A model generated the notes under the pieces. It saw only the letters and a program-made list of their open reading frames with translations, ran no database searches and had not been told where the DNA came from. Source: Aquimarina spinulae (GTDB lineage: Bacteria > Bacteroidota > Bacteroidia > Flavobacteriales > Flavobacteriaceae). From it: 64,000 bases of DNA. The position numbers were made by a program, and so were the translations under genes. Position 1 is the first letter of the stretch, and each line of letters opens with the position of its first letter. Below, one piece after another: positions 1-64,000 of this stretch. The DNA is taken from NCBI RefSeq assembly GCF_943373825.1, contig NZ_CALSBP010000003.1, positions 248,001 to 312,000 of the forward strand, in the 5' to 3' direction.

Positions 1-1
1 A

Positions 2-1384
2 ATGCATAGTGTTTTTGAACCAATTTTGGGGTACACTACGAGTTTTGAAATCACAGATTCGTTTGAAAGAGAAAAGCGTGGGTTACCAAAACAAATAGAG
101 GATGAAAACAATGCTAGCCATTTTAGTGCTGTTGATGTATCATATGTTAAATTACCATATGAAACTGTTGTGTCTACACAAAAAGATCAAACCGCTATAG
201 CAACAGGAGAATTAATAAAAACCTGGGAAGAAAACGACAGAAACTTTTACCATTATAAATCGTCTCATGATATTATTCCTTTTTTATCCTATTATTCGGG
301 ATCGTATAAGGTGGAGAAAGAAAATTATAAAGGAGTAGAAATCGAACAATATTATCATCCAGAACATGAGTATAATATCAATACTATTTCAGAAAGCACT
401 AAACAAACTTTAGATTATTGTCAAAAACACTTTGCAAATTATAAGTTTGATCATATACGAATTGCAGAAATACCAGGGCATTGGCGATTTGGAGGGCAAG
501 CACAACCAGGAACTATTGCAATGGTAGAGAATCGATTATACCTTACAGATAATCGTAATACAGACAATTTTGATCTTGTAGCCAAACGAACTATTCATGA
601 AGTTGCACATCAATGGTGGGGCCATATGCTTACTCCTAAAAATGTAGATGGAGGAGGGTTAATCACAGAAGGATTAACCAAATATACCGAAGCAATTATT
701 ATGGAAAAATACTATGGTAAAAAAGCAATTTGGCAATTAAGTAAATCTGCTAATACCAGGTACTTTACCGGTCGTTCTTATGCTACCGATCCAGAACCTC
801 CTTTATACATTGGAGAAGGCCAGTCTTATTTGCTTTATGGAAAAAGCTATGTGTCTCTGGTAGCACTTAGAGATTTGATAGGAGAACAGAATATGAACGA
901 AGCTCTTAGAAAGTTGGTGACCAAATATAAAAATGAAAAAGAATCTAAAGTTACATCAACAGAATTATTAAACGAGTTTTATGCAGTTACTCCAGAGAAG
1001 TACCATATTTTGATTGATGATTGGTTTAAGCGTATTATTACATATGATTTAAAAATTGAAAATGCCGAGGTTACTGCACTTACTAATGGTAAATATAAAG
1101 TTACTATAGACATTTCTGCAAAACGTTTTGAAACCAAAGAAAATGGAGAAGCAGTAGCAATCTCAATAGATGAACCTATTCAAATAGGGATGTTTTCAAA
1201 AGACCCGAGTACAATTAATAATCAAGATTCTATACTATATTTAAAGCCTCATCAGATCAATGCAGATCAAATGAAGTTTAAACTTATTGTAGATGAGATT
1301 CCACAATATATCTCAATTGATCCTTTTGGCACCCGTTTGGATGCAAATACTATTGATAATACTAAGAAACCCATAGGTATTTAA
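2..1384 (+). CDS. ABC permease / M1 aminopeptidase fusion, C-terminal part (copy A, cut by window edge)
   Basis: This is the C-terminal 460 residues of a larger protein. The first methionine aligns inside the periplasmic region of the two full-length paralogues in this window (7175-10744 and 36137-39730), so about 730 N-terminal residues with the permease part lie outside. It holds the M1 metallopeptidase domain: zinc motif HEVAH at residues 199-203 and a second glutamate in the TEG motif 20 residues after the second histidine. The usual GxMEN loop is replaced by a QPGTIAMVEN-like segment. The tyrosine of the YGKS segment probably corresponds to the M1 catalytic tyrosine. Sequence style (REKRGLP near the start, TRLD near the end) is closer to copy B than to copy C. 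Substrate is unknown. Confidence 0.85.
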   Translation: MHSVFEPILGYTTSFEITDSFEREKRGLPKQIEDENNASHFSAVDVSYVKLPYETVVSTQKDQTAIATGELIKTWEENDRNFYHYKSSHDIIPFLSYYSGSYKVEKENYKGVEIEQYYHPEHEYNINTISESTKQTLDYCQKHFANYKFDHIRIAEIPGHWRFGGQAQPGTIAMVENRLYLTDNRNTDNFDLVAKRTIHEVAHQWWGHMLTPKNVDGGGLITEGLTKYTEAIIMEKYYGKKAIWQLSKSANTRYFTGRSYATDPEPPLYIGEGQSYLLYGKSYVSLVALRDLIGEQNMNEALRKLVTKYKNEKESKVTSTELLNEFYAVTPEKYHILIDDWFKRIITYDLKIENAEVTALTNGKYKVTIDISAKRFETKENGEAVAISIDEPIQIGMFSKDPSTINNQDSILYLKPHQINADQMKFKLIVDEIPQYISIDPFGTRLDANTIDNTKKPIGI

Positions 1385-1467
1385 ATGATTAATTTATGAT
1401 ATGGTGAAAAATAATGGGAGTGTAAAAAAAGAATTCATAACTTTCAAAATTCTATTATATTAAATTT

Positions 1468-2037
1468 ATGAAAAAAATACACTTCCTTATTTTTTTGTTA
1501 GGTTGTTTTACAGCATCCTTCTCACAGGACACAAATGAGGCTCAGCAATTTTGGAACTCATTACAGAATTTATGTGGAAAATCATTTGAAGGCACTCTGG
1601 AGTTACCCAAAGAAGATGAGCAATTTGGTGGCAAACGATTAGTGATGCACGTACGTTACTGTAGTGATACCGCTATAAAAATACCTTTTTTTGTTGGGGA
1701 TGATAAATCCAGAACTTGGGTGTTAACGTATAAAGATAATCGCATAACGTTAAAACATGATCATAGGCATGAAGATGGCTCTGAGGATAAAATTACTCAA
1801 TATGGTGGTGTTACAACAAATCTAGGGCAAAAAGGGATACAAGTATTTCCGGCAGATGAAGAAACAAAAAAAATGATTCCTGCGGCTTCTACTAATGTTT
1901 GGTGGATTACAGTCGATGATACAACTTTTACCTATAATTTAAGACGTATAGGGACTCCACGTGTTTTTAAAGTTGTAATGGATATCACAAAACCGGTAGA
2001 AAATCCTGATGCTCCTTGGGGTTGGATAAAGGATTAA
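1468..2037 (+). CDS. secreted protein of unknown function
   Basis: A 189-residue protein with a clear signal peptide of about 19 residues ending in FTASFSQ, so export to the periplasm or beyond is predicted. The mature part is soluble-looking, with two cysteines near residues 36 and 64 and a tryptophan-rich end (PWGWIKD). I do not recognise a characterised domain. It begins 83 bp after the permease/M1 tail and is followed 27 bp later by an AsnC-type regulator, all on one strand, so cotranscription is possible. Small secreted proteins of this look are common as uncharacterised genes in Flavobacteriaceae. Confidence 0.7.
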   Translation: MKKIHFLIFLLGCFTASFSQDTNEAQQFWNSLQNLCGKSFEGTLELPKEDEQFGGKRLVMHVRYCSDTAIKIPFFVGDDKSRTWVLTYKDNRITLKHDHRHEDGSEDKITQYGGVTTNLGQKGIQVFPADEETKKMIPAASTNVWWITVDDTTFTYNLRRIGTPRVFKVVMDITKPVENPDAPWGWIKD

Positions 2038-2064
2038 TACATCCTCAATTATAGTATTGTATTT

Positions 2065-2475
2065 ATGTTGGATAATATAGATCATAAAATTATCAATAGA
2101 CTTAAAGATAATTCGAGAGCATCTTATGTTGAAATAGGTCGACAAATAGGACTTTCTCCATCCTCGGTTAGAGAACGTATCCAAAAATTAGAGGACCTTG
2201 GAATCATAAAAGGGTATAGGGTTGAATTGGATAATAAAAAACTAGGTTTTGGTATAGAAGTTCTTATTATGCTTAAATTATTTAGTGGAAACCTGAATGT
2301 ATTTTGTAGTGAATTAGATAAATTTCCAGAAATTGTTGAAGCACACCGTGTTACAGGGGCACACAATATTTCTATGAAAGTGAAATTAGTTGATCAATTA
2401 CACTTACAACAGTTTATTGATAAACTACTGCGCTATGGTGACCCAACAACGTATTTAATTTTATCTGATATTTAA
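2065..2475 (+). CDS. Lrp/AsnC family transcriptional regulator
   Basis: A 136-residue DNA-binding regulator. The N-terminal winged helix-turn-helix is plain (SYVEIGRQIGLSPSSVRERI, residues about 20-39), followed by the linker strand GYRVELDNKKLGFGIEVLI and a short RAM/AsnC ligand-binding domain with the family pattern of a V-x-G-x-x-N turn (AHRVTGAHNISMKV). It is a little shorter than E. coli AsnC (152 residues). Members bind amino acids and act as octamers; the effector here cannot be read from sequence. Its stop codon overlaps by 4 bp the end of the convergent gene 2472-2798. Confidence 0.88.
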   Translation: MLDNIDHKIINRLKDNSRASYVEIGRQIGLSPSSVRERIQKLEDLGIIKGYRVELDNKKLGFGIEVLIMLKLFSGNLNVFCSELDKFPEIVEAHRVTGAHNISMKVKLVDQLHLQQFIDKLLRYGDPTTYLILSDI

Positions 2476-2798
2476 CTCATTTCACCTTCACCAACAGGTT
2501 CATTTGCAGTAGAAATCCTAGAATTATTGAATCCATTATCATTATTGAAATAAACATAGATTGGGCTTTCATTTCTTAGCATATCTATTAAATGTTGTAA
2601 TTGGTCATAGTGATAATAAAAGCTATAATATGATCCAGAAACTGTTGCTACCGGGAGTACAGCATTGGGGTCTTCTCTAAACCAAACCGAACAGGTTTCT
2701 CCACCAACTCCTTTTAAAATTAGATTGGTTTTTCCTAAGCTTCGGGATGACCAATTGTAATATAAATATGTTTTTACTTGAAAAGATGATTGTGCCAT
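2472..2798 (-). CDS. small hypothetical protein
   Basis: A 108-residue protein without signal peptide or membrane segment, rich in aromatic residues and predicted mostly beta (for example SGSYYSFYYHYDQLQHLIDM). I do not recognise the family. It converges on the AsnC-type gene with a 4-bp overlap of the two stops, and 117 bp of AT-rich DNA separates it from the next gene on the same strand. Absence of a strong competing frame and normal codon use support it as a real gene. Confidence 0.55.
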   Translation of the reverse strand: MAQSSFQVKTYLYYNWSSRSLGKTNLILKGVGGETCSVWFREDPNAVLPVATVSGSYYSFYYHYDQLQHLIDMLRNESPIYVYFNNDNGFNNSRISTANEPVGEGEMS

Positions 2799-2915
2799 AA
2801 CTTTATAAATTTATTATGACCAAATATACAATGGAAGGTTTTGAGATAAAAGAGTTAAAAGACTGATTGATAATAGTTAAAACCCTGTTTTTTAAAAAAC
2901 ATTGGCGTACAAAAT

Positions 2916-4199
2916 CTAATTTTTTGCATTGAAATCATGATTCATAATTGTTTTTTCATCAGGACCTTCAGTAATATTTAGATAACTAACTTCTCCTGCA
3001 CCTAAAAACCGGTAACGAATACCTACAAATTTCCCTATAGATGTATTGTATTGTCTCGAGTAAATTTCCTTATCATCAATAAAAACAGCTACTTTTTTTT
3101 CTTTGATATTGATATCGATAGCTCTGAAATCAGAAAAATCAACCCCAAAAGCAGAAAGATCGTGTTCTTTACCTTTTAAGTACACATCATTAAGCATTAT
3201 ATTGATATCTGAAACACATCCCGGAATAGAAAATGGTACTATTAAAGCTCCATTGGTACCTAATATAACTATCCTTAGTTTTTGACAGACTGCCCATTTT
3301 TCTCTATACAGGTTACGAACAGAGGTCATGATTTTGATATTATCTCCAGATACATTTCCAAAATCTTTTACCAGATGAAAAGTAGAGACTACAGGTTCTG
3401 TAGTAGACTTAATTTCATCGATGATAGTATTTGAAAAAGATAATCTATCTCGAAACATATCTGTATTTGAGACATATTTTGGGATAGGTTTATAATCTAT
3501 AGTGCCCACCCAATTATTAGAGGTAATAAACAAATCATGTTCTTTTATGATTTGCCCATCAACCAGAAGTTTAGCACCAAAATACCCTGGAAAATAATAA
3601 ATACCAGTAGCTTTCTTTTGTTCTGGTTTTATTTTAATAGTTTTTGTAACATCCCAGAATTGTTGGATGTATATACTATCGGACTTAATCGTATTTAAAT
3701 CAAAATCAAAGACTACAGAATTTGGCAACCCTTCGGTTATCGGTCTACTACTAAAAGTGATTTTTGAAAAATCGGTATCAGTTATAGTATCGTTTTTAGT
3801 TCCAATCATAGAATAAAATGAAATAAACACAATAGTCATAATAGAGGCAGAAACTACAATAATGCCTAGGTTTTGAGTTATTTTTTTTTCTACCCAAGAA
3901 GGTTTTTTGATATCTTTTTTATTCTTGAAATCTCTCCAGTTTGCATATCCGGCAAATTGTGAGAGTGTATTTAATGTACTAATGCTGGGTGCACTTTTAT
4001 AATTAACCTTACCCCAAACACGTTTTAAAGTCGTTGGACTTAAAAGGATACCGGTGTTTTGCTGAATACTTTCGCTCAATTCAATGAATACATCATTATG
4101 CCATTGATCAGAATTTCCCCACTTGAGTTTTTCCTCGATTTCTAGCAAACACTTTTGTACTAATTTATGTTCTGGATATGCGCTCATAATATTTAACAA
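2916..4199 (-). CDS. putative one-component transmembrane regulator: N-terminal HTH-like domain, one TM helix, C-terminal beta domain
   Basis: The 427-residue protein has three parts. Residues about 1-95 carry a pattern recurrent in Bacteroidota (LSPTTLKRVWGKV, then SISTLNTLSQFAGYANWRDF) that looks like a helix-turn-helix module. One hydrophobic helix follows at about 111-132. The remainder, predicted extracytoplasmic, is beta-rich, and its end (AIDINIKEKKVAVFIDDKEI) resembles a LamG/jelly-roll strand pattern. This architecture suggests a ToxR/CadC-like membrane-bound regulator. It is transcribed away from a secreted LamG-like protein at 4309, 109 bp apart, so regulator and target may be paired. 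Start may be Met1 or Met5. Function is inference; no family name is certain. Confidence 0.7.
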   Translation of the reverse strand: MLNIMSAYPEHKLVQKCLLEIEEKLKWGNSDQWHNDVFIELSESIQQNTGILLSPTTLKRVWGKVNYKSAPSISTLNTLSQFAGYANWRDFKNKKDIKKPSWVEKKITQNLGIIVVSASIMTIVFISFYSMIGTKNDTITDTDFSKITFSSRPITEGLPNSVVFDFDLNTIKSDSIYIQQFWDVTKTIKIKPEQKKATGIYYFPGYFGAKLLVDGQIIKEHDLFITSNNWVGTIDYKPIPKYVSNTDMFRDRLSFSNTIIDEIKSTTEPVVSTFHLVKDFGNVSGDNIKIMTSVRNLYREKWAVCQKLRIVILGTNGALIVPFSIPGCVSDINIMLNDVYLKGKEHDLSAFGVDFSDFRAIDINIKEKKVAVFIDDKEIYSRQYNTSIGKFVGIRYRFLGAGEVSYLNITEGPDEKTIMNHDFNAKN

Positions 4200-4308
4200 A
4201 AGTCATCAAAAATTACGACTTGAACAACATTGAATCAACTTGCACCAACTTGTTTATGCTTTGTATACTATACATTAGAACTTTGAATGAAATCAAAAAA
4301 CGAAACTC

Positions 4309-5415
4309 ATGATTAGATATATTGTATTCTCTATAGTAAGTATTTTATTTATTCAACAAGGGAATTCTCAAAACATAATTCCTTTAGATACGGTTCATTG
4401 GGAAATAAATGCCCAATCTTATGTTTTAGAAAATTATAAAGGGAAAGATGCTATTTATATTCAGCGTGGCTTAGCATTTTTAAAAGATACCAAATTCTTG
4501 AATGGTACTATTGAGTTTGATGTATATCTTACCAATCGGCAAGGATTTCCTGGTGTTCGTTTTAGAGCTTCTGATAGAAATAATATGGAATCTTTTTACC
4601 TGCGAGCCCATCTTTCGGGTAAACCCGATGCCAATCAAGCTGCTCCTGTTATTAATGGTATAACACCGTGGCAACTTTATTTTGGGCCTAAATATTCTTT
4701 TGCATATGATTATAATTATGATGATTGGACTCATGTGAAAATAGTAGTTAATGGTCGTAGGGCGCAGATATATCTGGACTATTCTGAAACTCCAAATCTA
4801 TCGTGGGATCTGGTTCATGATCCGCGAGAGGGTGAGATCGCAATAGGAGGTGGGGGTGCTGCAGCCATGCATTATGCGAATTTCAAAATTGATAAAAGTA
4901 AATATGAAATAGTAGATTTTAAACCTATAAAAAGGAAACCTATTGAAGGATTGATTTCAGAATGGCAAGTATCTGATATGTTTGAAGAAAAATTGATAAA
5001 TAACCCAATGAAACTAAAAGAAGTAATTCAATCTAGAAAATGGGGGAAAACAATCCAGGTAGAAGAAGGTACAGCAGCAAATATTGCAAGAGGAGTAGTT
5101 TTGGTTGATGGAACTCCTGGGAATACTGTTTTTGCAAAAATCAAAATTAAATCAAACAAAGATCAAATAAAGCTTTTTGAATTTGGATACAGCGATAGAG
5201 TAGTCGCTATTTTAAATGGCAAACCTATTTATAAAGGTACAAATAGGTGGCGCTCTAGAGATTATAGATATTTGGGTACTGTAGGATTGTTTGATGCAAT
5301 ATATCTAAACCTTAAAAAAGGAGAAAATACACTTTTATTGGCCGTTTCTGAAGATTTTGGAGGTTGGTTAGTAACAGGAAAATTTCCTGATCAAAATGGA
5401 ATTGAAATACAATAA
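4309..5415 (+). CDS. secreted LamG/concanavalin-like domain protein
   Basis: A 368-residue protein with a signal peptide (first about 20 residues, ending QQGNSQ). Residues about 30-205 form a concanavalin/LamG-like sandwich: GTIEFDVYLTNRQGFPGVRF, then a WTHVKIVVNGRRAQIYLD segment, which is the classic strand pair of that fold. The C-terminal 150 residues are a second beta domain with a galactose-binding-like look (AILNGKPIYKGTN, LNLKKGENTLLLAVSEDFGGW). It probably binds or hydrolyses carbohydrate or another surface ligand, but no catalytic pair is evident. It is divergent from the HTH-TM protein at 2916-4199 and convergent with the LytTR gene at 5487. Confidence 0.75.
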   Translation: MIRYIVFSIVSILFIQQGNSQNIIPLDTVHWEINAQSYVLENYKGKDAIYIQRGLAFLKDTKFLNGTIEFDVYLTNRQGFPGVRFRASDRNNMESFYLRAHLSGKPDANQAAPVINGITPWQLYFGPKYSFAYDYNYDDWTHVKIVVNGRRAQIYLDYSETPNLSWDLVHDPREGEIAIGGGGAAAMHYANFKIDKSKYEIVDFKPIKRKPIEGLISEWQVSDMFEEKLINNPMKLKEVIQSRKWGKTIQVEEGTAANIARGVVLVDGTPGNTVFAKIKIKSNKDQIKLFEFGYSDRVVAILNGKPIYKGTNRWRSRDYRYLGTVGLFDAIYLNLKKGENTLLLAVSEDFGGWLVTGKFPDQNGIEIQ

Positions 5416-5486
5416 AATAATCTAGTAATGAAAATTATAATTGTGCATCTTTGATAGAGATGGAGTAACCGGATAATAATTAAAAT

Positions 5487-6176
5487 TTAGCTAAGTAAGT
5501 CATTAATATTTGGCCTATACATTTTCCCCACAGGAATTTTGTGATCCTTGATTGTTATTCGGTTACCTTCAATTAGTTCTATTTTGGTCTTTGCAATAAT
5601 GAATGATTTGTGCACCTTTATAAAATCTTTTTTAGAAAGCATCCCTTCAAAAGAAGATAAGGTTTGATGCGTAATGATCATTTGATGTTCTAAATATACT
5701 TTTACATAATTTCCATATGCTTCTAAGAACAAAAGGTCTTTTAGTTTTACCTGGTAATGCTTTTTGTTGTCCTTTAAAAAAATACTGGAATCATCTATAT
5801 TACTTACGTTTTGCGAATGTAATGACAATATTCCCTGCACTTTTTGTATTGCTGTAACAAAACGCTGAAAACTAAAAGGTTTTAATAAATAATCATCAAT
5901 ATTAAGTTCATAACCTTCTAATGCAAACTCTTTATAGGCAGTAGTTACGATAATCTTAGGAGGATTTGATAGTGTTTTTAAAAAATCAAAACCTGTAAGC
6001 TTAGGCATATTAATATCTAAAAATACTAAATCTACCTGATGATGATTTAGGTATTCTATCGCTTCAAAGGCATTATAACAATGCTTTTGAAGTGATAAAT
6101 AGGGTAAATTACCGCTGTAATCTTCAATAATATCGTGTGAAGCGGTTTCGTCGTCTATTATGATGTAGGTGATCAT
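5487..6176 (-). CDS. LytTR-family response regulator (copy B)
   Basis: A 229-residue regulator. The receiver domain (1-120) has the acidic pair D8/D9, phospho-acceptor D54 in VFLDINMP, T78/T79 in VTTAY and K99 in LLKPF. Residues about 135-229 are a LytTR DNA-binding domain (LEAYGNYVKVYLE, HKSFIIAKTKIELIEGNRI, IPVGKMYR). Its start overlaps the kinase stop by 4 bp, so kinase and regulator are translationally coupled. It is the last gene of the ATPase, permease/M1, kinase, regulator operon. Direct repeats ahead of the operon (11692-11720) have the spacing expected of a LytTR target, so autoregulation is likely. Confidence 0.95.
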   Translation of the reverse strand: MITYIIIDDETASHDIIEDYSGNLPYLSLQKHCYNAFEAIEYLNHHQVDLVFLDINMPKLTGFDFLKTLSNPPKIIVTTAYKEFALEGYELNIDDYLLKPFSFQRFVTAIQKVQGILSLHSQNVSNIDDSSIFLKDNKKHYQVKLKDLLFLEAYGNYVKVYLEHQMIITHQTLSSFEGMLSKKDFIKVHKSFIIAKTKIELIEGNRITIKDHKIPVGKMYRPNINDLLS

Positions 6177-7165
6177 GATTTGTATAATTCTAATTTCACA
6201 AAATATATTTGATTTTGATTGCTAATCGTTAATTTATGTTTACCATTTGGGTAAAGTAAATTAAGGCGATCTTGTAAGTTTTCTAACCCAATACCTCCGG
6301 ACTTTACATGTGTATCGGGATCATAGTTATTTTTGATGGTAAATAGTATTTGGTTGTCATCTTCTTTTAGTTCAATGTTTATAAAAGACTGATTTATAAG
6401 TTTTTCTACGCCGTGCTTAAAGGAGTTCTCTAACAGGATAATAAACAATAACGGAGGGATAGGGTAGTCCTTATTAATAATACTATGCTTAAAATCAATA
6501 TCGATTGCTTTATGATACCTGGCCGTTTGTAACTCAATAAAATTGGTTAAATATTTAATTTCTTCTTCAAGAGGAACAGCTTCTTCTTTTCCATCATAAA
6601 TGGTAAATCTCATCATATCTGAGAGTTTAAGCACATATTCTTGCGCGGTATCAGGATCTTTTTTAATCAATGAGTATAAATTATTAAGCGTATTAAAGAA
6701 AAAATGAGGATTTATTTGAGTTTTTAAAAGTTCTAATTCCGCTTTGACTTTATCATTTTTAAGGGTTTGTACTTTGGTCCACTGTTCAAACCCCCATGAA
6801 AAAATGGTATAAAAAATCAATAGTGCCAGTAATACCCCAAATAAATCTGTAAGCCATATATTATGATTAACTACCCAAAAACTTTCTTGATCATCATCTA
6901 TTCTATTAGCCATATTCATTCCGAAAATCAACAGTCCTATTATAGAAATATATATAATTATTTTTATAGTAGAATTTGGCCAATTTGTTTTTAATTTACC
7001 TGTTTTGAATAGGTAAAATAATAACATATAAGAAATAACTAAACCAGTAAGAAAGTTTAAAAAGATATGTAATTCACTATTGCTATCTTTAAAAATTAAG
7101 CTTAATGTAGCTAAAATTATAGTAAGAATGGTGGTGATATAAAATCTCTTTTTTAATGTCATCAT
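6173..7165 (-). CDS. LytS-type sensor histidine kinase (copy B)
   Basis: A 330-residue membrane kinase with about four TM helices in the first 125 residues and no large periplasmic sensor, followed by a coiled linker and a His_kinase domain. The phospho-accepting histidine sits in QINPHFFFNTLNNLYSL. The ATP-binding part shows the N-box (PPLLFIILLENSFKHGV) and a GGIGLENLQDRL glycine loop. Lack of a periplasmic domain suggests it reads membrane state or a partner protein; the ABC permease encoded 9 bp upstream is the obvious candidate (inference). Two methionines at the start leave the exact first residue open. Confidence 0.93.
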   Translation of the reverse strand: MMTLKKRFYITTILTIILATLSLIFKDSNSELHIFLNFLTGLVISYMLLFYLFKTGKLKTNWPNSTIKIIIYISIIGLLIFGMNMANRIDDDQESFWVVNHNIWLTDLFGVLLALLIFYTIFSWGFEQWTKVQTLKNDKVKAELELLKTQINPHFFFNTLNNLYSLIKKDPDTAQEYVLKLSDMMRFTIYDGKEEAVPLEEEIKYLTNFIELQTARYHKAIDIDFKHSIINKDYPIPPLLFIILLENSFKHGVEKLINQSFINIELKEDDNQILFTIKNNYDPDTHVKSGGIGLENLQDRLNLLYPNGKHKLTISNQNQIYFVKLELYKS

Positions 7166-7174
7166 TCAAATATA

Positions 7175-10100
7175 TTAAAGATTCACAGAAACTATGTTAT
7201 CGGCCATATTTCTATCTAATCTGGTGTAATACGGATCGATGCCGATATAAGCTGGTATTTTCTTGGTAATAATTTTAAAAACCATTTCTGTTTTATTGAT
7301 CTGGTGAGATTCTAAATAGAGGATATCTTTATCATTATTGATAGTTTCCGGATGTTTTTTAAATATTCCAATTTTAATTGGCTCGTTAATATTGATCGTG
7401 ATTTCTTTTCCAGAGCTATCTGTTTCAAATCGTTGTGCTTTTATACCTACCGTAATTTCGTAAGTACCATTACTAAGCTTTTTATAAGAAGTACTCTTAA
7501 TCCTCAAATCATAAGTGATTACACGTTTCATCCAATCATCAATTAGGTTATGATACTTGATGGGAGTAACCAGATACAGCTCTTCAAGAAAATCAAGTGT
7601 TGTTGCAGTCGGTTTATCACTGTATTTATGTATCATATTTTGTAGTGCCGTATTTAAATTAGATTCTCCTATAATATCTTTTATTGCAGACATAACAATA
7701 GCCCCTTTACTATATCCTAAATATTGTTGTAACTGACTTAAGTATAATGAAGGCTCTATTTCGGTGGCATGAGAACGACCACTAAAATATCTTCTTACCG
7801 TATGTTCTGATAGTTGTCTAACCATAGCTTTACCATATAATTTTTCCATAATTACGGTTTCAGAATACTTGGCTAGAGATTCTGATAGTACCATGAATCC
7901 ATCAATTCGCTTTGGGGTAAGTAGCCCTCCCCACCATTGGTGAGCTATTTCGTGAATGATCACTCTGGCAATTACATTAAAGTCTTCTGGGTTTGAAACA
8001 TCTCTTTTAAAAACTTTTTCATTAATACTAATTACACCTGGCATTGCCTGGCCGTTGGCTCCACCACCTCCAAATATTGACATTTCACCAATACGAAGAT
8101 GTTTATGAGGATATTTTCCAAAATTATCGGTTGCATAATCAATAGTTGCTTTAGTCACTTTTATCATTTCTGCGATGTTTCTGTAATGCTCTGGGAGGTA
8201 GTACAATTCAATTTGGATGCCCTTGTGGTTTGTTTTTTCAATTTTATAGCGTGCCGAATGGTATGCCACCATACTGTTAATTTTACCTTTAGATTTATAA
8301 TGATAATAATTTCTATCATTCGATTTCCATTGTTTTATTAAATCTCCAGAGCATAGTACAGATTGATCGTTTGATGTAGAGACTACGGCCTCAAAATCTA
8401 TATTTTCAAAATTAAATTTCCCTCCGATTTGCAAATAGTTGTCATTTACTACTGGTTTTTCTCTTACTGGCAACCCTCGTTTCTCTCGTTCATAAGTATA
8501 ATCAATCTCGTATTGATTTACATAACCCAAATGAGGACTAAATTGATGACTTTTAATATAAGATCCATTATTTGTAATACTATGGTCGATATCAAATCCA
8601 GAAGAACTTTTGGTTAAGTTATATTCCATTTTTAGGATTGACCCTTGTAGCAATGGAGTATGAAGTTTAAATAAGTAAGTTCCTATAATTGAATCATGAA
8701 AAACTTGTGTGCTATTTTCTATAGATAGTTTTTTTAGTGGTATCGGTGTAGTAATAAAGATTTCTTTTATAGGTTCGGTGCCTGTATTCGTTATCAAACA
8801 GGAAGCTTTTACTTCATATTTATGTTGATTTGGAAAAATATCTACTGCTGTTTGTACAGAGATTAATTTTGGTACTGCCAGATGATCATATTTTTTATAT
8901 GCACGTTCATATTTCTCATTAAAATCATATGCTTCATCTGCTATTTCATATTCATTGATCATGTTAGTATTATAGTAGATATAGCTCCCGATAGTTACGA
9001 ATAGAAAAACAAAGCTTATCAATAGTACTCTTTCTTTTTTACTCCATATCATTCTAGTGTATGTTCTGATAGTAGAAATGGTTCCTCTTTTCCATAATTT
9101 AAAACCGAACAGGGCTATTATTCCTGCAAAAGTGATCCAATACAAGGATAACCAGTTAAATTTCACAACATATTGTCCGTATGCATTAAAATCAGAATAC
9201 GTTCTGGCCATACTGGGTAGGTTATTGAAAAGAACCAAAGGATGTTCTAACCCTATGCTATTGCTCAAAGGGCCAAATAATAGCATAATACCTCCGGAAA
9301 TGACCATTCCTAAATACTTATTAGAGACTATATTCTGAATTAACAGTGCAAAAATTGTGTATAATAAAACCTGAAGCCCTCCGAAGTAGAACATCGAAAA
9401 ATAATGAGTTAATTCTATATCGTAATAACCATTTGAAAGCTGAAATGTTATTGCAACAAATATTGATATTAAAATAAGTAGTATAGGGATTATAGCTATT
9501 GTAATATACTTAGAAATAAAAAATGTACTATTTTTTGTAGGTGTTCCCTCAATAATCTCATGAAACTTATTAGATCTTGATTTCCATACCATCTCACCAG
9601 TATAAAAAACAATGAGTAGCAATCCCATTATTGGTAAAATTTCATGAATTAAACCTATAAACAGGTCTGTAGTAGGGTAACGATTTCCGTAAATACCAAA
9701 GCTACGTACGCTATTATTAAATGCCAGTACAATCATAGCAATCCATAATAATATAATGATCAGAAATGGAATTCCTGTAATTATCATTTTTGTATCTAAT
9801 ACTACAATCGATCTAATGCGTGCTATTCTTGCTGCTAATGTATCCGAAATAGTAGTTACAGGTGTATAAGTCGAATTACTAGTTGTATCTTCTATAGATA
9901 TAACTTGTTTTTTTACTTTTTGATTGAGTTTCCTGAAATAGAACAATCGATAGGATACTACTATAGATACAACACTAAAGAAGATCCAAATAACTCTGTT
10001 CCATACAAAATGTCCTGATAGTGAAATAAGAGTTTCGTTTTTTTCTATTGGTGTTAAGAACTGAGTTTGTTCAAAAAAAGCACTTAACCCTATTGGATCT

Positions 10101-10744
10101 ACTAAAGACGCAATTTCTAAAATCTCTGGATCAGAAAGTATAGAACCACCAACTAGAGGAGAATTAATATAGAACCCCGAAATCCAATGAATAGCAATAA
10201 GCAAGAGCCCGATGATATATGTCACTATTGCTTTTTGAGATAGGAGTGTTGCCGAGAATAGAATAGCAGTACAGATAAAAGCGTTAGGGACTATAATTGT
10301 TAACCAGGGCCATAGATAATGACTTATGTTAAAATGATGTAATGCCTCTGGATTTTGATGGGCAATGTTTGTTCCAATAAAGACCCCTAATAAACCACTG
10401 CTACCAATGAGAAGAGATACCAAAAAGAGACCTAGAAAGCGATTGATTAAAAAACTATGTTTTTGTATTCCTGTACTAAAAATTATTTCTTTGGAATGAA
10501 AAGTTGTATCCCGAAGTAATCCATTCACACAAAAAAATATACTGGCAAATACAACGCCTATACTAATAATGCCTGATAGAAAACTTAAATTATAAGCATC
10601 GTTATACATGCTGCTGAATTCTAAATATTGAAAAGCTTGTGTAATGGCAAGGACACCATATCCTATAAACAATATTAGAAATAGTATGAAGGAAGTTTGG
10701 CGAGTATGATATTGCCATTCGAACTGAAGTAATTTCGTAGTCAT
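7175..10744 (-). CDS. ABC-2 type permease fused to M1 aminopeptidase (copy B, complete)
   Basis: An 1189-residue fusion. About the first 600 residues are two blocks of roughly six hydrophobic helices each, as in ABC-2 permeases, ending with a lone TM helix (LLISFVFLFVTIGSYIYY). The remainder is an extracytoplasmic beta domain plus M1 peptidase: HEIAH at 931-935, downstream glutamate in LSESLAKYSE, and YSKGA with the probable catalytic tyrosine. The spacing from second zinc histidine to glutamate is one longer than the textbook HExxH-x18-E, and the GxMEN loop is replaced by QAMPGVISINE. Predicted role: a transporter half whose own outer face carries a peptidase. It begins 2 bp after the ATPase stop. 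Substrate unknown. Confidence 0.9.
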   Translation of the reverse strand: MTTKLLQFEWQYHTRQTSFILFLILFIGYGVLAITQAFQYLEFSSMYNDAYNLSFLSGIISIGVVFASIFFCVNGLLRDTTFHSKEIIFSTGIQKHSFLINRFLGLFLVSLLIGSSGLLGVFIGTNIAHQNPEALHHFNISHYLWPWLTIIVPNAFICTAILFSATLLSQKAIVTYIIGLLLIAIHWISGFYINSPLVGGSILSDPEILEIASLVDPIGLSAFFEQTQFLTPIEKNETLISLSGHFVWNRVIWIFFSVVSIVVSYRLFYFRKLNQKVKKQVISIEDTTSNSTYTPVTTISDTLAARIARIRSIVVLDTKMIITGIPFLIIILLWIAMIVLAFNNSVRSFGIYGNRYPTTDLFIGLIHEILPIMGLLLIVFYTGEMVWKSRSNKFHEIIEGTPTKNSTFFISKYITIAIIPILLILISIFVAITFQLSNGYYDIELTHYFSMFYFGGLQVLLYTIFALLIQNIVSNKYLGMVISGGIMLLFGPLSNSIGLEHPLVLFNNLPSMARTYSDFNAYGQYVVKFNWLSLYWITFAGIIALFGFKLWKRGTISTIRTYTRMIWSKKERVLLISFVFLFVTIGSYIYYNTNMINEYEIADEAYDFNEKYERAYKKYDHLAVPKLISVQTAVDIFPNQHKYEVKASCLITNTGTEPIKEIFITTPIPLKKLSIENSTQVFHDSIIGTYLFKLHTPLLQGSILKMEYNLTKSSSGFDIDHSITNNGSYIKSHQFSPHLGYVNQYEIDYTYEREKRGLPVREKPVVNDNYLQIGGKFNFENIDFEAVVSTSNDQSVLCSGDLIKQWKSNDRNYYHYKSKGKINSMVAYHSARYKIEKTNHKGIQIELYYLPEHYRNIAEMIKVTKATIDYATDNFGKYPHKHLRIGEMSIFGGGGANGQAMPGVISINEKVFKRDVSNPEDFNVIARVIIHEIAHQWWGGLLTPKRIDGFMVLSESLAKYSETVIMEKLYGKAMVRQLSEHTVRRYFSGRSHATEIEPSLYLSQLQQYLGYSKGAIVMSAIKDIIGESNLNTALQNMIHKYSDKPTATTLDFLEELYLVTPIKYHNLIDDWMKRVITYDLRIKSTSYKKLSNGTYEITVGIKAQRFETDSSGKEITININEPIKIGIFKKHPETINNDKDILYLESHQINKTEMVFKIITKKIPAYIGIDPYYTRLDRNMADNIVSVNL

Positions 10745-10746
10745 GA

Positions 10747-11631
10747 TTAGTATAGTATTGATTGTTTATTAATTGTAGAAAAATAGACATCTTCTAAATC
10801 TGGTTTAGAAGCTTTAAATCCTTGTTCTGGCCGATGATCTGCTAATACGCGAAGTTCTATTTTACCACCAAATAATCGAGTTGATAAGACATTAAAGGCA
10901 TTTTTGAAAGCCAAAACATTTTCTTTGGCGACAACCTTATGCCATATTTTACCTTCTAAGTGAGTAATAAGTTCTGAAGGAATACCTTGTTTTAGTATTT
11001 TCCCTTCTCCCATAATTGCCATATGAGCGCATAGATTTTTAATATCTTCAACAATGTGGGTAGAAAGAATGATAATTCTATGTTCTCCGATTTCACTTAA
11101 TAAATTATGAAAACGATTACGTTCCTCTGGATCTAAGCCTGCAGTGGGTTCGTCTACAATAATAAGTTTGGGATCGCCTAGCAATGCTTGTGCAATACCA
11201 AATCGCTGACGCATACCACCAGAGAAGGTCTTTACAGACTTTTTTCGTACTGCATATAGATTCGTTTGATGTAATAAGCCTTCTATCTGTTCTTTACGTT
11301 CTTTGCTATTCAATATGCCTTTTAGTACGGCGATATGATCTAATAATCGAATTGCTGATATTTTGGGATATACTCCAAATTCTTGAGGTAGATATCCTAA
11401 TTGATTTCGAATAATTTGTGGTTCCTTATTACTATGTGTATCATTAAATAATATGCTTCCCTGAGTAGGCTCTTGTAGTGTAGCTAAAGTACGTATTAGT
11501 GAAGATTTCCCTGCTCCATTAGGACCTAATAACCCGAACATACCATTGGTAATCGTTAGATTGATACCCTGTAATGCTTTTACTCCGTTGGGATACGTTT
11601 TAGATAGATTTTCAATTTTTAAAGTATTCAT
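10747..11631 (-). CDS. ABC transporter ATP-binding protein (copy B)
   Basis: A 294-residue ATPase that powers the adjacent permease/M1 fusion. Walker A is GPNGAGKSS near residues 36-44, the signature is FSGGMRQR, Walker B is LIIVDEPTAGLDP and the H-loop is ILSTHIVED. The residues after about 215 form the C-terminal extension seen in antibiotic/Na+ export ATPases. I start it at MNTLKIENL (11631), because the two paralogues at 35224 and 63340 begin at the same point; an in-frame methionine at 11676 would add 15 residues lacking a counterpart. First gene of its operon; LytTR-like repeats lie 61-89 bp upstream. Confidence 0.93.
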   Translation of the reverse strand: MNTLKIENLSKTYPNGVKALQGINLTITNGMFGLLGPNGAGKSSLIRTLATLQEPTQGSILFNDTHSNKEPQIIRNQLGYLPQEFGVYPKISAIRLLDHIAVLKGILNSKERKEQIEGLLHQTNLYAVRKKSVKTFSGGMRQRFGIAQALLGDPKLIIVDEPTAGLDPEERNRFHNLLSEIGEHRIIILSTHIVEDIKNLCAHMAIMGEGKILKQGIPSELITHLEGKIWHKVVAKENVLAFKNAFNVLSTRLFGGKIELRVLADHRPEQGFKASKPDLEDVYFSTINKQSILY

Positions 11632-11673
11632 AGGATTCGTTTTAATTGATGGTACGAACCTACTTATAGCATC

Positions 11674-11681
11674 CAAATCTT
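11674..11681 (-). promoter_or_regulatory. candidate -7 promoter element for copy B operon
   Basis: Read on the minus strand the sequence is AAGATTTG, one base off the Bacteroidota TAnnTTTG consensus. It lies 43 bp before the ATPase start and 10 bp inside the nearest LytTR-like half-site, which therefore covers the place where a -33 TTG would be. No good TTG is present there, consistent with an activator-dependent promoter (inference). Confidence 0.4.
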
Positions 11682-11691
11682 GCTATTTATT

Positions 11692-11720
11692 TTGATGAAC
11701 GTCCTTTAAGTGTTGATGAA
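11692..11720 (-). promoter_or_regulatory. probable LytTR operator: two half-sites, 21-bp period
   Basis: The 8-mer TTGATGAA occurs at 11692-11699 and again at 11713-11720, exactly 21 bp apart (top strand). On the strand of the leftward ABC/LytTR operon each reads TTCATCAA, fitting the window-wide half-site TTCRTNRA. The inner copy ends 61 bp before the ATPase start codon. Two helical turns between half-sites is the arrangement bound by AgrA/ComE-type LytTR proteins, so the operon's own regulator (5487-6176) is the natural candidate. Confidence 0.6.
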
Positions 11721-11932
11721 AAATCAATAGAAAGAGACATAGTTTTATGATTACATGATGTTGTATTGTTTTGTAATAAAGCTATTTAATGATATAATGC
11801 CCTCAATAAAAATGAGTATAGGTAAGTAATTAGGTATTATTTATATATTAGCCCCTATCTATCAAAGTGTAGTTTTTTGATACTGAAGATGTATATTATT
11901 AACGATCTAAATACTAAGAGGAAGATAAATTA

Positions 11933-12433
11933 ATGAGATCATCAAAGAAAAAGAGGTTTTCAATTTTATTTGATAAACATTACAAAAAACTCTTCAATTA
12001 TTCTTTTAAGGTGGTTAAAGAAAGAGATCTTTCTCAAGAATTGGTACAAGAAACGTTTATTAAACTTTGGGAAAAAATAGAGCAAGTTCAATCAAATGAT
12101 CGTTCGATAGAATCATTTCTTATTGTCACTTTAAAGAATAAGATAATTGATCATACTAGAAAACATAAAACCCGGAAAAAACATACCAATTTATATTCAC
12201 TAAACCGGGATATACAAGAAAACATAGATAATAAATGGGAGCTGTCACAAAAAATAGATAGTATTTATGCTTCACTTCCTCCCAAAACGATAGAAATATT
12301 TAGATTATCAAGAGATCAGGGATTTACTTATCAGGAGATTGCTATACAAAAAAATATTTCTGTAAAAACAGTAGAACTTCATATTTCTAAGGCTTTAATA
12401 GCATTTAGACAAGGGTTACAAGATTATTTATAA
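11933..12433 (+). CDS. ECF-type RNA polymerase sigma factor (FecI-like)
   Basis: A 166-residue sigma-70 family protein. Region 2 is visible at FSILFDKHYKKLFNYSFKVV through LVQETFIKLWEKI, and region 4 at LPPKTIEIFRLSRDQGFTYQ followed by the helix-turn-helix IAIQKNISVKTVELHISKAL. A purine-rich ribosome site (AAGAGGAAG) lies 8 bases ahead of the chosen ATG. Immediately followed by a FecR-type anti-sigma gene (53 bp gap) and a TonB receptor, the standard Bacteroidota surface-signalling arrangement. It should direct transcription of the receptor operon when the receptor is occupied. Confidence 0.93.
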   Translation: MRSSKKKRFSILFDKHYKKLFNYSFKVVKERDLSQELVQETFIKLWEKIEQVQSNDRSIESFLIVTLKNKIIDHTRKHKTRKKHTNLYSLNRDIQENIDNKWELSQKIDSIYASLPPKTIEIFRLSRDQGFTYQEIAIQKNISVKTVELHISKALIAFRQGLQDYL

Positions 12434-12486
12434 TTTTTGATAGGGTGTAACTATATGGCAAACGTCTTATAGTAAAATACCTTATT

Positions 12487-13464
12487 ATGGAACAGGATCA
12501 AATAACAGAAGTAGACATTTGGGGATATATCTCAAAAAGCGCAGATACAGCTACGAATGAAAGAGTAGAACAATGGATGAATTCTGATGAATTTAATGAG
12601 GATTTATTTAATAAAATGAAGAATGTTTATAAGGTCACTGGTGAAGCTCCAGAGAGTAGTGATTTAGAAACAAATATTGCTAAACAAAGATTTTTTAATT
12701 CGATAGAAAATAAAGAAAGAAAAAAATCTAGCTTGAAAATGATCATAAAGTATGCAGCTGTAGTAGCGATTTTAGTATCAACTGCTGTATATACCTATCA
12801 AATAACAATACCAAATGATATTATAAGTATTGAGACTGCGTATAGTGATCATGAACAAATACATCTTCCTGATGGTTCTGTAGTTTGGTTAAATTCTTCA
12901 AGTAAGCTGTCTTACAATCCAAAATCTCCAAGAACACTATTTTTAGATGGTGAGGCTTTTTTTGAAGTAGCAAAAGACAAAGAACACCCTTTTACTGTAG
13001 AGACGCCAGATCATGTTATAGTAAAAGCTTTGGGAACAAGTTTTAATGTAAAATCGTATGCAAAAAATACATTTACAGAAACGGTATTGTTAACCGGTAA
13101 AGTCGAAGTGAGCTCTAAGGAGTATTTAAAAAATAACATCATAATGCTTCCAAATGATAAAGTGAAGATTTTTAAGAATGATGGACGCGTACTTACTTCA
13201 AAATCCAATAATGCTGTTAGTAGTATTGCCTGGAGAGCGGGTAAAATACAATTCAATAATAAACCATTTTTGGAAATAGCTAATGATTTAAAAATTCAAC
13301 ATAATGTTAATATACGTTTTGAAAACGCACAAATATCCAATTCAAAATTTACCGGATCCTTTAATCAAGATTTACCAATTAATGACATTCTGGAAGTATT
13401 AAAAGCTTCAAAAGATTTTAAATATGAATATAATACAAAAGCAAATGAGTGGATAATAAAATAA
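12487..13464 (+). CDS. FecR family anti-sigma / sigma regulator
   Basis: A 325-residue single-pass membrane protein. The cytoplasmic N-terminus (1-90) precedes one TM helix at about 91-107 (AAVVAILVSTAVYTY). The periplasmic FecR domain follows with HEQIHLPDGSVVWLNSSSKL, LDGEAFFEVAKD and ALGTSFNVKSY, all hallmark strands. The last about 70 residues (IQFNNKPFLEIANDL... ILEVLKASKDFKYEY) are the DUF4974/STN-like tail that pairs with the receptor's signalling domain. It transmits receptor occupancy to the sigma factor encoded just upstream. Confidence 0.93.
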   Translation: MEQDQITEVDIWGYISKSADTATNERVEQWMNSDEFNEDLFNKMKNVYKVTGEAPESSDLETNIAKQRFFNSIENKERKKSSLKMIIKYAAVVAILVSTAVYTYQITIPNDIISIETAYSDHEQIHLPDGSVVWLNSSSKLSYNPKSPRTLFLDGEAFFEVAKDKEHPFTVETPDHVIVKALGTSFNVKSYAKNTFTETVLLTGKVEVSSKEYLKNNIIMLPNDKVKIFKNDGRVLTSKSNNAVSSIAWRAGKIQFNNKPFLEIANDLKIQHNVNIRFENAQISNSKFTGSFNQDLPINDILEVLKASKDFKYEYNTKANEWIIK

Positions 13465-13468
13465 AAAA

Positions 13469-13492
13469 GTGGGAAAACTGCCATTTTCCCAC
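13469..13492 (+). terminator. hairpin between FecR and TonB receptor genes, without U-tract
   Basis: A perfect 9-bp stem, GTGGGAAAA (13469-13477) with TTTTCCCAC (13484-13492), closes a 6-base loop 4 bp after the FecR stop. No run of T follows, so it is unlikely to be a strong intrinsic terminator. It may be an mRNA-processing or partial-attenuation element that lets the receptor be expressed at a level different from the regulators; that is inference. Confidence 0.45.
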
Positions 13493-13550
13493 CGATGTGT
13501 CAATACTATTCTAATCGCGAAATCAGTAATAATTAACAACATTCAAATTT

Positions 13551-16262
13551 ATGAAAATAAAACAGTTCGTTCTGTCTTGGCAGGTAAAAAAACCTGGCAA
13601 AAAAAGTATTTTATTAATGAAATTATCCTTTTCTCTTTACCTACTAGGTTGTTTACAACTCATGGCTATCAATGGCTTTTCTCAGGATAAGGTTACATTA
13701 AATCTCGAGAATACTCAATTAGAAACCATATTAAAACAAATAGAGAAACAAACTTCATATAGTTTTATTTATAATAATGATGAAATTAATGTATTGCAAA
13801 AACTTGATATTGAAGTGGTTGACATAGATGTAGCTAAAACACTTAATGAATTATTGCAAGCTACCTCGATTAAATATCTGGTAAAGAATAGTTTTATTAT
13901 ACTTTCTAATCATTCACAACAAAAAAATAAATATACCCTAAGTGGAACAGTGAAAGATGCCGCAACAGGTGAAACGCTACCTGGAGCTAGTGTCTATGTA
14001 AAGGATAGCGATAAAGGAGTTACTACCAACGAATATGGTTTTTATTCTATTACACTTCCAGAAGGTAATTATAGTTTTCAAATTTCATATTTAGGATATA
14101 CTCTAAAAGAGATAAAAATTGAATTAACCAAGAATATAAAACTCGATATACAGCTAGAACCAGCTTCTAATGAATTAGATGAAGTAACAATTACTGCTAA
14201 TAATGAAAATAAAAGTCAGGTGAATACGATTGCATCTGGTGTTTCTACTTTAAAGGGTTCTGAAATTAAACGATTACCGGCTTTTTTGGGAGAACCTGAT
14301 ATTATGAGAGCATTATTAACACTTCCTGGTGTAAATACGATTGGAGAAGGCGCTTCGGGAATTAATGTTAGAGGCGGTAATATAGATCAAAACCTAGTGC
14401 TATTAGATGAAGCCCCAATTTATAACCCGACTCATGTATTTGGGTTGTTTTCAGGATTTAATACAGATGCTATTAAAGAAATGAAATTATATAAAGGAGG
14501 AATTCCTGCGCGATTTGGAGGTAGAGCATCTTCTGTTATAGAAATTAGACAACGGGACGGAAATACTAAAACTTTTAAAGGAGAAGGAGGATTAGGACTA
14601 TTGTTTTCGAGGCTTACGCTAGAAGGACCAATAAAAAAGGAAAAATTAAGTTTTTTGATTTCTGGTCGTAGATCTTACTTTGATGTATTTTTTCCAATTA
14701 TAGGAGGACAAGTAAAAGATCAAAAAGTTTTCTTTTATGACCTGAGTTCTAAACTTAGCTGGAAGATTAATAAAAACAATACCTTGTTTTTGTCAGGCTA
14801 TTTTGGAGCCGATGTTATGAAATTATTTTTTGAAGGAGAAGTTATTCCAGAAGGTAAAGAGCCTGATGACAAAACAGATTTTAGTTGGAAAAATGCTACA
14901 GCTACATTACGTTGGAATCACGTATTCTCAAACAAGTTATTTATGAACGTTTCTGGAATATATAGCCAATACAATTATAATTTAAAAAGTACTGATGGAG
15001 GACCTCTAGATACCAATAGTAGTATAAAATGGAAATCTTCTATAGAAAACTTTATCGTAAAACCAGATTTTACTTATTACCTCAATCCTAGTACAAAAAT
15101 GAGATTTGGAATAAACGGTACACTATATCGTTTTACTCCGGCAAAGGCTACTAGTGATGATATTGGTATCAATACTATAAATTTTGAAACAGAAAAAGGA
15201 GTAGAAGTTGCACCATATATAGAATATGAAAAAAAATGGAACAGATTTTCATTTAGTACCGGATTGCGATATTCCTGGTTTGGTAATTTTGGCTATAATA
15301 AAGTTGCAGTGTACAGTCCTGGGGTTCCGCAAAATGTAACTACCATTATAGATACTCGTGAGTATAAAAAAGGAAAACTTATTAAGAGTTATAATGGTTT
15401 TGAACCTCGAGTTTCATTAAAATATAATTTAAAAAATAATAAAGCATTAAAGTTAGGGTACAATAGGATGTTTCAATACATTCATTACATATCAAACACA
15501 ACGGCAGCTTTTCCTTTCGATGTATGGAAACTATCGGGAACACATATAAAACCTTTAGAAGTACATCAGATTTCTGGCGGGTATGCGTATGATACACCGA
15601 ACAAACGCTATAATTTTACTGTCGAAGGATATTATAAAACTTTCAAAAATATAGTAGAGTATAAAAATGGGGCAAACCTATTATTAAATGAAAATATAGA
15701 AACACAATTATTACCTGCAAAAGGGTATTCTTACGGAACAGAATTTGGAGCTTATAAAAATACAGGAAAATTAAGAGGAAGTATTAATTATACCTATGCT
15801 GTTACTAGAAGAAAAACAACCAGTATTTTTCCTTCAGATAATATTAATGACAGTAGATACTACCCATCAAATTATGATCGACCACATGTTTTTAATATAA
15901 CTACCGATTATGAATTAGGGACAAAGTGGAATGTAGGACTGTTCTTTACATACCAATCGGGAAGACCTGTAACAAAACCTACAGGGCGATTTATTTTTGA
16001 TAACAATCCGTATTTAACCTATTCAGATAGAAATGCATATAGGTTACCCAGTACGCATAGAATGGATATTTCATTTACATACACTCCAAAAAGACCTAAT
16101 AAAAAATGGAAGGGTAGTTGGTCTTTTGGGCTCTATAATCTGTATGCCCGTAAAAATGCTTTTTCATCTTTCTCGATATTTAAAAATAATCGATTAAGAT
16201 CCTATGATTTTTATCTAATTGGTGCACCTGTACCTTTTATCACGTACAATTTTAAATTTTAA
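13551..16262 (+). CDS. TonB-dependent outer-membrane receptor with STN signalling domain
   Basis: A 903-residue receptor. After a long basic n-region and signal peptide (cleavage near INGFSQ, about residue 45) comes an STN/secretin-like signalling domain (VTLNLENTQLETILKQIEKQ), then a carboxypeptidase-regulatory-like beta domain (GTVKDAATGETLPGASVYV), the plug (GVNTIGEGASGINVRGGNID), and a 22-strand barrel to the C-terminal aromatic residue (FITYNFKF). The STN domain with the upstream FecI/FecR pair means the receptor both imports and signals. The partner downstream is a DUF4249 lipoprotein rather than SusD, so the ligand is probably not a typical glycan; it is unknown. Confidence 0.93.
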   Translation: MKIKQFVLSWQVKKPGKKSILLMKLSFSLYLLGCLQLMAINGFSQDKVTLNLENTQLETILKQIEKQTSYSFIYNNDEINVLQKLDIEVVDIDVAKTLNELLQATSIKYLVKNSFIILSNHSQQKNKYTLSGTVKDAATGETLPGASVYVKDSDKGVTTNEYGFYSITLPEGNYSFQISYLGYTLKEIKIELTKNIKLDIQLEPASNELDEVTITANNENKSQVNTIASGVSTLKGSEIKRLPAFLGEPDIMRALLTLPGVNTIGEGASGINVRGGNIDQNLVLLDEAPIYNPTHVFGLFSGFNTDAIKEMKLYKGGIPARFGGRASSVIEIRQRDGNTKTFKGEGGLGLLFSRLTLEGPIKKEKLSFLISGRRSYFDVFFPIIGGQVKDQKVFFYDLSSKLSWKINKNNTLFLSGYFGADVMKLFFEGEVIPEGKEPDDKTDFSWKNATATLRWNHVFSNKLFMNVSGIYSQYNYNLKSTDGGPLDTNSSIKWKSSIENFIVKPDFTYYLNPSTKMRFGINGTLYRFTPAKATSDDIGINTINFETEKGVEVAPYIEYEKKWNRFSFSTGLRYSWFGNFGYNKVAVYSPGVPQNVTTIIDTREYKKGKLIKSYNGFEPRVSLKYNLKNNKALKLGYNRMFQYIHYISNTTAAFPFDVWKLSGTHIKPLEVHQISGGYAYDTPNKRYNFTVEGYYKTFKNIVEYKNGANLLLNENIETQLLPAKGYSYGTEFGAYKNTGKLRGSINYTYAVTRRKTTSIFPSDNINDSRYYPSNYDRPHVFNITTDYELGTKWNVGLFFTYQSGRPVTKPTGRFIFDNNPYLTYSDRNAYRLPSTHRMDISFTYTPKRPNKKWKGSWSFGLYNLYARKNAFSSFSIFKNNRLRSYDFYLIGAPVPFITYNFKF

Positions 16263-16266
16263 GACT

Positions 16267-17100
16267 ATGAAACCATTATATCGAATTATACTAATTAGCC
16301 TTTGTTTTATACCTGTGTTAAGTTGTCTTAAAGAAACACCATTAGAGGGAGAGTTTGAACCACAAGTTTTTATCTATGGGTACCTTATTAATAACACAGA
16401 TAATATAAAAATTACAATTCAAAAAACAGTACCAGTTAATACTACTACACTGGACCCTATTAATGATGCTTCTGTATTTCTATACACAGAAGATCCTGAT
16501 GGTACAGTTAGACTTGTTACTGATGATTTTCGAGTGTCTGAAGGAGTATACTTAAGTACAGATGCAGTGATTGGTCTTATCGGAAACAAATATTGGATTG
16601 AAGTTACACTTGCTGATGGGACTACTTATGAGTCTGTTCATGAACCATTAAAAGAACCTGTGCAAATAAAAACTATAAGTAAAGTAAATGGCTATCCAAG
16701 AGTGATTTTTAGTGACCCAGGAAATGAAACTAATTTTTATCAGGTACACTTTACCTTTTATAGTAATGGAAACCTTATTTCCGAAGTATTCGAACTATCT
16801 AATGATGTTCTTTTTAATGGAAATGAAAATGCATATATAGAAACCTTTACTAGTGGTGGGGATATTTTAGGAGTGAGTCTTTCAAATTTAAATTTTCACA
16901 CCTATGAGTATTATGTAGCCGCTCACGAACAATACGATAATCAAGTAGATTTTGGAGATCCAGAAACCACAGAACCCTTTTTAGTATTTTCAAAACCTCC
17001 TATTAATTTAGTAGGGAATATTAGAAATATAACAACAGATAGAAAAGCATTAGGTTTTTTTGGAGTGTTTAGTTTTAGCTATCAAGAGGTCTCATTTTAG
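16267..17100 (+). CDS. DUF4249 family outer-membrane lipoprotein
   Basis: A 277-residue lipoprotein: signal peptide with lipobox LSC at residues about 19-21 of the chosen start. The beta-rich mature part (FIYGYLINNTDNIKITIQKT, DASVFLYTEDPDGTVRLV, YWIEVTLADGTTYES) has the pattern of DUF4249 proteins, which accompany TonB receptors of FecIR operons. I chose ATG 16267, 4 bp after the receptor stop, because it gives an ideal lipoprotein signal; the longer frame from 16219 would overlap the receptor. Last gene of the operon, followed by a strong terminator. Confidence 0.87.
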   Translation: MKPLYRIILISLCFIPVLSCLKETPLEGEFEPQVFIYGYLINNTDNIKITIQKTVPVNTTTLDPINDASVFLYTEDPDGTVRLVTDDFRVSEGVYLSTDAVIGLIGNKYWIEVTLADGTTYESVHEPLKEPVQIKTISKVNGYPRVIFSDPGNETNFYQVHFTFYSNGNLISEVFELSNDVLFNGNENAYIETFTSGGDILGVSLSNLNFHTYEYYVAAHEQYDNQVDFGDPETTEPFLVFSKPPINLVGNIRNITTDRKALGFFGVFSFSYQEVSF

Positions 17101-17173
17101 TTAATCTATAATAAATGAAGCTAACTAAGGTAATAGTTAGTTTGAAATGATGCTAATATCTAAATTTTATAAT

Positions 17174-17205
17174 ACGGGAGGAACGTACAACCCTCCCGTT
17201 TTTTT
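17174..17205 (+). terminator. intrinsic terminator of the sigma/FecR/receptor operon
   Basis: An 8-bp GC-rich stem, ACGGGAGG (17174-17181) with CCTCCCGT (17192-17199), encloses a 10-base loop and runs directly into a tract of seven T (17199-17205). It lies 73 bp after the DUF4249 stop. Confidence 0.85.
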
Positions 17206-17233
17206 AATTAGAAAACGAATATTCTTTAAACGA

Positions 17234-17264
17234 CATTCATAGACAAACTAAAGCCATTCATAGA
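17234..17264 (+). promoter_or_regulatory. probable LytTR operator: two 10-bp half-sites, 21-bp period
   Basis: CATTCATAGA occurs at 17234-17243 and identically at 17255-17264, start to start exactly 21 bp. The core TTCATAGA fits the half-site TTCRTNRA seen ahead of copies B and C. The inner copy ends 62 bp before the receptor ATG at 17327. The likely binder is the LytTR regulator encoded at the end of this same operon (20650-21327). Confidence 0.65.
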
Positions 17265-17293
17265 TTTTAATTACTAGTGCTAGTATCTGGTTG

Positions 17294-17301
17294 TAGTTTT
17301 G
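17294..17301 (+). promoter_or_regulatory. -7 promoter element of the receptor/LytTR operon
   Basis: TAGTTTTG fits the Bacteroidota -7 consensus TAnnTTTG exactly and lies 25 bp before the receptor start and 29 bp after the inner LytTR-like half-site. No TTG stands at the -33 position, consistent with dependence on an activator. Confidence 0.5.
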
Positions 17302-17326
17302 AGCCATAACAAAAAAATAAAAAGTA

Positions 17327-19627
17327 ATGGCCCGATTAATTACTATCATTATTATTCTATTATTGTCTTTTCTCAACTCTTTCTCTCAATCCTTGAAAGG
17401 TGAAATTATTGATATAGATACTAATGAGCCAATACCTTATGCAACTGTAATTTTAAAAAACCAAAAAGGAGAATTTTTAGAAGGAGTAACAACCGATGAT
17501 AATGGTATTTACAGTATAGATTATCAAAGTGGAAAATATGATGTAGAAGCAAGTTTTATAGGATATGAAACGTACAAATCCTCTGTGGTAATTGATAAAA
17601 ATACAACATTGGATATTACGATGAAAACAGAGGCAACAGCTCTGGATGAAGTAACATTAGTAGCAGAAGAAACTACCGTAAAACAATTAATCGATAAAAA
17701 AGTAGTGCATGTAGGAAAAGATGTATTATCTGGTGGGGGAGATGCAGCAACAGTATTAAGTCAATTATCCGAGGTACAGGCAGATCAAAATGGAAATATA
17801 AGCCTGAGAGGAAGTCAAAATGTAAATGTACTGGTTAATGGTAAACCTTCGCCATTAAGTACAACAGAGTTACTGCAACAAATTCCTTCTGATGAAATTA
17901 ATAAAATTGAAATAATAACATCACCATCTGCAAAATATCAAGCTAATGGCCTTACCGGAATTATTAATATCATTACCAATAAAAAAGTGCGTAAAGGGGT
18001 TGTAATTACTACAAGTCTAAATGGTAATTCTCTGGGAAGTCATGGTGTAAATGGTGGGATTAATTATGGGCGATCTAAAACCAGTTATAGATTTGGTGGT
18101 TCTTACAAGAAGAATATCTTTGAAAATGAAAATACCCAAAATCGATCAGGAATTCAACCATTTACACAGTTAAGTGATTTTAAATTTAATGGAGATGTAT
18201 ATAAAGTTAATGGAGGTATAGACTGGTTTCCAAATGATGATAATGAGTTTTCTTTAGGTTTAGATTATACTGATAACGGACATATATTGGATAATAAGGC
18301 TAATATAATTCAGGATGATGTCACTACTTTTCAAAATATTTTAGGGAGTCATTCTCATAAAACATTTAATGCCAATGGTAATTATAGACATTATTTTAAG
18401 GAGAGAGAAAATTTTCTTGAAATCGATATTCAGTTATCCGACAATGCAAATATTCTAAAAAGTGATTTTAGACCAAATCTTGGGATTACCGATAATGCTA
18501 CTGATAATGATGTTTTTATTACAAGCCTGGCAATGGATTATTCGGGAGCGCTAAGCGAGAAATTTAAGATTGAAGCCGGAACGTTTTGGAATCGACAAAA
18601 CCTCGATAATTCACGCTCTTTTTTTGATGCAGATAATATTCCTTTATCACAAGAAAGTTTTGAAAACACACAATCGACATATGCTGCATACACATTAATC
18701 AAATATAGCTTGAAAGGGGTAAATATTCAGGCAGGAGTAAGGGGAGAGTTATTTGCCAGAAAAGCAAATCTTAAAACAGATAATACAATCATAGAGAATG
18801 ACTTTACAAACTTGTTTCCTTCATTGCATTTAAGTTATACAATAAAAGAAGATCAAACATTTATTTTTGGATATAATAGAAGAACATCCAGACCTACTTT
18901 AAGCCAGGTAAACCCTATTGCATTTCAGATTAATGAGTTTTCGATTAGTCAAGGAAATCAGGCTTTAGAGCCTGAATTTTCAAATAATTTTGATGTTTCT
19001 TATCAATTTAAAAAGAAAAACCTAAAAATAACGCCAGCTTTTGCCTATCGTCTTAAAGAAAACATTATTACCACCAACAACTATGTAAATGATGATGGTA
19101 TAAATGTATTTACTTCTGTAAATAATGGTGCTACCAATGCTTATGGAATAGAAATGGCGATACACATAAAACCCTATAACTGGTTAAATACTGATTTAAA
19201 CTTTAATTGGAATTATGAAGAATTTAAAAACGATCAAATTGGCTTTACCCGTAATTTTAATAGAAGCTATAACCTAACTCTTAAAAATCAATTCAAAATA
19301 TCTCAAAAAACGAACATGGTAGTATCCTGGCGTTATAATGGTCCTTCAAAAGGATTTTTTTATACCCAGGAGACTACCCAAAAAATAGATTTAGGAATCA
19401 GACATAAGATCTTGAAAAATAAGGGAAGTTTAAATTTACGGGTAACAGACCTTTTTAACACTCAACGTTTTGAAGGGATCAATTCTGGCAGTGGATTTTC
19501 ACAAAACTATGCGTATAAACCTATTTCTAGGGTTGTACATTTAGCATTTTCTTATCGCATAGACGGAGGAACTGTGAAACAACGAAATAAAAAATCAAGA
19601 CGCTACAATAGTGGTCTCATTGATTAA
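17327..19627 (+). CDS. TonB-receptor-like outer-membrane beta-barrel protein
   Basis: A 766-residue protein: signal peptide (about 20 residues, ending LNSFSQ), carboxypeptidase-regulatory-like domain (GEIIDIDTNEPIPYATVILK), plug-like domain (VLSQLSEVQADQNGNISLRG, VNVLVNGKPSPL, IEIITSPSAKYQ) and a barrel of the OMP_b-brl_3 type. No STN domain. The last strand (VVHLAFSYRI) is followed by an unusual basic tail rich in K and R instead of ending on an aromatic residue. It is followed 21 bp later by a LytS kinase and LytTR regulator on the same strand, an arrangement echoed at 52558-57580. Ligand unknown. Confidence 0.9.
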   Translation: MARLITIIIILLLSFLNSFSQSLKGEIIDIDTNEPIPYATVILKNQKGEFLEGVTTDDNGIYSIDYQSGKYDVEASFIGYETYKSSVVIDKNTTLDITMKTEATALDEVTLVAEETTVKQLIDKKVVHVGKDVLSGGGDAATVLSQLSEVQADQNGNISLRGSQNVNVLVNGKPSPLSTTELLQQIPSDEINKIEIITSPSAKYQANGLTGIINIITNKKVRKGVVITTSLNGNSLGSHGVNGGINYGRSKTSYRFGGSYKKNIFENENTQNRSGIQPFTQLSDFKFNGDVYKVNGGIDWFPNDDNEFSLGLDYTDNGHILDNKANIIQDDVTTFQNILGSHSHKTFNANGNYRHYFKERENFLEIDIQLSDNANILKSDFRPNLGITDNATDNDVFITSLAMDYSGALSEKFKIEAGTFWNRQNLDNSRSFFDADNIPLSQESFENTQSTYAAYTLIKYSLKGVNIQAGVRGELFARKANLKTDNTIIENDFTNLFPSLHLSYTIKEDQTFIFGYNRRTSRPTLSQVNPIAFQINEFSISQGNQALEPEFSNNFDVSYQFKKKNLKITPAFAYRLKENIITTNNYVNDDGINVFTSVNNGATNAYGIEMAIHIKPYNWLNTDLNFNWNYEEFKNDQIGFTRNFNRSYNLTLKNQFKISQKTNMVVSWRYNGPSKGFFYTQETTQKIDLGIRHKILKNKGSLNLRVTDLFNTQRFEGINSGSGFSQNYAYKPISRVVHLAFSYRIDGGTVKQRNKKSRRYNSGLID

Positions 19628-19648
19628 TATTAAATTTACGAGAAGCGT

Positions 19649-20653
19649 ATGAAAAAAGTGTTCGAAATAAAATATTTTGAAATAGGGTTACATATCCTAT
19701 TTTGGATACTATACTTTACCTATCCCATTATTAAATTTGGAGATCATAACAGGTTTTCTTTTGACTTTACTGAAGCAGTATTAAATACTGTTTTTATTGG
19801 AATTTCTGTATACATCGCTCATTTTTTCTTAGTAAAAAATTACAAAGGTATAAGAGTATTGATCGTATTTTTAATAATCTTTCTTTGTATAGTATATTTA
19901 AACTGTTACCTAAATGGTAAAACTTGTCAATGCAATTTTAGACTTTGTTTTATTAATAAAACAGTAGAGTATTTATTGATAAACGCTTTTTTTCTGGCCA
20001 TATTTACGATTAAGAAAAATATCATAAGTAATCAAATATTAGAAAAAACAGAGCAAGAACGAGTTCAGGCAGAGTTAAAGAGTCTTAAAGCACAGTTGAA
20101 TCCTCATTTTTTATTTAATACTTTAAACATGTTGTATTCTAATGCAATTCTTAAAGATGAAGTGTTGGCAGATAAAATTCTAAAACTCTCTGATAGCTTA
20201 CATTATTTAATGCATGAAGGAGAAAAACCAAATGTACCTTTACTACAAGAGATAGAATTTATTAATGGATATATAGAATTGCAAAAAGCCCGACTAGGAA
20301 AAAAAAATGACATTAAATTTTCTAATACTTTAGATAATCCGAAACAGGATATACCACCATTGTTAATGATTCCTTTTATTGAAAATGCATTTAAGTATTC
20401 AAGTATGGTAGAAGGAAAGAAAATACCTCTTAGTATTGATGTGAAACTAGCAAATGATGTACTCAATTTATGGGTAGAAAATCGATATGATCCCAAGTAT
20501 TCTTCAAAACAATCAGAAGTATGGAAAGATAGTGGGATTGGTATAGAAAATGTAAAAAAGAGATTAACTTTATTGTATCCAAATAAACATACGCTTACAA
20601 TCGAGTCATTAGAAGATACTTTTAAGGTGAATTTAAAAATTGATCTAAAATGA
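19649..20653 (+). CDS. LytS-type sensor histidine kinase
   Basis: A 334-residue kinase with about four TM helices in residues 10-125, a cysteine-containing segment between helices (CQCNFRLC), and a His_kinase domain: QLNPHFLFNTLNMLYSN with the phospho-histidine, IPPLLMIPFIENAFKYSS as N-box, and DSGIGIENVKKRLTLLYP as glycine loop. It is encoded between the outer-membrane receptor-like gene and its LytTR partner, whose start it overlaps by 4 bp. A link between the receptor and kinase output is suggested by the operon, not demonstrated. Confidence 0.93.
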   Translation: MKKVFEIKYFEIGLHILFWILYFTYPIIKFGDHNRFSFDFTEAVLNTVFIGISVYIAHFFLVKNYKGIRVLIVFLIIFLCIVYLNCYLNGKTCQCNFRLCFINKTVEYLLINAFFLAIFTIKKNIISNQILEKTEQERVQAELKSLKAQLNPHFLFNTLNMLYSNAILKDEVLADKILKLSDSLHYLMHEGEKPNVPLLQEIEFINGYIELQKARLGKKNDIKFSNTLDNPKQDIPPLLMIPFIENAFKYSSMVEGKKIPLSIDVKLANDVLNLWVENRYDPKYSSKQSEVWKDSGIGIENVKKRLTLLYPNKHTLTIESLEDTFKVNLKIDLK

Positions 20654-21327
20654 AATGCATCATTATAGAAGATGAACTGCCTGCACAGCAATTATTGATT
20701 AAATATATAGAGCAGTCCTCAGATATCGAGTGTATTGGCGTTTTCGAATCGGTTTCAGAATTACCTTTATATGTCCTTAATGAAGTAGATTTCATATTAT
20801 TGGATATACAATTGCCCGGAGCTAATGGTTTAGATTTCTTAAAAAGTTTAGATATAAAACCAAAAGTTATTATTACAACTGCCTACAGAGATTATGCAAT
20901 TGATGCTTTTGAAGAAGCCGTAGAAGATTACCTACTCAAACCTTTTTCTTATCATAGATTTTTAAAATCTGTAATGCGAATACAGAATACCCTTACAGAT
21001 AAAAATACGATTCATAATGAAAAAGAACTATTTGTATATACAGATAAAACCTTCTATAAAATAATCAAAACTGATATTAATTATATCAAATCAGAAGCCG
21101 ATTATGTCTATATATATTATAACGAAAAGAAATTGCTAGTTCAGGATAGTTTAAGTAACTGGGAATACAAACTTAAAGATGATGGTTTTATAAGGATTCA
21201 TAGATCTTACCTCATTAATTTTAGAAAAATTGACAAAATAGAAGGGAACCTTGTACACATAGAAAAAGAAGCTATTCCTATCGGAAAAACGTATAGAACA
21301 TCTTTCTATAATATTATTAAAAAATAA
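20650..21327 (+). CDS. LytTR-family response regulator
   Basis: A 225-residue regulator with receiver acidic residues E7/D8, phospho-acceptor D52 in LLDIQLP, TT of ITTAYRDY and lysine of LLKPFSY, then a LytTR domain (IKSEADYVYIYYNEKKLLVQ, HRSYLINFRKIDKIEGNLV, IPIGKTYR). Overlaps the kinase stop by 4 bp. The exact 21-bp repeat at 17234-17264 is its probable autoregulatory target. Confidence 0.94.
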   Translation: MKCIIIEDELPAQQLLIKYIEQSSDIECIGVFESVSELPLYVLNEVDFILLDIQLPGANGLDFLKSLDIKPKVIITTAYRDYAIDAFEEAVEDYLLKPFSYHRFLKSVMRIQNTLTDKNTIHNEKELFVYTDKTFYKIIKTDINYIKSEADYVYIYYNEKKLLVQDSLSNWEYKLKDDGFIRIHRSYLINFRKIDKIEGNLVHIEKEAIPIGKTYRTSFYNIIKK

Positions 21328-21498
21328 AATGAAGGCCATTCAGGAATTAAAAAATACAGTTACAAGACAACAAAAGGCGAAATAATCGACCTAAATTATT
21401 ACGGAAAAGTCTTTTGATGTGTTAAATATTTAAGCTTTATTTTTTTAAACTAAAAGATTAAACTTCTGTTAAACAAAATTCGTTAGATCTATTTTTTG

Positions 21499-21506
21499 TA
21501 GATTTG
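21499..21506 (+). promoter_or_regulatory. weak candidate -7 element before the copper operon
   Basis: TAGATTTG matches TAnnTTTG, but it ends only 8 bp before the ATG of the first gene, which would make the message almost leaderless, and no TTG is well placed upstream. It is recorded because it is the only consensus match in the 187-bp gap ahead of the operon. Confidence 0.25.
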
Positions 21507-21514
21507 CTACACAA

Positions 21515-21931
21515 ATGAAAAAGTTAACCCATAAAATATTAGCTGTTTTAATGGCGATGGTAGTATTCGTATCTACTATATCGTTTACAGTAGATATGCA
21601 TTATTGTGGAAACACTTTAGTAGATGTTGCCTTGTTTAAAGAGGCAAAAACTTGTGGAATGGACCAACAAGTTTCTAATTCCATTGCATGTTCGATAATG
21701 GCCAAAAAAAGCTGTTGTACAGATAAACAACTTACTTTTGATGGACAGGATGAACTTCAAAATTCATTTGATAAAATCACTTTAGAGCAACAGGCTTTTG
21801 TTGCAATTTTTTATTACTCATATATAAACCTTTTCGAGGGACTTGAGAATAATGTTATCCCTTTTAAAGAATATCCACCTCCTTTTTTAGTCAAAGATAT
21901 TCATGTGATTAACGAAACTTTTCTTATTTGA
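21515..21931 (+). CDS. HYC_CC_PP family protein, first gene of the copper operon
   Basis: A 138-residue exported protein with an N-terminal hydrophobic signal (ILAVLMAMVVFVSTISFTV). The three motifs that name the family are all visible: HYC at about residue 30, CC at about 69, and PPP in EYPPPFLV near the C-terminus. Additional cysteines (KTCGM, IACSIM) make it a plausible periplasmic metal-binding or metal-sensing accessory. It leads an operon for Cu/Ag efflux, with the RND pump gene 107 bp downstream. Its role is inferred from motifs and context only. Confidence 0.85.
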   Translation: MKKLTHKILAVLMAMVVFVSTISFTVDMHYCGNTLVDVALFKEAKTCGMDQQVSNSIACSIMAKKSCCTDKQLTFDGQDELQNSFDKITLEQQAFVAIFYYSYINLFEGLENNVIPFKEYPPPFLVKDIHVINETFLI

Positions 21932-22038
21932 TTTATTAGATAATTAAAATTATGCCCAATGAGGATTCATCTGGGTTGGAGTTGTTGTTTATAATTCTAA
22001 GACAACGTCTTTTTCTAATTATCAAATAATCAAAGTAT

Positions 22039-25000
22039 ATGCTAAACAAAAGCATCAAATTTCTTATCGAGAATAAATTGGTTGCAGTCCTTATGGTAGC
22101 TCTCTTTGTAGGGTGGGGCGTAGTACATGCTCCATTTGGTTGGCAAACCAGAATATTACCTAGTGACCCTGTAGCAGTCGATGCCATACCAGATATTGGC
22201 GAAAACCAGCAAATTGTGTTTACAAAATGGCAAGGACGGTCACCACAGGATATCGAGAACCAGATTACATATCCCTTAACGACTTCACTTTTAGGAGTTC
22301 CTGGAGTAAAGACCATTCGTAGCTCTTCGATGTTTGGATTTTCTAGTATTTATATCATTTTTGAAGAAGATGTAGAATTTTATTGGAGTAGGAGTCGTAT
22401 TCTGGAAAAACTAAACTCTCTGCCATCAGGGTTATTGCCAAATGGAGTAAGCCCTGGTTTAGGACCGGATGCAACCGGATTAGGACAGATTTTTTGGTAT
22501 ACTTTAGAAGGACGTGATGAAAACGGAAATGTAACTGGTGGTTGGGATTTACAAGAACTAAGAAGTATCCAGGATTATTATGTGAAATATGCATTATCAT
22601 CTGCAGGTGGTGTATCAGAGGTGGCCTCTATCGGTGGATTCGTACAAGAATACCAAGTAGATGTACATCCAGAGTTAATGCGCCAGTATAACATTAGTTT
22701 ACAGCAAATTGTTAATGCAGTTAAACAATCAAATCGGGATATTGGTGCGCAAACTATAGAAATTAACCAGGCAGAATATCTTATTCGTGGTTTAGGATAC
22801 ATAAAATCTATTGCCGATATAGAAAACGCCGTAGTGACATCAGAAGAATTTACCTCAATTCGTATTAAAGATATTGCCAGTGTTAGTTTGGGGCCAGAAG
22901 CCAGAAGAGGTATTCTGGATAAAGAAGGTGCAGAAGTAGTAGGAGGTGTTGTTGTTGCACGTTACGGAGCAAACCCATTAGAGGTTATCAATAATGTAAA
23001 AGATAAAATTGGCGAACTCGGTACCGGATTACCATCCAAACAATTAAAAGATGGTCGTACCTCGCAATTAACCATAGTTCCTTTTTATGATCGAACCGAA
23101 CTTATTCATGAAACAATAGGTACACTTAACGATGCTCTTACCTTAGAAATTTTGATAACCTTTCTTGTTGTCATTATTATGGTATTTAATCTTAGAGCTT
23201 CAATTCTTATTTCAGGGCTCTTACCAGTAGCCATTTTAATGGTTTTTATAGCGATGAAATTGTTTGGAGTTGATGCCAATATCGTTGCTTTATCCGGTAT
23301 TGCCATTGCCATTGGTACTATGGTAGATATGGGAGTGATACTTTCAGAAAATATTATAAGGCATCTGGATGATAATAAAAATCACTTACCAGTAAATACA
23401 GTAGTGTATAATGCTACAGCAGAAATTTCTGGAGCGATATTAACAGCAGTACTAACGACTATAATTAGTTTTATTCCTGTATTCACGATGATCGGCGCAG
23501 AAGGAAAACTATTTAGACCATTAGCATTTACCAAAACAATGGCACTTACAGCATCAATCATAGTAGCTTTGTTCTTCATTCCTCCATTTGCCGCTTTTCT
23601 ATTCAAAAAGAAAAATATAAAAACTTCAATAAGTTATATAATCAACGGTATTTTAATTGTATTAGGAGGTATAGTAATTTTTAATGGTATATGGTTAGGC
23701 ATCATTTTGATAGCTTTCGCAATAACAGCTATTCTTGGCTTAAGAGGTGTGGTTTCACAAAACCACATTAAATTAACAAATATTAGTATAGCGATAATAA
23801 CTATAGTGTTTTTACTATCCGAGTATTGGAGGCCTCTAGGAGTTGATAAAAGTATGTTTGTTAACCTCATTTTTGTAGGAATCATTTGCTTTGGATTGTT
23901 AGGTACTTTTACGCTGTTTAGAAAATACTATACCAGAATATTGCGATGGGCGTTGAACAATAAATTACTATTCTTATCTCTACCCACCATTATTGTTGTT
24001 TTTGGTTTTTTAATCATGAAAAATATTGGAAAAGAATTTATGCCTTCATTAAATGAAGGATCTTTCCTATTGATGCCAACCACATTATCACATGCTGGAG
24101 TCTCAGAAAATAAAAGGATATTACAGCAATTGGATATGGCGGTAGCAAGTATTCCCGAAATTAAAACTGTTGTTGGTAAAGCCGGAAGAACAGAATCTTC
24201 TCTTGATCCTGCCCCATTATCAATGTATGAGAACATTATTTTGTATAAACCCGAGTATATGCTTAATGAGAATGGTAAGAGACAACGATATAAGGTTAAT
24301 GATGACGGTTTATTTATAAGTAAAGATGGTAATTTGATTGACAATAAAAACTATGATGCTAATACTGATAAAACCAGTAAAGTATCAAAAAAGAAATATT
24401 TCTCGATTAATAGAGAAAATCTTATTCCCGATAATACCGGTGAATTCTACCGTAACTGGAGGCCAGAAATCAAGAGTCCAGATGATATTTGGAGTGAAAT
24501 CATAAACGTCACAAAATTACCAGGAGTGACTTCTGCTCCAAAATTACAACCGATAGAAACCCGATTGATAATGCTCCAAACAGGAATGCGTGCACCAATG
24601 GGTATTAAAGTAAAAGGGCAAAACTTAAAACAAATTGAAGCTTTTGGAATCCAATTAGAAGAAATATTAAAAGAGGTAAATGGTGTAAAAGATGAAGCTG
24701 TTTTTGCAGATCGTATTGTTGGGAAACCTTATCTAATTATAGATATCGATAGAGAACAACTGGTTCGTTATGGAGTATCTGTAGAACAGGTTCAGCAAAT
24801 TCTGGAAGTTGCAGTAGGAGGGATCTCCCTTACACAAACAGTCGAAGGTAGAGAACGTTATGGAGTACGAGTACGCTACCCTAGAGAACTTCGGGCCAAC
24901 CCGACAGATCTTGCAACTATTTACGTTCCCTTAAACAAAGGAAGTACGATACCGTTAAGTGAATTGGTAGATATTCGTTATGAACAGGGACCACAAGTGA

Positions 25001-25773
25001 TAAAAAGTGAAGATACATTTCTAGTGGGTTATGTTTTATTTGATAAAAAAGATGGTTTTGCAGAAGTAAATGTGGTTAAAAGTTCGCAAAATCTAATAAA
25101 AACTAAGATTGATAATAATGAACTGATTGTTCCAAAAGGAATTACCTATCAATTTACGGGTACTTATGAAAACCAATTGAGAGCAGAAAAGACATTATCG
25201 ATTGTAGTACCATTAGCTTTGGTTATTATCTTTTTGATCCTCTATTTCCAATTTCGCTCAATAACTACTTCGTTAATAGTGTTTACAGGTATTGCAGTAG
25301 CTTTTGCTGGTGGATTTTTAATGATCTGGTTATATGGTCAAGATTGGTTTTTAAATATTAATTTCTTTGATAAAAACTTACGAGACCTGTTTCAGGTTCA
25401 CACAATCAATCTAAGTGTTGCAGTATGGGTCGGCTTCATAGCGCTTTTTGGTATCGCTACAGATGATGGAGTAGTAATGGCAACTTATCTTAAACAGACT
25501 TTTGATAAAAATAAACCAAAATCTCTTGATGATATTAGAACATCTGTGATCGAAGCAGGAGAGAAGAGAATTCGTCCTTGCCTAATGACAACTGCGACTA
25601 CAATTCTTGCATTATTACCAATATTAACATCCACTGGTCGTGGAAGTGATATCATGATACCCATGGCGATTCCTTCATTTGGAGGAATGGGGATTGCCCT
25701 TATAACATTGTTTGTTGTACCCGTATTATTTGGCTGGAAAAAAGAAGTTCAACTTAAAAAAAGGAGTAAATGA
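22039..25773 (+). CDS. cusA: CusA/CzcA family heavy-metal RND efflux pump
   Basis: A 1244-residue inner-membrane pump, about 200 residues longer than E. coli CusA. The extra length includes a long soluble insertion around residues 745-815 and additional hydrophobic segments around 530-610. RND features are clear: opening helix after LNKSIKFLIENKLVAVLM, two sets of TM helices, GIAIAIGTMVDMGVILSENI, and FGIATDDGVVMATYLKQTF. The methionine-rich MLQTGMRAPMG segment corresponds to the periplasmic Cu/Ag-handling region of CusA. It should work with the TolC-like channel (overlapping by 4 bp) and the CusB-like adaptor at 31476. Metal choice (Cu/Ag rather than Zn/Co) is inferred from CopA and DUF3347 neighbours. 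Confidence 0.92.
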   Translation: MLNKSIKFLIENKLVAVLMVALFVGWGVVHAPFGWQTRILPSDPVAVDAIPDIGENQQIVFTKWQGRSPQDIENQITYPLTTSLLGVPGVKTIRSSSMFGFSSIYIIFEEDVEFYWSRSRILEKLNSLPSGLLPNGVSPGLGPDATGLGQIFWYTLEGRDENGNVTGGWDLQELRSIQDYYVKYALSSAGGVSEVASIGGFVQEYQVDVHPELMRQYNISLQQIVNAVKQSNRDIGAQTIEINQAEYLIRGLGYIKSIADIENAVVTSEEFTSIRIKDIASVSLGPEARRGILDKEGAEVVGGVVVARYGANPLEVINNVKDKIGELGTGLPSKQLKDGRTSQLTIVPFYDRTELIHETIGTLNDALTLEILITFLVVIIMVFNLRASILISGLLPVAILMVFIAMKLFGVDANIVALSGIAIAIGTMVDMGVILSENIIRHLDDNKNHLPVNTVVYNATAEISGAILTAVLTTIISFIPVFTMIGAEGKLFRPLAFTKTMALTASIIVALFFIPPFAAFLFKKKNIKTSISYIINGILIVLGGIVIFNGIWLGIILIAFAITAILGLRGVVSQNHIKLTNISIAIITIVFLLSEYWRPLGVDKSMFVNLIFVGIICFGLLGTFTLFRKYYTRILRWALNNKLLFLSLPTIIVVFGFLIMKNIGKEFMPSLNEGSFLLMPTTLSHAGVSENKRILQQLDMAVASIPEIKTVVGKAGRTESSLDPAPLSMYENIILYKPEYMLNENGKRQRYKVNDDGLFISKDGNLIDNKNYDANTDKTSKVSKKKYFSINRENLIPDNTGEFYRNWRPEIKSPDDIWSEIINVTKLPGVTSAPKLQPIETRLIMLQTGMRAPMGIKVKGQNLKQIEAFGIQLEEILKEVNGVKDEAVFADRIVGKPYLIIDIDREQLVRYGVSVEQVQQILEVAVGGISLTQTVEGRERYGVRVRYPRELRANPTDLATIYVPLNKGSTIPLSELVDIRYEQGPQVIKSEDTFLVGYVLFDKKDGFAEVNVVKSSQNLIKTKIDNNELIVPKGITYQFTGTYENQLRAEKTLSIVVPLALVIIFLILYFQFRSITTSLIVFTGIAVAFAGGFLMIWLYGQDWFLNINFFDKNLRDLFQVHTINLSVAVWVGFIALFGIATDDGVVMATYLKQTFDKNKPKSLDDIRTSVIEAGEKRIRPCLMTTATTILALLPILTSTGRGSDIMIPMAIPSFGGMGIALITLFVVPVLFGWKKEVQLKKRSK

Positions 25774-26987
25774 AGCATTTAAATTTCATAATAGGATTTC
25801 TTTTTATTTCAGTTTTTGCATATGCTCAACAACTTGAATCTTATATTCAAGAAGGATGGCGTAATAGTGCTAAAATTCAGTCTTTTGAATTGCATTATGC
25901 TGTTGCAAAAGAAAAAATAAAAGAAGTAAATACGATACCTAACACACAGTTTGGTATAGGATACTTTGTAAGTGAACCCGAAACACGTACAGGGGCACAA
26001 CGTGCAAAATTTTCGATTCAACAAAAGCTACCATGGTTTGGAACAATCACAGCAAGAGAGAATTATTCTACTGCTATGGCAGAGACAGAATATGTGGATA
26101 TTGTAATAATGAAAAGAAAATTAGCGCTTTCAATTTCTCAATCGTATTATAAATTGTTCGCAATACAAAACAAACAAAAAACCCTCGAAGATAATATTCT
26201 ACTGTTGCAAACATACGAGAAGCTGGCGCTAACATCTGTTGAAGTTGGTAAAGCCTCTGCAGTTGATGTACTAAGGCTACAAATTCGTCAAAATGAATTA
26301 GAACAGTATAAAGCGGTACTTAAAGAAAGTTTTTTAGCAGAGCAAATAGCTTTTAATGCTTTACTCAATCGGGATTCTGATATTGATATAGTTGCTCCCA
26401 GTGACATGAACATACCGCTAGAAGACCCTATTACCAATAATGAAAATTTACAACTTAATCCAGAATTACTTAAATATGATAAGATATATGAAAGCATAAA
26501 ACAATCAGAATTACTTAATCGAAAAGAAAAGGCTCCACAAATTGGCTTTGGACTTGACTATATACCAGTTTCAGAAAGAAATGATGCTACTATAAGTGAT
26601 AATGGTAAAGATATTATAATGCCTATGGTATCTTTTTCTATACCAATATTTAATAAACGTCATGATTCCCGAACTCGTCAAAACGAATTACGTCAGCAAG
26701 AAATTACAGCACAAAAAGAAGAACGGTTAAATCGAATGGAAACGATTTTAGGAAAGGCTATTTCGAATAGAAATACTGCAAGAATCAAATACAATACTCA
26801 GAAAGAAAATTTAAAACAAGCTAAAAATGCAGAAGAAATATTAATAAAAAGCTATGAAACAGGAACCATAGACTTTAATGATGTGTTAGACATCCAGGAA
26901 CTACAGCTTAAATTTCAGCTAAATCAAATAGAGAGCATACAATTATACTATACAGAAGCTGCAATTATCAATTATTTAACAAATTAA
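25770..26987 (+). CDS. TolC-family outer-membrane efflux channel (CusC role)
   Basis: A 405-residue exported protein: signal peptide ending in VFAYAQ, then long amphipathic helices typical of TolC/OEP proteins (SYYKLFAIQNKQKTLEDNIL, GKASAVDVLRLQIRQNELEQ, and GTIDFNDVLDIQELQLKFQL in the repeat half). A short strand region (PMVSFSIPIFNKRHDSR) is the second barrel segment. Slightly shorter than TolC (471 mature). ATG overlaps the pump stop by 4 bp, showing translational coupling. It forms the outer-membrane exit of the tripartite metal pump. Confidence 0.9.
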   Translation: MKHLNFIIGFLFISVFAYAQQLESYIQEGWRNSAKIQSFELHYAVAKEKIKEVNTIPNTQFGIGYFVSEPETRTGAQRAKFSIQQKLPWFGTITARENYSTAMAETEYVDIVIMKRKLALSISQSYYKLFAIQNKQKTLEDNILLLQTYEKLALTSVEVGKASAVDVLRLQIRQNELEQYKAVLKESFLAEQIAFNALLNRDSDIDIVAPSDMNIPLEDPITNNENLQLNPELLKYDKIYESIKQSELLNRKEKAPQIGFGLDYIPVSERNDATISDNGKDIIMPMVSFSIPIFNKRHDSRTRQNELRQQEITAQKEERLNRMETILGKAISNRNTARIKYNTQKENLKQAKNAEEILIKSYETGTIDFNDVLDIQELQLKFQLNQIESIQLYYTEAAIINYLTN

Positions 26988-27017
26988 AAAACAATACTAT
27001 TTAAAAAAGTAAACAAA

Positions 27018-27581
27018 ATGAGAAACTTAAAAATTTATGATATAAGAATAATTTTGGTAGCAATACTAGCATTAACAATATTATCTTGCAAAGAGAATAA
27101 TACATCTAAAACAGAAGAGAAACAAGATCATCATTCTGAGATGGGGCATAACGAAGATCATAGTAGTCATGATGTAGAACAAACAAAGGGGGTTCAGTTT
27201 ACAGATGCAAAGACAGCAGAAGCTTTTCAGCATTATATTCATATTAAAACAGCTTTGGTAAACACAGATGCTAATGAAGCAAAAGCAGGAGCTCAAATGC
27301 TTGCCAAAGTAACAGAGAATGCAGTGTTTAAAATGACTGTTGAGTCAATATTTAATACAGATGACATCGAGGCACAAAGAAAAGCGTTTACAGAAGTTAC
27401 TACTCAAATGGAAACCATGCTTAGCGGAGCATTATCATCGGGAGAAGTTTATAAGCAATATTGCCCAATGGCATTTGATAATACAGGCGCATATTGGTTG
27501 TCTAAAGAAAAAGAAATTAGAAATCCATATTTTGGAGATCGTATGTTAAAATGTGGTAATGTTGCCAAAACTATAAAATAA
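27018..27581 (+). CDS. DUF3347 lipoprotein, probable periplasmic copper-binding accessory
   Basis: A 187-residue lipoprotein with lipobox LSC at about 22-24 and a histidine-rich stretch just after (HHSEMGHNEDHSSHD), a likely metal ligand cluster. The DUF3347 domain follows and ends with CPMAFDNTGAYWLSKEKEIR and a further NPYFGDRMLKCG segment. The same C-terminal motif ends the CusB-like adaptor at 31476-33194, so the module occurs both free and fused in one operon. Likely hands periplasmic Cu/Ag to the pump (inference). Confidence 0.87.
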   Translation: MRNLKIYDIRIILVAILALTILSCKENNTSKTEEKQDHHSEMGHNEDHSSHDVEQTKGVQFTDAKTAEAFQHYIHIKTALVNTDANEAKAGAQMLAKVTENAVFKMTVESIFNTDDIEAQRKAFTEVTTQMETMLSGALSSGEVYKQYCPMAFDNTGAYWLSKEKEIRNPYFGDRMLKCGNVAKTIK

Positions 27582-27627
27582 GTATACTGGCTATTCCATC
27601 TGATCTCTAAAACAATAATATTAACAG

Positions 27628-28188
27628 ATGAAGAAAATTTTAATTAAAAATATGGTCTGTAATCGGTGTAAAACCGTATTGCAACAAGAGTTTGAAAATG
27701 CCAAAATTCCTGTTGAAACAATAGAATTGGGAGAGATCGTTTTTAGCAATATCGATAGCACTATTTTTCAAAAAGTAAATGAGATCATTACCCGTAATGG
27801 TTTCGAGATTATAGATGATGAAATAGCTTTTATTGTCGAACAAGTGAAATCTTGTTTGATAAGTGAATTGTCAAAAGAAAACATGTTAAATAAAAACCTA
27901 TCTGATCTTATTTCAAAACATATACATAAGGACTATTCTGTGATAAGTAAATTGTTTAGTAATAACGAGGGATTAACTATAGAAAAATATTTTATTCGTC
28001 TTAAAATTGAAAAAGCGAAGGAATATATTCAAATGGGAAATTTAAGTTTTTCTGAAATAGCATATGCATTGAATTATAAAAGTGGAAGTCATTTGGCAAA
28101 ACAATTTAAAACGATTACCGGGATGTCTATGAGTAGCTTTAAAAGCCTACAATCCTGGGATCGTCAACCATTAGACCAAATTGTATAA
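27628..28188 (+). CDS. HMA-like domain fused to AraC-type helix-turn-helix regulator
   Basis: A 186-residue protein. Residues 1-70 resemble a heavy-metal-associated fold with CNRC metal ligands after the first strand (KNMVCNRCKTVL). Residues about 95-180 are an AraC-type DNA-binding domain (GLTIEKYFIRLKIEKAKEYI, LSFSEIAYALNYKSGSHLAK, QFKTITGMSMSSFK). The fusion suggests direct metal sensing controlling the operon in which it sits, 47 bp after the DUF3347 gene and 77 bp before CopA. Confidence 0.87.
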   Translation: MKKILIKNMVCNRCKTVLQQEFENAKIPVETIELGEIVFSNIDSTIFQKVNEIITRNGFEIIDDEIAFIVEQVKSCLISELSKENMLNKNLSDLISKHIHKDYSVISKLFSNNEGLTIEKYFIRLKIEKAKEYIQMGNLSFSEIAYALNYKSGSHLAKQFKTITGMSMSSFKSLQSWDRQPLDQIV

Positions 28189-28265
28189 GAAGAAACCATA
28201 ATTGTCAAATAAAAAGAGATGTGAACTCAATAATTTTGGGGATCAAACAACGATAAATATAACAG

Positions 28266-30767
28266 ATGAAACACATATATAAAATATCAGGAATGACTTG
28301 TAATGGCTGTAGGGGTCATGTAGAGCATATACTCGATACTATGGATGGTGTGATCAGTGCGTCTGTTGATCTTGAGAAAGCAGAAGCAATTATTGAGACA
28401 GAAGAGCACATTTCTTTAACTGTTTTTCAAGAAAGATTAGCAAGAGAAGGGGGACGTTATGGAATTTACCTTCCTGGGATGGAAGATCACGATGATAAAC
28501 CAAAACAGGCAAAACCCAAAGGAAAAAGTACGGGTATTTTTTATTGCCCTATGCATTGCGAAGGAGATAAGACATACAATACATTACAGGATTGTCCCGT
28601 GTGTGGGATGGATTTGGTTGAAGAAGTAACTTTACATGTCATTACTACAGAACAATATAGCTGTCCGATGCATCCAGAAGTAATTAAAGATGCTCCGGGA
28701 TCCTGTTCTATTTGTGGTATGGATCTAGTAGTATTACAACCAGATATTTCTGAAGAAGAGAAGAATTATAAAAAATTACTAAAGAAATTCTGGATAGCTG
28801 TACTATTTACGGTTCCTATTTTTATAATAGCGATGTCAGATATGTTTTCGAGTAATCCACTTAATGATATTTTAGAGTTAAAATATTGGAACTGGATTCA
28901 ATTTGTACTTTCTGTTCCTGTAGTGTTTTATGCTACCTGGATGTTTTTTGAACGTGCTTTACGTTCTATTAAAATATGGAACCTCAATATGTTTACTCTT
29001 ATTGGTGTTGGGGCAGGTGTTGCATGGTTGTTTAGTATTTTAGCAATACTTTTTCCCAATTTTTTTCCAGATCAATTTAAAACAGAATCAGGAACAGTAC
29101 ACGTTTATTTTGAAGCAACTACTGTTATCTTAACACTTGTGCTTATGGGGCAAGTATTAGAGTCACGAGCACATAGCAAAACAAATTCTGCGATTAAAGA
29201 GTTATTAAAGCTTGTGCCTAACAAAGCAATACGTGTTATAGAAGGTGAAGAAGAAGAAATTTCTATTGATCAGATAGAATTGAATGATATCCTACGTGTA
29301 AAACCTGGAGATAAAATACCCGTAGATGGATCAATCTTTCAGGGGCAAACATCTGTAGACGAATCAATGATTACGGGCGAACCAATACCAGTAGATAAGA
29401 TTGAAGGCGATAAGGTAAGTAGCGGTACAATTAATGGAAATCATTCTTTTTTATTGAAAGCAGAAAAAGTGGGATCCGAAACTCTTTTGTCAAAGATTAT
29501 ACAAATGGTAAATGATGCAAGCCGTAGTCGTGCACCAATTCAAAAACTGGCAGATATTGTTTCGGGATATTTTGTTCCTATAGTGGTTATTATAGCACTA
29601 ATTACTTTTACCGTTTGGGTATTTTATGGCCCCGATCCGGCCTATGTTTATGCATTTGTAAATGCGATTGCTGTACTCATAATCGCCTGTCCGTGTGCCT
29701 TAGGGTTGGCTACACCTATGTCTGTAATGGTCGGAGTTGGAAAAGGAGCTCAAAACGGTGTGCTTATTAAAAAGGCAGAAGCACTCGAAACCATGAACAA
29801 AGTTGATACGCTTATTGTAGACAAAACAGGAACCATAACTGAAGGAAAACCTACTGTCGAAGACGTAGTGCCTTTTGGAGATCGATTTGGTAAAGAAGAA
29901 ATTCTTCAATATATCATTTCTCTTAATAATTTAAGCGAACATCCATTAGCTCAGGCAACGGTGAAATATGGAAAAGAACAACATATCAAATTAGTAGATG
30001 TAAGTGAATTTAAAGCAGTAACAGGAAAAGGAGTAGAAGGAAGTATTTCAAATCTAAAAGTGATATTGGGTAATGAAAAAATGTTAGAATATGCGAATGT
30101 GCCCATTTCAGATGAATTTAAAAAACAAGCTGAATCTTATCAGAAAAAAGGAAAAACAGTGTCGTATTTATCTATTGGCCAAGATATAGCAGGTTATATA
30201 GTTATAGGAGATAAAATCAAAGAAACCAGTAGTAAAGCTATTAAACAATTACAGGATAGAGGAATTGAAGTTATTATGCTTACTGGTGACAATTATAATA
30301 CAGCCCATGCAGTAGCTAATGAACTTCATCTCACAAATTTTAAGGCAGAGATGTTGCCAGAAGATAAACTGGGTGAAGTCGAAAAATTACAGCATAGTGG
30401 CAGGGTGGTTGCAATGGCTGGAGATGGCATTAATGATGCTCCTGCTCTTGCAAAAAGTGATGTTGGTATCGCAATGGGTACAGGTACCGATGTAGCAATA
30501 GAGAGTGCAACTATTACTTTGGTAAAAGGAGATTTACAAGGTATTGTAAAAGCAAAAATATTAAGTGATAAAGTAATGAAGAATATCAAGCAAAATCTTT
30601 TCTTCGCACTTATTTACAACGCATTAGGGGTACCTATAGCTGCTGGAGTACTTTTTCCTTTTTTCGGTATTCTGTTATCTCCTATGATTGCGGCTCTGGC
30701 AATGAGTTTTAGTTCTGTATCAGTAATAACTAATGCTTTACGATTAAAAACAATACATATTAATTAG
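28266..30767 (+). CDS. copA: Cu(I)/Ag(I) translocating P1B-type ATPase
   Basis: An 833-residue pump. N-terminal HMA domain with GMTCNGC; then two heavy-metal-binding modules with YCPMH...CPVCGMDL and YSCPMHPEV...CSICGMDL. Eight TM helices follow, with the CPC metal site at 475-477 in [11 protein letters not shown], phosphorylation D519 in DKTGT, TGE in [11 protein letters not shown], and [12 protein letters not shown] in the hinge. The CPC and HMA types point to Cu(I)/Ag(I). It moves metal from the cytoplasm to the periplasm, from where the RND system exports it. Stop and next start are 2 bp apart. Confidence 0.95.
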
Positions 30768-30769
30768 AC

Positions 30770-31483
30770 ATGGTTAAAAGACAAACAGCAATAAAAATTA
30801 GAAAAGCACACAGGTATTTAGGCCTTTTTTTAGGAATTCAGTTTTTGCTATGGACGGTTAGTGGTTTATATTTTAGTTGGACAGATATCGACGATATTCA
30901 TGGAGATCAATTTAAAAACGAAACTATTGATGTTATATCCTTTAATGACTTGATGAAACCTTCTCAAAAAGAAATAGGAGAACCTATCCAATCATTAGAG
31001 CTTAGAGAAATAGCCGGGCAACCATATTATTGGATAAATGAGAAGCAACTTTTTAATGCAACTACCGGAGCGCCAAAACCTGAAATTACTACTTCTGAAG
31101 CTTTAAAAATTGCAGAAAAGAATATGTCACCAGAATTAAAAATAATAGGTATAGAAAAAATAGAAAAAGTAGGTAATCATCATGAATATCGTGAAAGACC
31201 ACTACCAGCTTATGTTGTTTCTTATGAACACTCTCAAAATGTAAAAGCATACATCTCTATAAAAGATGGAAGCTTTCAAAGAGTGAGGCATCGATCGTGG
31301 CGTTGGTTTGATTTTCTCTGGATGACTCATACCATGGATTATGAAGGAAGAGATAATTTTAATACAATTATTCTTAGGGCTTTCTCCCTATTAGGATTAA
31401 TAACAGTATTAAGTGGATTCACTTTATGGTTTGTATCCTCGCCAACGGTTAGAAAAATAAAAAAAAATAAGCGTCATGAATAG
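30770..31483 (+). CDS. PepSY-domain membrane protein
   Basis: A 237-residue inner-membrane protein: TM helix near the N-terminus (YLGLFLGIQFLLWTVSGLYF), a periplasmic PepSY-like region (TSEALKIAEKNMSPELKIIG, AYVVSYEHSQNVKAYISIKD) and a C-terminal TM helix (FSLLGLITVLSGFTLWFVSS). Histidines near the helices (RKAHRYLG, WMTHTMDYEG) follow the pattern of PepSY-TM proteins, which often accompany metal and ferric reductase systems. It is locked between CopA (2 bp gap) and the adaptor (8 bp overlap), so a role in copper handling or redox is likely, though unproven. Confidence 0.85.
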   Translation: MVKRQTAIKIRKAHRYLGLFLGIQFLLWTVSGLYFSWTDIDDIHGDQFKNETIDVISFNDLMKPSQKEIGEPIQSLELREIAGQPYYWINEKQLFNATTGAPKPEITTSEALKIAEKNMSPELKIIGIEKIEKVGNHHEYRERPLPAYVVSYEHSQNVKAYISIKDGSFQRVRHRSWRWFDFLWMTHTMDYEGRDNFNTIILRAFSLLGLITVLSGFTLWFVSSPTVRKIKKNKRHE

Positions 31484-33194
31484 GAACATCATTTATATGG
31501 GTATAGCAGTTCTTGTGGGACTATTAGGAGGTTACTTTATTTTTGGCAGTAATAATTCTACAAAACACAATCACAATATTGATCAGGAAGAGGTCACAAC
31601 AAATCAAATGTGGACCTGCTCTATGCATCCTCAAATCATGCAGACAGAACCTGGTGATTGTCCAATATGTGGTATGGATCTAATTCCGGCAGGAACCAAA
31701 ACAGATGGCCTATCTGCCGATCAATTTAAAATGACCGAGAATGCTATGGCATTAGCAAATATCCAAACTACTAGTATTGGTGACCTAACAACAAGTGATA
31801 AAAATAGGGTTATGTTATCTGGGAAAATAATGGAAAATGAAGAGGCAAATGCAGTACAGGCCAGTTATTTTGATGGTAGAATCGAACGGTTGAATGTTAA
31901 TTATAAAGGACAAGAAGTTAGAAAAGGGCAAAAATTAGCAACTATATATGCCCCAAACCTAGTCGCTGCACAACAAGAACTTATTACTGCAGTATCACTT
32001 AAAGAATCTCAACCAATACTATATAAAGCTGTTCGTAATAAATTAAAGTTATGGAAACTTTCAGACAATCAAATCAAAGCTATAGAGTCTTCTGGTAAAG
32101 TTCAGGAAAACTTTCCTGTTTATGCAACCGTTTCGGGTACGGTTTCAGAAGTAATGCGTGCGGAAGGAGATTATGTAAAACAAGGGCAGCCTATTTTAAA
32201 AGTAAGCAACCTTAGTACAGTATGGGCAGAATTTGATGTGTATGAAAACCAAATTGCACAATTTAAAAAAGGACAGCAAATCAATATTACTACTACAGCC
32301 TATCCCGACAAAAAATTTGAAGGCACAATTTCTTTTATAGACCCGACTTTAAATACTAAAACGCGAACAGTTACTATAAGAACTAATCTTAATAACCGTG
32401 ACCACCTTTTTAAACCAGGAATGTTTATAACCGGTAGTGTTGCAAGTAAAAATAAGACTACAGAACAACTTATTGTTCCGGCAAGTGCTGTGTTATGGAC
32501 AGGTGAGCGCTCTGTGGTATATATAAAAACAAGTGCTAAAGAACCCATTTTTGAAATGAGAGAAGTAGTATTGGGAAATGCTACAGGAAATACATATATA
32601 ATTCTGAATGGACTGGATAATGGTGATGAGATCGTAACTAATGGAGCATTTACTGTTGATGCAGCTGCACAATTACAGGGTAAAAAATCAATGATGAACA
32701 AAGAAGGAGGGAAGACTATGACTGGTCATGAAGGACATATGGGAATGCAAATGGAAGTATCAAAGTCATTTCAGAAAGATTTTTCACCAGCCTTTATACC
32801 ATATTTACAAATGAAAGATGCATTTGTGGATTCTAATGCTTCTCAGGTTTCTATTTCTGCGAAAGCAACAAACAAAATCTTAAAAGCAATTAAAGCTTCA
32901 AACCTGAATAAGGTAGAAAAAACTTATCTTACTAAGAGTATTAGTATATTAGACCATCTTGCTAATGCCGAAGAATTAGAAAAACAAAGAACCTATTTTG
33001 TATCATTGAATGAGAATATAGTAGCGTTAATATCCAACTTTACTGAATTAAATACAGCAATGTATGTACAAAAATGCCCAATGGCGAATACCAATAAAGG
33101 AGCTATTTGGATAAGTAAGGAAAAAGAAATTCGTAACCCTTATTTTGGTGACGCAATGCTAACTTGTGGTAGCGTTATTAATACAATTAAATAG
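31476..33194 (+). CDS. cusB: CusB-like periplasmic adaptor with heavy-metal-binding and DUF3347 domains
   Basis: A 572-residue membrane-fusion protein. An N-terminal anchor helix (IYMGIAVLVGLLGGYFIFG) precedes a metal-binding module (WTCSMHPQIMQTEPGDCPIC, GMDLIPAG). The adaptor core follows: lipoyl/barrel and hairpin (IERLNVNYKGQEVRKGQKLA, YATVSGTVSEVMRAEGDYVK, TVWAEFDVYENQIAQFKKGQ). After about residue 410 a Met/His-rich linker (TGHEGHMGMQMEV) leads to a C-terminal DUF3347 domain ending in CPMA...NPYFGD...LTCG, as in 27018-27581. Bridges the pump and TolC-like channel and delivers Cu/Ag. Last gene of the operon. Confidence 0.92.
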   Translation: MNRNIIYMGIAVLVGLLGGYFIFGSNNSTKHNHNIDQEEVTTNQMWTCSMHPQIMQTEPGDCPICGMDLIPAGTKTDGLSADQFKMTENAMALANIQTTSIGDLTTSDKNRVMLSGKIMENEEANAVQASYFDGRIERLNVNYKGQEVRKGQKLATIYAPNLVAAQQELITAVSLKESQPILYKAVRNKLKLWKLSDNQIKAIESSGKVQENFPVYATVSGTVSEVMRAEGDYVKQGQPILKVSNLSTVWAEFDVYENQIAQFKKGQQINITTTAYPDKKFEGTISFIDPTLNTKTRTVTIRTNLNNRDHLFKPGMFITGSVASKNKTTEQLIVPASAVLWTGERSVVYIKTSAKEPIFEMREVVLGNATGNTYIILNGLDNGDEIVTNGAFTVDAAAQLQGKKSMMNKEGGKTMTGHEGHMGMQMEVSKSFQKDFSPAFIPYLQMKDAFVDSNASQVSISAKATNKILKAIKASNLNKVEKTYLTKSISILDHLANAEELEKQRTYFVSLNENIVALISNFTELNTAMYVQKCPMANTNKGAIWISKEKEIRNPYFGDAMLTCGSVINTIK

Positions 33195-33234
33195 AAAAGG
33201 TAAGAAGAAGAAACATCATCTTTTAATACTAATA

Positions 33235-33963
33235 CTATTTTTTAATAGCATTGGTTAAGTTATGTTTATAAACATTACCGATAGGAATATCGATTCCTGT
33301 TATTTTTAAACGATTACCTTCAATAGTTTGTATTTTTTTAAGAGCGATTATATAGGAACGATGTATTCTTAAAAATTGATTTTTTGGTAAAGTGTTTTCA
33401 AAATTGGTTAACCTGTCTAATGATGTAATGGTTTCATTTTCCAGATGTATTTTGACATAACTTCCTAAACTTTCTAGATATAAAATACTGTTTAATTGAA
33501 TTTGATGCACTTTTTTGTCTCCTTTTATAAAAATACTATCATTTTGATTTACAGTGTTTTTTGGATTTGAGGAAACTTGATTTTCTGTTCCATTCTGCAA
33601 ACTATCTATCATTTTCTTTTGACTCTGGGCTTTATTTATAGCTTTTAAAAACCGCTCAAAACTAAAAGGTTTTAAGAGATAATCCAGAATGTTTAGTTCA
33701 TAACCTTCAATAGCATATTCTTGATACGCTGTAGTTACAATAATTAAAGGAGGATTACTTAGGGTACGTAAGAAATCCAATCCTTTAAGCTTGGGCATAT
33801 TGATATCTAAAAAAATTAAATCTACCTGATTGTCATTTAAATAATTCATAGCTTCAAATGCCGAATAACATTCTTTTACAACATTTAAAAATGAAAGGTT
33901 GGCACAATAGTTTTTTATCACTTTATGTGCCAAAGGTTCGTCATCTATTGTTATGCAGTTCAT
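33235..33963 (-). CDS. LytTR-family response regulator (copy C)
   Basis: A 242-residue regulator with D7/D8, phospho-acceptor D53 in FLDINMP, VTTAYQEYA, and LLKPFSFERF in the receiver, a linker rich in N and Q (about 120-145), and a LytTR domain (LESLGSYVKIHLENETITSL, HRSYIIALKKIQTIEGNRL, IPIGNVYK). Close in sequence to the copy B and D regulators. Its start overlaps the kinase stop by 4 bp. Converges with the copper operon, whose last stop is 40 bp away. Confidence 0.94.
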   Translation of the reverse strand: MNCITIDDEPLAHKVIKNYCANLSFLNVVKECYSAFEAMNYLNDNQVDLIFLDINMPKLKGLDFLRTLSNPPLIIVTTAYQEYAIEGYELNILDYLLKPFSFERFLKAINKAQSQKKMIDSLQNGTENQVSSNPKNTVNQNDSIFIKGDKKVHQIQLNSILYLESLGSYVKIHLENETITSLDRLTNFENTLPKNQFLRIHRSYIIALKKIQTIEGNRLKITGIDIPIGNVYKHNLTNAIKK

Positions 33964-35000
33964 TCTAGATTTAGTTTTAAATCAACAGTAAAAACAGTAC
34001 CTTTTTTACTAATTTTTAGTTCATGTGCATTTGGATAAATTAAAGATAATCTTCTTTTTACATTTTCAAGACCAATCCCTCCATCATCTCCATTTTCTGT
34101 ATCACTAAAATTATTTTCAATATACAGATGTGCTAATTTTTCTGTTGTTTGTAGTTTAAAGTTTATAAATGCATTTTTTTCCATGAGATCAAAACCATGT
34201 TTAAATGCATTTTCTAAAAATACAATTAAGATCATAGGTGCGATTTGTTTTGTCTCGTTATCTACCTTCTTTTCGAAAGTAATAATTCCACGGTTATGAT
34301 GCCTCATTTTTTGCAGTTCAATAAAATTTTCTAAATATGTTACTTCTCCACCAATAGATACTCTGGGTTCTTTGCAATCATAGATTGTATAACGCATTAT
34401 TTCAGACAATTTCAAAATTAATGATGGTGTTTTATCAGATTTTTCAAGAGAAAGTGCATACAAGTTATTTAATGTATTAAAGAAGAAATGCGGATTGATT
34501 TGATTCTTTAGTAATGACAATTCTAAATGAAGACGATCATTTTCGATTTGATTTATTTTAGAGAGTTGAATAAACCATCGATAGGATAAGTTTAATAATG
34601 TAGAAATCAGTATAATAACACTCATACCTGTAATCCCTTTTTCTGGTTCCATTTCCTGGTATGGTTCATTAAACCAATAGTGATCCATTAAGGGTTCGCC
34701 ATATCCTATAATACATCCCCAACCAATGATTACGATAAGAAGTAATATAACATAAATGAAATATCGTTTTTTCACTAAATACCTAGGTATAATCCAATAT
34801 ACATTAAAATAAATAGGAGGAGCTATTAATAAAAGGATACTCGAAGCAGCTTGAAGAAAATAATTGGTTAAGAAAGATAGAGTAAATGTATTTTTATCAG
34901 AAATAACAAAACCTAGTACAGCTAATAAAATGATACTAGACAATACTGAAACATGAATAAGAATATTTTTTTTTCTGGTATCTAGTGATTGGATTTTCAT
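33960..35000 (-). CDS. LytS-type sensor histidine kinase (copy C)
   Basis: A 346-residue kinase with about four TM helices (residues 10-150; for example SSIILLAVLGFVI and YVILLLIVIIGWGCIIGY), a short loop between helices, and a His_kinase domain: QINPHFFFNTLNNLYALSLE with the phospho-histidine, APMILIVFLENAFKHGF as N-box and GGIGLENVKRRLSLIYP. It is divergent from the ABC ATPase of copy C across a 223-bp region that carries three 21-bp-spaced LytTR-like sites. Confidence 0.93.
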   Translation of the reverse strand: MKIQSLDTRKKNILIHVSVLSSIILLAVLGFVISDKNTFTLSFLTNYFLQAASSILLLIAPPIYFNVYWIIPRYLVKKRYFIYVILLLIVIIGWGCIIGYGEPLMDHYWFNEPYQEMEPEKGITGMSVIILISTLLNLSYRWFIQLSKINQIENDRLHLELSLLKNQINPHFFFNTLNNLYALSLEKSDKTPSLILKLSEIMRYTIYDCKEPRVSIGGEVTYLENFIELQKMRHHNRGIITFEKKVDNETKQIAPMILIVFLENAFKHGFDLMEKNAFINFKLQTTEKLAHLYIENNFSDTENGDDGGIGLENVKRRLSLIYPNAHELKISKKGTVFTVDLKLNLE

Positions 35001-35028
35001 AGTAATGTATTCTTGGAAATAAAAATAT

Positions 35029-35036
35029 TAAAACTA
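35029..35036 (-). promoter_or_regulatory. candidate -7 element for the copy C kinase operon
   Basis: On the minus strand the sequence is TAGTTTTA, one base off TAnnTTTG. It lies 28 bp ahead of the kinase start and about 20 bp inside the nearest LytTR-like half-site. Confidence 0.3.
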
Positions 35037-35055
35037 TTGGAGTTTGACTATTCTA

Positions 35056-35106
35056 ATTAACGAATACCATATTTTCATCAATGAAACTACGTTTTTTATC
35101 AACGAA
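35056..35106 (-). promoter_or_regulatory. probable LytTR operator: three half-sites, 21-bp period
   Basis: Three 9-mers fit ATYAAYGAA on the top strand: at 35056-35064, 35077-35085 and 35098-35106, each exactly 21 bp from the next. On the strand of the kinase/regulator operon they read TTCGTTAAT, TTCATTGAT and TTCGTTGAT, close to the [TA][AC][CA]GTTN[AG][TG] element of known LytTR proteins. The inner site ends 56 bp before the kinase ATG. A fourth match, TTCATTAAT, lies in inverted orientation at 35112-35120. The region is shared with the divergent ATPase gene, so both transcripts may be controlled. Confidence 0.7.
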
Positions 35107-35223
35107 CAGCATTCATTAATAATAATAGACCTTTTAACCATTTATATCGAGGAGTTGGTTAAAAAAAATTGATTTCTTCTTTCTCTTACCTTCTTTTTGT
35201 TGCTGACTTTAAATCAATAGCTT

Positions 35224-36105
35224 ATGGAATTAGTAATCAAAAATTTATGCAAAACATATTCAAACGGAGTAAAAGCATTAGATAATCTTTCCCTCGAAAT
35301 TTCTAACGGAATGTTTGGTTTGTTGGGTCCGAATGGAGCTGGAAAATCATCACTCATGAGAACGTTAGCCACCTTACAGGAGGCAGATAGTGGTACACTA
35401 TATTTGAATGATATCAATATTCTCGAAAATCCAATTGAATTGCGAAAAGTATTAGGGTATTTACCACAAGAATTTGGAGTATACCCAAAAATTACTGCAA
35501 AGCAATTACTAGATCATTTAGCAATATTAAAGGGAATAACCAATAACAAAGAAAGAATAGAATTAGTGAATTTTTTATTGCAAAAAGTAAATCTATATGA
35601 AAAAAGAAACAAAAGTGTAAAAGGTTTTTCTGGTGGGATGAAACAAAGAATTGGTATTGCTCAAGCCTTAATTGGCAATCCTAAACTAATTATTGTTGAT
35701 GAACCTACTGCGGGATTAGATCCCGGAGAAAGAAATAGATTTCATAACCTTCTCGCAGATGTCGCAGAAGATGTTATTATTATTCTTTCTACACATATTG
35801 TAGAAGATGTGAGAGAATTATGCCAAAATATGGCAATCATGAATCAAGGGAAACTAATTTGTAAAGGTAGACCACAACATGTAATCGATGAATTAAATGA
35901 TAAAGTATGGCAGAAGTTAATTGAACGAAATGAACTAGAAGATTACAGTAATCAACATATGATTATCTCTAATAAAATGGTTGGTGGTAAACCATTGATT
36001 CATGTTTTAAGTGACATAAAACCAGGAGTAGGGTTTACTCTTGTTCCACCAACTCTGGAAGATGTGTTTTTTTCCAAAATTAATACGACCAGAGAAGTAA
36101 TTTAA
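35224..36105 (+). CDS. ABC transporter ATP-binding protein (copy C)
   Basis: A 293-residue ATPase: Walker A GPNGAGKSS, Q-loop segment GYLPQEFGVYPK, signature FSGGMKQR, Walker B LIIVDEPTAGLDPGE and H-loop LSTHIVEDV, with a 75-residue C-terminal extension ending in LEDVFFSKI. Same length and architecture as the copy B ATPase. It precedes the permease/M1 fusion by 31 bp and energises it. Divergent from its kinase/regulator pair. Confidence 0.94.
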   Translation: MELVIKNLCKTYSNGVKALDNLSLEISNGMFGLLGPNGAGKSSLMRTLATLQEADSGTLYLNDINILENPIELRKVLGYLPQEFGVYPKITAKQLLDHLAILKGITNNKERIELVNFLLQKVNLYEKRNKSVKGFSGGMKQRIGIAQALIGNPKLIIVDEPTAGLDPGERNRFHNLLADVAEDVIIILSTHIVEDVRELCQNMAIMNQGKLICKGRPQHVIDELNDKVWQKLIERNELEDYSNQHMIISNKMVGGKPLIHVLSDIKPGVGFTLVPPTLEDVFFSKINTTREVI

Positions 36106-36136
36106 AATTGTATTAACCAACTTAAAACGTAACATT

Positions 36137-39100
36137 ATGTTTAAATCATTCCTTTTTAAAGAGATTGCTATGGGTATAAAAAGGCCCATGATATATATAT
36201 TCTTTTTCATATTTACAATAATTGCAACTATCGGGGTTATCAATGATAATATCGTATTTGGAGGAGCTATAGGAAACGTATTAAAAAATGCTCCTCATGT
36301 TATCACAATGTATGTAGCGAATATGTCAATTTTTGGATTGTTAATCGCTACGGCATATTTTAACAATGCGGCTTTGAGAGATTATCAAAATCATTTCGAT
36401 GAAATTCTTTTTAGTACACCCATTGATAAAGCTAGTTATTTTTTTGGTCGTTTTTTCGGAGCACTTTTTTTGTCTACGATCCCACTATTAGGTGTGCTTT
36501 TGGGGTTTTTAATTGGGTCTGATATTGGTTCCGAATCGGGAATGATAAATGCCAATAGAATAGGAGACCTTCAATTAAGCTTTTTTATAAATAATTATTT
36601 TTTATATGTGTTACCCAATATGTTCGTTTCGGGAGCTATTATTTATGCCGTAGCTCTAAAATGGAAAAGTACTATCATATCTTTTATCGCAACGATCATC
36701 ATTATTATTGGATATCTGGTGGCAGGAACGTTCTTAACCGATATTAGCACCGAATACTTAGCTGCACTCACAGATATTTTGGGGGTTAGGGCATATCAAA
36801 TAGATTCTAAATACTTTACAAGTGTTGAAAAAAACACAAATGTTATATCTGCAAGTGGGTGGTTATTTATAAATAGAATCCTTTGGGTAATTATTGGGCT
36901 TGTTATCATCATTAGTTCATATCTGTCTTTTTCATTTATTCAGAAGAATAAAAAAGTAGAAAAAGAAAAGAAAGTCAATAAAAAAGAGCAATCAATAAGA
37001 ATTTTCAATCTTCCAAAAGTGCAAAGTAGCTTTAATTTTACGACTTCAAAAAAGCAGTTTATTAGTTTTTTTAAAATAAACTTTTATACTATTTTAAAAA
37101 GTAACACTTTTAAAATAATGCTTATCGTTGGTGCTTTACTTCTAGTTAATAAATTACTAAATGGGTTTGATTTTTATGGAGTTAAATCATATCCTGTTAC
37201 TTATAAAATGTTGGATTTTAATCGGCCTGTAAGTACGATTTTTGGAATGATCATGTTAGTTTTTTTTAGTGGAGAATTGGTGTGGAGAGAACGATCAAGT
37301 AATATTAGCGGAGTTATAGATGGATCACCACACAGTTCAATCGTTTTGCTTCTTGCCAAAATTACTTCATTAATAGCGATTAATGTTATATTCGATATGT
37401 TCCTTATTTTGATTTCTATTAGTTATCAATTGTTTAGTGGATATACCAGTCCAGATATCGATGTGTATTTATTAGATTTTATTTACTCAGGATTATCAAT
37501 GTACATAGCCTGGTCCTGTATTCTAGTCTTTATACAAATTATTATAAACCATAAATATATAAGCTATTTCATTTCAATACTATTACTTTTTTTATTTGAA
37601 TTTGTTATTGTAGATGCTTTAGGAATAGAATCATTTATGTTAAATCTTGGTTTCACTCCAAATTATCAATATTCTGATATGAATGGTTTTGGTGCAGCAC
37701 TAGTTTCAAAAAATTGGTTTAGTTTGTATTGGATATTGTTTGGCTTTTCACTCATTACTATAGGAAGTCTTTTATGGATAAGAGGCTCTGTAAAAGGAAT
37801 AAAAGATAGAATTAAGTCTGCCAAAAAGCATTTTGTAAAGAAATATGCATTGACTTTAATTACAGTTTTTTGTTTGTTTTTCCTTACTTCATGTTTTGTT
37901 TACTACAATACACAAGTAGTAAACTCTTATAAATCTGCCAATGAAATAGAAGTTATGCAGGTTTCTTATGAGAAGATGTACAAAAAATTTGAAAATATCC
38001 CGCAACCCAAATTTGGTGATGTTACCTACGAAGTAGATATATATCCCGAAGAACGTAATTTACTTGCTAAAACTCATACTGTCTTATTAAACAAGACAAA
38101 TGTGGCAATAGATGTTTTGCATTACTCTATTTCGCGGTACTATGCAACAGAAAAATGGGACATTACTTTAAAGATTCCGAATGCAAATTTAGTTTTTGAG
38201 GATAAAGAATTAGGATACCTAATATATAAACTGGATACTCCATTACAACCCGGTTCTAAAATAGATATCGTTATAGAGGCTGTATATAAAAGTCAGGGGT
38301 TCGAGAACAGTGTTTCAAATTTACGCGTCGCAAAAAACGGAACTTTTATTCAGGAAGCCTACATATTACCAACAATTGGATATGATGAAAATAATGAACT
38401 CATGGATCAAAATGACAGAAAGAAATATAATCTTCCAGTAAGAAAACAAATGGCACTATTACGTACTAATGATAATATTAACACTAAGCAAAATTATTTT
38501 ACCGAAGGAGAATCTGATTGGGTAAATGTTGAAACGATTATTTCAACATCAAGTAACCAAATTGCTATTGCTCCAGGAACATTAATAAAAGAATGGAAAG
38601 CTAATGGACGTTCATATTTTAAGTATAAAAATGATCACAGCTCTTTAAATTTTGTCAATTTTATGTCTGCAGAGTATGAGGTATCTCGCAAAAAGTGGAA
38701 TGGTATAGATATCGAAGTATATTATCATAAAGATCATGATTATAATATTGATATGATGCTGGATGCTATAGAAGAATCATTAAAATATTATACCAAAAAC
38801 TTTGGGCCTTATGTTCATAACCAGGCCAGAATCATCGAGATACCAAGGTATTATAACTTTGCGCAGGCATTTCCTGGTACAATGCCTTATACCGAGGGTG
38901 GTGGATTTACAACTGATCTTTCAAACAAAAATGATAACAATATTATTGAAGCTATCATTGCGCACGAAATGGCACACCAATATTGGGCACATCAGGTAGT
39001 TGGGGCAAATATGCAAGGAGCTACTATGTTATCTGAAAGTTTTTCAGAGTATGCTGCATTAATGGTAATGAAAAACAGGATAAAGGATGATCGTAAAATG

Positions 39101-39730
39101 AAACAGTATCTGAACTATGATTTCGAAAAATATCTAAAAGGTAGAAGTGCTGAAACCGAAAAAGAATTGCCGCTGTATAAAGTAGAAGATCAAGGGTATA
39201 TTCATTATGGTAAGGGAAGTGTTGTGCTGTATGCTTTACAAGATTATATAGGAGAAGATAAAATGAATACTGCTTTAAAAAACTTTTTGGATGAATATAA
39301 ATATAAAGAACCACCCTATCCAACAACGCATGATTTTCTAAGACATCTGAAACCGCAAGTTCCCGATTCATTAAATTACTTGATAACCGACTGGATAAAA
39401 GAAATCACCTTATATGATTATCGTTTAAAAGATGCTACGTATAAAAGGAAAGAAAATGGGAAATATGAAGTCTCCATGGATATTGAAGCATATAAAATAA
39501 AAGTCGATAGTTTAGGGGTCGAAAACAAGGTGAGTCAACGTGATTGGGTAGATATAGGAGTATACAGAGATACAGATGAAAAGCACTTAATTTACTCAAA
39601 AAGAGTCCTTTTTGTCGATGAGAAAATGAATTTCTCTTTTGAGGTTGATACCATTCCTGCAAAAGCTGTAATCGATCCAAAACGATTATTAATAGAAAGA
39701 GTAATCGACGATAATAGTAAAGAATTTTGA
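36137..39730 (+). CDS. ABC-2 type permease fused to M1 aminopeptidase (copy C, complete)
   Basis: An 1197-residue fusion: two blocks of about six TM helices in the first 560 residues, a further TM helix (YALTLITVFCLFFLTSCFVY), a beta domain, then the M1 peptidase. Zinc motif HEMAH at 943-947, second glutamate in LSESFSEYAAL, and Y/KG in HYGKGSVVLYAL. As in copies A and B, 19 residues rather than 18 separate the second histidine from the glutamate and the GxMEN loop is absent (AFPGTMPYTE in its place). More diverged from A and B than they are from each other. All metal ligands are intact, so it is probably an active peptidase facing outward. Confidence 0.9.
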   Translation: MFKSFLFKEIAMGIKRPMIYIFFFIFTIIATIGVINDNIVFGGAIGNVLKNAPHVITMYVANMSIFGLLIATAYFNNAALRDYQNHFDEILFSTPIDKASYFFGRFFGALFLSTIPLLGVLLGFLIGSDIGSESGMINANRIGDLQLSFFINNYFLYVLPNMFVSGAIIYAVALKWKSTIISFIATIIIIIGYLVAGTFLTDISTEYLAALTDILGVRAYQIDSKYFTSVEKNTNVISASGWLFINRILWVIIGLVIIISSYLSFSFIQKNKKVEKEKKVNKKEQSIRIFNLPKVQSSFNFTTSKKQFISFFKINFYTILKSNTFKIMLIVGALLLVNKLLNGFDFYGVKSYPVTYKMLDFNRPVSTIFGMIMLVFFSGELVWRERSSNISGVIDGSPHSSIVLLLAKITSLIAINVIFDMFLILISISYQLFSGYTSPDIDVYLLDFIYSGLSMYIAWSCILVFIQIIINHKYISYFISILLLFLFEFVIVDALGIESFMLNLGFTPNYQYSDMNGFGAALVSKNWFSLYWILFGFSLITIGSLLWIRGSVKGIKDRIKSAKKHFVKKYALTLITVFCLFFLTSCFVYYNTQVVNSYKSANEIEVMQVSYEKMYKKFENIPQPKFGDVTYEVDIYPEERNLLAKTHTVLLNKTNVAIDVLHYSISRYYATEKWDITLKIPNANLVFEDKELGYLIYKLDTPLQPGSKIDIVIEAVYKSQGFENSVSNLRVAKNGTFIQEAYILPTIGYDENNELMDQNDRKKYNLPVRKQMALLRTNDNINTKQNYFTEGESDWVNVETIISTSSNQIAIAPGTLIKEWKANGRSYFKYKNDHSSLNFVNFMSAEYEVSRKKWNGIDIEVYYHKDHDYNIDMMLDAIEESLKYYTKNFGPYVHNQARIIEIPRYYNFAQAFPGTMPYTEGGGFTTDLSNKNDNNIIEAIIAHEMAHQYWAHQVVGANMQGATMLSESFSEYAALMVMKNRIKDDRKMKQYLNYDFEKYLKGRSAETEKELPLYKVEDQGYIHYGKGSVVLYALQDYIGEDKMNTALKNFLDEYKYKEPPYPTTHDFLRHLKPQVPDSLNYLITDWIKEITLYDYRLKDATYKRKENGKYEVSMDIEAYKIKVDSLGVENKVSQRDWVDIGVYRDTDEKHLIYSKRVLFVDEKMNFSFEVDTIPAKAVIDPKRLLIERVIDDNSKEF

Positions 39731-39985
39731 GAAAGATATCATCTTTAATAAATATTCAGCAAAAGAGCATAAGAGTAGGGTAAAGTGTAAATAGTGGTTA
39801 GTACTTTTAATTTTGGTTTCCTATTCTTATGCAGCAGCTGAAGACAAAATATCATAGACCTCATACCTATAGACCAAAGATCTTGATGAAAATAATATAC
39901 CCTGTAAAACCATTTATTCGCTAGCTTTTTTAAAACTGTACGGAATACTCTATTTTATACCTCTATCTTTACCAAAAATTATTTT

Positions 39986-41311
39986 ATGTCAAGACAGTTT
40001 TCTGATTTAGGAGTTTTAGTTCCATTACAAAAAAGTTTAGTAGATCTAAATTTTTCTACACCAACCGATATTCAGGAAAAATCAATTCCTATTTTATTAC
40101 AGAAGAAAGATGATTTTGTTGGTTTAGCCAAAACCGGAACAGGAAAAACAGCTGCATTCGGATTACCGTTGTTGCAAATGATTGATGCAAGTAATCCAAG
40201 TATTCAGGCCGTAATATTGGCTCCGACCAGAGAATTAGGACATCAGATTCATAGTGATTTAACATCTTTTACTAAGTATTTGCCAGATATTTCTATCGCA
40301 TCGGTGTGTGGAGGAATTCCTATTAAACCCCAAATAGAACGTTTAACGAATACAACCCATATCGTTATTGCAACTCCTGGACGTTTAATTGATTTAATTA
40401 ATCGTAATGCTATTGATATTAAAAAAGCTAATTACCTGATTCTTGATGAGGCAGATGAGATGGTAAACTCATTAAAAGAAGATTTGGATAAAATAGTTGC
40501 AGTGCTACCAAAAAATAGAAGAACCATTCTGTTTACTGCTACGATGCCAGGAACCATAAAACAGATGGTGCAAAATTATATGTCTAAGCACATTATTCAA
40601 GTAAGTGCAGATATGGAAACCGTTGGGCATCAAGGTATAGATCATAGATATGTTGTTGTAGAACCAATAGAAAAATTAGAGGTATTAATGCATTTTCTTA
40701 GTTCAAAAGAAGGAGAACGAGGTATTATTTTTTGTAAAACAAAAGCTGCAGTAAATAAGCTGGCAAAGAATCTTGCAATTAATAAATTTTCTTCTGGTGC
40801 ACTACATGGTAGCTTATCACAGCCTATTCGTGATAGAATTATGGGACAATTTAGAGAAGGACATATAGATATTCTTGTCGCTACAGATTTGGCTGCTAGA
40901 GGAATTGATATCAAAGAAATATCATATGTAGTCAATTATCATTTGCCAGATGTTTACGATACCTATGTACACCGAAGTGGAAGAACAGCAAGAGCAGGAG
41001 CAAAGGGATTATCTTTAACAGTATTACAACAAGACGAAGTAGAAGATTTGGCAGAATTTGAATCTGTTTTAGGTATAGCTTTTAAAGAATTCAAAAAAGC
41101 TGATGAACAAAGTATAGAAGAAAATAATGGGCTTTTGTGGGCAAAGAAAATATTTAAAACCAAACCCAATCATACAGTTTCTACTGAATTTAAAGATAAG
41201 ATTAAAACAGTTTTTCATCACCTTACCAAAGAGGAATTGATAGAGAAACTGTTAGCAAATTACCTTGCGCAACATACAAAAACAGAAATACCTAAGAAGA
41301 AAAAGAAATAA
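39986..41311 (+). CDS. DEAD-box RNA helicase (RhlE/DeaD-like)
   Basis: A 441-residue helicase with all core motifs: Q-motif region (STPTDIQEKSIPILL), Walker A AKTGTGKT, PTRELGHQ, TPGR, DEAD in LILDEADEMV, FTAT in place of SAT, ATDLAARGID and HRSGRTARAG. A short C-terminal region ends in a lysine run (PKKKKK), a probable RNA-binding tail. It unwinds RNA duplexes, likely in ribosome assembly or mRNA turnover. It is 5 bp upstream of a second helicase and close to a cold-shock protein gene, which suggests a cold-adaptation function. Confidence 0.94.
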   Translation: MSRQFSDLGVLVPLQKSLVDLNFSTPTDIQEKSIPILLQKKDDFVGLAKTGTGKTAAFGLPLLQMIDASNPSIQAVILAPTRELGHQIHSDLTSFTKYLPDISIASVCGGIPIKPQIERLTNTTHIVIATPGRLIDLINRNAIDIKKANYLILDEADEMVNSLKEDLDKIVAVLPKNRRTILFTATMPGTIKQMVQNYMSKHIIQVSADMETVGHQGIDHRYVVVEPIEKLEVLMHFLSSKEGERGIIFCKTKAAVNKLAKNLAINKFSSGALHGSLSQPIRDRIMGQFREGHIDILVATDLAARGIDIKEISYVVNYHLPDVYDTYVHRSGRTARAGAKGLSLTVLQQDEVEDLAEFESVLGIAFKEFKKADEQSIEENNGLLWAKKIFKTKPNHTVSTEFKDKIKTVFHHLTKEELIEKLLANYLAQHTKTEIPKKKKK

Positions 41312-41316
41312 AACGT

Positions 41317-42627
41317 ATGGCAAATATCATTAAAAAGCAACAGCATATTCTTGATAAATTAAATATTAAGTGTTTGAATCCAATGCAGGAAGATGCTCTT
41401 GTTGCCATTGAGGAAACTGAAAATACGATTATACTTTCTCCTACCGGAACAGGTAAAACTCTAGCATTTTTATTGCCTATTATTGCTAATTTAGATCCTG
41501 AAAGCATAGAGGTACAAGCTTTAGTTTTGGTGCCATCAAGAGAATTAGCTATTCAAATAGAACAAGTCGTTAGAGAAATGGGATCAGGATATAAAGTAAA
41601 TGCTGTATATGGTGGTCGCTCTATTTCTAAAGATAAAATAGAACTGAAGCATACTCCGGCAATTCTTATTGGTACCCCAGGTAGAATAGCAGATCATTTC
41701 AGTAGAGAACGTTTTTCTAAAGAAAGCATAAAAACATTGGTGCTGGATGAATTTGACAAATCATTAGAAGTTGGTTTTGAATACGAAATGAGAGGTATTA
41801 TAAATGAACTGCCAGGAATAAATAGAAGAATATTAACCTCTGCAACACAAGAAATAGACATTCCTGATTTTGTCAAATTAGAAAACCCAACTATTATTGA
41901 TTACTTGGGTGATGGTGTTTCTAATTTAACAATAAAAACGGTAGTATCTCCTTCAAAAAACAAGTTAGATACTCTTGTTGCATTATTACATCAATTAGGT
42001 AATCAACCCGGAATTATATTTTGTAATCTAAAAGATACTATAAGCGAGGTAAGTCACTTTCTGGATAAAAATAATATTAATCACGGTTGTTTTTATGGAG
42101 GAATGGAACAAAAAGATAGAGAACGTTCTTTAATCAAATTTAGAAACGGAACCCATCAGATCATTATTGCTACCGATTTGGCAGCCAGAGGAATCGATAT
42201 CCCAGAGATTAAATATATTGTTCATTACCAGCTTCCGTTAAAAATAGAAGAATTTACACATCGAAATGGTAGAACAGCCAGGGTAAATGCTAAAGGAACC
42301 GCATATGTTTTAAAATGGGAGAAAGAAAACTTACCAGATTTTATCGAAAATTCTGAAATAGAAACGATTACTAAGAACTCTATACGAAAACCTCAATATT
42401 GGCAAACTTTATTTATCTCCGGTGGAAGAAAGGATAAAATCTCAAAAGGAGATATAGCCGGTCTATTCTTTAAACAAGGTAAAATTAATAAAGACCAATT
42501 GGGAGTTATAGAGTTAAAACAAGATTGTACGTTTGTTGCTGTTCCTGTTTCTATAGCCGATGAACTAGTTGCAACATTGAATAATAGTAGATTAAAGAAG
42601 AAAAAAATAAGAGTAACTAGTATCTAG
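41317..42627 (+). CDS. DEAD-box-like helicase with DbpA-type C-terminal RNA-binding domain
   Basis: A 436-residue helicase: Walker A SPTGTGKT, PSRELAIQ, TPGR, motif II DEFD (LVLDEFDKSLEVG) instead of DEAD, TSAT, ATDLAARGID and HRNGRTAR. The last about 75 residues (ISGGRKDKISKGDIAGLFFK, then CTFVAVPVSIADELVATLNN) match the DbpA RNA-binding domain, which targets 23S rRNA hairpin 92 in E. coli and Bacillus. A role in large-subunit assembly is therefore likely. The DEFD variant keeps both catalytic acids. Translationally close to the upstream helicase (5 bp). Confidence 0.92.
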   Translation: MANIIKKQQHILDKLNIKCLNPMQEDALVAIEETENTIILSPTGTGKTLAFLLPIIANLDPESIEVQALVLVPSRELAIQIEQVVREMGSGYKVNAVYGGRSISKDKIELKHTPAILIGTPGRIADHFSRERFSKESIKTLVLDEFDKSLEVGFEYEMRGIINELPGINRRILTSATQEIDIPDFVKLENPTIIDYLGDGVSNLTIKTVVSPSKNKLDTLVALLHQLGNQPGIIFCNLKDTISEVSHFLDKNNINHGCFYGGMEQKDRERSLIKFRNGTHQIIIATDLAARGIDIPEIKYIVHYQLPLKIEEFTHRNGRTARVNAKGTAYVLKWEKENLPDFIENSEIETITKNSIRKPQYWQTLFISGGRKDKISKGDIAGLFFKQGKINKDQLGVIELKQDCTFVAVPVSIADELVATLNNSRLKKKKIRVTSI

Positions 42628-42645
42628 AAAGAAATATAAGTTTCA

Positions 42646-42674
42646 TTGCTTGTAAATTTATGGCATCATATTTG
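42646..42674 (+). promoter_or_regulatory. candidate promoter of the cold-shock gene
   Basis: TTG at 42646-42648 and CATATTTG at 42667-42674 are separated by 18 bp, close to the Bacteroidota TTG / TAnnTTTG promoter with one mismatch in the -7 element. Transcription would begin about 30 bp ahead of the ATG at 42714, giving a short A/T-rich leader. Confidence 0.45.
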
Positions 42675-42713
42675 AAATGCATAAAGTAATTATTAAAATT
42701 AAATTATATTACA

Positions 42714-42905
42714 ATGAGTAAAGGAACAGTAAAATTCTTCAACGATGCCAAAGGTTTCGGTTTTATTAAAGAAGAAGGTTCAAACAAAGAGCATTTTGTG
42801 CATATTTCTGGATTAGTAGATGAGATTCGTGAAGGAGATGAAGTAGAGTACGACCTTAAAGAAGGTAACAAAGGATTGAATGCAGTAAACGTAAAAGTTA
42901 TCTAA
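42714..42905 (+). CDS. cold-shock domain protein
   Basis: A 63-residue single CSD protein, the usual length for bacterial CspA relatives. It begins GTVKFFNDAKGFGFIKEEG, which contains RNP1 (KGFGFI), and RNP2 is seen as HFVHIS. It binds single-stranded RNA/DNA and melts RNA structure. It sits directly after the two RNA helicases but has its own promoter-like sequence and terminator. Confidence 0.96.
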   Translation: MSKGTVKFFNDAKGFGFIKEEGSNKEHFVHISGLVDEIREGDEVEYDLKEGNKGLNAVNVKVI

Positions 42906-42929
42906 ACATATACGCTTAAATTTTGTATC

Positions 42930-42962
42930 AAGAGGCCCATCATTTATGATGGGCCTCTTTCT
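42930..42962 (+). terminator. intrinsic terminator of the cold-shock gene
   Basis: A 14-bp perfect stem, AAGAGGCCCATCAT (42930-42943) with ATGATGGGCCTCTT (42946-42959), over a minimal loop and followed by TCTTT. It starts 25 bp after the stop codon. Confidence 0.85.
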
Positions 42963-43073
42963 TTATAATACACTGAAAGAACATTTCTTATAAAGTTTAT
43001 TATTTTTTAAGACAAAATCCTTTTAAAACTCCTGAAAGACATTAATTTTACAGGCCTAAAAAAATGGAAAGTT

Positions 43074-44627
43074 ATGTCTGAGATGACTACAGAGTCAGAA
43101 GAAAGAAAAACCGGTAAAGAATTATACAGTTACCAAAAAGGAGCAATCAATAAGATTTTTAAAAGTTTTGAAGACGCTCCAGAAGATTATCACCTGTTAT
43201 ATCAACTACCAACTGGTGGTGGTAAGACAGTGATTTTTTCTGAAATAGTAAGACAATACCTTAAACATCATAATAAAAAGGTGTTGGTGATGACACATCG
43301 TATAGAACTGTGTAAGCAAACATCTAAAATGCTTACCGGGTTTGGGGTAGTTAATAAAGTAGTTGATAGCAAAGCAAATCTTGATGACCAGGAGGAGTAT
43401 AGTTGTTTTGTGGCTATGGTAGAAACTTTAAATAATAGACTAAATGAAGATAAACTTGATATCTCAGACATTGGTTTAGTCATTATTGATGAAGCACATT
43501 ATAACTCTTTCACCAAATTATTTAAGTTTTTTGAAAAATCTTTTATTTTGGGAGTTACGGCTACACCATTGAGTTCGAATATGAAATTGCCGATGAAGGA
43601 TAACTATAATGAATTGATTGTTGGCGAAACGATAGAATCTCTAATCGAGAATGAATTTCTTGCTCGTGCAGAAGTCTTTGCTTATAATATGGGATTGACA
43701 TCTTTAGAGGTTGGATCCAATGGAGATTATACAGTAAAATCATCAGAAGATCTGTATACAAACCAGGATATGCTGGGTAAATTACTAGATGCATATAAAA
43801 AACATTCTTTGGGCAAGAAAACGTTAATTTTTAATAATGGAATTAATACTTCATTACACGTTTTTGATACATTTAGAGCAGCAGGATTCCCCATTGCACA
43901 TTTAGATAATACGGCCACAAAAAAACAGAGAAGTCAAATCCTAAAATGGTTTAAAGAAACACCTAATGCTATTTTAACATCGGTAAGTATTTTGACTACA
44001 GGATTTGATGAACCTACGGTAGATACAATTATCTTGAATAGAGCTACCAAATCTTTGACTTTATATTATCAAATGATTGGTCGTGGTTCTCGTATTCTTA
44101 AAAACAAATCTAAGTTTTCTGTAATTGATCTGGGCAATAACCTATATCGTTTTGGACCTTGGGGTGCAGATTTAGATTGGCAAAAAATATTTAATTCACC
44201 AAATTATTATATGGATAAACTCCTTAATGATGAGGAGATTGAAGGTAAGTTTAGACATGAGATGCCAGAAGAATTAAGAGCAGAGTTTGCTAATTCTGAA
44301 GAAGTATATTTTGATATCAAAGAGACGTATATACAATCTGTAAAGAATGGTCAATCATCTAAGGTTGTATTGGAACAATCTATAGCTCAGCACGCCAAGA
44401 TATGTATCGAAAATAGTGAAGATATTTATGACGCATTGGGATTAGCTAAAATGCTGGGTGAGGACATTAATTATAGAATTCAGGCCTATGCTAAATGTAT
44501 CAGTAAGAGTACTCATAATTTTTTGACCTGGTTAAAGGATGATTATCGAAAGAAGTTAAGTACGTATTTACGTGATAATTTTGATACTTTGTTTGAAGAA
44601 ATTCATGGGAGACCACCAGAAGACTAG
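43074..44627 (+). CDS. superfamily II DEAD/DEAH-box helicase (restriction-type/UvrB-like fold)
   Basis: A 517-residue helicase different from the two DEAD-box proteins upstream: Walker A LPTGGGKT, motif II DEAH (LVIIDEAHYNS), motif III GVTATPL, and motif VI QMIGRGSRI. This set is typical of the ResIII/DEAH DNA helicase-like group. A C-terminal region of about 150 residues (EMPEELRAEFANSEEVYFDI onward) has no domain I recognise. Its partner is unknown; it has no restriction or methylase neighbour. It ends 3 bp before the convergent RlmF stop. Confidence 0.9.
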   Translation: MSEMTTESEERKTGKELYSYQKGAINKIFKSFEDAPEDYHLLYQLPTGGGKTVIFSEIVRQYLKHHNKKVLVMTHRIELCKQTSKMLTGFGVVNKVVDSKANLDDQEEYSCFVAMVETLNNRLNEDKLDISDIGLVIIDEAHYNSFTKLFKFFEKSFILGVTATPLSSNMKLPMKDNYNELIVGETIESLIENEFLARAEVFAYNMGLTSLEVGSNGDYTVKSSEDLYTNQDMLGKLLDAYKKHSLGKKTLIFNNGINTSLHVFDTFRAAGFPIAHLDNTATKKQRSQILKWFKETPNAILTSVSILTTGFDEPTVDTIILNRATKSLTLYYQMIGRGSRILKNKSKFSVIDLGNNLYRFGPWGADLDWQKIFNSPNYYMDKLLNDEEIEGKFRHEMPEELRAEFANSEEVYFDIKETYIQSVKNGQSSKVVLEQSIAQHAKICIENSEDIYDALGLAKMLGEDINYRIQAYAKCISKSTHNFLTWLKDDYRKKLSTYLRDNFDTLFEEIHGRPPED

Positions 44628-44630
44628 TAT

Positions 44631-45485
44631 CTAAAATTTCCAAACAATAAAACGGCTTTTTTTATTACCCTGTTCCATTGCAATGGTAGTATGTGTTGCC
44701 TTCAGTTTATCTAATTGTTTCTCTAATTTGGGTAAGTGTTCTTTCTTAGAAACGAGGCTTGTAAAAAAACCTACTTGTTTAGCAAAAGTAACGCTTTGTT
44801 TTATCATTCGTTTTAAGAATAAAGCTTCACCGCCATTACACCAGAGTTCATTGGCCTGGCCTCCAAAATTGAGTTCAAGATGTTCTGCAATACCTAAATT
44901 CTTTACCTTTCTAAGTGTTCCTTTAGAAGCTTCTTTTTGTGAAGTGTGAAATGGTGGATTACACATGGTGAAATCAAAGTATTCCTCGTTTTTTATAACT
45001 CCTTCAAATATATTAGCATTGTTAGTCTGGTGTCTTATTTCAATAGAATCACTCAGCTGCTGATTTATTTTAATATTATTTTTTGCAGATATCACCGCTT
45101 TTTCATCAATATCTGCTCCTACCATATACCAATCATATACTTGTGCTCCTAAAATGGGATAAATGCAATTGGCACCCATGCCTATATCTAAACCCTTTAT
45201 TTTGGTAGTAACTCCTTCTTTTGCCAGCATATCAGCCAAATGATGTATATAATCCACTCTCCCAGGAATAGGAGGGCAGAGGTAACCTTCTGGGATATTC
45301 CAATCCTTTAATCCATAATGATACTTTAAAATAGCTCTATTCAACTCCAAAACTGCTTTATGATCAGAGAAATCTATTGTACTATTTCCAAATGTATTGA
45401 TAAAGACAAAAATTTCTAATGCCTCATGCGCATTAATTAGTGTTGTAAAATTATATGGTTTATTATGAATATTATTGGGATGCAC
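44631..45485 (-). CDS. rlmF: 23S rRNA (adenine(1618)-N(6))-methyltransferase
   Basis: A 284-residue SAM-dependent methyltransferase (E. coli RlmF/YbiN is 308). SAM-binding motif GLDIGMGANCIYPILG, the catalytic N6-adenine motif NPPFH in DFTMCNPPFHTSQKEA, and the conserved LWCNGGEALFLKRMI are characteristic of RlmF. It methylates A1618 of 23S rRNA. It is followed on the same strand, 11 bp upstream in coordinates, by a Crp/Fnr regulator gene, so the two may be cotranscribed. Confidence 0.93.
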   Translation of the reverse strand: MHPNNIHNKPYNFTTLINAHEALEIFVFINTFGNSTIDFSDHKAVLELNRAILKYHYGLKDWNIPEGYLCPPIPGRVDYIHHLADMLAKEGVTTKIKGLDIGMGANCIYPILGAQVYDWYMVGADIDEKAVISAKNNIKINQQLSDSIEIRHQTNNANIFEGVIKNEEYFDFTMCNPPFHTSQKEASKGTLRKVKNLGIAEHLELNFGGQANELWCNGGEALFLKRMIKQSVTFAKQVGFFTSLVSKKEHLPKLEKQLDKLKATHTTIAMEQGNKKSRFIVWKF

Positions 45486-45496
45486 GCTTATTTAAT

Positions 45497-46069
45497 TTAT
45501 TTATGATTCTTATCGTTTAATTTCACTAATACCCTGTTTAAGCTTCTTAAAGTAATTCCCATATAATTAGCGATATCTTTTTTAGAAATCACTTCTGTAA
45601 GCTCTGGAAAAGCTTGTTTAAGCTTTAGAATATTATCTTCTATGGTATAGGATTGTTGGTAAGAATGTCTTGGAGCCTTATAACCAATTTTAACTGCCAT
45701 AGCTTTCATAACCAATCTGTTAAATCTTTTGTCTTGCTCTAATAAGTAATTGAAATTTGTATATGAGATTTTATAAACTTCTAGTCTTGTAATTGCTTCA
45801 ATACTACAAAAGCTTAATTTACCACTAAAGACTTCTAATTCTCCAAACTTCATTCCTTTTCCCAGGAACTCCTGAATAAAGTCCTTTCCATTTTCATCAG
45901 ACAAATAACATTTAGTGATACCTTCCTTAATAATAAAAACCGAAGTATATCTTTTATCTTGTTCTATTATTTTTTGTTTTGGCAAAAACCTTTCTTCAAT
46001 AAAATAATCAATATCCAAACGACAAAGAATATCAATGTAATCCAATAATTCCTGGTCCGTTCTTATCAT
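45497..46069 (-). CDS. Crp/Fnr family transcriptional regulator
   Basis: A 190-residue regulator with a cyclic-nucleotide-binding-like beta roll (IIEQDKRYTSVFIIKEGITK, GMKFGELEVFSGKLSFCSIE) and a short winged helix at the C-terminus (ISKKDIANYMGITLRSLNRV). The cNMP pocket arginine is not evident, and no cysteine cluster typical of FNR is seen, so the effector is unknown; many Bacteroidota members are effector-free. Divergent from the HD-domain/MFS genes across 94 bp that contain a small inverted repeat. Confidence 0.9.
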   Translation of the reverse strand: MIRTDQELLDYIDILCRLDIDYFIEERFLPKQKIIEQDKRYTSVFIIKEGITKCYLSDENGKDFIQEFLGKGMKFGELEVFSGKLSFCSIEAITRLEVYKISYTNFNYLLEQDKRFNRLVMKAMAVKIGYKAPRHSYQQSYTIEDNILKLKQAFPELTEVISKKDIANYMGITLRSLNRVLVKLNDKNHK

Positions 46070-46083
46070 TTTTTCTTGTACTT

Positions 46084-46095
46084 GGACATTTGTCC
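46084..46095. promoter_or_regulatory. small inverted repeat, possible Crp/Fnr operator
   Basis: GGACA-TT-TGTCC in the 94-bp divergent region, 15-26 bp ahead of the crp-like gene start. A site so close to the start would suit autorepression. The arms are only 5 bp, so chance is not excluded. Confidence 0.25.
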
Positions 46096-46163
46096 TTTTT
46101 ATTTAATTCTACAAATTATTTCTTTGAACCCAGTAAAATTATACAATAAAAAGGGATAAAATA

Positions 46164-46751
46164 ATGCAAATGGAAAGATTATTAAAGCAGATAGAGTTTA
46201 TAAAGGAGATTGATAAAATTAAATACATCCAACGTCAAACCAAATTGTTTAATAGTAATAGACGAGAAAATGATGCAGAACATAGTTGGCATTTGGCTAT
46301 GATGGCACTTGTTTTAGTAGAACATTCTAACACATCTATTGATATTCTCAAAGTTTTAAAAATGGTATTGATTCATGATATTGTTGAAATAGATACAGGT
46401 GATATTTTTATTTATGATACCACAAAAAATCATACAAATACCGAAGAAGAGCTAAAATCAGCTAAACGAATATTTGGAATACTCCCTGAGGAACAATCAA
46501 AGGAACTAATAGAAATTTGGTTAGAGTTTGAAGAAGGAAAAACTGATGAGGCAAAATTTGCCAAAGCATTAGATAGATTTGAACCTACTCTTCAGAATGA
46601 TTCTAATAGTGGCGGTACATGGCATGATTTTGATGTTGAATACCAAAAAGTACACGAAAAAACAAAGACTATAAATAAAGGTTCTAATAGCTTGTGGGAG
46701 TATTCTGAAACATTAATTAATACATATTATAAAGTCGTATTGGATGATTAA
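46164..46751 (+). CDS. HD-domain phosphohydrolase (YfbR/5'-deoxynucleotidase-like)
   Basis: A 195-residue protein with the HD superfamily metal ligands: ENDAEHSWHLAMMALVL for the first histidine, LIHDIVEIDTGD for the HD pair and a downstream aspartate in KALDRFEPTLQND. The length and the AEHSWHLA opening match the YfbR-like nucleotidase family. Substrate probably a deoxynucleoside monophosphate or similar. It overlaps the MFS gene by 8 bp, which is translational coupling; the pairing might link nucleotide or metabolite hydrolysis with export. Confidence 0.88.
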   Translation: MQMERLLKQIEFIKEIDKIKYIQRQTKLFNSNRRENDAEHSWHLAMMALVLVEHSNTSIDILKVLKMVLIHDIVEIDTGDIFIYDTTKNHTNTEEELKSAKRIFGILPEEQSKELIEIWLEFEEGKTDEAKFAKALDRFEPTLQNDSNSGGTWHDFDVEYQKVHEKTKTINKGSNSLWEYSETLINTYYKVVLDD

Positions 46752-47907
46752 TCGGAAACATTCTATTTATACGATTAATTTTGCATTGATTAGTTTAAGT
46801 TCCTTATTCTTTTCAGCGAGCTATAATATGTTAATCCCAGAATTACCCGCATATTTAAGTAGTCTTGGTGGGGCAGAATATAAAGGGTTAATCATTTCTT
46901 TATTTACACTTACAGCAGGTTTGTCAAGGCCTTTTAGTGGTAAAATCACAGATACAATAGGACGTAAGCCCGTAATGACTATTGGTATAATTGTATGTTT
47001 AATATGTGGTTTTTTGTACCCTGTGTTAACTACTATTTCGGGTTTTCTTTTTTTAAGACTATTACATGGTTTCTCTACTGGTTTCAGTCCGACAGCAATT
47101 TCTGCATACATAGCAGATATTGTTCCCAAAGAACGTTGGGGAGAAGCTTTCGGGATACAAGGTTTATGTTTTAGTACAGGTTTAGCTTTGGGCCCAGCTT
47201 TGGGGAGTTTTATAAAAATGTATTATTCTTTTGATGTACTATTCTATAGCTCTTCATTAATTGCTTTCATATCTGTCGCGTTAGTCATAAATGTAAAAGA
47301 AACCCTTAAAACTCACCAGCGCTTTAACCAATCTATTCTCAAGATTTCAAAAAATGACATCATTGCAGTAGAGGTTCTACCATCTGCAATTGTAACTTTT
47401 TTATGCTATATCGCTTTTGGAGTTATTTTAACCTTAATTCCAGATTGGAGTGATCATTTGGAGATTATTAATAAAGGAACGTTTTTTATTGTTTTTACTA
47501 TTTCTTCTTTGTGTATTCGATTTATGACGAGGAAAGTATCAGATAATTATGGGCGAAAAATTATAATTATTATAAGTCTTATCATTTTATTTTTGGCACT
47601 CATCCTCATTGGCTTCCTGGATACGGCTAATGGATTGCTTATTGCAGCAGTTTTCTATGGATTAGCTATGGGAATACTATCTCCAACATTAAACGCCTGG
47701 ACTGTAGATATGAGCGACCCTAATCATAGAGGGAAAGCAATGGCTACGATGTACATTGCACTAGAAGCTGGTATTGGTTTAGGGGCTTTCTTTTCTGGAT
47801 GGTATTATCAAGATGTCATTTCTAAAATCCCACTCATTATGTATACGTGTGCATTAATGGTTTTTATAGCATTTATATATATGATGTATAAAGTTAAAGA
47901 AAAATGA
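46744..47907 (+). CDS. MFS transporter
   Basis: A 387-residue transporter with about 12 TM helices. MFS motif A appears after helix 2 as RPFSGKITDTIGRKPVM, and a partial second copy in RFMTRKVSDNYGRKIII. The sequence style (LPAYLSSLGGAEYKG at the first periplasmic loop) resembles drug/arabinose-type exporters of the DHA1 kind. Substrate unknown. ATG overlaps the end of the HD gene. Confidence 0.93.
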   Translation: MINRKHSIYTINFALISLSSLFFSASYNMLIPELPAYLSSLGGAEYKGLIISLFTLTAGLSRPFSGKITDTIGRKPVMTIGIIVCLICGFLYPVLTTISGFLFLRLLHGFSTGFSPTAISAYIADIVPKERWGEAFGIQGLCFSTGLALGPALGSFIKMYYSFDVLFYSSSLIAFISVALVINVKETLKTHQRFNQSILKISKNDIIAVEVLPSAIVTFLCYIAFGVILTLIPDWSDHLEIINKGTFFIVFTISSLCIRFMTRKVSDNYGRKIIIIISLIILFLALILIGFLDTANGLLIAAVFYGLAMGILSPTLNAWTVDMSDPNHRGKAMATMYIALEAGIGLGAFFSGWYYQDVISKIPLIMYTCALMVFIAFIYMMYKVKEK

Positions 47908-48035
47908 TAGTTTTCAAATAACCTTCTTAAAAAAGTATTAGAGTCATGTAATTAAATTGTTTAAAGCTAATTGGTAGTAATGAGTTAAGACAACACAATA
48001 TTCATAACAAGAAAGCGTACATTTAGAATAACTAC

Positions 48036-48671
48036 TTATAACAATTGTTTTTCTATAGCAATTTTAATAATACCAACACTATTTTTGGCACCAAGTTTAC
48101 TCATCAAATTCATTCGATGAGTTTCAACTGTCTTTACACTAATAAATAATTTTTCAGAAATTTGTTGAGTAGTCAATTCTTCATAAATTGCAATAAGAAC
48201 ATCTTTTTCTCTTCTGGTTAAATTTGGTTTTAATCCATTACAATTTTTATTCTTTATGGATTGTTTTAATAGTTTACTATGGATATCTTTTTGTAAATAT
48301 AATTCTCCAGAAAGAACTGTTTTTATCGCACTAATGAGCTCTAATTTATCAGTGTTTTTTAGTAAATAACCATGTACACCATTTTTAAGCATACGTTTCA
48401 CAAAGGTAATATCTTCAAAATTTGTAAGTGCAATAATTTTTAATTCAGGGTAGCTTTTAAGAAGTTGTTTGCTTAAATCAATCCCATTAATATCTGGTAA
48501 ATTAATATCTAACAATAGTACATCTGGTAGCTGTAATGCTAAGTTAGTTATTGTTATTTCGGCATTCTCATAGACTCCTGTTATTTCAATTTCTGGTGTC
48601 GTTTCAAGCATAGACACAATACCATTAAGTACCATAACGTGATCGTCTGTTATTGCAATTTTAGTTATCAT
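48036..48671 (-). CDS. NarL/LuxR-type response regulator
   Basis: A 211-residue regulator: receiver with D9/D10, phospho-acceptor D55 in LLLDINLP, and a C-terminal LuxR-type helix-turn-helix (LTRREKDVLIAIYEELTTQQ, ISEKLFISVKTVETHRMNLM). Overlaps the upstream kinase by 11 bp and forms a two-component pair with it. Confidence 0.95.
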   Translation of the reverse strand: MITKIAITDDHVMVLNGIVSMLETTPEIEITGVYENAEITITNLALQLPDVLLLDINLPDINGIDLSKQLLKSYPELKIIALTNFEDITFVKRMLKNGVHGYLLKNTDKLELISAIKTVLSGELYLQKDIHSKLLKQSIKNKNCNGLKPNLTRREKDVLIAIYEELTTQQISEKLFISVKTVETHRMNLMSKLGAKNSVGIIKIAIEKQLL

Positions 48672-50613
48672 CGAATTTGTCTGTATCTATTTCTATAGTA
48701 TAAGATGTTCCTTGGTTATTTGATATTAAATCCATTGTTGCGTGTAAACACTCTATTCTGGATTTAACATTTTCTAAACCAATCCCGCTATTGGTTTTAA
48801 CTTGATCTGTATCAAAGCCCTTACCATTATCTTCAACAGTGAGATGAATACTATTTCTTCTACAACTCATCTGTACATGTATTTCATTTGCTTGAGCATG
48901 GTTTAAGCTATTGGTTACTAATTCTTGTATTATTCTAAAGATATTTATTTCTACACTCTTAGGTATTTGAATAGGATCTCCGATATGCTGAAAGTTAATA
49001 TTTTGCGGATGTATTTCATCCATATTTTGACAATATTCATAAGTTGCTTCTATAATATTGAGTTTTTCTAAAGAAGGAGGTATTAAATTATGTGAAATTG
49101 CCCGAACATGCATGCACGATTCATCAATCATAGAAACTACTTCTTTTATTACTTTATCATTTGTTTCTAATATTGAAGACAGTTTATATTTTATGGCAGA
49201 CAGATCTCCATTTACACCATCGTGTAGTTCTTTTGCAATTCGTAAGCGTTCTTTTTCTTCGCCTTGAATTAAGGTTTCTAATGTTTTTATTTTAAATTCT
49301 CTTTTTAGAGTAAAAATTTCTTGATTTTTACGTTTCTGCCTTTGTTTAAATACCAACCATGAAAGAAAGGAAATTAATAATAAAAAAGTAGATATTCCGA
49401 TTAGGTAATTAAATTGTGTTTTCTTTTTTTGAAGGCCTTTGGCACTTTGTTCTAATTCTAATTGTTGAGTTAATATTTCGTTATCCTTTTTTTTGGTTTT
49501 GTATTTGATTTCAAGCTCACTAATGCTTTTTAAATGATCAACCTGAAGAATACTATCTTTGTATTGAGTATGACTTTTAAAGTTAGCTAAAGCTTGTTGT
49601 GGACTATTTTGTAGTAAATAGGTGTCACTGAGAGCCAAATATACTTCGGAAATCAGGGATAAATCATTAATATTTTTTGCTAGTTCTAAAGCTATATTGA
49701 AATGAGATTGAGAGATATCTTTTTGTAATAATTTACCATAAGTGACTCCTAATTGCATATGAGTTTCAACTAACTCATCTTTATCCTCCAGTTCTTCTCT
49801 AATAACTAAAGCTTTTTTTAGTAATATAAGCGATTTATTAAGTTGATTCTGTTTTTCAGATACAACTCCTAGATTATTATAATTTCTAGCAATTTCTTTC
49901 TTATTTTCATTCTTCAAATTAACAATTAGTGATTCATTAAAGTAATCACTTGCCAGTTTAAATTTAGATAATTGCACATAATTCCCTCCTATATTATTTA
50001 AAATAGTACCTAAGGCAAATTTTATATTTTCGTTATTCGTAGATTTTGAAATAGCAACCGCTTCTATTTGATGATCAATACTTTTTTGATACTCATCAAG
50101 AATCATATATACATTTGCAAGATTTAGAAGCTTGATAAATTTCCCGTACTCATTCTTGTTTTTTTCGTCATATACAATTCCTTCAAGGTAGATTTCTATT
50201 GCTTTTATATAATCGCCTTGATTTTTACATAGCATCCCTAGAGAAGAATAAACCGCAGATTTATCTAATCCTTCTGAATCAAATATCTGAAAAGAGTTTT
50301 CAAAATAATATTTAGCCGAATCGTATCTATTCGTATATAAAAAAGCATTTCCTATATACAGATTAGCTTTTGCTTTAATTTTAGTGTATTTAATTTGTGT
50401 TGCAAGTTTTTCTGCTCTTTTTCCATAAATTAAAGAGGTGTCAATATTTTGATATAAATAGTAATAGGCCAAATCATTTAATACTTGTGCTTTGATAGTG
50501 TCTTCTTGTTTTTTATCTAATTCGAGTTTTAAACTGTCTATGATTGAAGATGTTTGTGCCAAAATAGATTTTGCCGCTATAAGAACGATTAAAATGCTGA
50601 TTTTCGTTTTCAA
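48661..50613 (-). CDS. TPR-containing sensor histidine kinase (NarX/DesK-type)
   Basis: A 650-residue kinase. Signal peptide (ending SILAQ), then about 330 residues of TPR repeats in the periplasm (GDYIKAIEIYLEGIVYDEKN, SKFKLASDYFNESLIVNLKN, NNLGVVSEKQNQLNKSLILL), one TM helix at about 400-420, a coiled coil, the HisKA_3 phospho-histidine in RIAKELHDGVNGDLSAIKYK and an HATPase domain (VTVEDNGKGFD-like, NSGIGLENVKSRI). The TPR domain presumably senses a periplasmic protein or peptide. Confidence 0.93.
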   Translation of the reverse strand: MKTKISILIVLIAAKSILAQTSSIIDSLKLELDKKQEDTIKAQVLNDLAYYYLYQNIDTSLIYGKRAEKLATQIKYTKIKAKANLYIGNAFLYTNRYDSAKYYFENSFQIFDSEGLDKSAVYSSLGMLCKNQGDYIKAIEIYLEGIVYDEKNKNEYGKFIKLLNLANVYMILDEYQKSIDHQIEAVAISKSTNNENIKFALGTILNNIGGNYVQLSKFKLASDYFNESLIVNLKNENKKEIARNYNNLGVVSEKQNQLNKSLILLKKALVIREELEDKDELVETHMQLGVTYGKLLQKDISQSHFNIALELAKNINDLSLISEVYLALSDTYLLQNSPQQALANFKSHTQYKDSILQVDHLKSISELEIKYKTKKKDNEILTQQLELEQSAKGLQKKKTQFNYLIGISTFLLLISFLSWLVFKQRQKRKNQEIFTLKREFKIKTLETLIQGEEKERLRIAKELHDGVNGDLSAIKYKLSSILETNDKVIKEVVSMIDESCMHVRAISHNLIPPSLEKLNIIEATYEYCQNMDEIHPQNINFQHIGDPIQIPKSVEINIFRIIQELVTNSLNHAQANEIHVQMSCRRNSIHLTVEDNGKGFDTDQVKTNSGIGLENVKSRIECLHATMDLISNNQGTSYTIEIDTDKFDDN

Positions 50614-50737
50614 ATTGTTGTTGTTTTTTTAGAAGAATACTATAAATGTAATGGTTTTTATATGTTACTATATTTTATATAGGTTATATATGAATTCATG
50701 ATAGGGTCTTGAAAGAAATAATAATGGTCTAAACCTG

Positions 50738-51403
50738 TTATTTATTATTCTTTATACTAATGGTATACTTTTCTTTTTTTGATAAGTAATAAAAGGCATT
50801 AGCAGAGAATCTTGCCGTTGCTATACTGCAATTAATTCTTTCACCCACAAAAAAATCCATTTGATTTTCTCCTCCATATATTCCAAAACTATTAATTTTA
50901 TTTTTTGGATTGTAGTTTAAATTCAGAGGTAACTTATTATCTTGGTTTAGTCCAACAATTGAAATTGTATATTTTTTATGAATAAGAGGATTATAAAAAG
51001 TGTTATTATTTCCTGCCGAAACACAAATTACAACTTTATTTTTATAGGCATGTTTATATGCCGCTAGCATTTCGGATGAAATACGTTTTGTTCCCATAAC
51101 TTCTAAAGAAATACTAATAACATGAGCTCCTTGATCCACAGCTTTAACAATAGATCTAGCTAACAAAATATAATTCTTGAAAACAGATTTGTGTTTGGGG
51201 TAAAAAGGGCAAATAATGACATCTGCTTCTGGATTTTCTTCGGTTATTATTTTTAACATTTTTTGTCCGTGATTTCTAAATTCGGGGACTCCAAAAAAAT
51301 CGGAGTCCCATGAATCATTAGGATCTGTAGTAAATACTTTAATCTTTTCAGACCGTTTATATGGTAAACCATCAATTAATGCTACTCTAATACGTGCATT
51401 CAT
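50738..51403 (-). CDS. small divergent subtilase-like (S8) serine protease
   Basis: A 221-residue protein with the order and spacing of subtilisin-type residues: D11 in VALIDGL, H45 in RNHGQKML, oxyanion N132 in VCVSAGNNN and S193 in NCSIATARFSA. The usual GTSMA motif is degraded to NCSIA, so activity is plausible but not certain. There is no signal peptide, propeptide or TM helix, and it is shorter than typical S8 enzymes (about 275). I start it at ATG 51403, 7 bp after the upstream stop; the longer form from 51439 would overlap that gene. Paired with a one-helix membrane protein. Confidence 0.7.
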   Translation of the reverse strand: MNARIRVALIDGLPYKRSEKIKVFTTDPNDSWDSDFFGVPEFRNHGQKMLKIITEENPEADVIICPFYPKHKSVFKNYILLARSIVKAVDQGAHVISISLEVMGTKRISSEMLAAYKHAYKNKVVICVSAGNNNTFYNPLIHKKYTISIVGLNQDNKLPLNLNYNPKNKINSFGIYGGENQMDFFVGERINCSIATARFSANAFYYLSKKEKYTISIKNNK

Positions 51404-51410
51404 AGTGTTT

Positions 51411-52073
51411 TTAATTACCGCCACAACCGAAGATATCAAATTCCATTATTTGTCCAAATGCACCTCCAGTTACTGACCCATTATTTTCGAGTTTAGCTTT
51501 TGGGGTACAACCTTGCTGAATGCTATAAAGCAGGACGGCACCAAAAACGCTTAAACCTGTTATAGCAACGATTGAGATACATATTGCAACCGTCATACCT
51601 ATCATTACTTCATTAATAGTTATATTTCTAGAAATTAGAGAATCATTGATTGGGTTGATTACATTAAAAAGCTTTTGAGCATCAGGTCCTTCAACTCTTA
51701 AAGTAAAAGGTTTTTTTTGATTGATATAGCCTATAGATAGTTGATACCAATCCCTTTCTCCAAAAATCACTATAGGTTTTTTTGATACACTACTATTATC
51801 ATCAGTAAATACTTTTAGTTTATAACTACATTTACTAAAAGGACTATAGGTCCACATAACTTTTATCTCCTGGTTACCTGTTGCATTGACCTTAGGTGTA
51901 CTCAATACGTTAAATGTTGCAATACCAATATGCGATGATGACATTGTGATCGTTAAACGTGAGTATTTTTGCCCTACAGGTATTTTTATTTTTATTGTAT
52001 CAATACCAGCTCCACTAAGAATATTGTTATTATTACCGTGTGATTTTGTTTTGTTATAAATTAGTTTTGACAT
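51411..52073 (-). CDS. single-TM protein with Gly/Cys-containing C-terminal tail, partner of the subtilase-like gene
   Basis: A 220-residue protein I do not recognise. Residues 1-150 are beta-rich and soluble with no signal peptide; residues about 156-185 form one hydrophobic helix (VMIGMTVAICISIVAITGLS onward), then a 35-residue tail ending VTGGAFGQIMEFDIFGCGGN with a double glycine and one cysteine. It is encoded immediately ahead of the subtilase-like protein (7 bp). The tail after a GG looks like a processed peptide, so it could be the protease's substrate, but this is only inference. Confidence 0.6.
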   Translation of the reverse strand: MSKLIYNKTKSHGNNNNILSGAGIDTIKIKIPVGQKYSRLTITMSSSHIGIATFNVLSTPKVNATGNQEIKVMWTYSPFSKCSYKLKVFTDDNSSVSKKPIVIFGERDWYQLSIGYINQKKPFTLRVEGPDAQKLFNVINPINDSLISRNITINEVMIGMTVAICISIVAITGLSVFGAVLLYSIQQGCTPKAKLENNGSVTGGAFGQIMEFDIFGCGGN

Positions 52074-52557
52074 TTTATTAAGTCTTTTATTATTAATATT
52101 TTTTTAAATGAAAAATGTTTGAATCTTAGATTTTTTTTAAACTAAAAAACTGTACCCAGATATTTCATAAAATTGCTGTTTCTGATTTGTGTCATTCTTG
52201 TTTTATTTAATTCCTATTTTACTGATTACAAGGTAGTTTTGTGTATTATGAAAAGCTTAAGGGTATTCCCTGATTTGTTAAAAATCAGGGAATACCCTTA
52301 AGTATAATATGGGGTTTAGCTAATTATCTATAGCTTTTTCTGCTATCTACAAGTGTTATTATAGAGACTGGAGTGTATATCTGTTAAGTGTAGATAGAGT
52401 GGTAGAGAAGACTTCTAAATAAATTGGGGTTTCTAAAACAGTATAATTGAATGGATAAATGGTTATAGAATGGTAATTAGATCGCAATTCGGAGGTATAT
52501 ACAAAAGATAAATTCAAAGCTAATTAATTGTTTTTAAACAATGCCCTAGATCAGATA
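52074..52557. other. 484-bp intergenic region with long perfect hairpin
   Basis: No credible protein gene. The one distinct structure is the 21-bp inverted repeat at 52256-52302 (listed separately). The rest is AT-rich. It would hold the promoter of the leftward membrane-protein/subtilase pair, but I see no convincing -7 element. Confidence 0.6.
52256..52302. repeat. perfect 21-bp inverted repeat (hairpin)
   Basis: The arms 52256-52276 and 52282-52302 are perfect complements around the 5-base loop GTTAA. The stem contains AAGGGTATTCCCTGATT, much more GC than its surroundings. It lies 255 bp after the stop of the leftward LytTR gene. On that strand CTTTT follows, so it may be its terminator; no long T-tract is present on either strand, so a stable RNA or DNA-level role is also possible. 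Confidence 0.75.
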
Positions 52558-53256
52558 TTACAACCATTTTGCTTTTATATCCTTGTATTTTGTTCTTCCG
52601 ATAGGAATAAGTTCGCCATTTTTTAATTCTGCAATATACTTACTACCAGATTTCACAATAATTTCTTTTATCTCTGATATTTTTACCAAATATGATTTAT
52701 GAATACGTTCAAAAGTATCTGGTAGTAATTGCTGTAGTTTTTCAAGAGATTTATCATGCAATTCTTTTTTTCCGTTAGTAAGGAATAGTTCTGTATACCC
52801 ACCTGCACCTTTTATAAATAATACTTCTTCTATAGGGATCAATTGTATTCTCCCTTTTTTCTTAACTGCCAATAGTTTGATCTTATGAGGTTCTGTTTTT
52901 TCTTTTGACAAAACTCTATTAAAGGCCTGCTCTAATCTACCTTTGCTAAAAGGCTTAGGTACAAAGTCTAACACTCCGTATTCAAAAGCTGATATTGCTC
53001 GTTCACTATTTGCAGAAATGATAACAGTATGAAACGATTCTGAAACTGCCGTACCAAGGATATCAAAACCATTTTCTCCATTAAGGTTTAAATCCAGAAG
53101 TACTACATCCAGTGAATTATTTTTAATAAATTCTAGTGCTTCGGGTAGTGCTTCTACGCGGTGCAACGAGCCTAGTGTGTTTGTAAAGAATTCTCTGGTC
53201 ATTCTTTCAATTCTCTTGGCTATTCTGGCTTCATCTTCAACTATTAAGATATTCAT
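52558..53256 (-). CDS. LytTR-family response regulator
   Basis: A 232-residue regulator with E7/D8, phospho-acceptor D55 in VLLDLNLNG, S/T switch in VIISANSERA, K in VPKPFSK, and a LytTR domain (IKGAGGYTELFLTNGKKELH, HKSYLVKISEIKEIIVKSGS, IPIGRTKYKDIKAKWL). More distant from the copy B/C/D regulators than they are from one another. Lies 4 bp after its kinase. Confidence 0.94.
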   Translation of the reverse strand: MNILIVEDEARIAKRIERMTREFFTNTLGSLHRVEALPEALEFIKNNSLDVVLLDLNLNGENGFDILGTAVSESFHTVIISANSERAISAFEYGVLDFVPKPFSKGRLEQAFNRVLSKEKTEPHKIKLLAVKKKGRIQLIPIEEVLFIKGAGGYTELFLTNGKKELHDKSLEKLQQLLPDTFERIHKSYLVKISEIKEIIVKSGSKYIAELKNGELIPIGRTKYKDIKAKWL

Positions 53257-53260
53257 AGGG

Positions 53261-54940
53261 CTAGTTATCTATTTTTATACTGTTTTTCCAACCATTTGAT
53301 ATAGCTTCAGAAGAAAAATTCCATTTAGAAGCATAGCTTTCTGTTAGTCTTGCCTTAATATATTTAATTCCTGTACCTTCTATTATCTTTTTTTCTGCAT
53401 CTCTCACTCTGGCAATCGTTAAAAATGTATAGGTTTTACAAGTATCACTTGTTTCAAAAATTAATTTGAATGTTATACTATTGTTGTCATTAGGAAGGCC
53501 ATGAGTTATTCCATTTTCTAATAAGGTATGTAGTATTGCGGGAGGTATTTTTTGATTAGGATCTATGTTTTCTTCTTCCCAATGATATTTTATTTCCTTT
53601 CGATATTCCATAATGTTAAGATGTGTACGGCATAGTTCTATTTCCTGACCAATAGGAATTAGGGTTTGATTTTCTATTTGATTAAAAAGTTTAAATTCCT
53701 GAGCCAGTGCTTCTATAAAAGCAACTCCTTTTTGTGGTGATTCTTCAACCCAATCAATCAATGAAGTTAGTGTATTCATTAAAAAATGTGGTTGAATATT
53801 CTTTTTTAATAATTCTAGTCGAAGGCGAGTAGATTGTACCAAAGATTCTTCATAAGCAAGCCGCTGTTCTTTTGTTCTTACAGAGAGGATATAAAACATA
53901 CCTAGAAGGATAATACCAAAACCTGCAAAAAGACTGATATCGTAATAGGTAATAGCATTTATAAGGGCACATATAAGCAATGCCAATAGTACTATGATAG
54001 CCCCTTTCATTCTTTTATAGATCCCAAAAACTACTATTCCAAAAGAAAAAAACCACATGGTCATAGCCATATTATAAGCGGTATAATCATGATTTTCATG
54101 TTGTATTGAGAATACATATATTAGAACACCTATATATATCCATAAAATTATCTTCTGTTTGGGAAAAGGAAATTGTAATGAAAAGTATAGAGGAGTCAAA
54201 ATTGCAATAATAAAAGTTAGAACTCCTATAATTTCCAATCGAATGTGATGTTGACTATAATGAATAGGAACATAGAATTTAACATATTCCATCATAATTA
54301 AAGCAAAAAAGAGAAAACAGTTAATGCTAAAGATTAGGATTGGATATCCTTTGTTTTCGCTTAAAAAAAGGAAAAAGAAATATAGCGAAGCTAATAAGAA
54401 TGCACCCGCAAAAATATGCATAAAAGCTGTATTGATAAGCTCGGATCTTACCAAGTGATCATAATCATCTACATAGACATAAAGTTTTCTCGAATGATCG
54501 GGATAATAATGTAGACTAGTTCGTAATGCCAACACATGTGATCCTTTTGTTGCTAAAGTATCTGGGATACCAAAAGTCGCCCATAACTCACCAGACGGAT
54601 CACGAGTAGTTTCTTCTCCGGGGTTTCCGTTTTCACCAATGAGTACACCATCCCAAAAGACATCGTATTCACCAAAAGTATTTATAAATATCCCATAACG
54701 TTGAAACAATTCTGGGGCCTTTGTGATTTCTACCTCGGTTCTGGACCAAAAAACTTCTCCTTCGGTTACATCTACTTTATTTTTCCATTGTTGATCATTC
54801 CAGTTTTTGGTAGCCCATTCTGGGTGATCTCCCAATTTATATCTCGAATCGTTGGTCTTAGAAACACGATCTCTAGAACAAGAACTTACTAGCAGAACAG
54901 TAAATACTAAAAGGAAATAGTATAATAATTTAAAATTCAT
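53261..54940 (-). CDS. 7TM-type sensor histidine kinase with lipoprotein-like N-terminus
   Basis: A 559-residue kinase. The signal region carries a lipobox-like VSSC, followed by a jelly-roll extracytoplasmic domain (about 30-165, with GIFINTFGEYDVFWDGVLIG), about seven TM helices (170-360) as in 7TMR-DISM receptors, and a LytS-like kinase domain with IQPHFLMNTLTSLIDW. The ATP site is degenerate in its last part (GTGIKYIKARLTESYASKW). The beta domain probably binds a carbohydrate-like ligand. Divergent from an outer-membrane receptor at 55181 with 240 bp between them. Confidence 0.9.
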   Translation of the reverse strand: MNFKLLYYFLLVFTVLLVSSCSRDRVSKTNDSRYKLGDHPEWATKNWNDQQWKNKVDVTEGEVFWSRTEVEITKAPELFQRYGIFINTFGEYDVFWDGVLIGENGNPGEETTRDPSGELWATFGIPDTLATKGSHVLALRTSLHYYPDHSRKLYVYVDDYDHLVRSELINTAFMHIFAGAFLLASLYFFFLFLSENKGYPILIFSINCFLFFALIMMEYVKFYVPIHYSQHHIRLEIIGVLTFIIAILTPLYFSLQFPFPKQKIILWIYIGVLIYVFSIQHENHDYTAYNMAMTMWFFSFGIVVFGIYKRMKGAIIVLLALLICALINAITYYDISLFAGFGIILLGMFYILSVRTKEQRLAYEESLVQSTRLRLELLKKNIQPHFLMNTLTSLIDWVEESPQKGVAFIEALAQEFKLFNQIENQTLIPIGQEIELCRTHLNIMEYRKEIKYHWEEENIDPNQKIPPAILHTLLENGITHGLPNDNNSITFKLIFETSDTCKTYTFLTIARVRDAEKKIIEGTGIKYIKARLTESYASKWNFSSEAISNGWKNSIKIDN

Positions 54941-54988
54941 GTATTGTAAAATAGTATCTAGTAAAATTAACTTAAAAACCGGACTTCT

Positions 54989-55020
54989 TAGAGCTGTTCA
55001 ATGATATATAGAGCAGTTGA
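54989..55020. promoter_or_regulatory. direct repeat with 20-bp period, possible LytTR operator
   Basis: TAGAGCTGTTCA (54989-55000) and TAGAGCAGTTGA (55009-55020) agree at 10 of 12 bases and are 20 bp apart. Each contains a GTT core like the classic LytTR element. The repeat is 49 bp ahead of the kinase start, and the same region serves the divergent receptor gene. Weaker than the 21-bp repeats elsewhere in the window. Confidence 0.4.
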
Positions 55021-55180
55021 TCAAAAATACCTTGAAAAGATACTGACTAAAACCGAGTTTTACTCTATCAATTAAAAATCGACAGTATGTGATATACCAT
55101 GATCTATTAGATTAAAATAAAAATCTAAATGAATATTGGTAATTCCATCTGATAATTAAAAAAACAAGTACATAAAACAG

Positions 55181-57580
55181 ATGAGACAGAATTTAAAAGG
55201 CTTAATATTAGTATGGTTTTCAATAACCTATACTATGGCACAACAATCAAAAACAGGAAAAGCAGAAGTTACCGGAAAAGTAATTGAGAACGTGACAAAT
55301 GAAGGGTTACCATTTGCATCAGTAGTTTTAAAAGATGCGACACAGCAATTAATTGAAGGAGTAATAACCAACGAAGAAGGAGTGTATATTATTATGGACA
55401 TTCCTGTCGGAAATTACAACTTAGAGGTAACATATACCGGATTTAAAGCACACTCACAACCATTGGAGATCAAAGAAACTCGTCAAAAAATAAATCTAAA
55501 ACCAATCCTATTATTGGAAGAAACAGTTTCGCTCGATGAAGTAAAAATTACTACCGAGGTATCACAAGTTTCTTTACGTTTAGACAAAAAGGTATTTAAA
55601 GTAGGTAAAGATATATTATCACAAAGTGGTTCGGTTACAGATGTATTAGGTAATGTACCATCGGTTGCAGTAGATCCATCAGGAACGGTACAATTAAGAG
55701 GTAATGCCAATGTTACTATTTTGATTAATGGCAGACGTTCTGGCTTAACATCTGCACAGGCATTAGAACAAATCCCTTCTGATAATGTAGATCGGATAGA
55801 GGTAATCACTACTCCCTCTGCAAGATATGATGCTTCTGGATCGGCAGGGATCATTAATATTATTCTTAAGAAGAATACCAAAGGAGGATTAACAGGACAA
55901 TTAAGAGCTGTTGTGGGAACTCCAGATGATTATAGATTATATGGTAGTTTTAGTTATAAAGCACAAAAGTTTAATTTTTTTGCTAATGCGGGAATTCGAT
56001 ATACAGATTACGAAGGAGAGTATACCAAACAACAAAGATCGATTAGAAATAACACCACTGTATATCTAGACCAACGTGAAGATCAAGACAGGCATGATGA
56101 TGGAAAACTAATTTATGTTGGTGCAGACTACTATCTAAATAAAAACAATGCTATCACAGCTGCTTTTTATAGAAACCAAACTGAAGATACTGATGAAACG
56201 CTACTTTCTTATGGATATACCTCTGCTACGACAGCAATTGATAGTATATTGACTACGCTAGGAAATTCTAAAGAAAAAAGATCTTATAACCAGCTTGAAA
56301 TGAATTATACCAAAACCTTTGCAAAAGAAGGAAGGAAATTAACTTTTGACCTACAGTATGATTTCTGGGATAGTACAAAAAAATGGAATGTTCGAACTCA
56401 AAAAGAGACTCCCGTAATGACTCCAATATCAAATTTGAGAACAAGATCTACAAATAAGAATAATGATATTGTTTTACAATCTGACTTCGTAACTCCCTTT
56501 GGAGAAACAACAAAACTGGAAATCGGGGCCAAATTTGAAAACAGGCATGTAACCGATGGATTTATTGCCGAAGAACTTGTAAATGATAATTATCAATTAT
56601 TAGATAATCTGGATAATGAGATAGCATATGACGAACGAATTATTGGAGGATATGTTCAATACGGAAGTAAGATCGGTAAGTTTAGCTATTTACTAGGCTT
56701 ACGAATTGAAGATACTAATATTAAGATCAAAGATGAGGAAGGGAGTTTTAATAACACTAACGCTTTCACTAATTTGTTTCCTACGTTAAACTTAGGATAT
56801 GCTATTGGTGAAAACACAAATTTTCAAGTAAGTTATAGCAAAAGAATAAACAGGCCTTCACTATGGCAGTTAAATCCATTTTCTGAGCTTGAAGATTTTA
56901 ACACTCGGTTTTTTGGTAATCCAGCATTAAAATCTGCATTTACGGATGCTGTAGAGGTATCCCTTTTACAAAAAGGAACAAAATTTACAATAAACCCTAG
57001 TGTTTACTATTCCTATACTACAGATGATACACAATGGTACACTACTCAGAATGATGATGGTATTTTTGTAAGTACAATTATCAATTTAGATCTAGAAAAA
57101 CGATATGGTTTTGAGCTTTCAGCTTCTTATAAGCCGTTAAAATGGCTTAGTTTTAATGGAGATTTTAATGCTTATCGTTTTAGCCAGGAAGGTATCGCTG
57201 GTACACAAAAACTGGACTTCTCTGACGAAACCTGGCAGACTTCTCTAAGTACTAGAATAAGACTTAAACATGGAATTTCAATTCAAAGTAGGTTTAATTA
57301 CCAGGGAGAAAGAGGTAATGCTCAATCTAAAAGAAAATCAATTTCATATCTTAATTTGGGAGCCAGTAAAAAGTTATTTAAAAATAAGGCGAATTTGATA
57401 TTTAATGTTAGTAATGTCTTTGATAGTCGTAAAACCCGAGAAGAGATAACCGGTACAGATTTTTTTGTAAACCAGATGAGAAGTCGTAATGGTGCGAGAT
57501 GGTCATTGAGTTTTGTATACAAGTTTAATGGTAAATCGGGGCACAAAACCAGACGAGTACAACGAAGTAATAGAAATTAA
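55181..57580 (+). CDS. TonB-receptor-like outer-membrane beta-barrel protein
   Basis: A 799-residue protein with signal peptide (ending YTMAQ), carboxypeptidase-regulatory-like domain ([20 protein letters not shown]), plug-like domain ([50 protein letters not shown]) and OMP_b-brl_3 barrel. It closely parallels 17327-19627, including a basic tail after the last strand ([11 protein letters not shown]). Also paired with a LytTR/kinase gene set, here divergent. Ligand unknown. Confidence 0.9.
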
Positions 57581-57629
57581 TCGGTTACATAACTATAGTA
57601 TTATTTATATAGTACAAAACATTATAACA

Positions 57630-58562
57630 ATGAGAAATTACAACTTTATATTTTTGACACTGGTATTTGCATTACTTTTAAATGCTTGCAATACTAAAAA
57701 ACAGAATAAAAATAATAGTGATTCACTAACTACAGAAGGGACTTATTTTGGACAAAAACCACCGGGCTTAATTCCCGAAATTTTTGCTCCCGGAATTATT
57801 TCAATAAATGGAAGATATGAACATGGTATTTCATTTTCTCCTGATTTAGATGAAGTGTATTTCTCCGCTAATAAAAAAGACGAAGATCCAAGTGTATATT
57901 TTTCAAAATTCGAAAACAAAAAATGGACAAATCCTAAAAAAGCAAATTTTACAAAAGGTAAAAAAGTCGGAGAAATGCATCCATTTGTTAGCCCTAATGG
58001 TAAAAGGATTCATTTTGCTGCTCATGACTCTTTTACATCGCCTCACCATAAAGAATCCGTTAAAACTTGGTACGTAAACCGTTTTGAGAATTCCTGGAGT
58101 GATGCTATACAGCTTGATTCGCCTATAAATGATGATTTTGTTTTTTATTCGAATGAAGCGAAAAATGGAGATCTTTTTTATACCAATGTATCAAAACGAA
58201 AAATGTATTATGCGCCTAATAAAAATGGCAAATTTCCTCAAGTACACGAAGTTGGAATTGAATCTGGTTTTCACGGTTTTATTGCTCCATCTCAAGATTT
58301 TTTAGTTGTAAATGCTAGAAACAAAGAAGATGATCAAAGAAAAAGCGATATATATGTCTATTTTAAGAAGAAAGACGGAACGTGGTCAAAACCAATTAAC
58401 CTTGGAAATGAAGTAAATTCTAATTTTGCTGAAACATGCCCTAGTATTACTCCAGATGGTAAATTTTTATTTTTTGGTAGATATAACGAAGAAGGTGGAT
58501 TATCAAACTTTTATTGGGTAAGCGCAGAGGTTATTAATAGAGTAAGACCAGTTGATTTTTAA
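57630..58562 (+). CDS. PD40 (WD40-like) beta-propeller lipoprotein
   Basis: A 310-residue lipoprotein: lipobox NAC at about 18-20, then PD40-type repeats ([51 protein letters not shown]). Beta-propellers of this type act in the periplasm or on the surface as binding scaffolds. I start at ATG 57630, 49 bp after the receptor stop, since it gives a proper lipoprotein signal; an upstream TTG frame would overlap the receptor. Probably cotranscribed with the receptor. Confidence 0.85.
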
Positions 58563-58648
58563 GAAGTAATAATGAAATTAGTACAGATATAATACTCTAT
58601 AATGAACAAATAAAGCGTCTAAAATTATAAGAGTTCAAAAAAATAATT

Positions 58649-58678
58649 GTAAAAGCCTTACTGAATAGTAAGGCTTTT
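58649..58678 (+). terminator. intrinsic terminator after the PD40 lipoprotein
   Basis: A 13-bp perfect stem, TAAAAGCCTTACT (58649-58661) with AGTAAGGCTTTTA (58666-58678), and a 4-base loop GAAT. The T-rich right arm and following ATCTTT suit a terminator; the A-rich left arm could make it work in both directions. Confidence 0.8.
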
Positions 58679-58829
58679 AATCTTTCATTTCATTAATCAT
58701 ATACCAAATGACTAAAAAAATAGATTAATCGGTTAAAACACCATTTAATCTTGTCGTTTATCATGAAACTTTAAGAGCAACCACTTTGGCTATTAAATTT
58801 GATAGGGTATAAATACAAATTTTACAGTC

Positions 58830-59210
58830 ATGAGAATGCCTTTTTCAGAATTTATTACCAGTGGAGATTTAAAATTCATCGTTGCTTTTTGCATATGTAC
58901 TGCTATAGCGGGGTATCATTTTTTCAAAAAACTAAAAACTAAAAAGGATGAGAAAAACCAGGAGTTAGTAAAGCATCACAATCTAAAAATTGGTAGTGCT
59001 GCTTTTTGGGTACTTATTCTAAGTGTTTTGTCTTTATTATTGGGGCTGATGCACAGTTTCTATTTTATTGGAAAAACAGGAGGAATTGCCCCAGGATTAA
59101 TCTTTCACGGGATATCTAATACATTAATTACTCCTGTGTTAGGGATTTGTTTATATATGATTTGTAGAATTTTGCTTGGAATGAGTAACTCTAATCTATC
59201 AACATCTTAA
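58830..59210 (+). CDS. small membrane protein resembling MotA/TolQ/ExbB channel core
   Basis: A 126-residue protein with three hydrophobic segments. The second half, LLLGLMHSFYFIGKTGGIAP followed by GLIFHGISNTLITPVLGICL, follows the ExbB/MotA pattern (GLxGTVxGxxxxFxxI, then GIxxALxTTxxGL), although it is shorter than a full ExbB. It could be a minimal proton-channel relative or a truncated one. It stands alone between a terminator and the convergent copy D regulator. Function uncertain. Confidence 0.65.
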   Translation: MRMPFSEFITSGDLKFIVAFCICTAIAGYHFFKKLKTKKDEKNQELVKHHNLKIGSAAFWVLILSVLSLLLGLMHSFYFIGKTGGIAPGLIFHGISNTLITPVLGICLYMICRILLGMSNSNLSTS

Positions 59211-59254
59211 TTGCTCTTATAAAACACATAATTTTGTTTAACCTGTAGCGATTA

Positions 59255-59956
59255 TTACTTCAATAACTGGATAATATTTGTTTTATAGATCTTCCCAATA
59301 GGAATAACATCATTACCTATAGATATTCTATTTCCTTCAATACTTTTAATGTGCTTTACGGCCACTGCAAATGATTTATGAACCTGTAAAAAATAATCTT
59401 TAGGCAATGATTGTAGCAAATCAGAGATTTTTTCTCTAACGGTTATCGTTTCGGTTGTGGTGATTACTTTGGTATAATTTCCTGCAGCTTCCATATATTG
59501 AATAGTATCAATAACTACTTGTATATATTTTTTGTTACTATGAAGAAAAATTGTTTCTACTGTAGTACTATTTCCGACTATTTCGGGTGGAGGTTGTACT
59601 CGGGTAGAGGAACTTACTGCTTTGTTTATTGCTTTTAAAAACCGCTCGAAACCAAAAGGTTTTAGCAGATAATCAGAGATATTAAGTTCATAACCTTCTA
59701 GAGCATATTCCTTATAGGCCGTAGTTACAATAACTTTGGGTGGTGAAGGTAATGTTTTTAAGAATTCGAAACCTTTTAATTTAGGCATATTGAGATCCAG
59801 AAAAATTAAATCTACCTGATTTTTACTTAAATATTCGAATGCTTCTAATGCATCATAGCAATTCTTCATCAATTTCATATTGGGTAATAAATCACAATAT
59901 CCTTTAATAATATCATGAGCTATATGTTCATCATCAATAATTAAGTATTTGATCAT
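59255..59956 (-). CDS. LytTR-family response regulator (copy D)
   Basis: A 233-residue regulator with D8/D9, phospho-acceptor D54 in IFLDLNMPK, VTTAYKEYALEGYELNISDY and LLKPFGFERF in the receiver, then a LytTR domain (MEAAGNYTKVITTTETITVR, HKSFAVAVKHIKSIEGNRIS, IPIGKIYK). Very close to the copy B and C regulators. Overlaps the kinase stop by 4 bp. Confidence 0.94.
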   Translation of the reverse strand: MIKYLIIDDEHIAHDIIKGYCDLLPNMKLMKNCYDALEAFEYLSKNQVDLIFLDLNMPKLKGFEFLKTLPSPPKVIVTTAYKEYALEGYELNISDYLLKPFGFERFLKAINKAVSSSTRVQPPPEIVGNSTTVETIFLHSNKKYIQVVIDTIQYMEAAGNYTKVITTTETITVREKISDLLQSLPKDYFLQVHKSFAVAVKHIKSIEGNRISIGNDVIPIGKIYKTNIIQLLK

Positions 59957-61116
59957 AATTGATTTAGTGTTAGTTGCGCTTTATAAACATCTCCTGTTAC
60001 GGTATAGGATATAGAATGCTTCTTAGGATAAACGAGTTCAAGTCTTCGCTCCAGATTATTTAAACCAATTCCTGGTTGTTCTGTATTTTCTGAAGGATCA
60101 AAATTATTCTCCACTTCAAAATATATTTCATTTTCTTTGGCAATCATATTAACATTTACATAGGCATTCTCTCTTAAATTTTCTACACCATGCTTGAAAG
60201 CATTTTCTAAAAGTATAATAAATAGTAAAGGCATCACTTTATATCCTTCATTTTCAATCTGGAGATTAAAATTAACTTTTATTGCTTTATGATAACGCAT
60301 CTTATGCAATTCTATATAATTTTTTAGATATGATACTTCTTCTTCCAGCGTAACCACGTCTTTTTGGCCATCATAAATACTATATCGCATCATATCAGAC
60401 AGCTTAAGAATCAATTCTTTTGCTTTTTTTGAATCTTTATCTACCCAACCGTATAAGTTATTAAGCATATTAAAAAAGAAATGTGGGTTGACCTGGCTTT
60501 TTAAATGCAATAGTTCGGTTTTTGCTTTTTCATTTTTTAAAGTTAAAATCGATTTTATTTGTTTGAAAACCCATCGAATTGTTAAAAAAATGATCAATGG
60601 AAAATAGATAAAGACTATAATAACCAATGCATCATTGTTTTCATATTCTTCGAGTAATATCAAAACTCTTCCTCCGCCTATTACAAAAGACCAAAAGATT
60701 AGTTTTTGTATCACTGATTTAGAAATAGTGGGAGCTCCTTTTTTCTGGAGGTAGTAATTTCTGATAAGTACAATACCAAAGATTAAAATATAAATAAATA
60801 ATAAAGTAAAAACTGCTGTAAATACGGGTTGATTTGGGTGAGATTCAAATATTCCGATAAAGCATGTTAATCCCGTTAGGAATGTGGTGATTCTAATTTC
60901 ATTTTTTGACCATAGTCGAGAGGAATTTCTTTGTTTTTTTCTATTGAATAACCAGGAGAGCAGTAAATACCCAATACTACTAACTGCCAAAAAAACGAAT
61001 AAGGCACCTGTAAGCTCGATACCTGAAGCCATACAGATTATTCCTATAAACCATAAAAAAATGGATATCCCAAGGGAGAATATCGTTCGTCTATATTTTC
61101 TAAATAATAACATCAT
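59953..61116 (-). CDS. LytS-type sensor histidine kinase (copy D)
   Basis: A kinase of about 387 residues. It has five or six TM helices in the first 200, then a coil and a His_kinase domain: QVNPHFFFNMLNNLYGWVDK with the phospho-histidine, MPLLFIILLENAFKHGV as N-box and QPGIGLNNLERRLELVYP. I favour the methionine pair at 61116/61113 as start; an in-frame ATG at 61152 would add 12 residues. It is divergent from the ankyrin-phosphatase gene. Only a single imperfect LytTR-like half-site (61199-61207) is seen upstream. Confidence 0.9.
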   Translation of the reverse strand: MMLLFRKYRRTIFSLGISIFLWFIGIICMASGIELTGALFVFLAVSSIGYLLLSWLFNRKKQRNSSRLWSKNEIRITTFLTGLTCFIGIFESHPNQPVFTAVFTLLFIYILIFGIVLIRNYYLQKKGAPTISKSVIQKLIFWSFVIGGGRVLILLEEYENNDALVIIVFIYFPLIIFLTIRWVFKQIKSILTLKNEKAKTELLHLKSQVNPHFFFNMLNNLYGWVDKDSKKAKELILKLSDMMRYSIYDGQKDVVTLEEEVSYLKNYIELHKMRYHKAIKVNFNLQIENEGYKVMPLLFIILLENAFKHGVENLRENAYVNVNMIAKENEIYFEVENNFDPSENTEQPGIGLNNLERRLELVYPKKHSISYTVTGDVYKAQLTLNQL

Positions 61117-61367
61117 ATACCCAAAACTAGGGTAATAAAATGGTACAACCAAAGAAGTTGATAAACATACCTTATACAGGTTTCAACTTCGAGAAAAGTG
61201 TGATGAAGTCACTTAATACCTGTCAAAAGCCTTTGTGTCCCTAATCAAACCAAGCTTATCACATTTATCATAATACTACCTGGTTTGACTATTATGTTTG
61301 ATCAAATAATTCAATCAAAATGAACAGTCTTACAAATACTAACCATTATAAATTTCATTCATACATT

Positions 61368-63275
61368 ATGAGAACACACGTATTTAACTTTGTTTATTCT
61401 TTCATACTACTACTAATATTTAGTACGGTCACCACAGCTCAAGAGCAAATTCCCAGTGACAGTATCCTAGGAAACTGGGATGGTAATATCGTTATTAATG
61501 AAAATAAATCAATTGGTATTATCTGGCGCTTCGAAAAATCGGATCAAGGCAAACTAATTGGTTTTATGGGGCCGGCCTCTAAGGGAGTGGCAACATTACC
61601 AATGCAGCATATTGTTGTTACCGATACAACACTTGATTTTGAAATACATTCTGAAGGAAGCTATTCTGGTCAAATTTCAGAAAAAGGAATTACAGGTATC
61701 TGGAGTTCTAAAAGTGGAAAACAACTTACATTAAATATGGCTCGGGGGTTGACCGAGGAACAGATTAGGAAACGATTCAATACAACAGAAACGGGTAAAA
61801 ACTCAAATGATATTCATCAAAATATTAAACTCGGTAATGTTGAAGGTGTTAACGTTTTTTTAGATAAAGGTAATGATATCAATAAAAGCTATGATAAAGA
61901 ATATACGCTGCTTTTGTATGCTATAAAAAACGATAGAACTCATAAGATCGCCAAATATTTATTGAATCGTGGTGCAGACCCAAATTTAGTTTCTGATGGT
62001 ATTACACCATTAATGTATGCGGTAGCATATAGAAACTATACAATTATTGAAGAACTTATAGATCATAAAGCAGAAATCAATTATGTGAGTAGTAAAAAAC
62101 AAACTGCATTGGCAATTGCCATTAAAAGTAGAGATAAAGAAGCGGTTAAAATGCTAATAAACCATGGTGCAGATCCCAATATTAAAATTCATAACGAATA
62201 CACAGCTATCGATATAGCAATAGAAGATAACATCAGAGATATTTTAGAAGTACTAAAAGTGCCTTATAAAGAACCTTCTGATGGTCCTTACGTAACCGAA
62301 TCTGAAACAGAACGTATTGCTGTTTGGATAAATGAAGGAAAAAAATATACCAAAAAATTCAGCAATAAAACTCCTCAGGTAATTGAATACAAAGGTATGA
62401 AAGCCACTTTATGGGGTGACAATCCTGCTGAAGTAGAAATGTTGGAGTACAATGGAGAATTTAAAATTGCTGCTATTAGTGATATTCATGGGCAATACGA
62501 CGTATTTATACAATTATTACAACGCAATGGTATTATCGATGAGAATCAAAAATGGAACTTTGGTAATGGTCATTTTATAGTTACCGGTGATATTTTTGAT
62601 CGGGGATCTCATGTAACCGAAGTATTATGGTTTTTATATGACTTAGAAAAACAAGCAGAAAAAAGAGGAGGAAAACTACATGTATTACTAGGAAATCATG
62701 ATGTAATGGTTCTTAATGGGAATCTACGCTCTGTGCATCCTAAATACAAAGACATCGCAAATATACTAGGTAAACCTTTAGAATCTCTTTTTGCTAAAGG
62801 CAGTGTTCTGGGGGATTGGTTAAGAACACGACCTGTTTTAGTTAAAATAAACAACCTTTTATTTACCCATGGTGGATTTCACCCTGATCTCGTATCAAAA
62901 GGATTATCAATAGATCAAATTAATAAAGAATTCAAACAACAATTGGTCGTTAGTGAATTGCCCGAAGCACGTAATGATCTTGGTACTTTTCTACATAGAA
63001 ATAATGGTCCCATCTATTATAGAGGATATTTTCAGGGTGAACTGGCTACTACAAAACAAATTGATCAATTACTACAACATTTTGCGGTTACACATATCAT
63101 TGTTGGTCATACTACACATAGACAGATAGAAACACGTTACCAGGGAAAAGTAATTGTAATTGATGCAAATATGAAAAGTGGAAAGATGGGTGAAATTCTA
63201 TTGTGGCAATCTGGTGAATTTACTCGCGGAACTCTTTCTGGAGAGGAGCTCCCTATAGTATCCGAAGAAAATTAA
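61368..63275 (+). CDS. exported ankyrin-repeat / calcineurin-like phosphatase fusion
   Basis: A 635-residue protein with a signal peptide (ending TVTTAQ), a beta domain (about 25-130, ILGNWDGNIVINENKSIGII), ankyrin repeats (about 140-310, for example TLLLYAIKNDRTHKIAKYLL, NRGADPNLVSDGITPLMYAV, NHGADPNIKIHNEYTAIDIA) and a PPP-type metallophosphatase: ISDIHGQYD, VTGDIFDRGSH, LLGNHDVM, LFTHGGFHP and VGHTTH. The motifs are complete, so it is probably an active phosphatase, like Shewanella-type PPP enzymes. I chose ATG 61368 for the signal peptide; 61320 would add 16 residues. It separates the copy D kinase from its ABC ATPase. Confidence 0.88.
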   Translation: MRTHVFNFVYSFILLLIFSTVTTAQEQIPSDSILGNWDGNIVINENKSIGIIWRFEKSDQGKLIGFMGPASKGVATLPMQHIVVTDTTLDFEIHSEGSYSGQISEKGITGIWSSKSGKQLTLNMARGLTEEQIRKRFNTTETGKNSNDIHQNIKLGNVEGVNVFLDKGNDINKSYDKEYTLLLYAIKNDRTHKIAKYLLNRGADPNLVSDGITPLMYAVAYRNYTIIEELIDHKAEINYVSSKKQTALAIAIKSRDKEAVKMLINHGADPNIKIHNEYTAIDIAIEDNIRDILEVLKVPYKEPSDGPYVTESETERIAVWINEGKKYTKKFSNKTPQVIEYKGMKATLWGDNPAEVEMLEYNGEFKIAAISDIHGQYDVFIQLLQRNGIIDENQKWNFGNGHFIVTGDIFDRGSHVTEVLWFLYDLEKQAEKRGGKLHVLLGNHDVMVLNGNLRSVHPKYKDIANILGKPLESLFAKGSVLGDWLRTRPVLVKINNLLFTHGGFHPDLVSKGLSIDQINKEFKQQLVVSELPEARNDLGTFLHRNNGPIYYRGYFQGELATTKQIDQLLQHFAVTHIIVGHTTHRQIETRYQGKVIVIDANMKSGKMGEILLWQSGEFTRGTLSGEELPIVSEEN

Positions 63276-63339
63276 TAGCTAAAAAATAACATAGCATTGT
63301 ATATCTCATTTTACAATTTCAATCAAAAAACGAACACTT

Positions 63340-64000
63340 ATGGAATTAGTCATAAAAAACTTAACAAAGACATATAAAAACGGAGTAAAAGCCATTAACA
63401 ACCTAAGCCTCGAAATAGGTACGGGAATGTTTGGATTATTAGGACCTAATGGTGCTGGGAAATCTACACTAATGCGAACTATTGCTACACTTCAGGAAGC
63501 AGATGAAGGTACAATCACTTTTGGGGATTTGGACGTATTAACTCAAAAAAATGAATTAAGAAAGGTATTAGGGTATTTACCACAAGAGTTTGGAGTATAT
63601 CCTAAGGTATCTGCAGAAGTATTACTGAATCATTTGGCCGTGCTTAAAGGATTAATAAATACTAAGGAAAGAAAAGAGGTGGTTAAGGCACTTTTACATA
63701 AAACGAATTTGTATGAGCATAGAAAGAAGAATATGGGTGGTTTTTCCGGAGGAATGAAACAGCGTTTTGGTATTGCACAAGCATTACTTTCTAACCCAAA
63801 ACTTATTATCGTAGATGAACCTACCGCTGGTCTTGACCCAGCAGAAAGAAATCGATTCTATAATTTATTAAGCGAATTAGGCGAAAACACGGTCGTTATC
63901 CTTTCTACTCATATCGTTGATGATGTTAAAGAATTGTGTACCGATATGGCTATTGTTAATCGGGGAGAAGTACTTCTAAAAGGAAATCCTGTACATGCTA
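63340..64000 (+). CDS. ABC transporter ATP-binding protein (copy D, cut by window edge)
   Basis: The first 220 residues are present and the frame is open to the window end. Walker A is GPNGAGKST, the Q-loop segment GYLPQEFGVYPK, the signature FSGGMKQR, Walker B LIIVDEPTAGLDPAE and the H-loop LSTHIVDD. Very similar to the copy B and C ATPases, starting at the same residue. A permease/M1 fusion is expected just outside the window. Begins 64 bp after the phosphatase stop. Confidence 0.93.
   Translation, partial: MELVIKNLTKTYKNGVKAINNLSLEIGTGMFGLLGPNGAGKSTLMRTIATLQEADEGTITFGDLDVLTQKNELRKVLGYLPQEFGVYPKVSAEVLLNHLAVLKGLINTKERKEVVKALLHKTNLYEHRKKNMGGFSGGMKQRFGIAQALLSNPKLIIVDEPTAGLDPAERNRFYNLLSELGENTVVILSTHIVDDVKELCTDMAIVNRGEVLLKGNPVHA

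Follow-up and report, generated by a model that had tools for sequence, protein, structure and literature searches.

Results

Cassette inventory

The genome carries four complete copies (A-D, flanking DNA included) of a cassette made of a LytS-type histidine kinase, a LytTR response regulator, an ABC ATPase and an ABC permease fused to an M1 zinc peptidase. Comparison with other genomes shows that the ATPase and the fusion are the constant core, and that the kinase/regulator pair is an optional, non-random partner. As a tentative explanation, which in our estimate falls a little short of an even chance, the cassette would be a self-regulated sense-and-respond exporter-peptidase module, similar to BceS in its sensing, that acts on a membrane-associated peptide. 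The window, i.e. the whole 64,000-nucleotide stretch analysed, is C3:248001-312000 in a genome of 6.24 Mb and three contigs (please see Table 1 for the features).

An earlier note had described a repeated four-gene cassette, complete twice in the window and partial at both of its edges. Open reading frames and domains agree with the coordinates that it gave for B and C, and the two edge pieces turned out to belong to complete cassettes once the flanks were read: A spans C3:242870-249384, most of it left of the window, and D spans C3:307255-315916. The genes of B form an operon-like run (ATPase, fusion, kinase, regulator), those of A, C and D are divergent, and in D an ankyrin-calcineurin gene sits between kinase and ATPase. 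A fifth fusion, E on contig C2, has its ATPase, lacks the kinase/regulator pair and adjoins hemB. The statement that the four partners stay together is therefore true of four of the five copies here, but of only 19 of the 65 fusions (about 30%) in the phylum sample below.

Within the cassettes the PF06580 kinase adjoins a regulator with Response_reg and LytTR domains, which makes the pair a LytTR two-component system. The open reading frames of the genome's own cassettes have no internal stops; in all the copies of this genome that were checked, the Walker motifs, the kinase H, N and G boxes and the acceptor Asp of the regulator are preserved, and HEXXH is kept in all five fusions. A simple hydropathy scan gave three to six hydrophobic segments for the own kinases. 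Kinase B has four and lacks a large sensor domain; no additional domain could be assigned convincingly to the own kinases, in line with the sensor-poor membrane kinase that had been proposed. The nearest relative of fusion B, with 99% identity, carries the name Aquimarina megaterium.

Table 1 Cassette features. Positions are those of the window unless preceded by C3, which denotes contig coordinates.
Feature	Position	Strand	Remarks
A permease-M1 fusion, last 460 residues (M1 part)	2..1384	+	PF01433 58 bits
A full fusion ORF	C3:245809-249384		ATPase, kinase, regulator just left of window
B LytTR response regulator	5487..6176	-	PF00072 + PF04397; phospho-acceptor Asp
B LytS-type histidine kinase	6173..7165	-	PF06580 92.9 bits; NPHFFFN, N + G boxes
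B permease-M1 fusion, 1189 aa	7175..10744	-	PF01433; AlphaFold2 model
B fusion, permease part (residues 1-600)	8945..10744	-	predicted two six-helix TMDs + 13th helix
B fusion, M1 zinc-peptidase part (residues 613-1189)	7178..8908	-	domains I-III
B fusion, HEIAH	about 7940-7954	-
B ABC ATPase, ATG start at 11631	10747..11631	-	PF00005 106 bits; Walker A, B
B candidate LytTR operator	11692..11721	-	9-bp direct repeats, 21-bp period
C LytTR response regulator	33235..33963	-	PF00072 + PF04397
C LytS-type kinase	33960..35000	-	PF06580 81.7 bits
C candidate LytTR operator	35052..35104	+	between divergent genes; 21-bp period
C ABC ATPase	35224..36105	+	PF00005 100 bits
C permease-M1 fusion, 1197 aa	36137..39730	+	PF01433 62 bits
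D LytTR response regulator	59255..59956	-	PF00072 + PF04397
D LytS-type kinase	59953..61152	-	PF06580 89.9 bits
D ankyrin-repeat + calcineurin-like phosphoesterase gene	61320..63275	+	PF12796, PF00149
D ABC ATPase, start (continues to C3:312239)	63340..63999	+	PF00005
D permease-M1 fusion	C3:312284-315916		after ATPase

Distribution and association with the kinase pair

In a phylum sample of 198 genomes, where matches over 500 bits were taken as fusions, we obtained 65 fusions in 48 genomes, our own genome not counted. The ATPase adjoins the fusion in 62 of them, and a kinase with its regulator lies within four genes of it in 19; the recurrent unit that had been suspected was thus met in further genomes. 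A second set of 80 named loci, from which 77 fusions were read, gave 65/77 for an adjacent ATPase and 20/77 for the kinase pair (Bacteroidota 17/45, Balneolota 2/2, Pseudomonadota 1/21, others 0/9), the two Balneolota loci being probably identical to two loci of the phylum sample. The fusion itself is found in several phyla. For control, 16 arbitrarily placed 20-kb regions from 15 fusion-bearing genomes were read, and none of them had a kinase or a regulator. Of the 70 rows in the fusion tree 25 are linked, and this state requires 8 changes, compared to 20.8 in shuffles.

Since 66 LytTR and 56 LytS-type matches occur in the genome, such pairs are common in it, and they are dense around the window. 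The adjacency might then be incidental, the outcome of a local expansion of LytS/LytTR pairs. Against this, the same divergent order recurs in several families, the control regions are empty (0/16), the linked kinases form a clade and operator repeats are enriched upstream, so that we disfavour this explanation and regard it as very improbable. Because four of the five fusions lie beside a pair, the pattern recurs elsewhere and the control regions gave nothing, the adjacency is not due to chance. The gene-neighbourhood check that the earlier note had called for therefore came out in favour of co-occurrence (19/65 vs 0/16 control regions), and the kinase pair lost its place as a fixed member of the cassette. 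With roughly 70% of the fusions lacking the pair, the core function does not depend on sensing. Among neighbour families of at least 60 aa present in at least six loci, none was typical of linked cassettes.

Permease and peptidase parts of the fusion

The permease part is predicted to have 12-13 transmembrane segments in two tandem TMDs. In the AlphaFold2 model of fusion B (pLDDT 86.8, pTM 0.83) it takes the form of a two-TMD exporter of type V, the class of the mycobacterial efflux pump 8k1p, PmtCD, NosDFY and ABCA. The predicted TMD fold is that of these exporters; unlike them, the cassette puts two TMDs and a peptidase in one chain and keeps the ATPase separate. The nearest folds to the permease part are the mycobacterial efflux pump, NosY and PmtCD, and no FtsX/MacB-type permease domain was matched in the fusions (Pfam, E 0.001).

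The own fusions score 58-71 bits against PF01433 (curated cut-off 27.7) and account for five of the ten matches over the cut-off in the genome. HEXXH is present in 141 of 145 fusions and the third Glu in 140, at a spacing of 19 residues (132) or 20 (8). The fusions share the fold of domains I-III, HEXXH and the downstream Glu with M1 metallopeptidases (APN, ERAP, LTA4H, M1dr), in which 18 residues lead to the third ligand; unlike these, they have no GxMEN motif and no domain IV, and are joined to an exporter. MEN occurs within the 65 residues before HEXXH in 0/141, and the canonical M1 protein of the same genome (L001) carries GGMEN. Since hhalign of the M1 part against the own M1 proteins aligned the fold and gapped the motif region, the GxMEN statement draws on the absence of the motif and on an ungapped reading between conserved residues. 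A RIxE pattern is found in 110 of 141 M1 parts, and its Glu might stand in for the GxMEN Glu. A role of the corresponding GAMEN Glu is proposed in PMC10343166. M1dr, too, is without domain IV and, in addition, without domain III. In the model, the 1189-residue chain of fusion B ends after beta strands, with no C-terminal helical domain IV.

Lacking both GxMEN and the lid domain IV, the fusion is doubtful as an aminopeptidase. Of the M1 aminopeptidase in the original description, the M1 profile and the zinc site hold good; the aminopeptidase label, with GxMEN in 0/141, is open to doubt. The NCBI name 'ABC transporter permease/M1 family aminopeptidase' is attached to several close relatives, and it may be wrong for the fusion family. 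The fused protein is known as a database name only; the missing GxMEN and the kinase link lie outside that name, and neither the fusion nor its kinase link was found in the titles and abstract starts of open-licence literature among the matches listed. Two fusions, L064 (G099) and L077 (G108), have substituted zinc ligands in the M1 part, and these parts are possible pseudoenzymes on the same exporter.

A rival explanation is mechanical. The transporter would then export nothing; ATP binding and hydrolysis in the type-V TMDs would open and close the tethered peptidase, which would act on the periplasmic side on membrane proteins or lipoproteins, with the transporter standing in for the missing lid. 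The chain end without domain IV, a helix at residues 602-619 that bridges the final transmembrane helix and the M1 part in the model, the tight co-variation of ATPase and fusion, and a fold close to that of NosY, which belongs to a complex whose entry title describes it as solved with NosZ bound, are consistent with it. The best full-length fold match of the fusion is, on the other hand, an efflux pump, and we think this explanation unlikely.

Kinase subfamily and co-variation of the partners

We placed 43 linked and 71 other kinases on a quick tree without bootstrap. In this tree 33 of the 43 linked kinases fall in one clade of 37 (SH-aLRT 95), which takes in the own A-D and one kinase from Pseudomonadota and has four unlinked members. 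In a first tree, with background kinases mainly of one genome, the clade of 33 linked kinases was free of background; 20 added kinases from other genomes, the top profile hits, put the four unlinked ones into it. Some of the ten linked kinases outside the clade are probably separate recruitments, and others (L115, L121) are perhaps mere chance neighbours. A profile of linked kinases searched against the 198 genomes had linked kinases for all 16 best matches (9 of which were in the profile), and ranks 17-37 held one linked kinase (L070) and 20 unlinked ones. The profile therefore does not single out linked kinases beyond the top. As a separate observation, locus L214 (C1:439000-454000) has one LytTR gene followed by four LytS-type kinase genes in a row.

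Each of the four unlinked kinases of the clade adjoins a hydrolase gene: homologous beta-lactamase-fold genes at L215, L216 and L218, where no fusion is nearby, and a calcineurin-type phosphoesterase gene at L217, the divergent partner of its kinase. Over 278 aa, the phosphoesterase of L217 shares 37% identity with the ankyrin-calcineurin protein of cassette D, the N-terminus of which is signal-peptide-like. In L098, a close relative of A, an S41 peptidase gene has the position of the phosphoesterase in D. What the kinase family has in common may thus be a hydrolase that is exported, and not the exporter, export being suggested by the N-termini. One could combine both lines, with the fusion as an ATP-gated periplasmic endoprotease whose exporter replaces the M1 lid, and with a LytS/LytTR subfamily that senses one envelope state and is paired with the M1 fusion, the S41 peptidase, the calcineurin-type phosphoesterase or the beta-lactamase-fold hydrolase; we give this combined account a rather low probability.

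In 39 full cassettes, rank correlations were 0.83 for ATPase and fusion, 0.92 for kinase and regulator and 0.40-0.50 for the cross pairs, each above all 2000 permutations, in which shared species history remains. Fusion B groups with A on the fusion tree and ATPase B belongs to the A-type set (SH-aLRT 97), whereas kinase B groups with D (SH-aLRT 97); the regulator tree leaves the place of B unsettled. The proposed tree check of the partners thus showed tight agreement within each pair and a loose one between the two pairs, with a D-type kinase in B.

Operator-like repeats

PMC6193735 gives LytTR repeats as 9 bp with 12-bp gaps, and a 21-bp period is the spacing known for LytTR operators. Upstream of linked cassettes, direct repeats at lag 21 bp occur in 12 of 35 regions (which include E, two of D, the M1-less module described below and orthologous pairs), compared to 0-5 at the other 29 lags and a mean of 1.9 and a maximum of 7 in 100 shuffles. 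A second, overlapping cut without the own A-D had them in 16/40 linked vs 14/84 unlinked regions (one-sided Fisher p 0.005, with related loci counted as independent). At the remaining lags between 15 and 30, repeats were seen in 2-6 of the 40 and 3-11 of the 84, so that 21 bp ranks first among the lags for unlinked regions as well. At a looser setting 24 of the 40 linked regions were without an operator repeat.

Candidate repeats of 21-bp period are present for cassettes A, B and C, and none was found upstream of D. The B and C promoters share a TTTCATCAA-like half-site; the C candidate has two good half-sites and a weaker third. Scanning the window with the half-site pair derived from B and C gave 4 sites, where 0.58 would be expected; three of the four lie in the B and C promoters themselves. 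We regard these repeats as candidate LytTR operators. Together with the kinase subfamily, they give experiments on the substrate and the signal a direct starting point.

Discussion

The architecture, the association and the operator signal are well supported, and the mechanism is what we infer from them. In the preferred explanation the ATPase, presumably as a dimer, would power the two-TMD type-V exporter, which would push out a peptide or lipopeptide associated with the membrane. At the periplasmic end the M1 zinc peptidase, probably an endopeptidase or else an enzyme whose specificity is atypical, would cut this substrate as it emerges. In the kinase-linked subset, the small membrane LytS kinase would read the substrate or the working state of the exporter, much as BceS reads BceAB, and the LytTR partner would bind the 21-bp-spaced direct repeats and raise transcription of the cassette. 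The many fusions without a kinase pair and the modest cross-pair co-variation count against this explanation, as do the lack of a repeat upstream of D and in 24 of the 40 linked regions, the treatment of related loci as independent in the Fisher test and the altered zinc ligands of L064 and L077; the M1 part could also be mechanically coupled instead of being fed by exported substrate. Whether the peptidase cuts its substrate at the exit of an ABC exporter or is itself powered by that exporter, membrane peptides would, if this is true, be dealt with in an unusual manner.

The cassette had been likened to Bce-type modules. According to PMC10314905, these combine an ABC transporter with a two-component system that has no dedicated sensing domain, and a sensor-poor kinase beside a transporter is indeed common to BceAB-BceS-BceR and the cassette. 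The permease is of the FtsX/MacB type there and is predicted to be type V here, where a peptidase is also covalently joined. The usual Bce kinase and regulator classes differ from LytS and LytTR. The resemblance survives as the best functional analogy, and both the fold of the permease and the class of the kinase argue against counting the cassette as a Bce module. A Bce-like detoxification, where the transporter frees a target or removes a foreign antimicrobial peptide and the kinase is informed of the transporter's flux, would explain the sensor-poor kinase and the single subfamily of most linked kinases. Considering the differences in permease fold, kinase class and regulator class, and that most fusions have no kinase pair beside them, we find it improbable.

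Alternatively, the cassette might export and trim a self-made peptide, a signal or bacteriocin, that the kinase detects. Exporter and peptidase are in one chain, and Streptococcus mutans bacteriocin genes are under LytTR regulators (PMC6193735); no precursor-like family was conspicuous next to linked cassettes, for neighbours of at least 60 aa in at least six loci, however, and we hold such maturation to be more doubtful still than detoxification.

LytTR regulatory systems (LRS) have operator repeats upstream of the operon with the spacing of the candidate repeats seen here, and some are linked to ABC genes; they have a membrane inhibitor and no histidine kinase. The cassette is not an LRS because both a kinase and a receiver domain are present. 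A defence system was also rejected: PADLOC returned nothing for regulator B, kinase B or either of the fusions B and C, and ATPase B matched generic ATPase models. ATPases B and E are far below the curated cut-offs for GldA/DrrA membership. Mutations in LytTR and kinase genes of F. johnsoniae are described in passages of PMC10197871 that mention neither an ABC transporter nor an aminopeptidase.

Neighbouring loci

About 7 kb from A, C3:231545-236010 holds a divergent LytS/LytTR pair with an ABC ATPase and a 516-aa permease without M1. No significant alignment was obtained between this permease and the fusions, and the module was rejected as their ancestor; its promoter region has a perfect 9-bp repeat of 21-bp period. 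Next to B (window 11933-17100) are an ECF sigma factor, FecR, a TonB-dependent receptor and DUF4249. Window 22039-33194 is a heavy-metal efflux region with an RND pump, an outer-membrane efflux protein, a P-type ATPase with HMA domain, a CusB/HlyD-like protein, DUF3347 and an AraC-type regulator. Two further LytS/LytTR pairs (window 19649-21327 and 52558-54940) lie beside OMP_b-brl_3 outer-membrane proteins.
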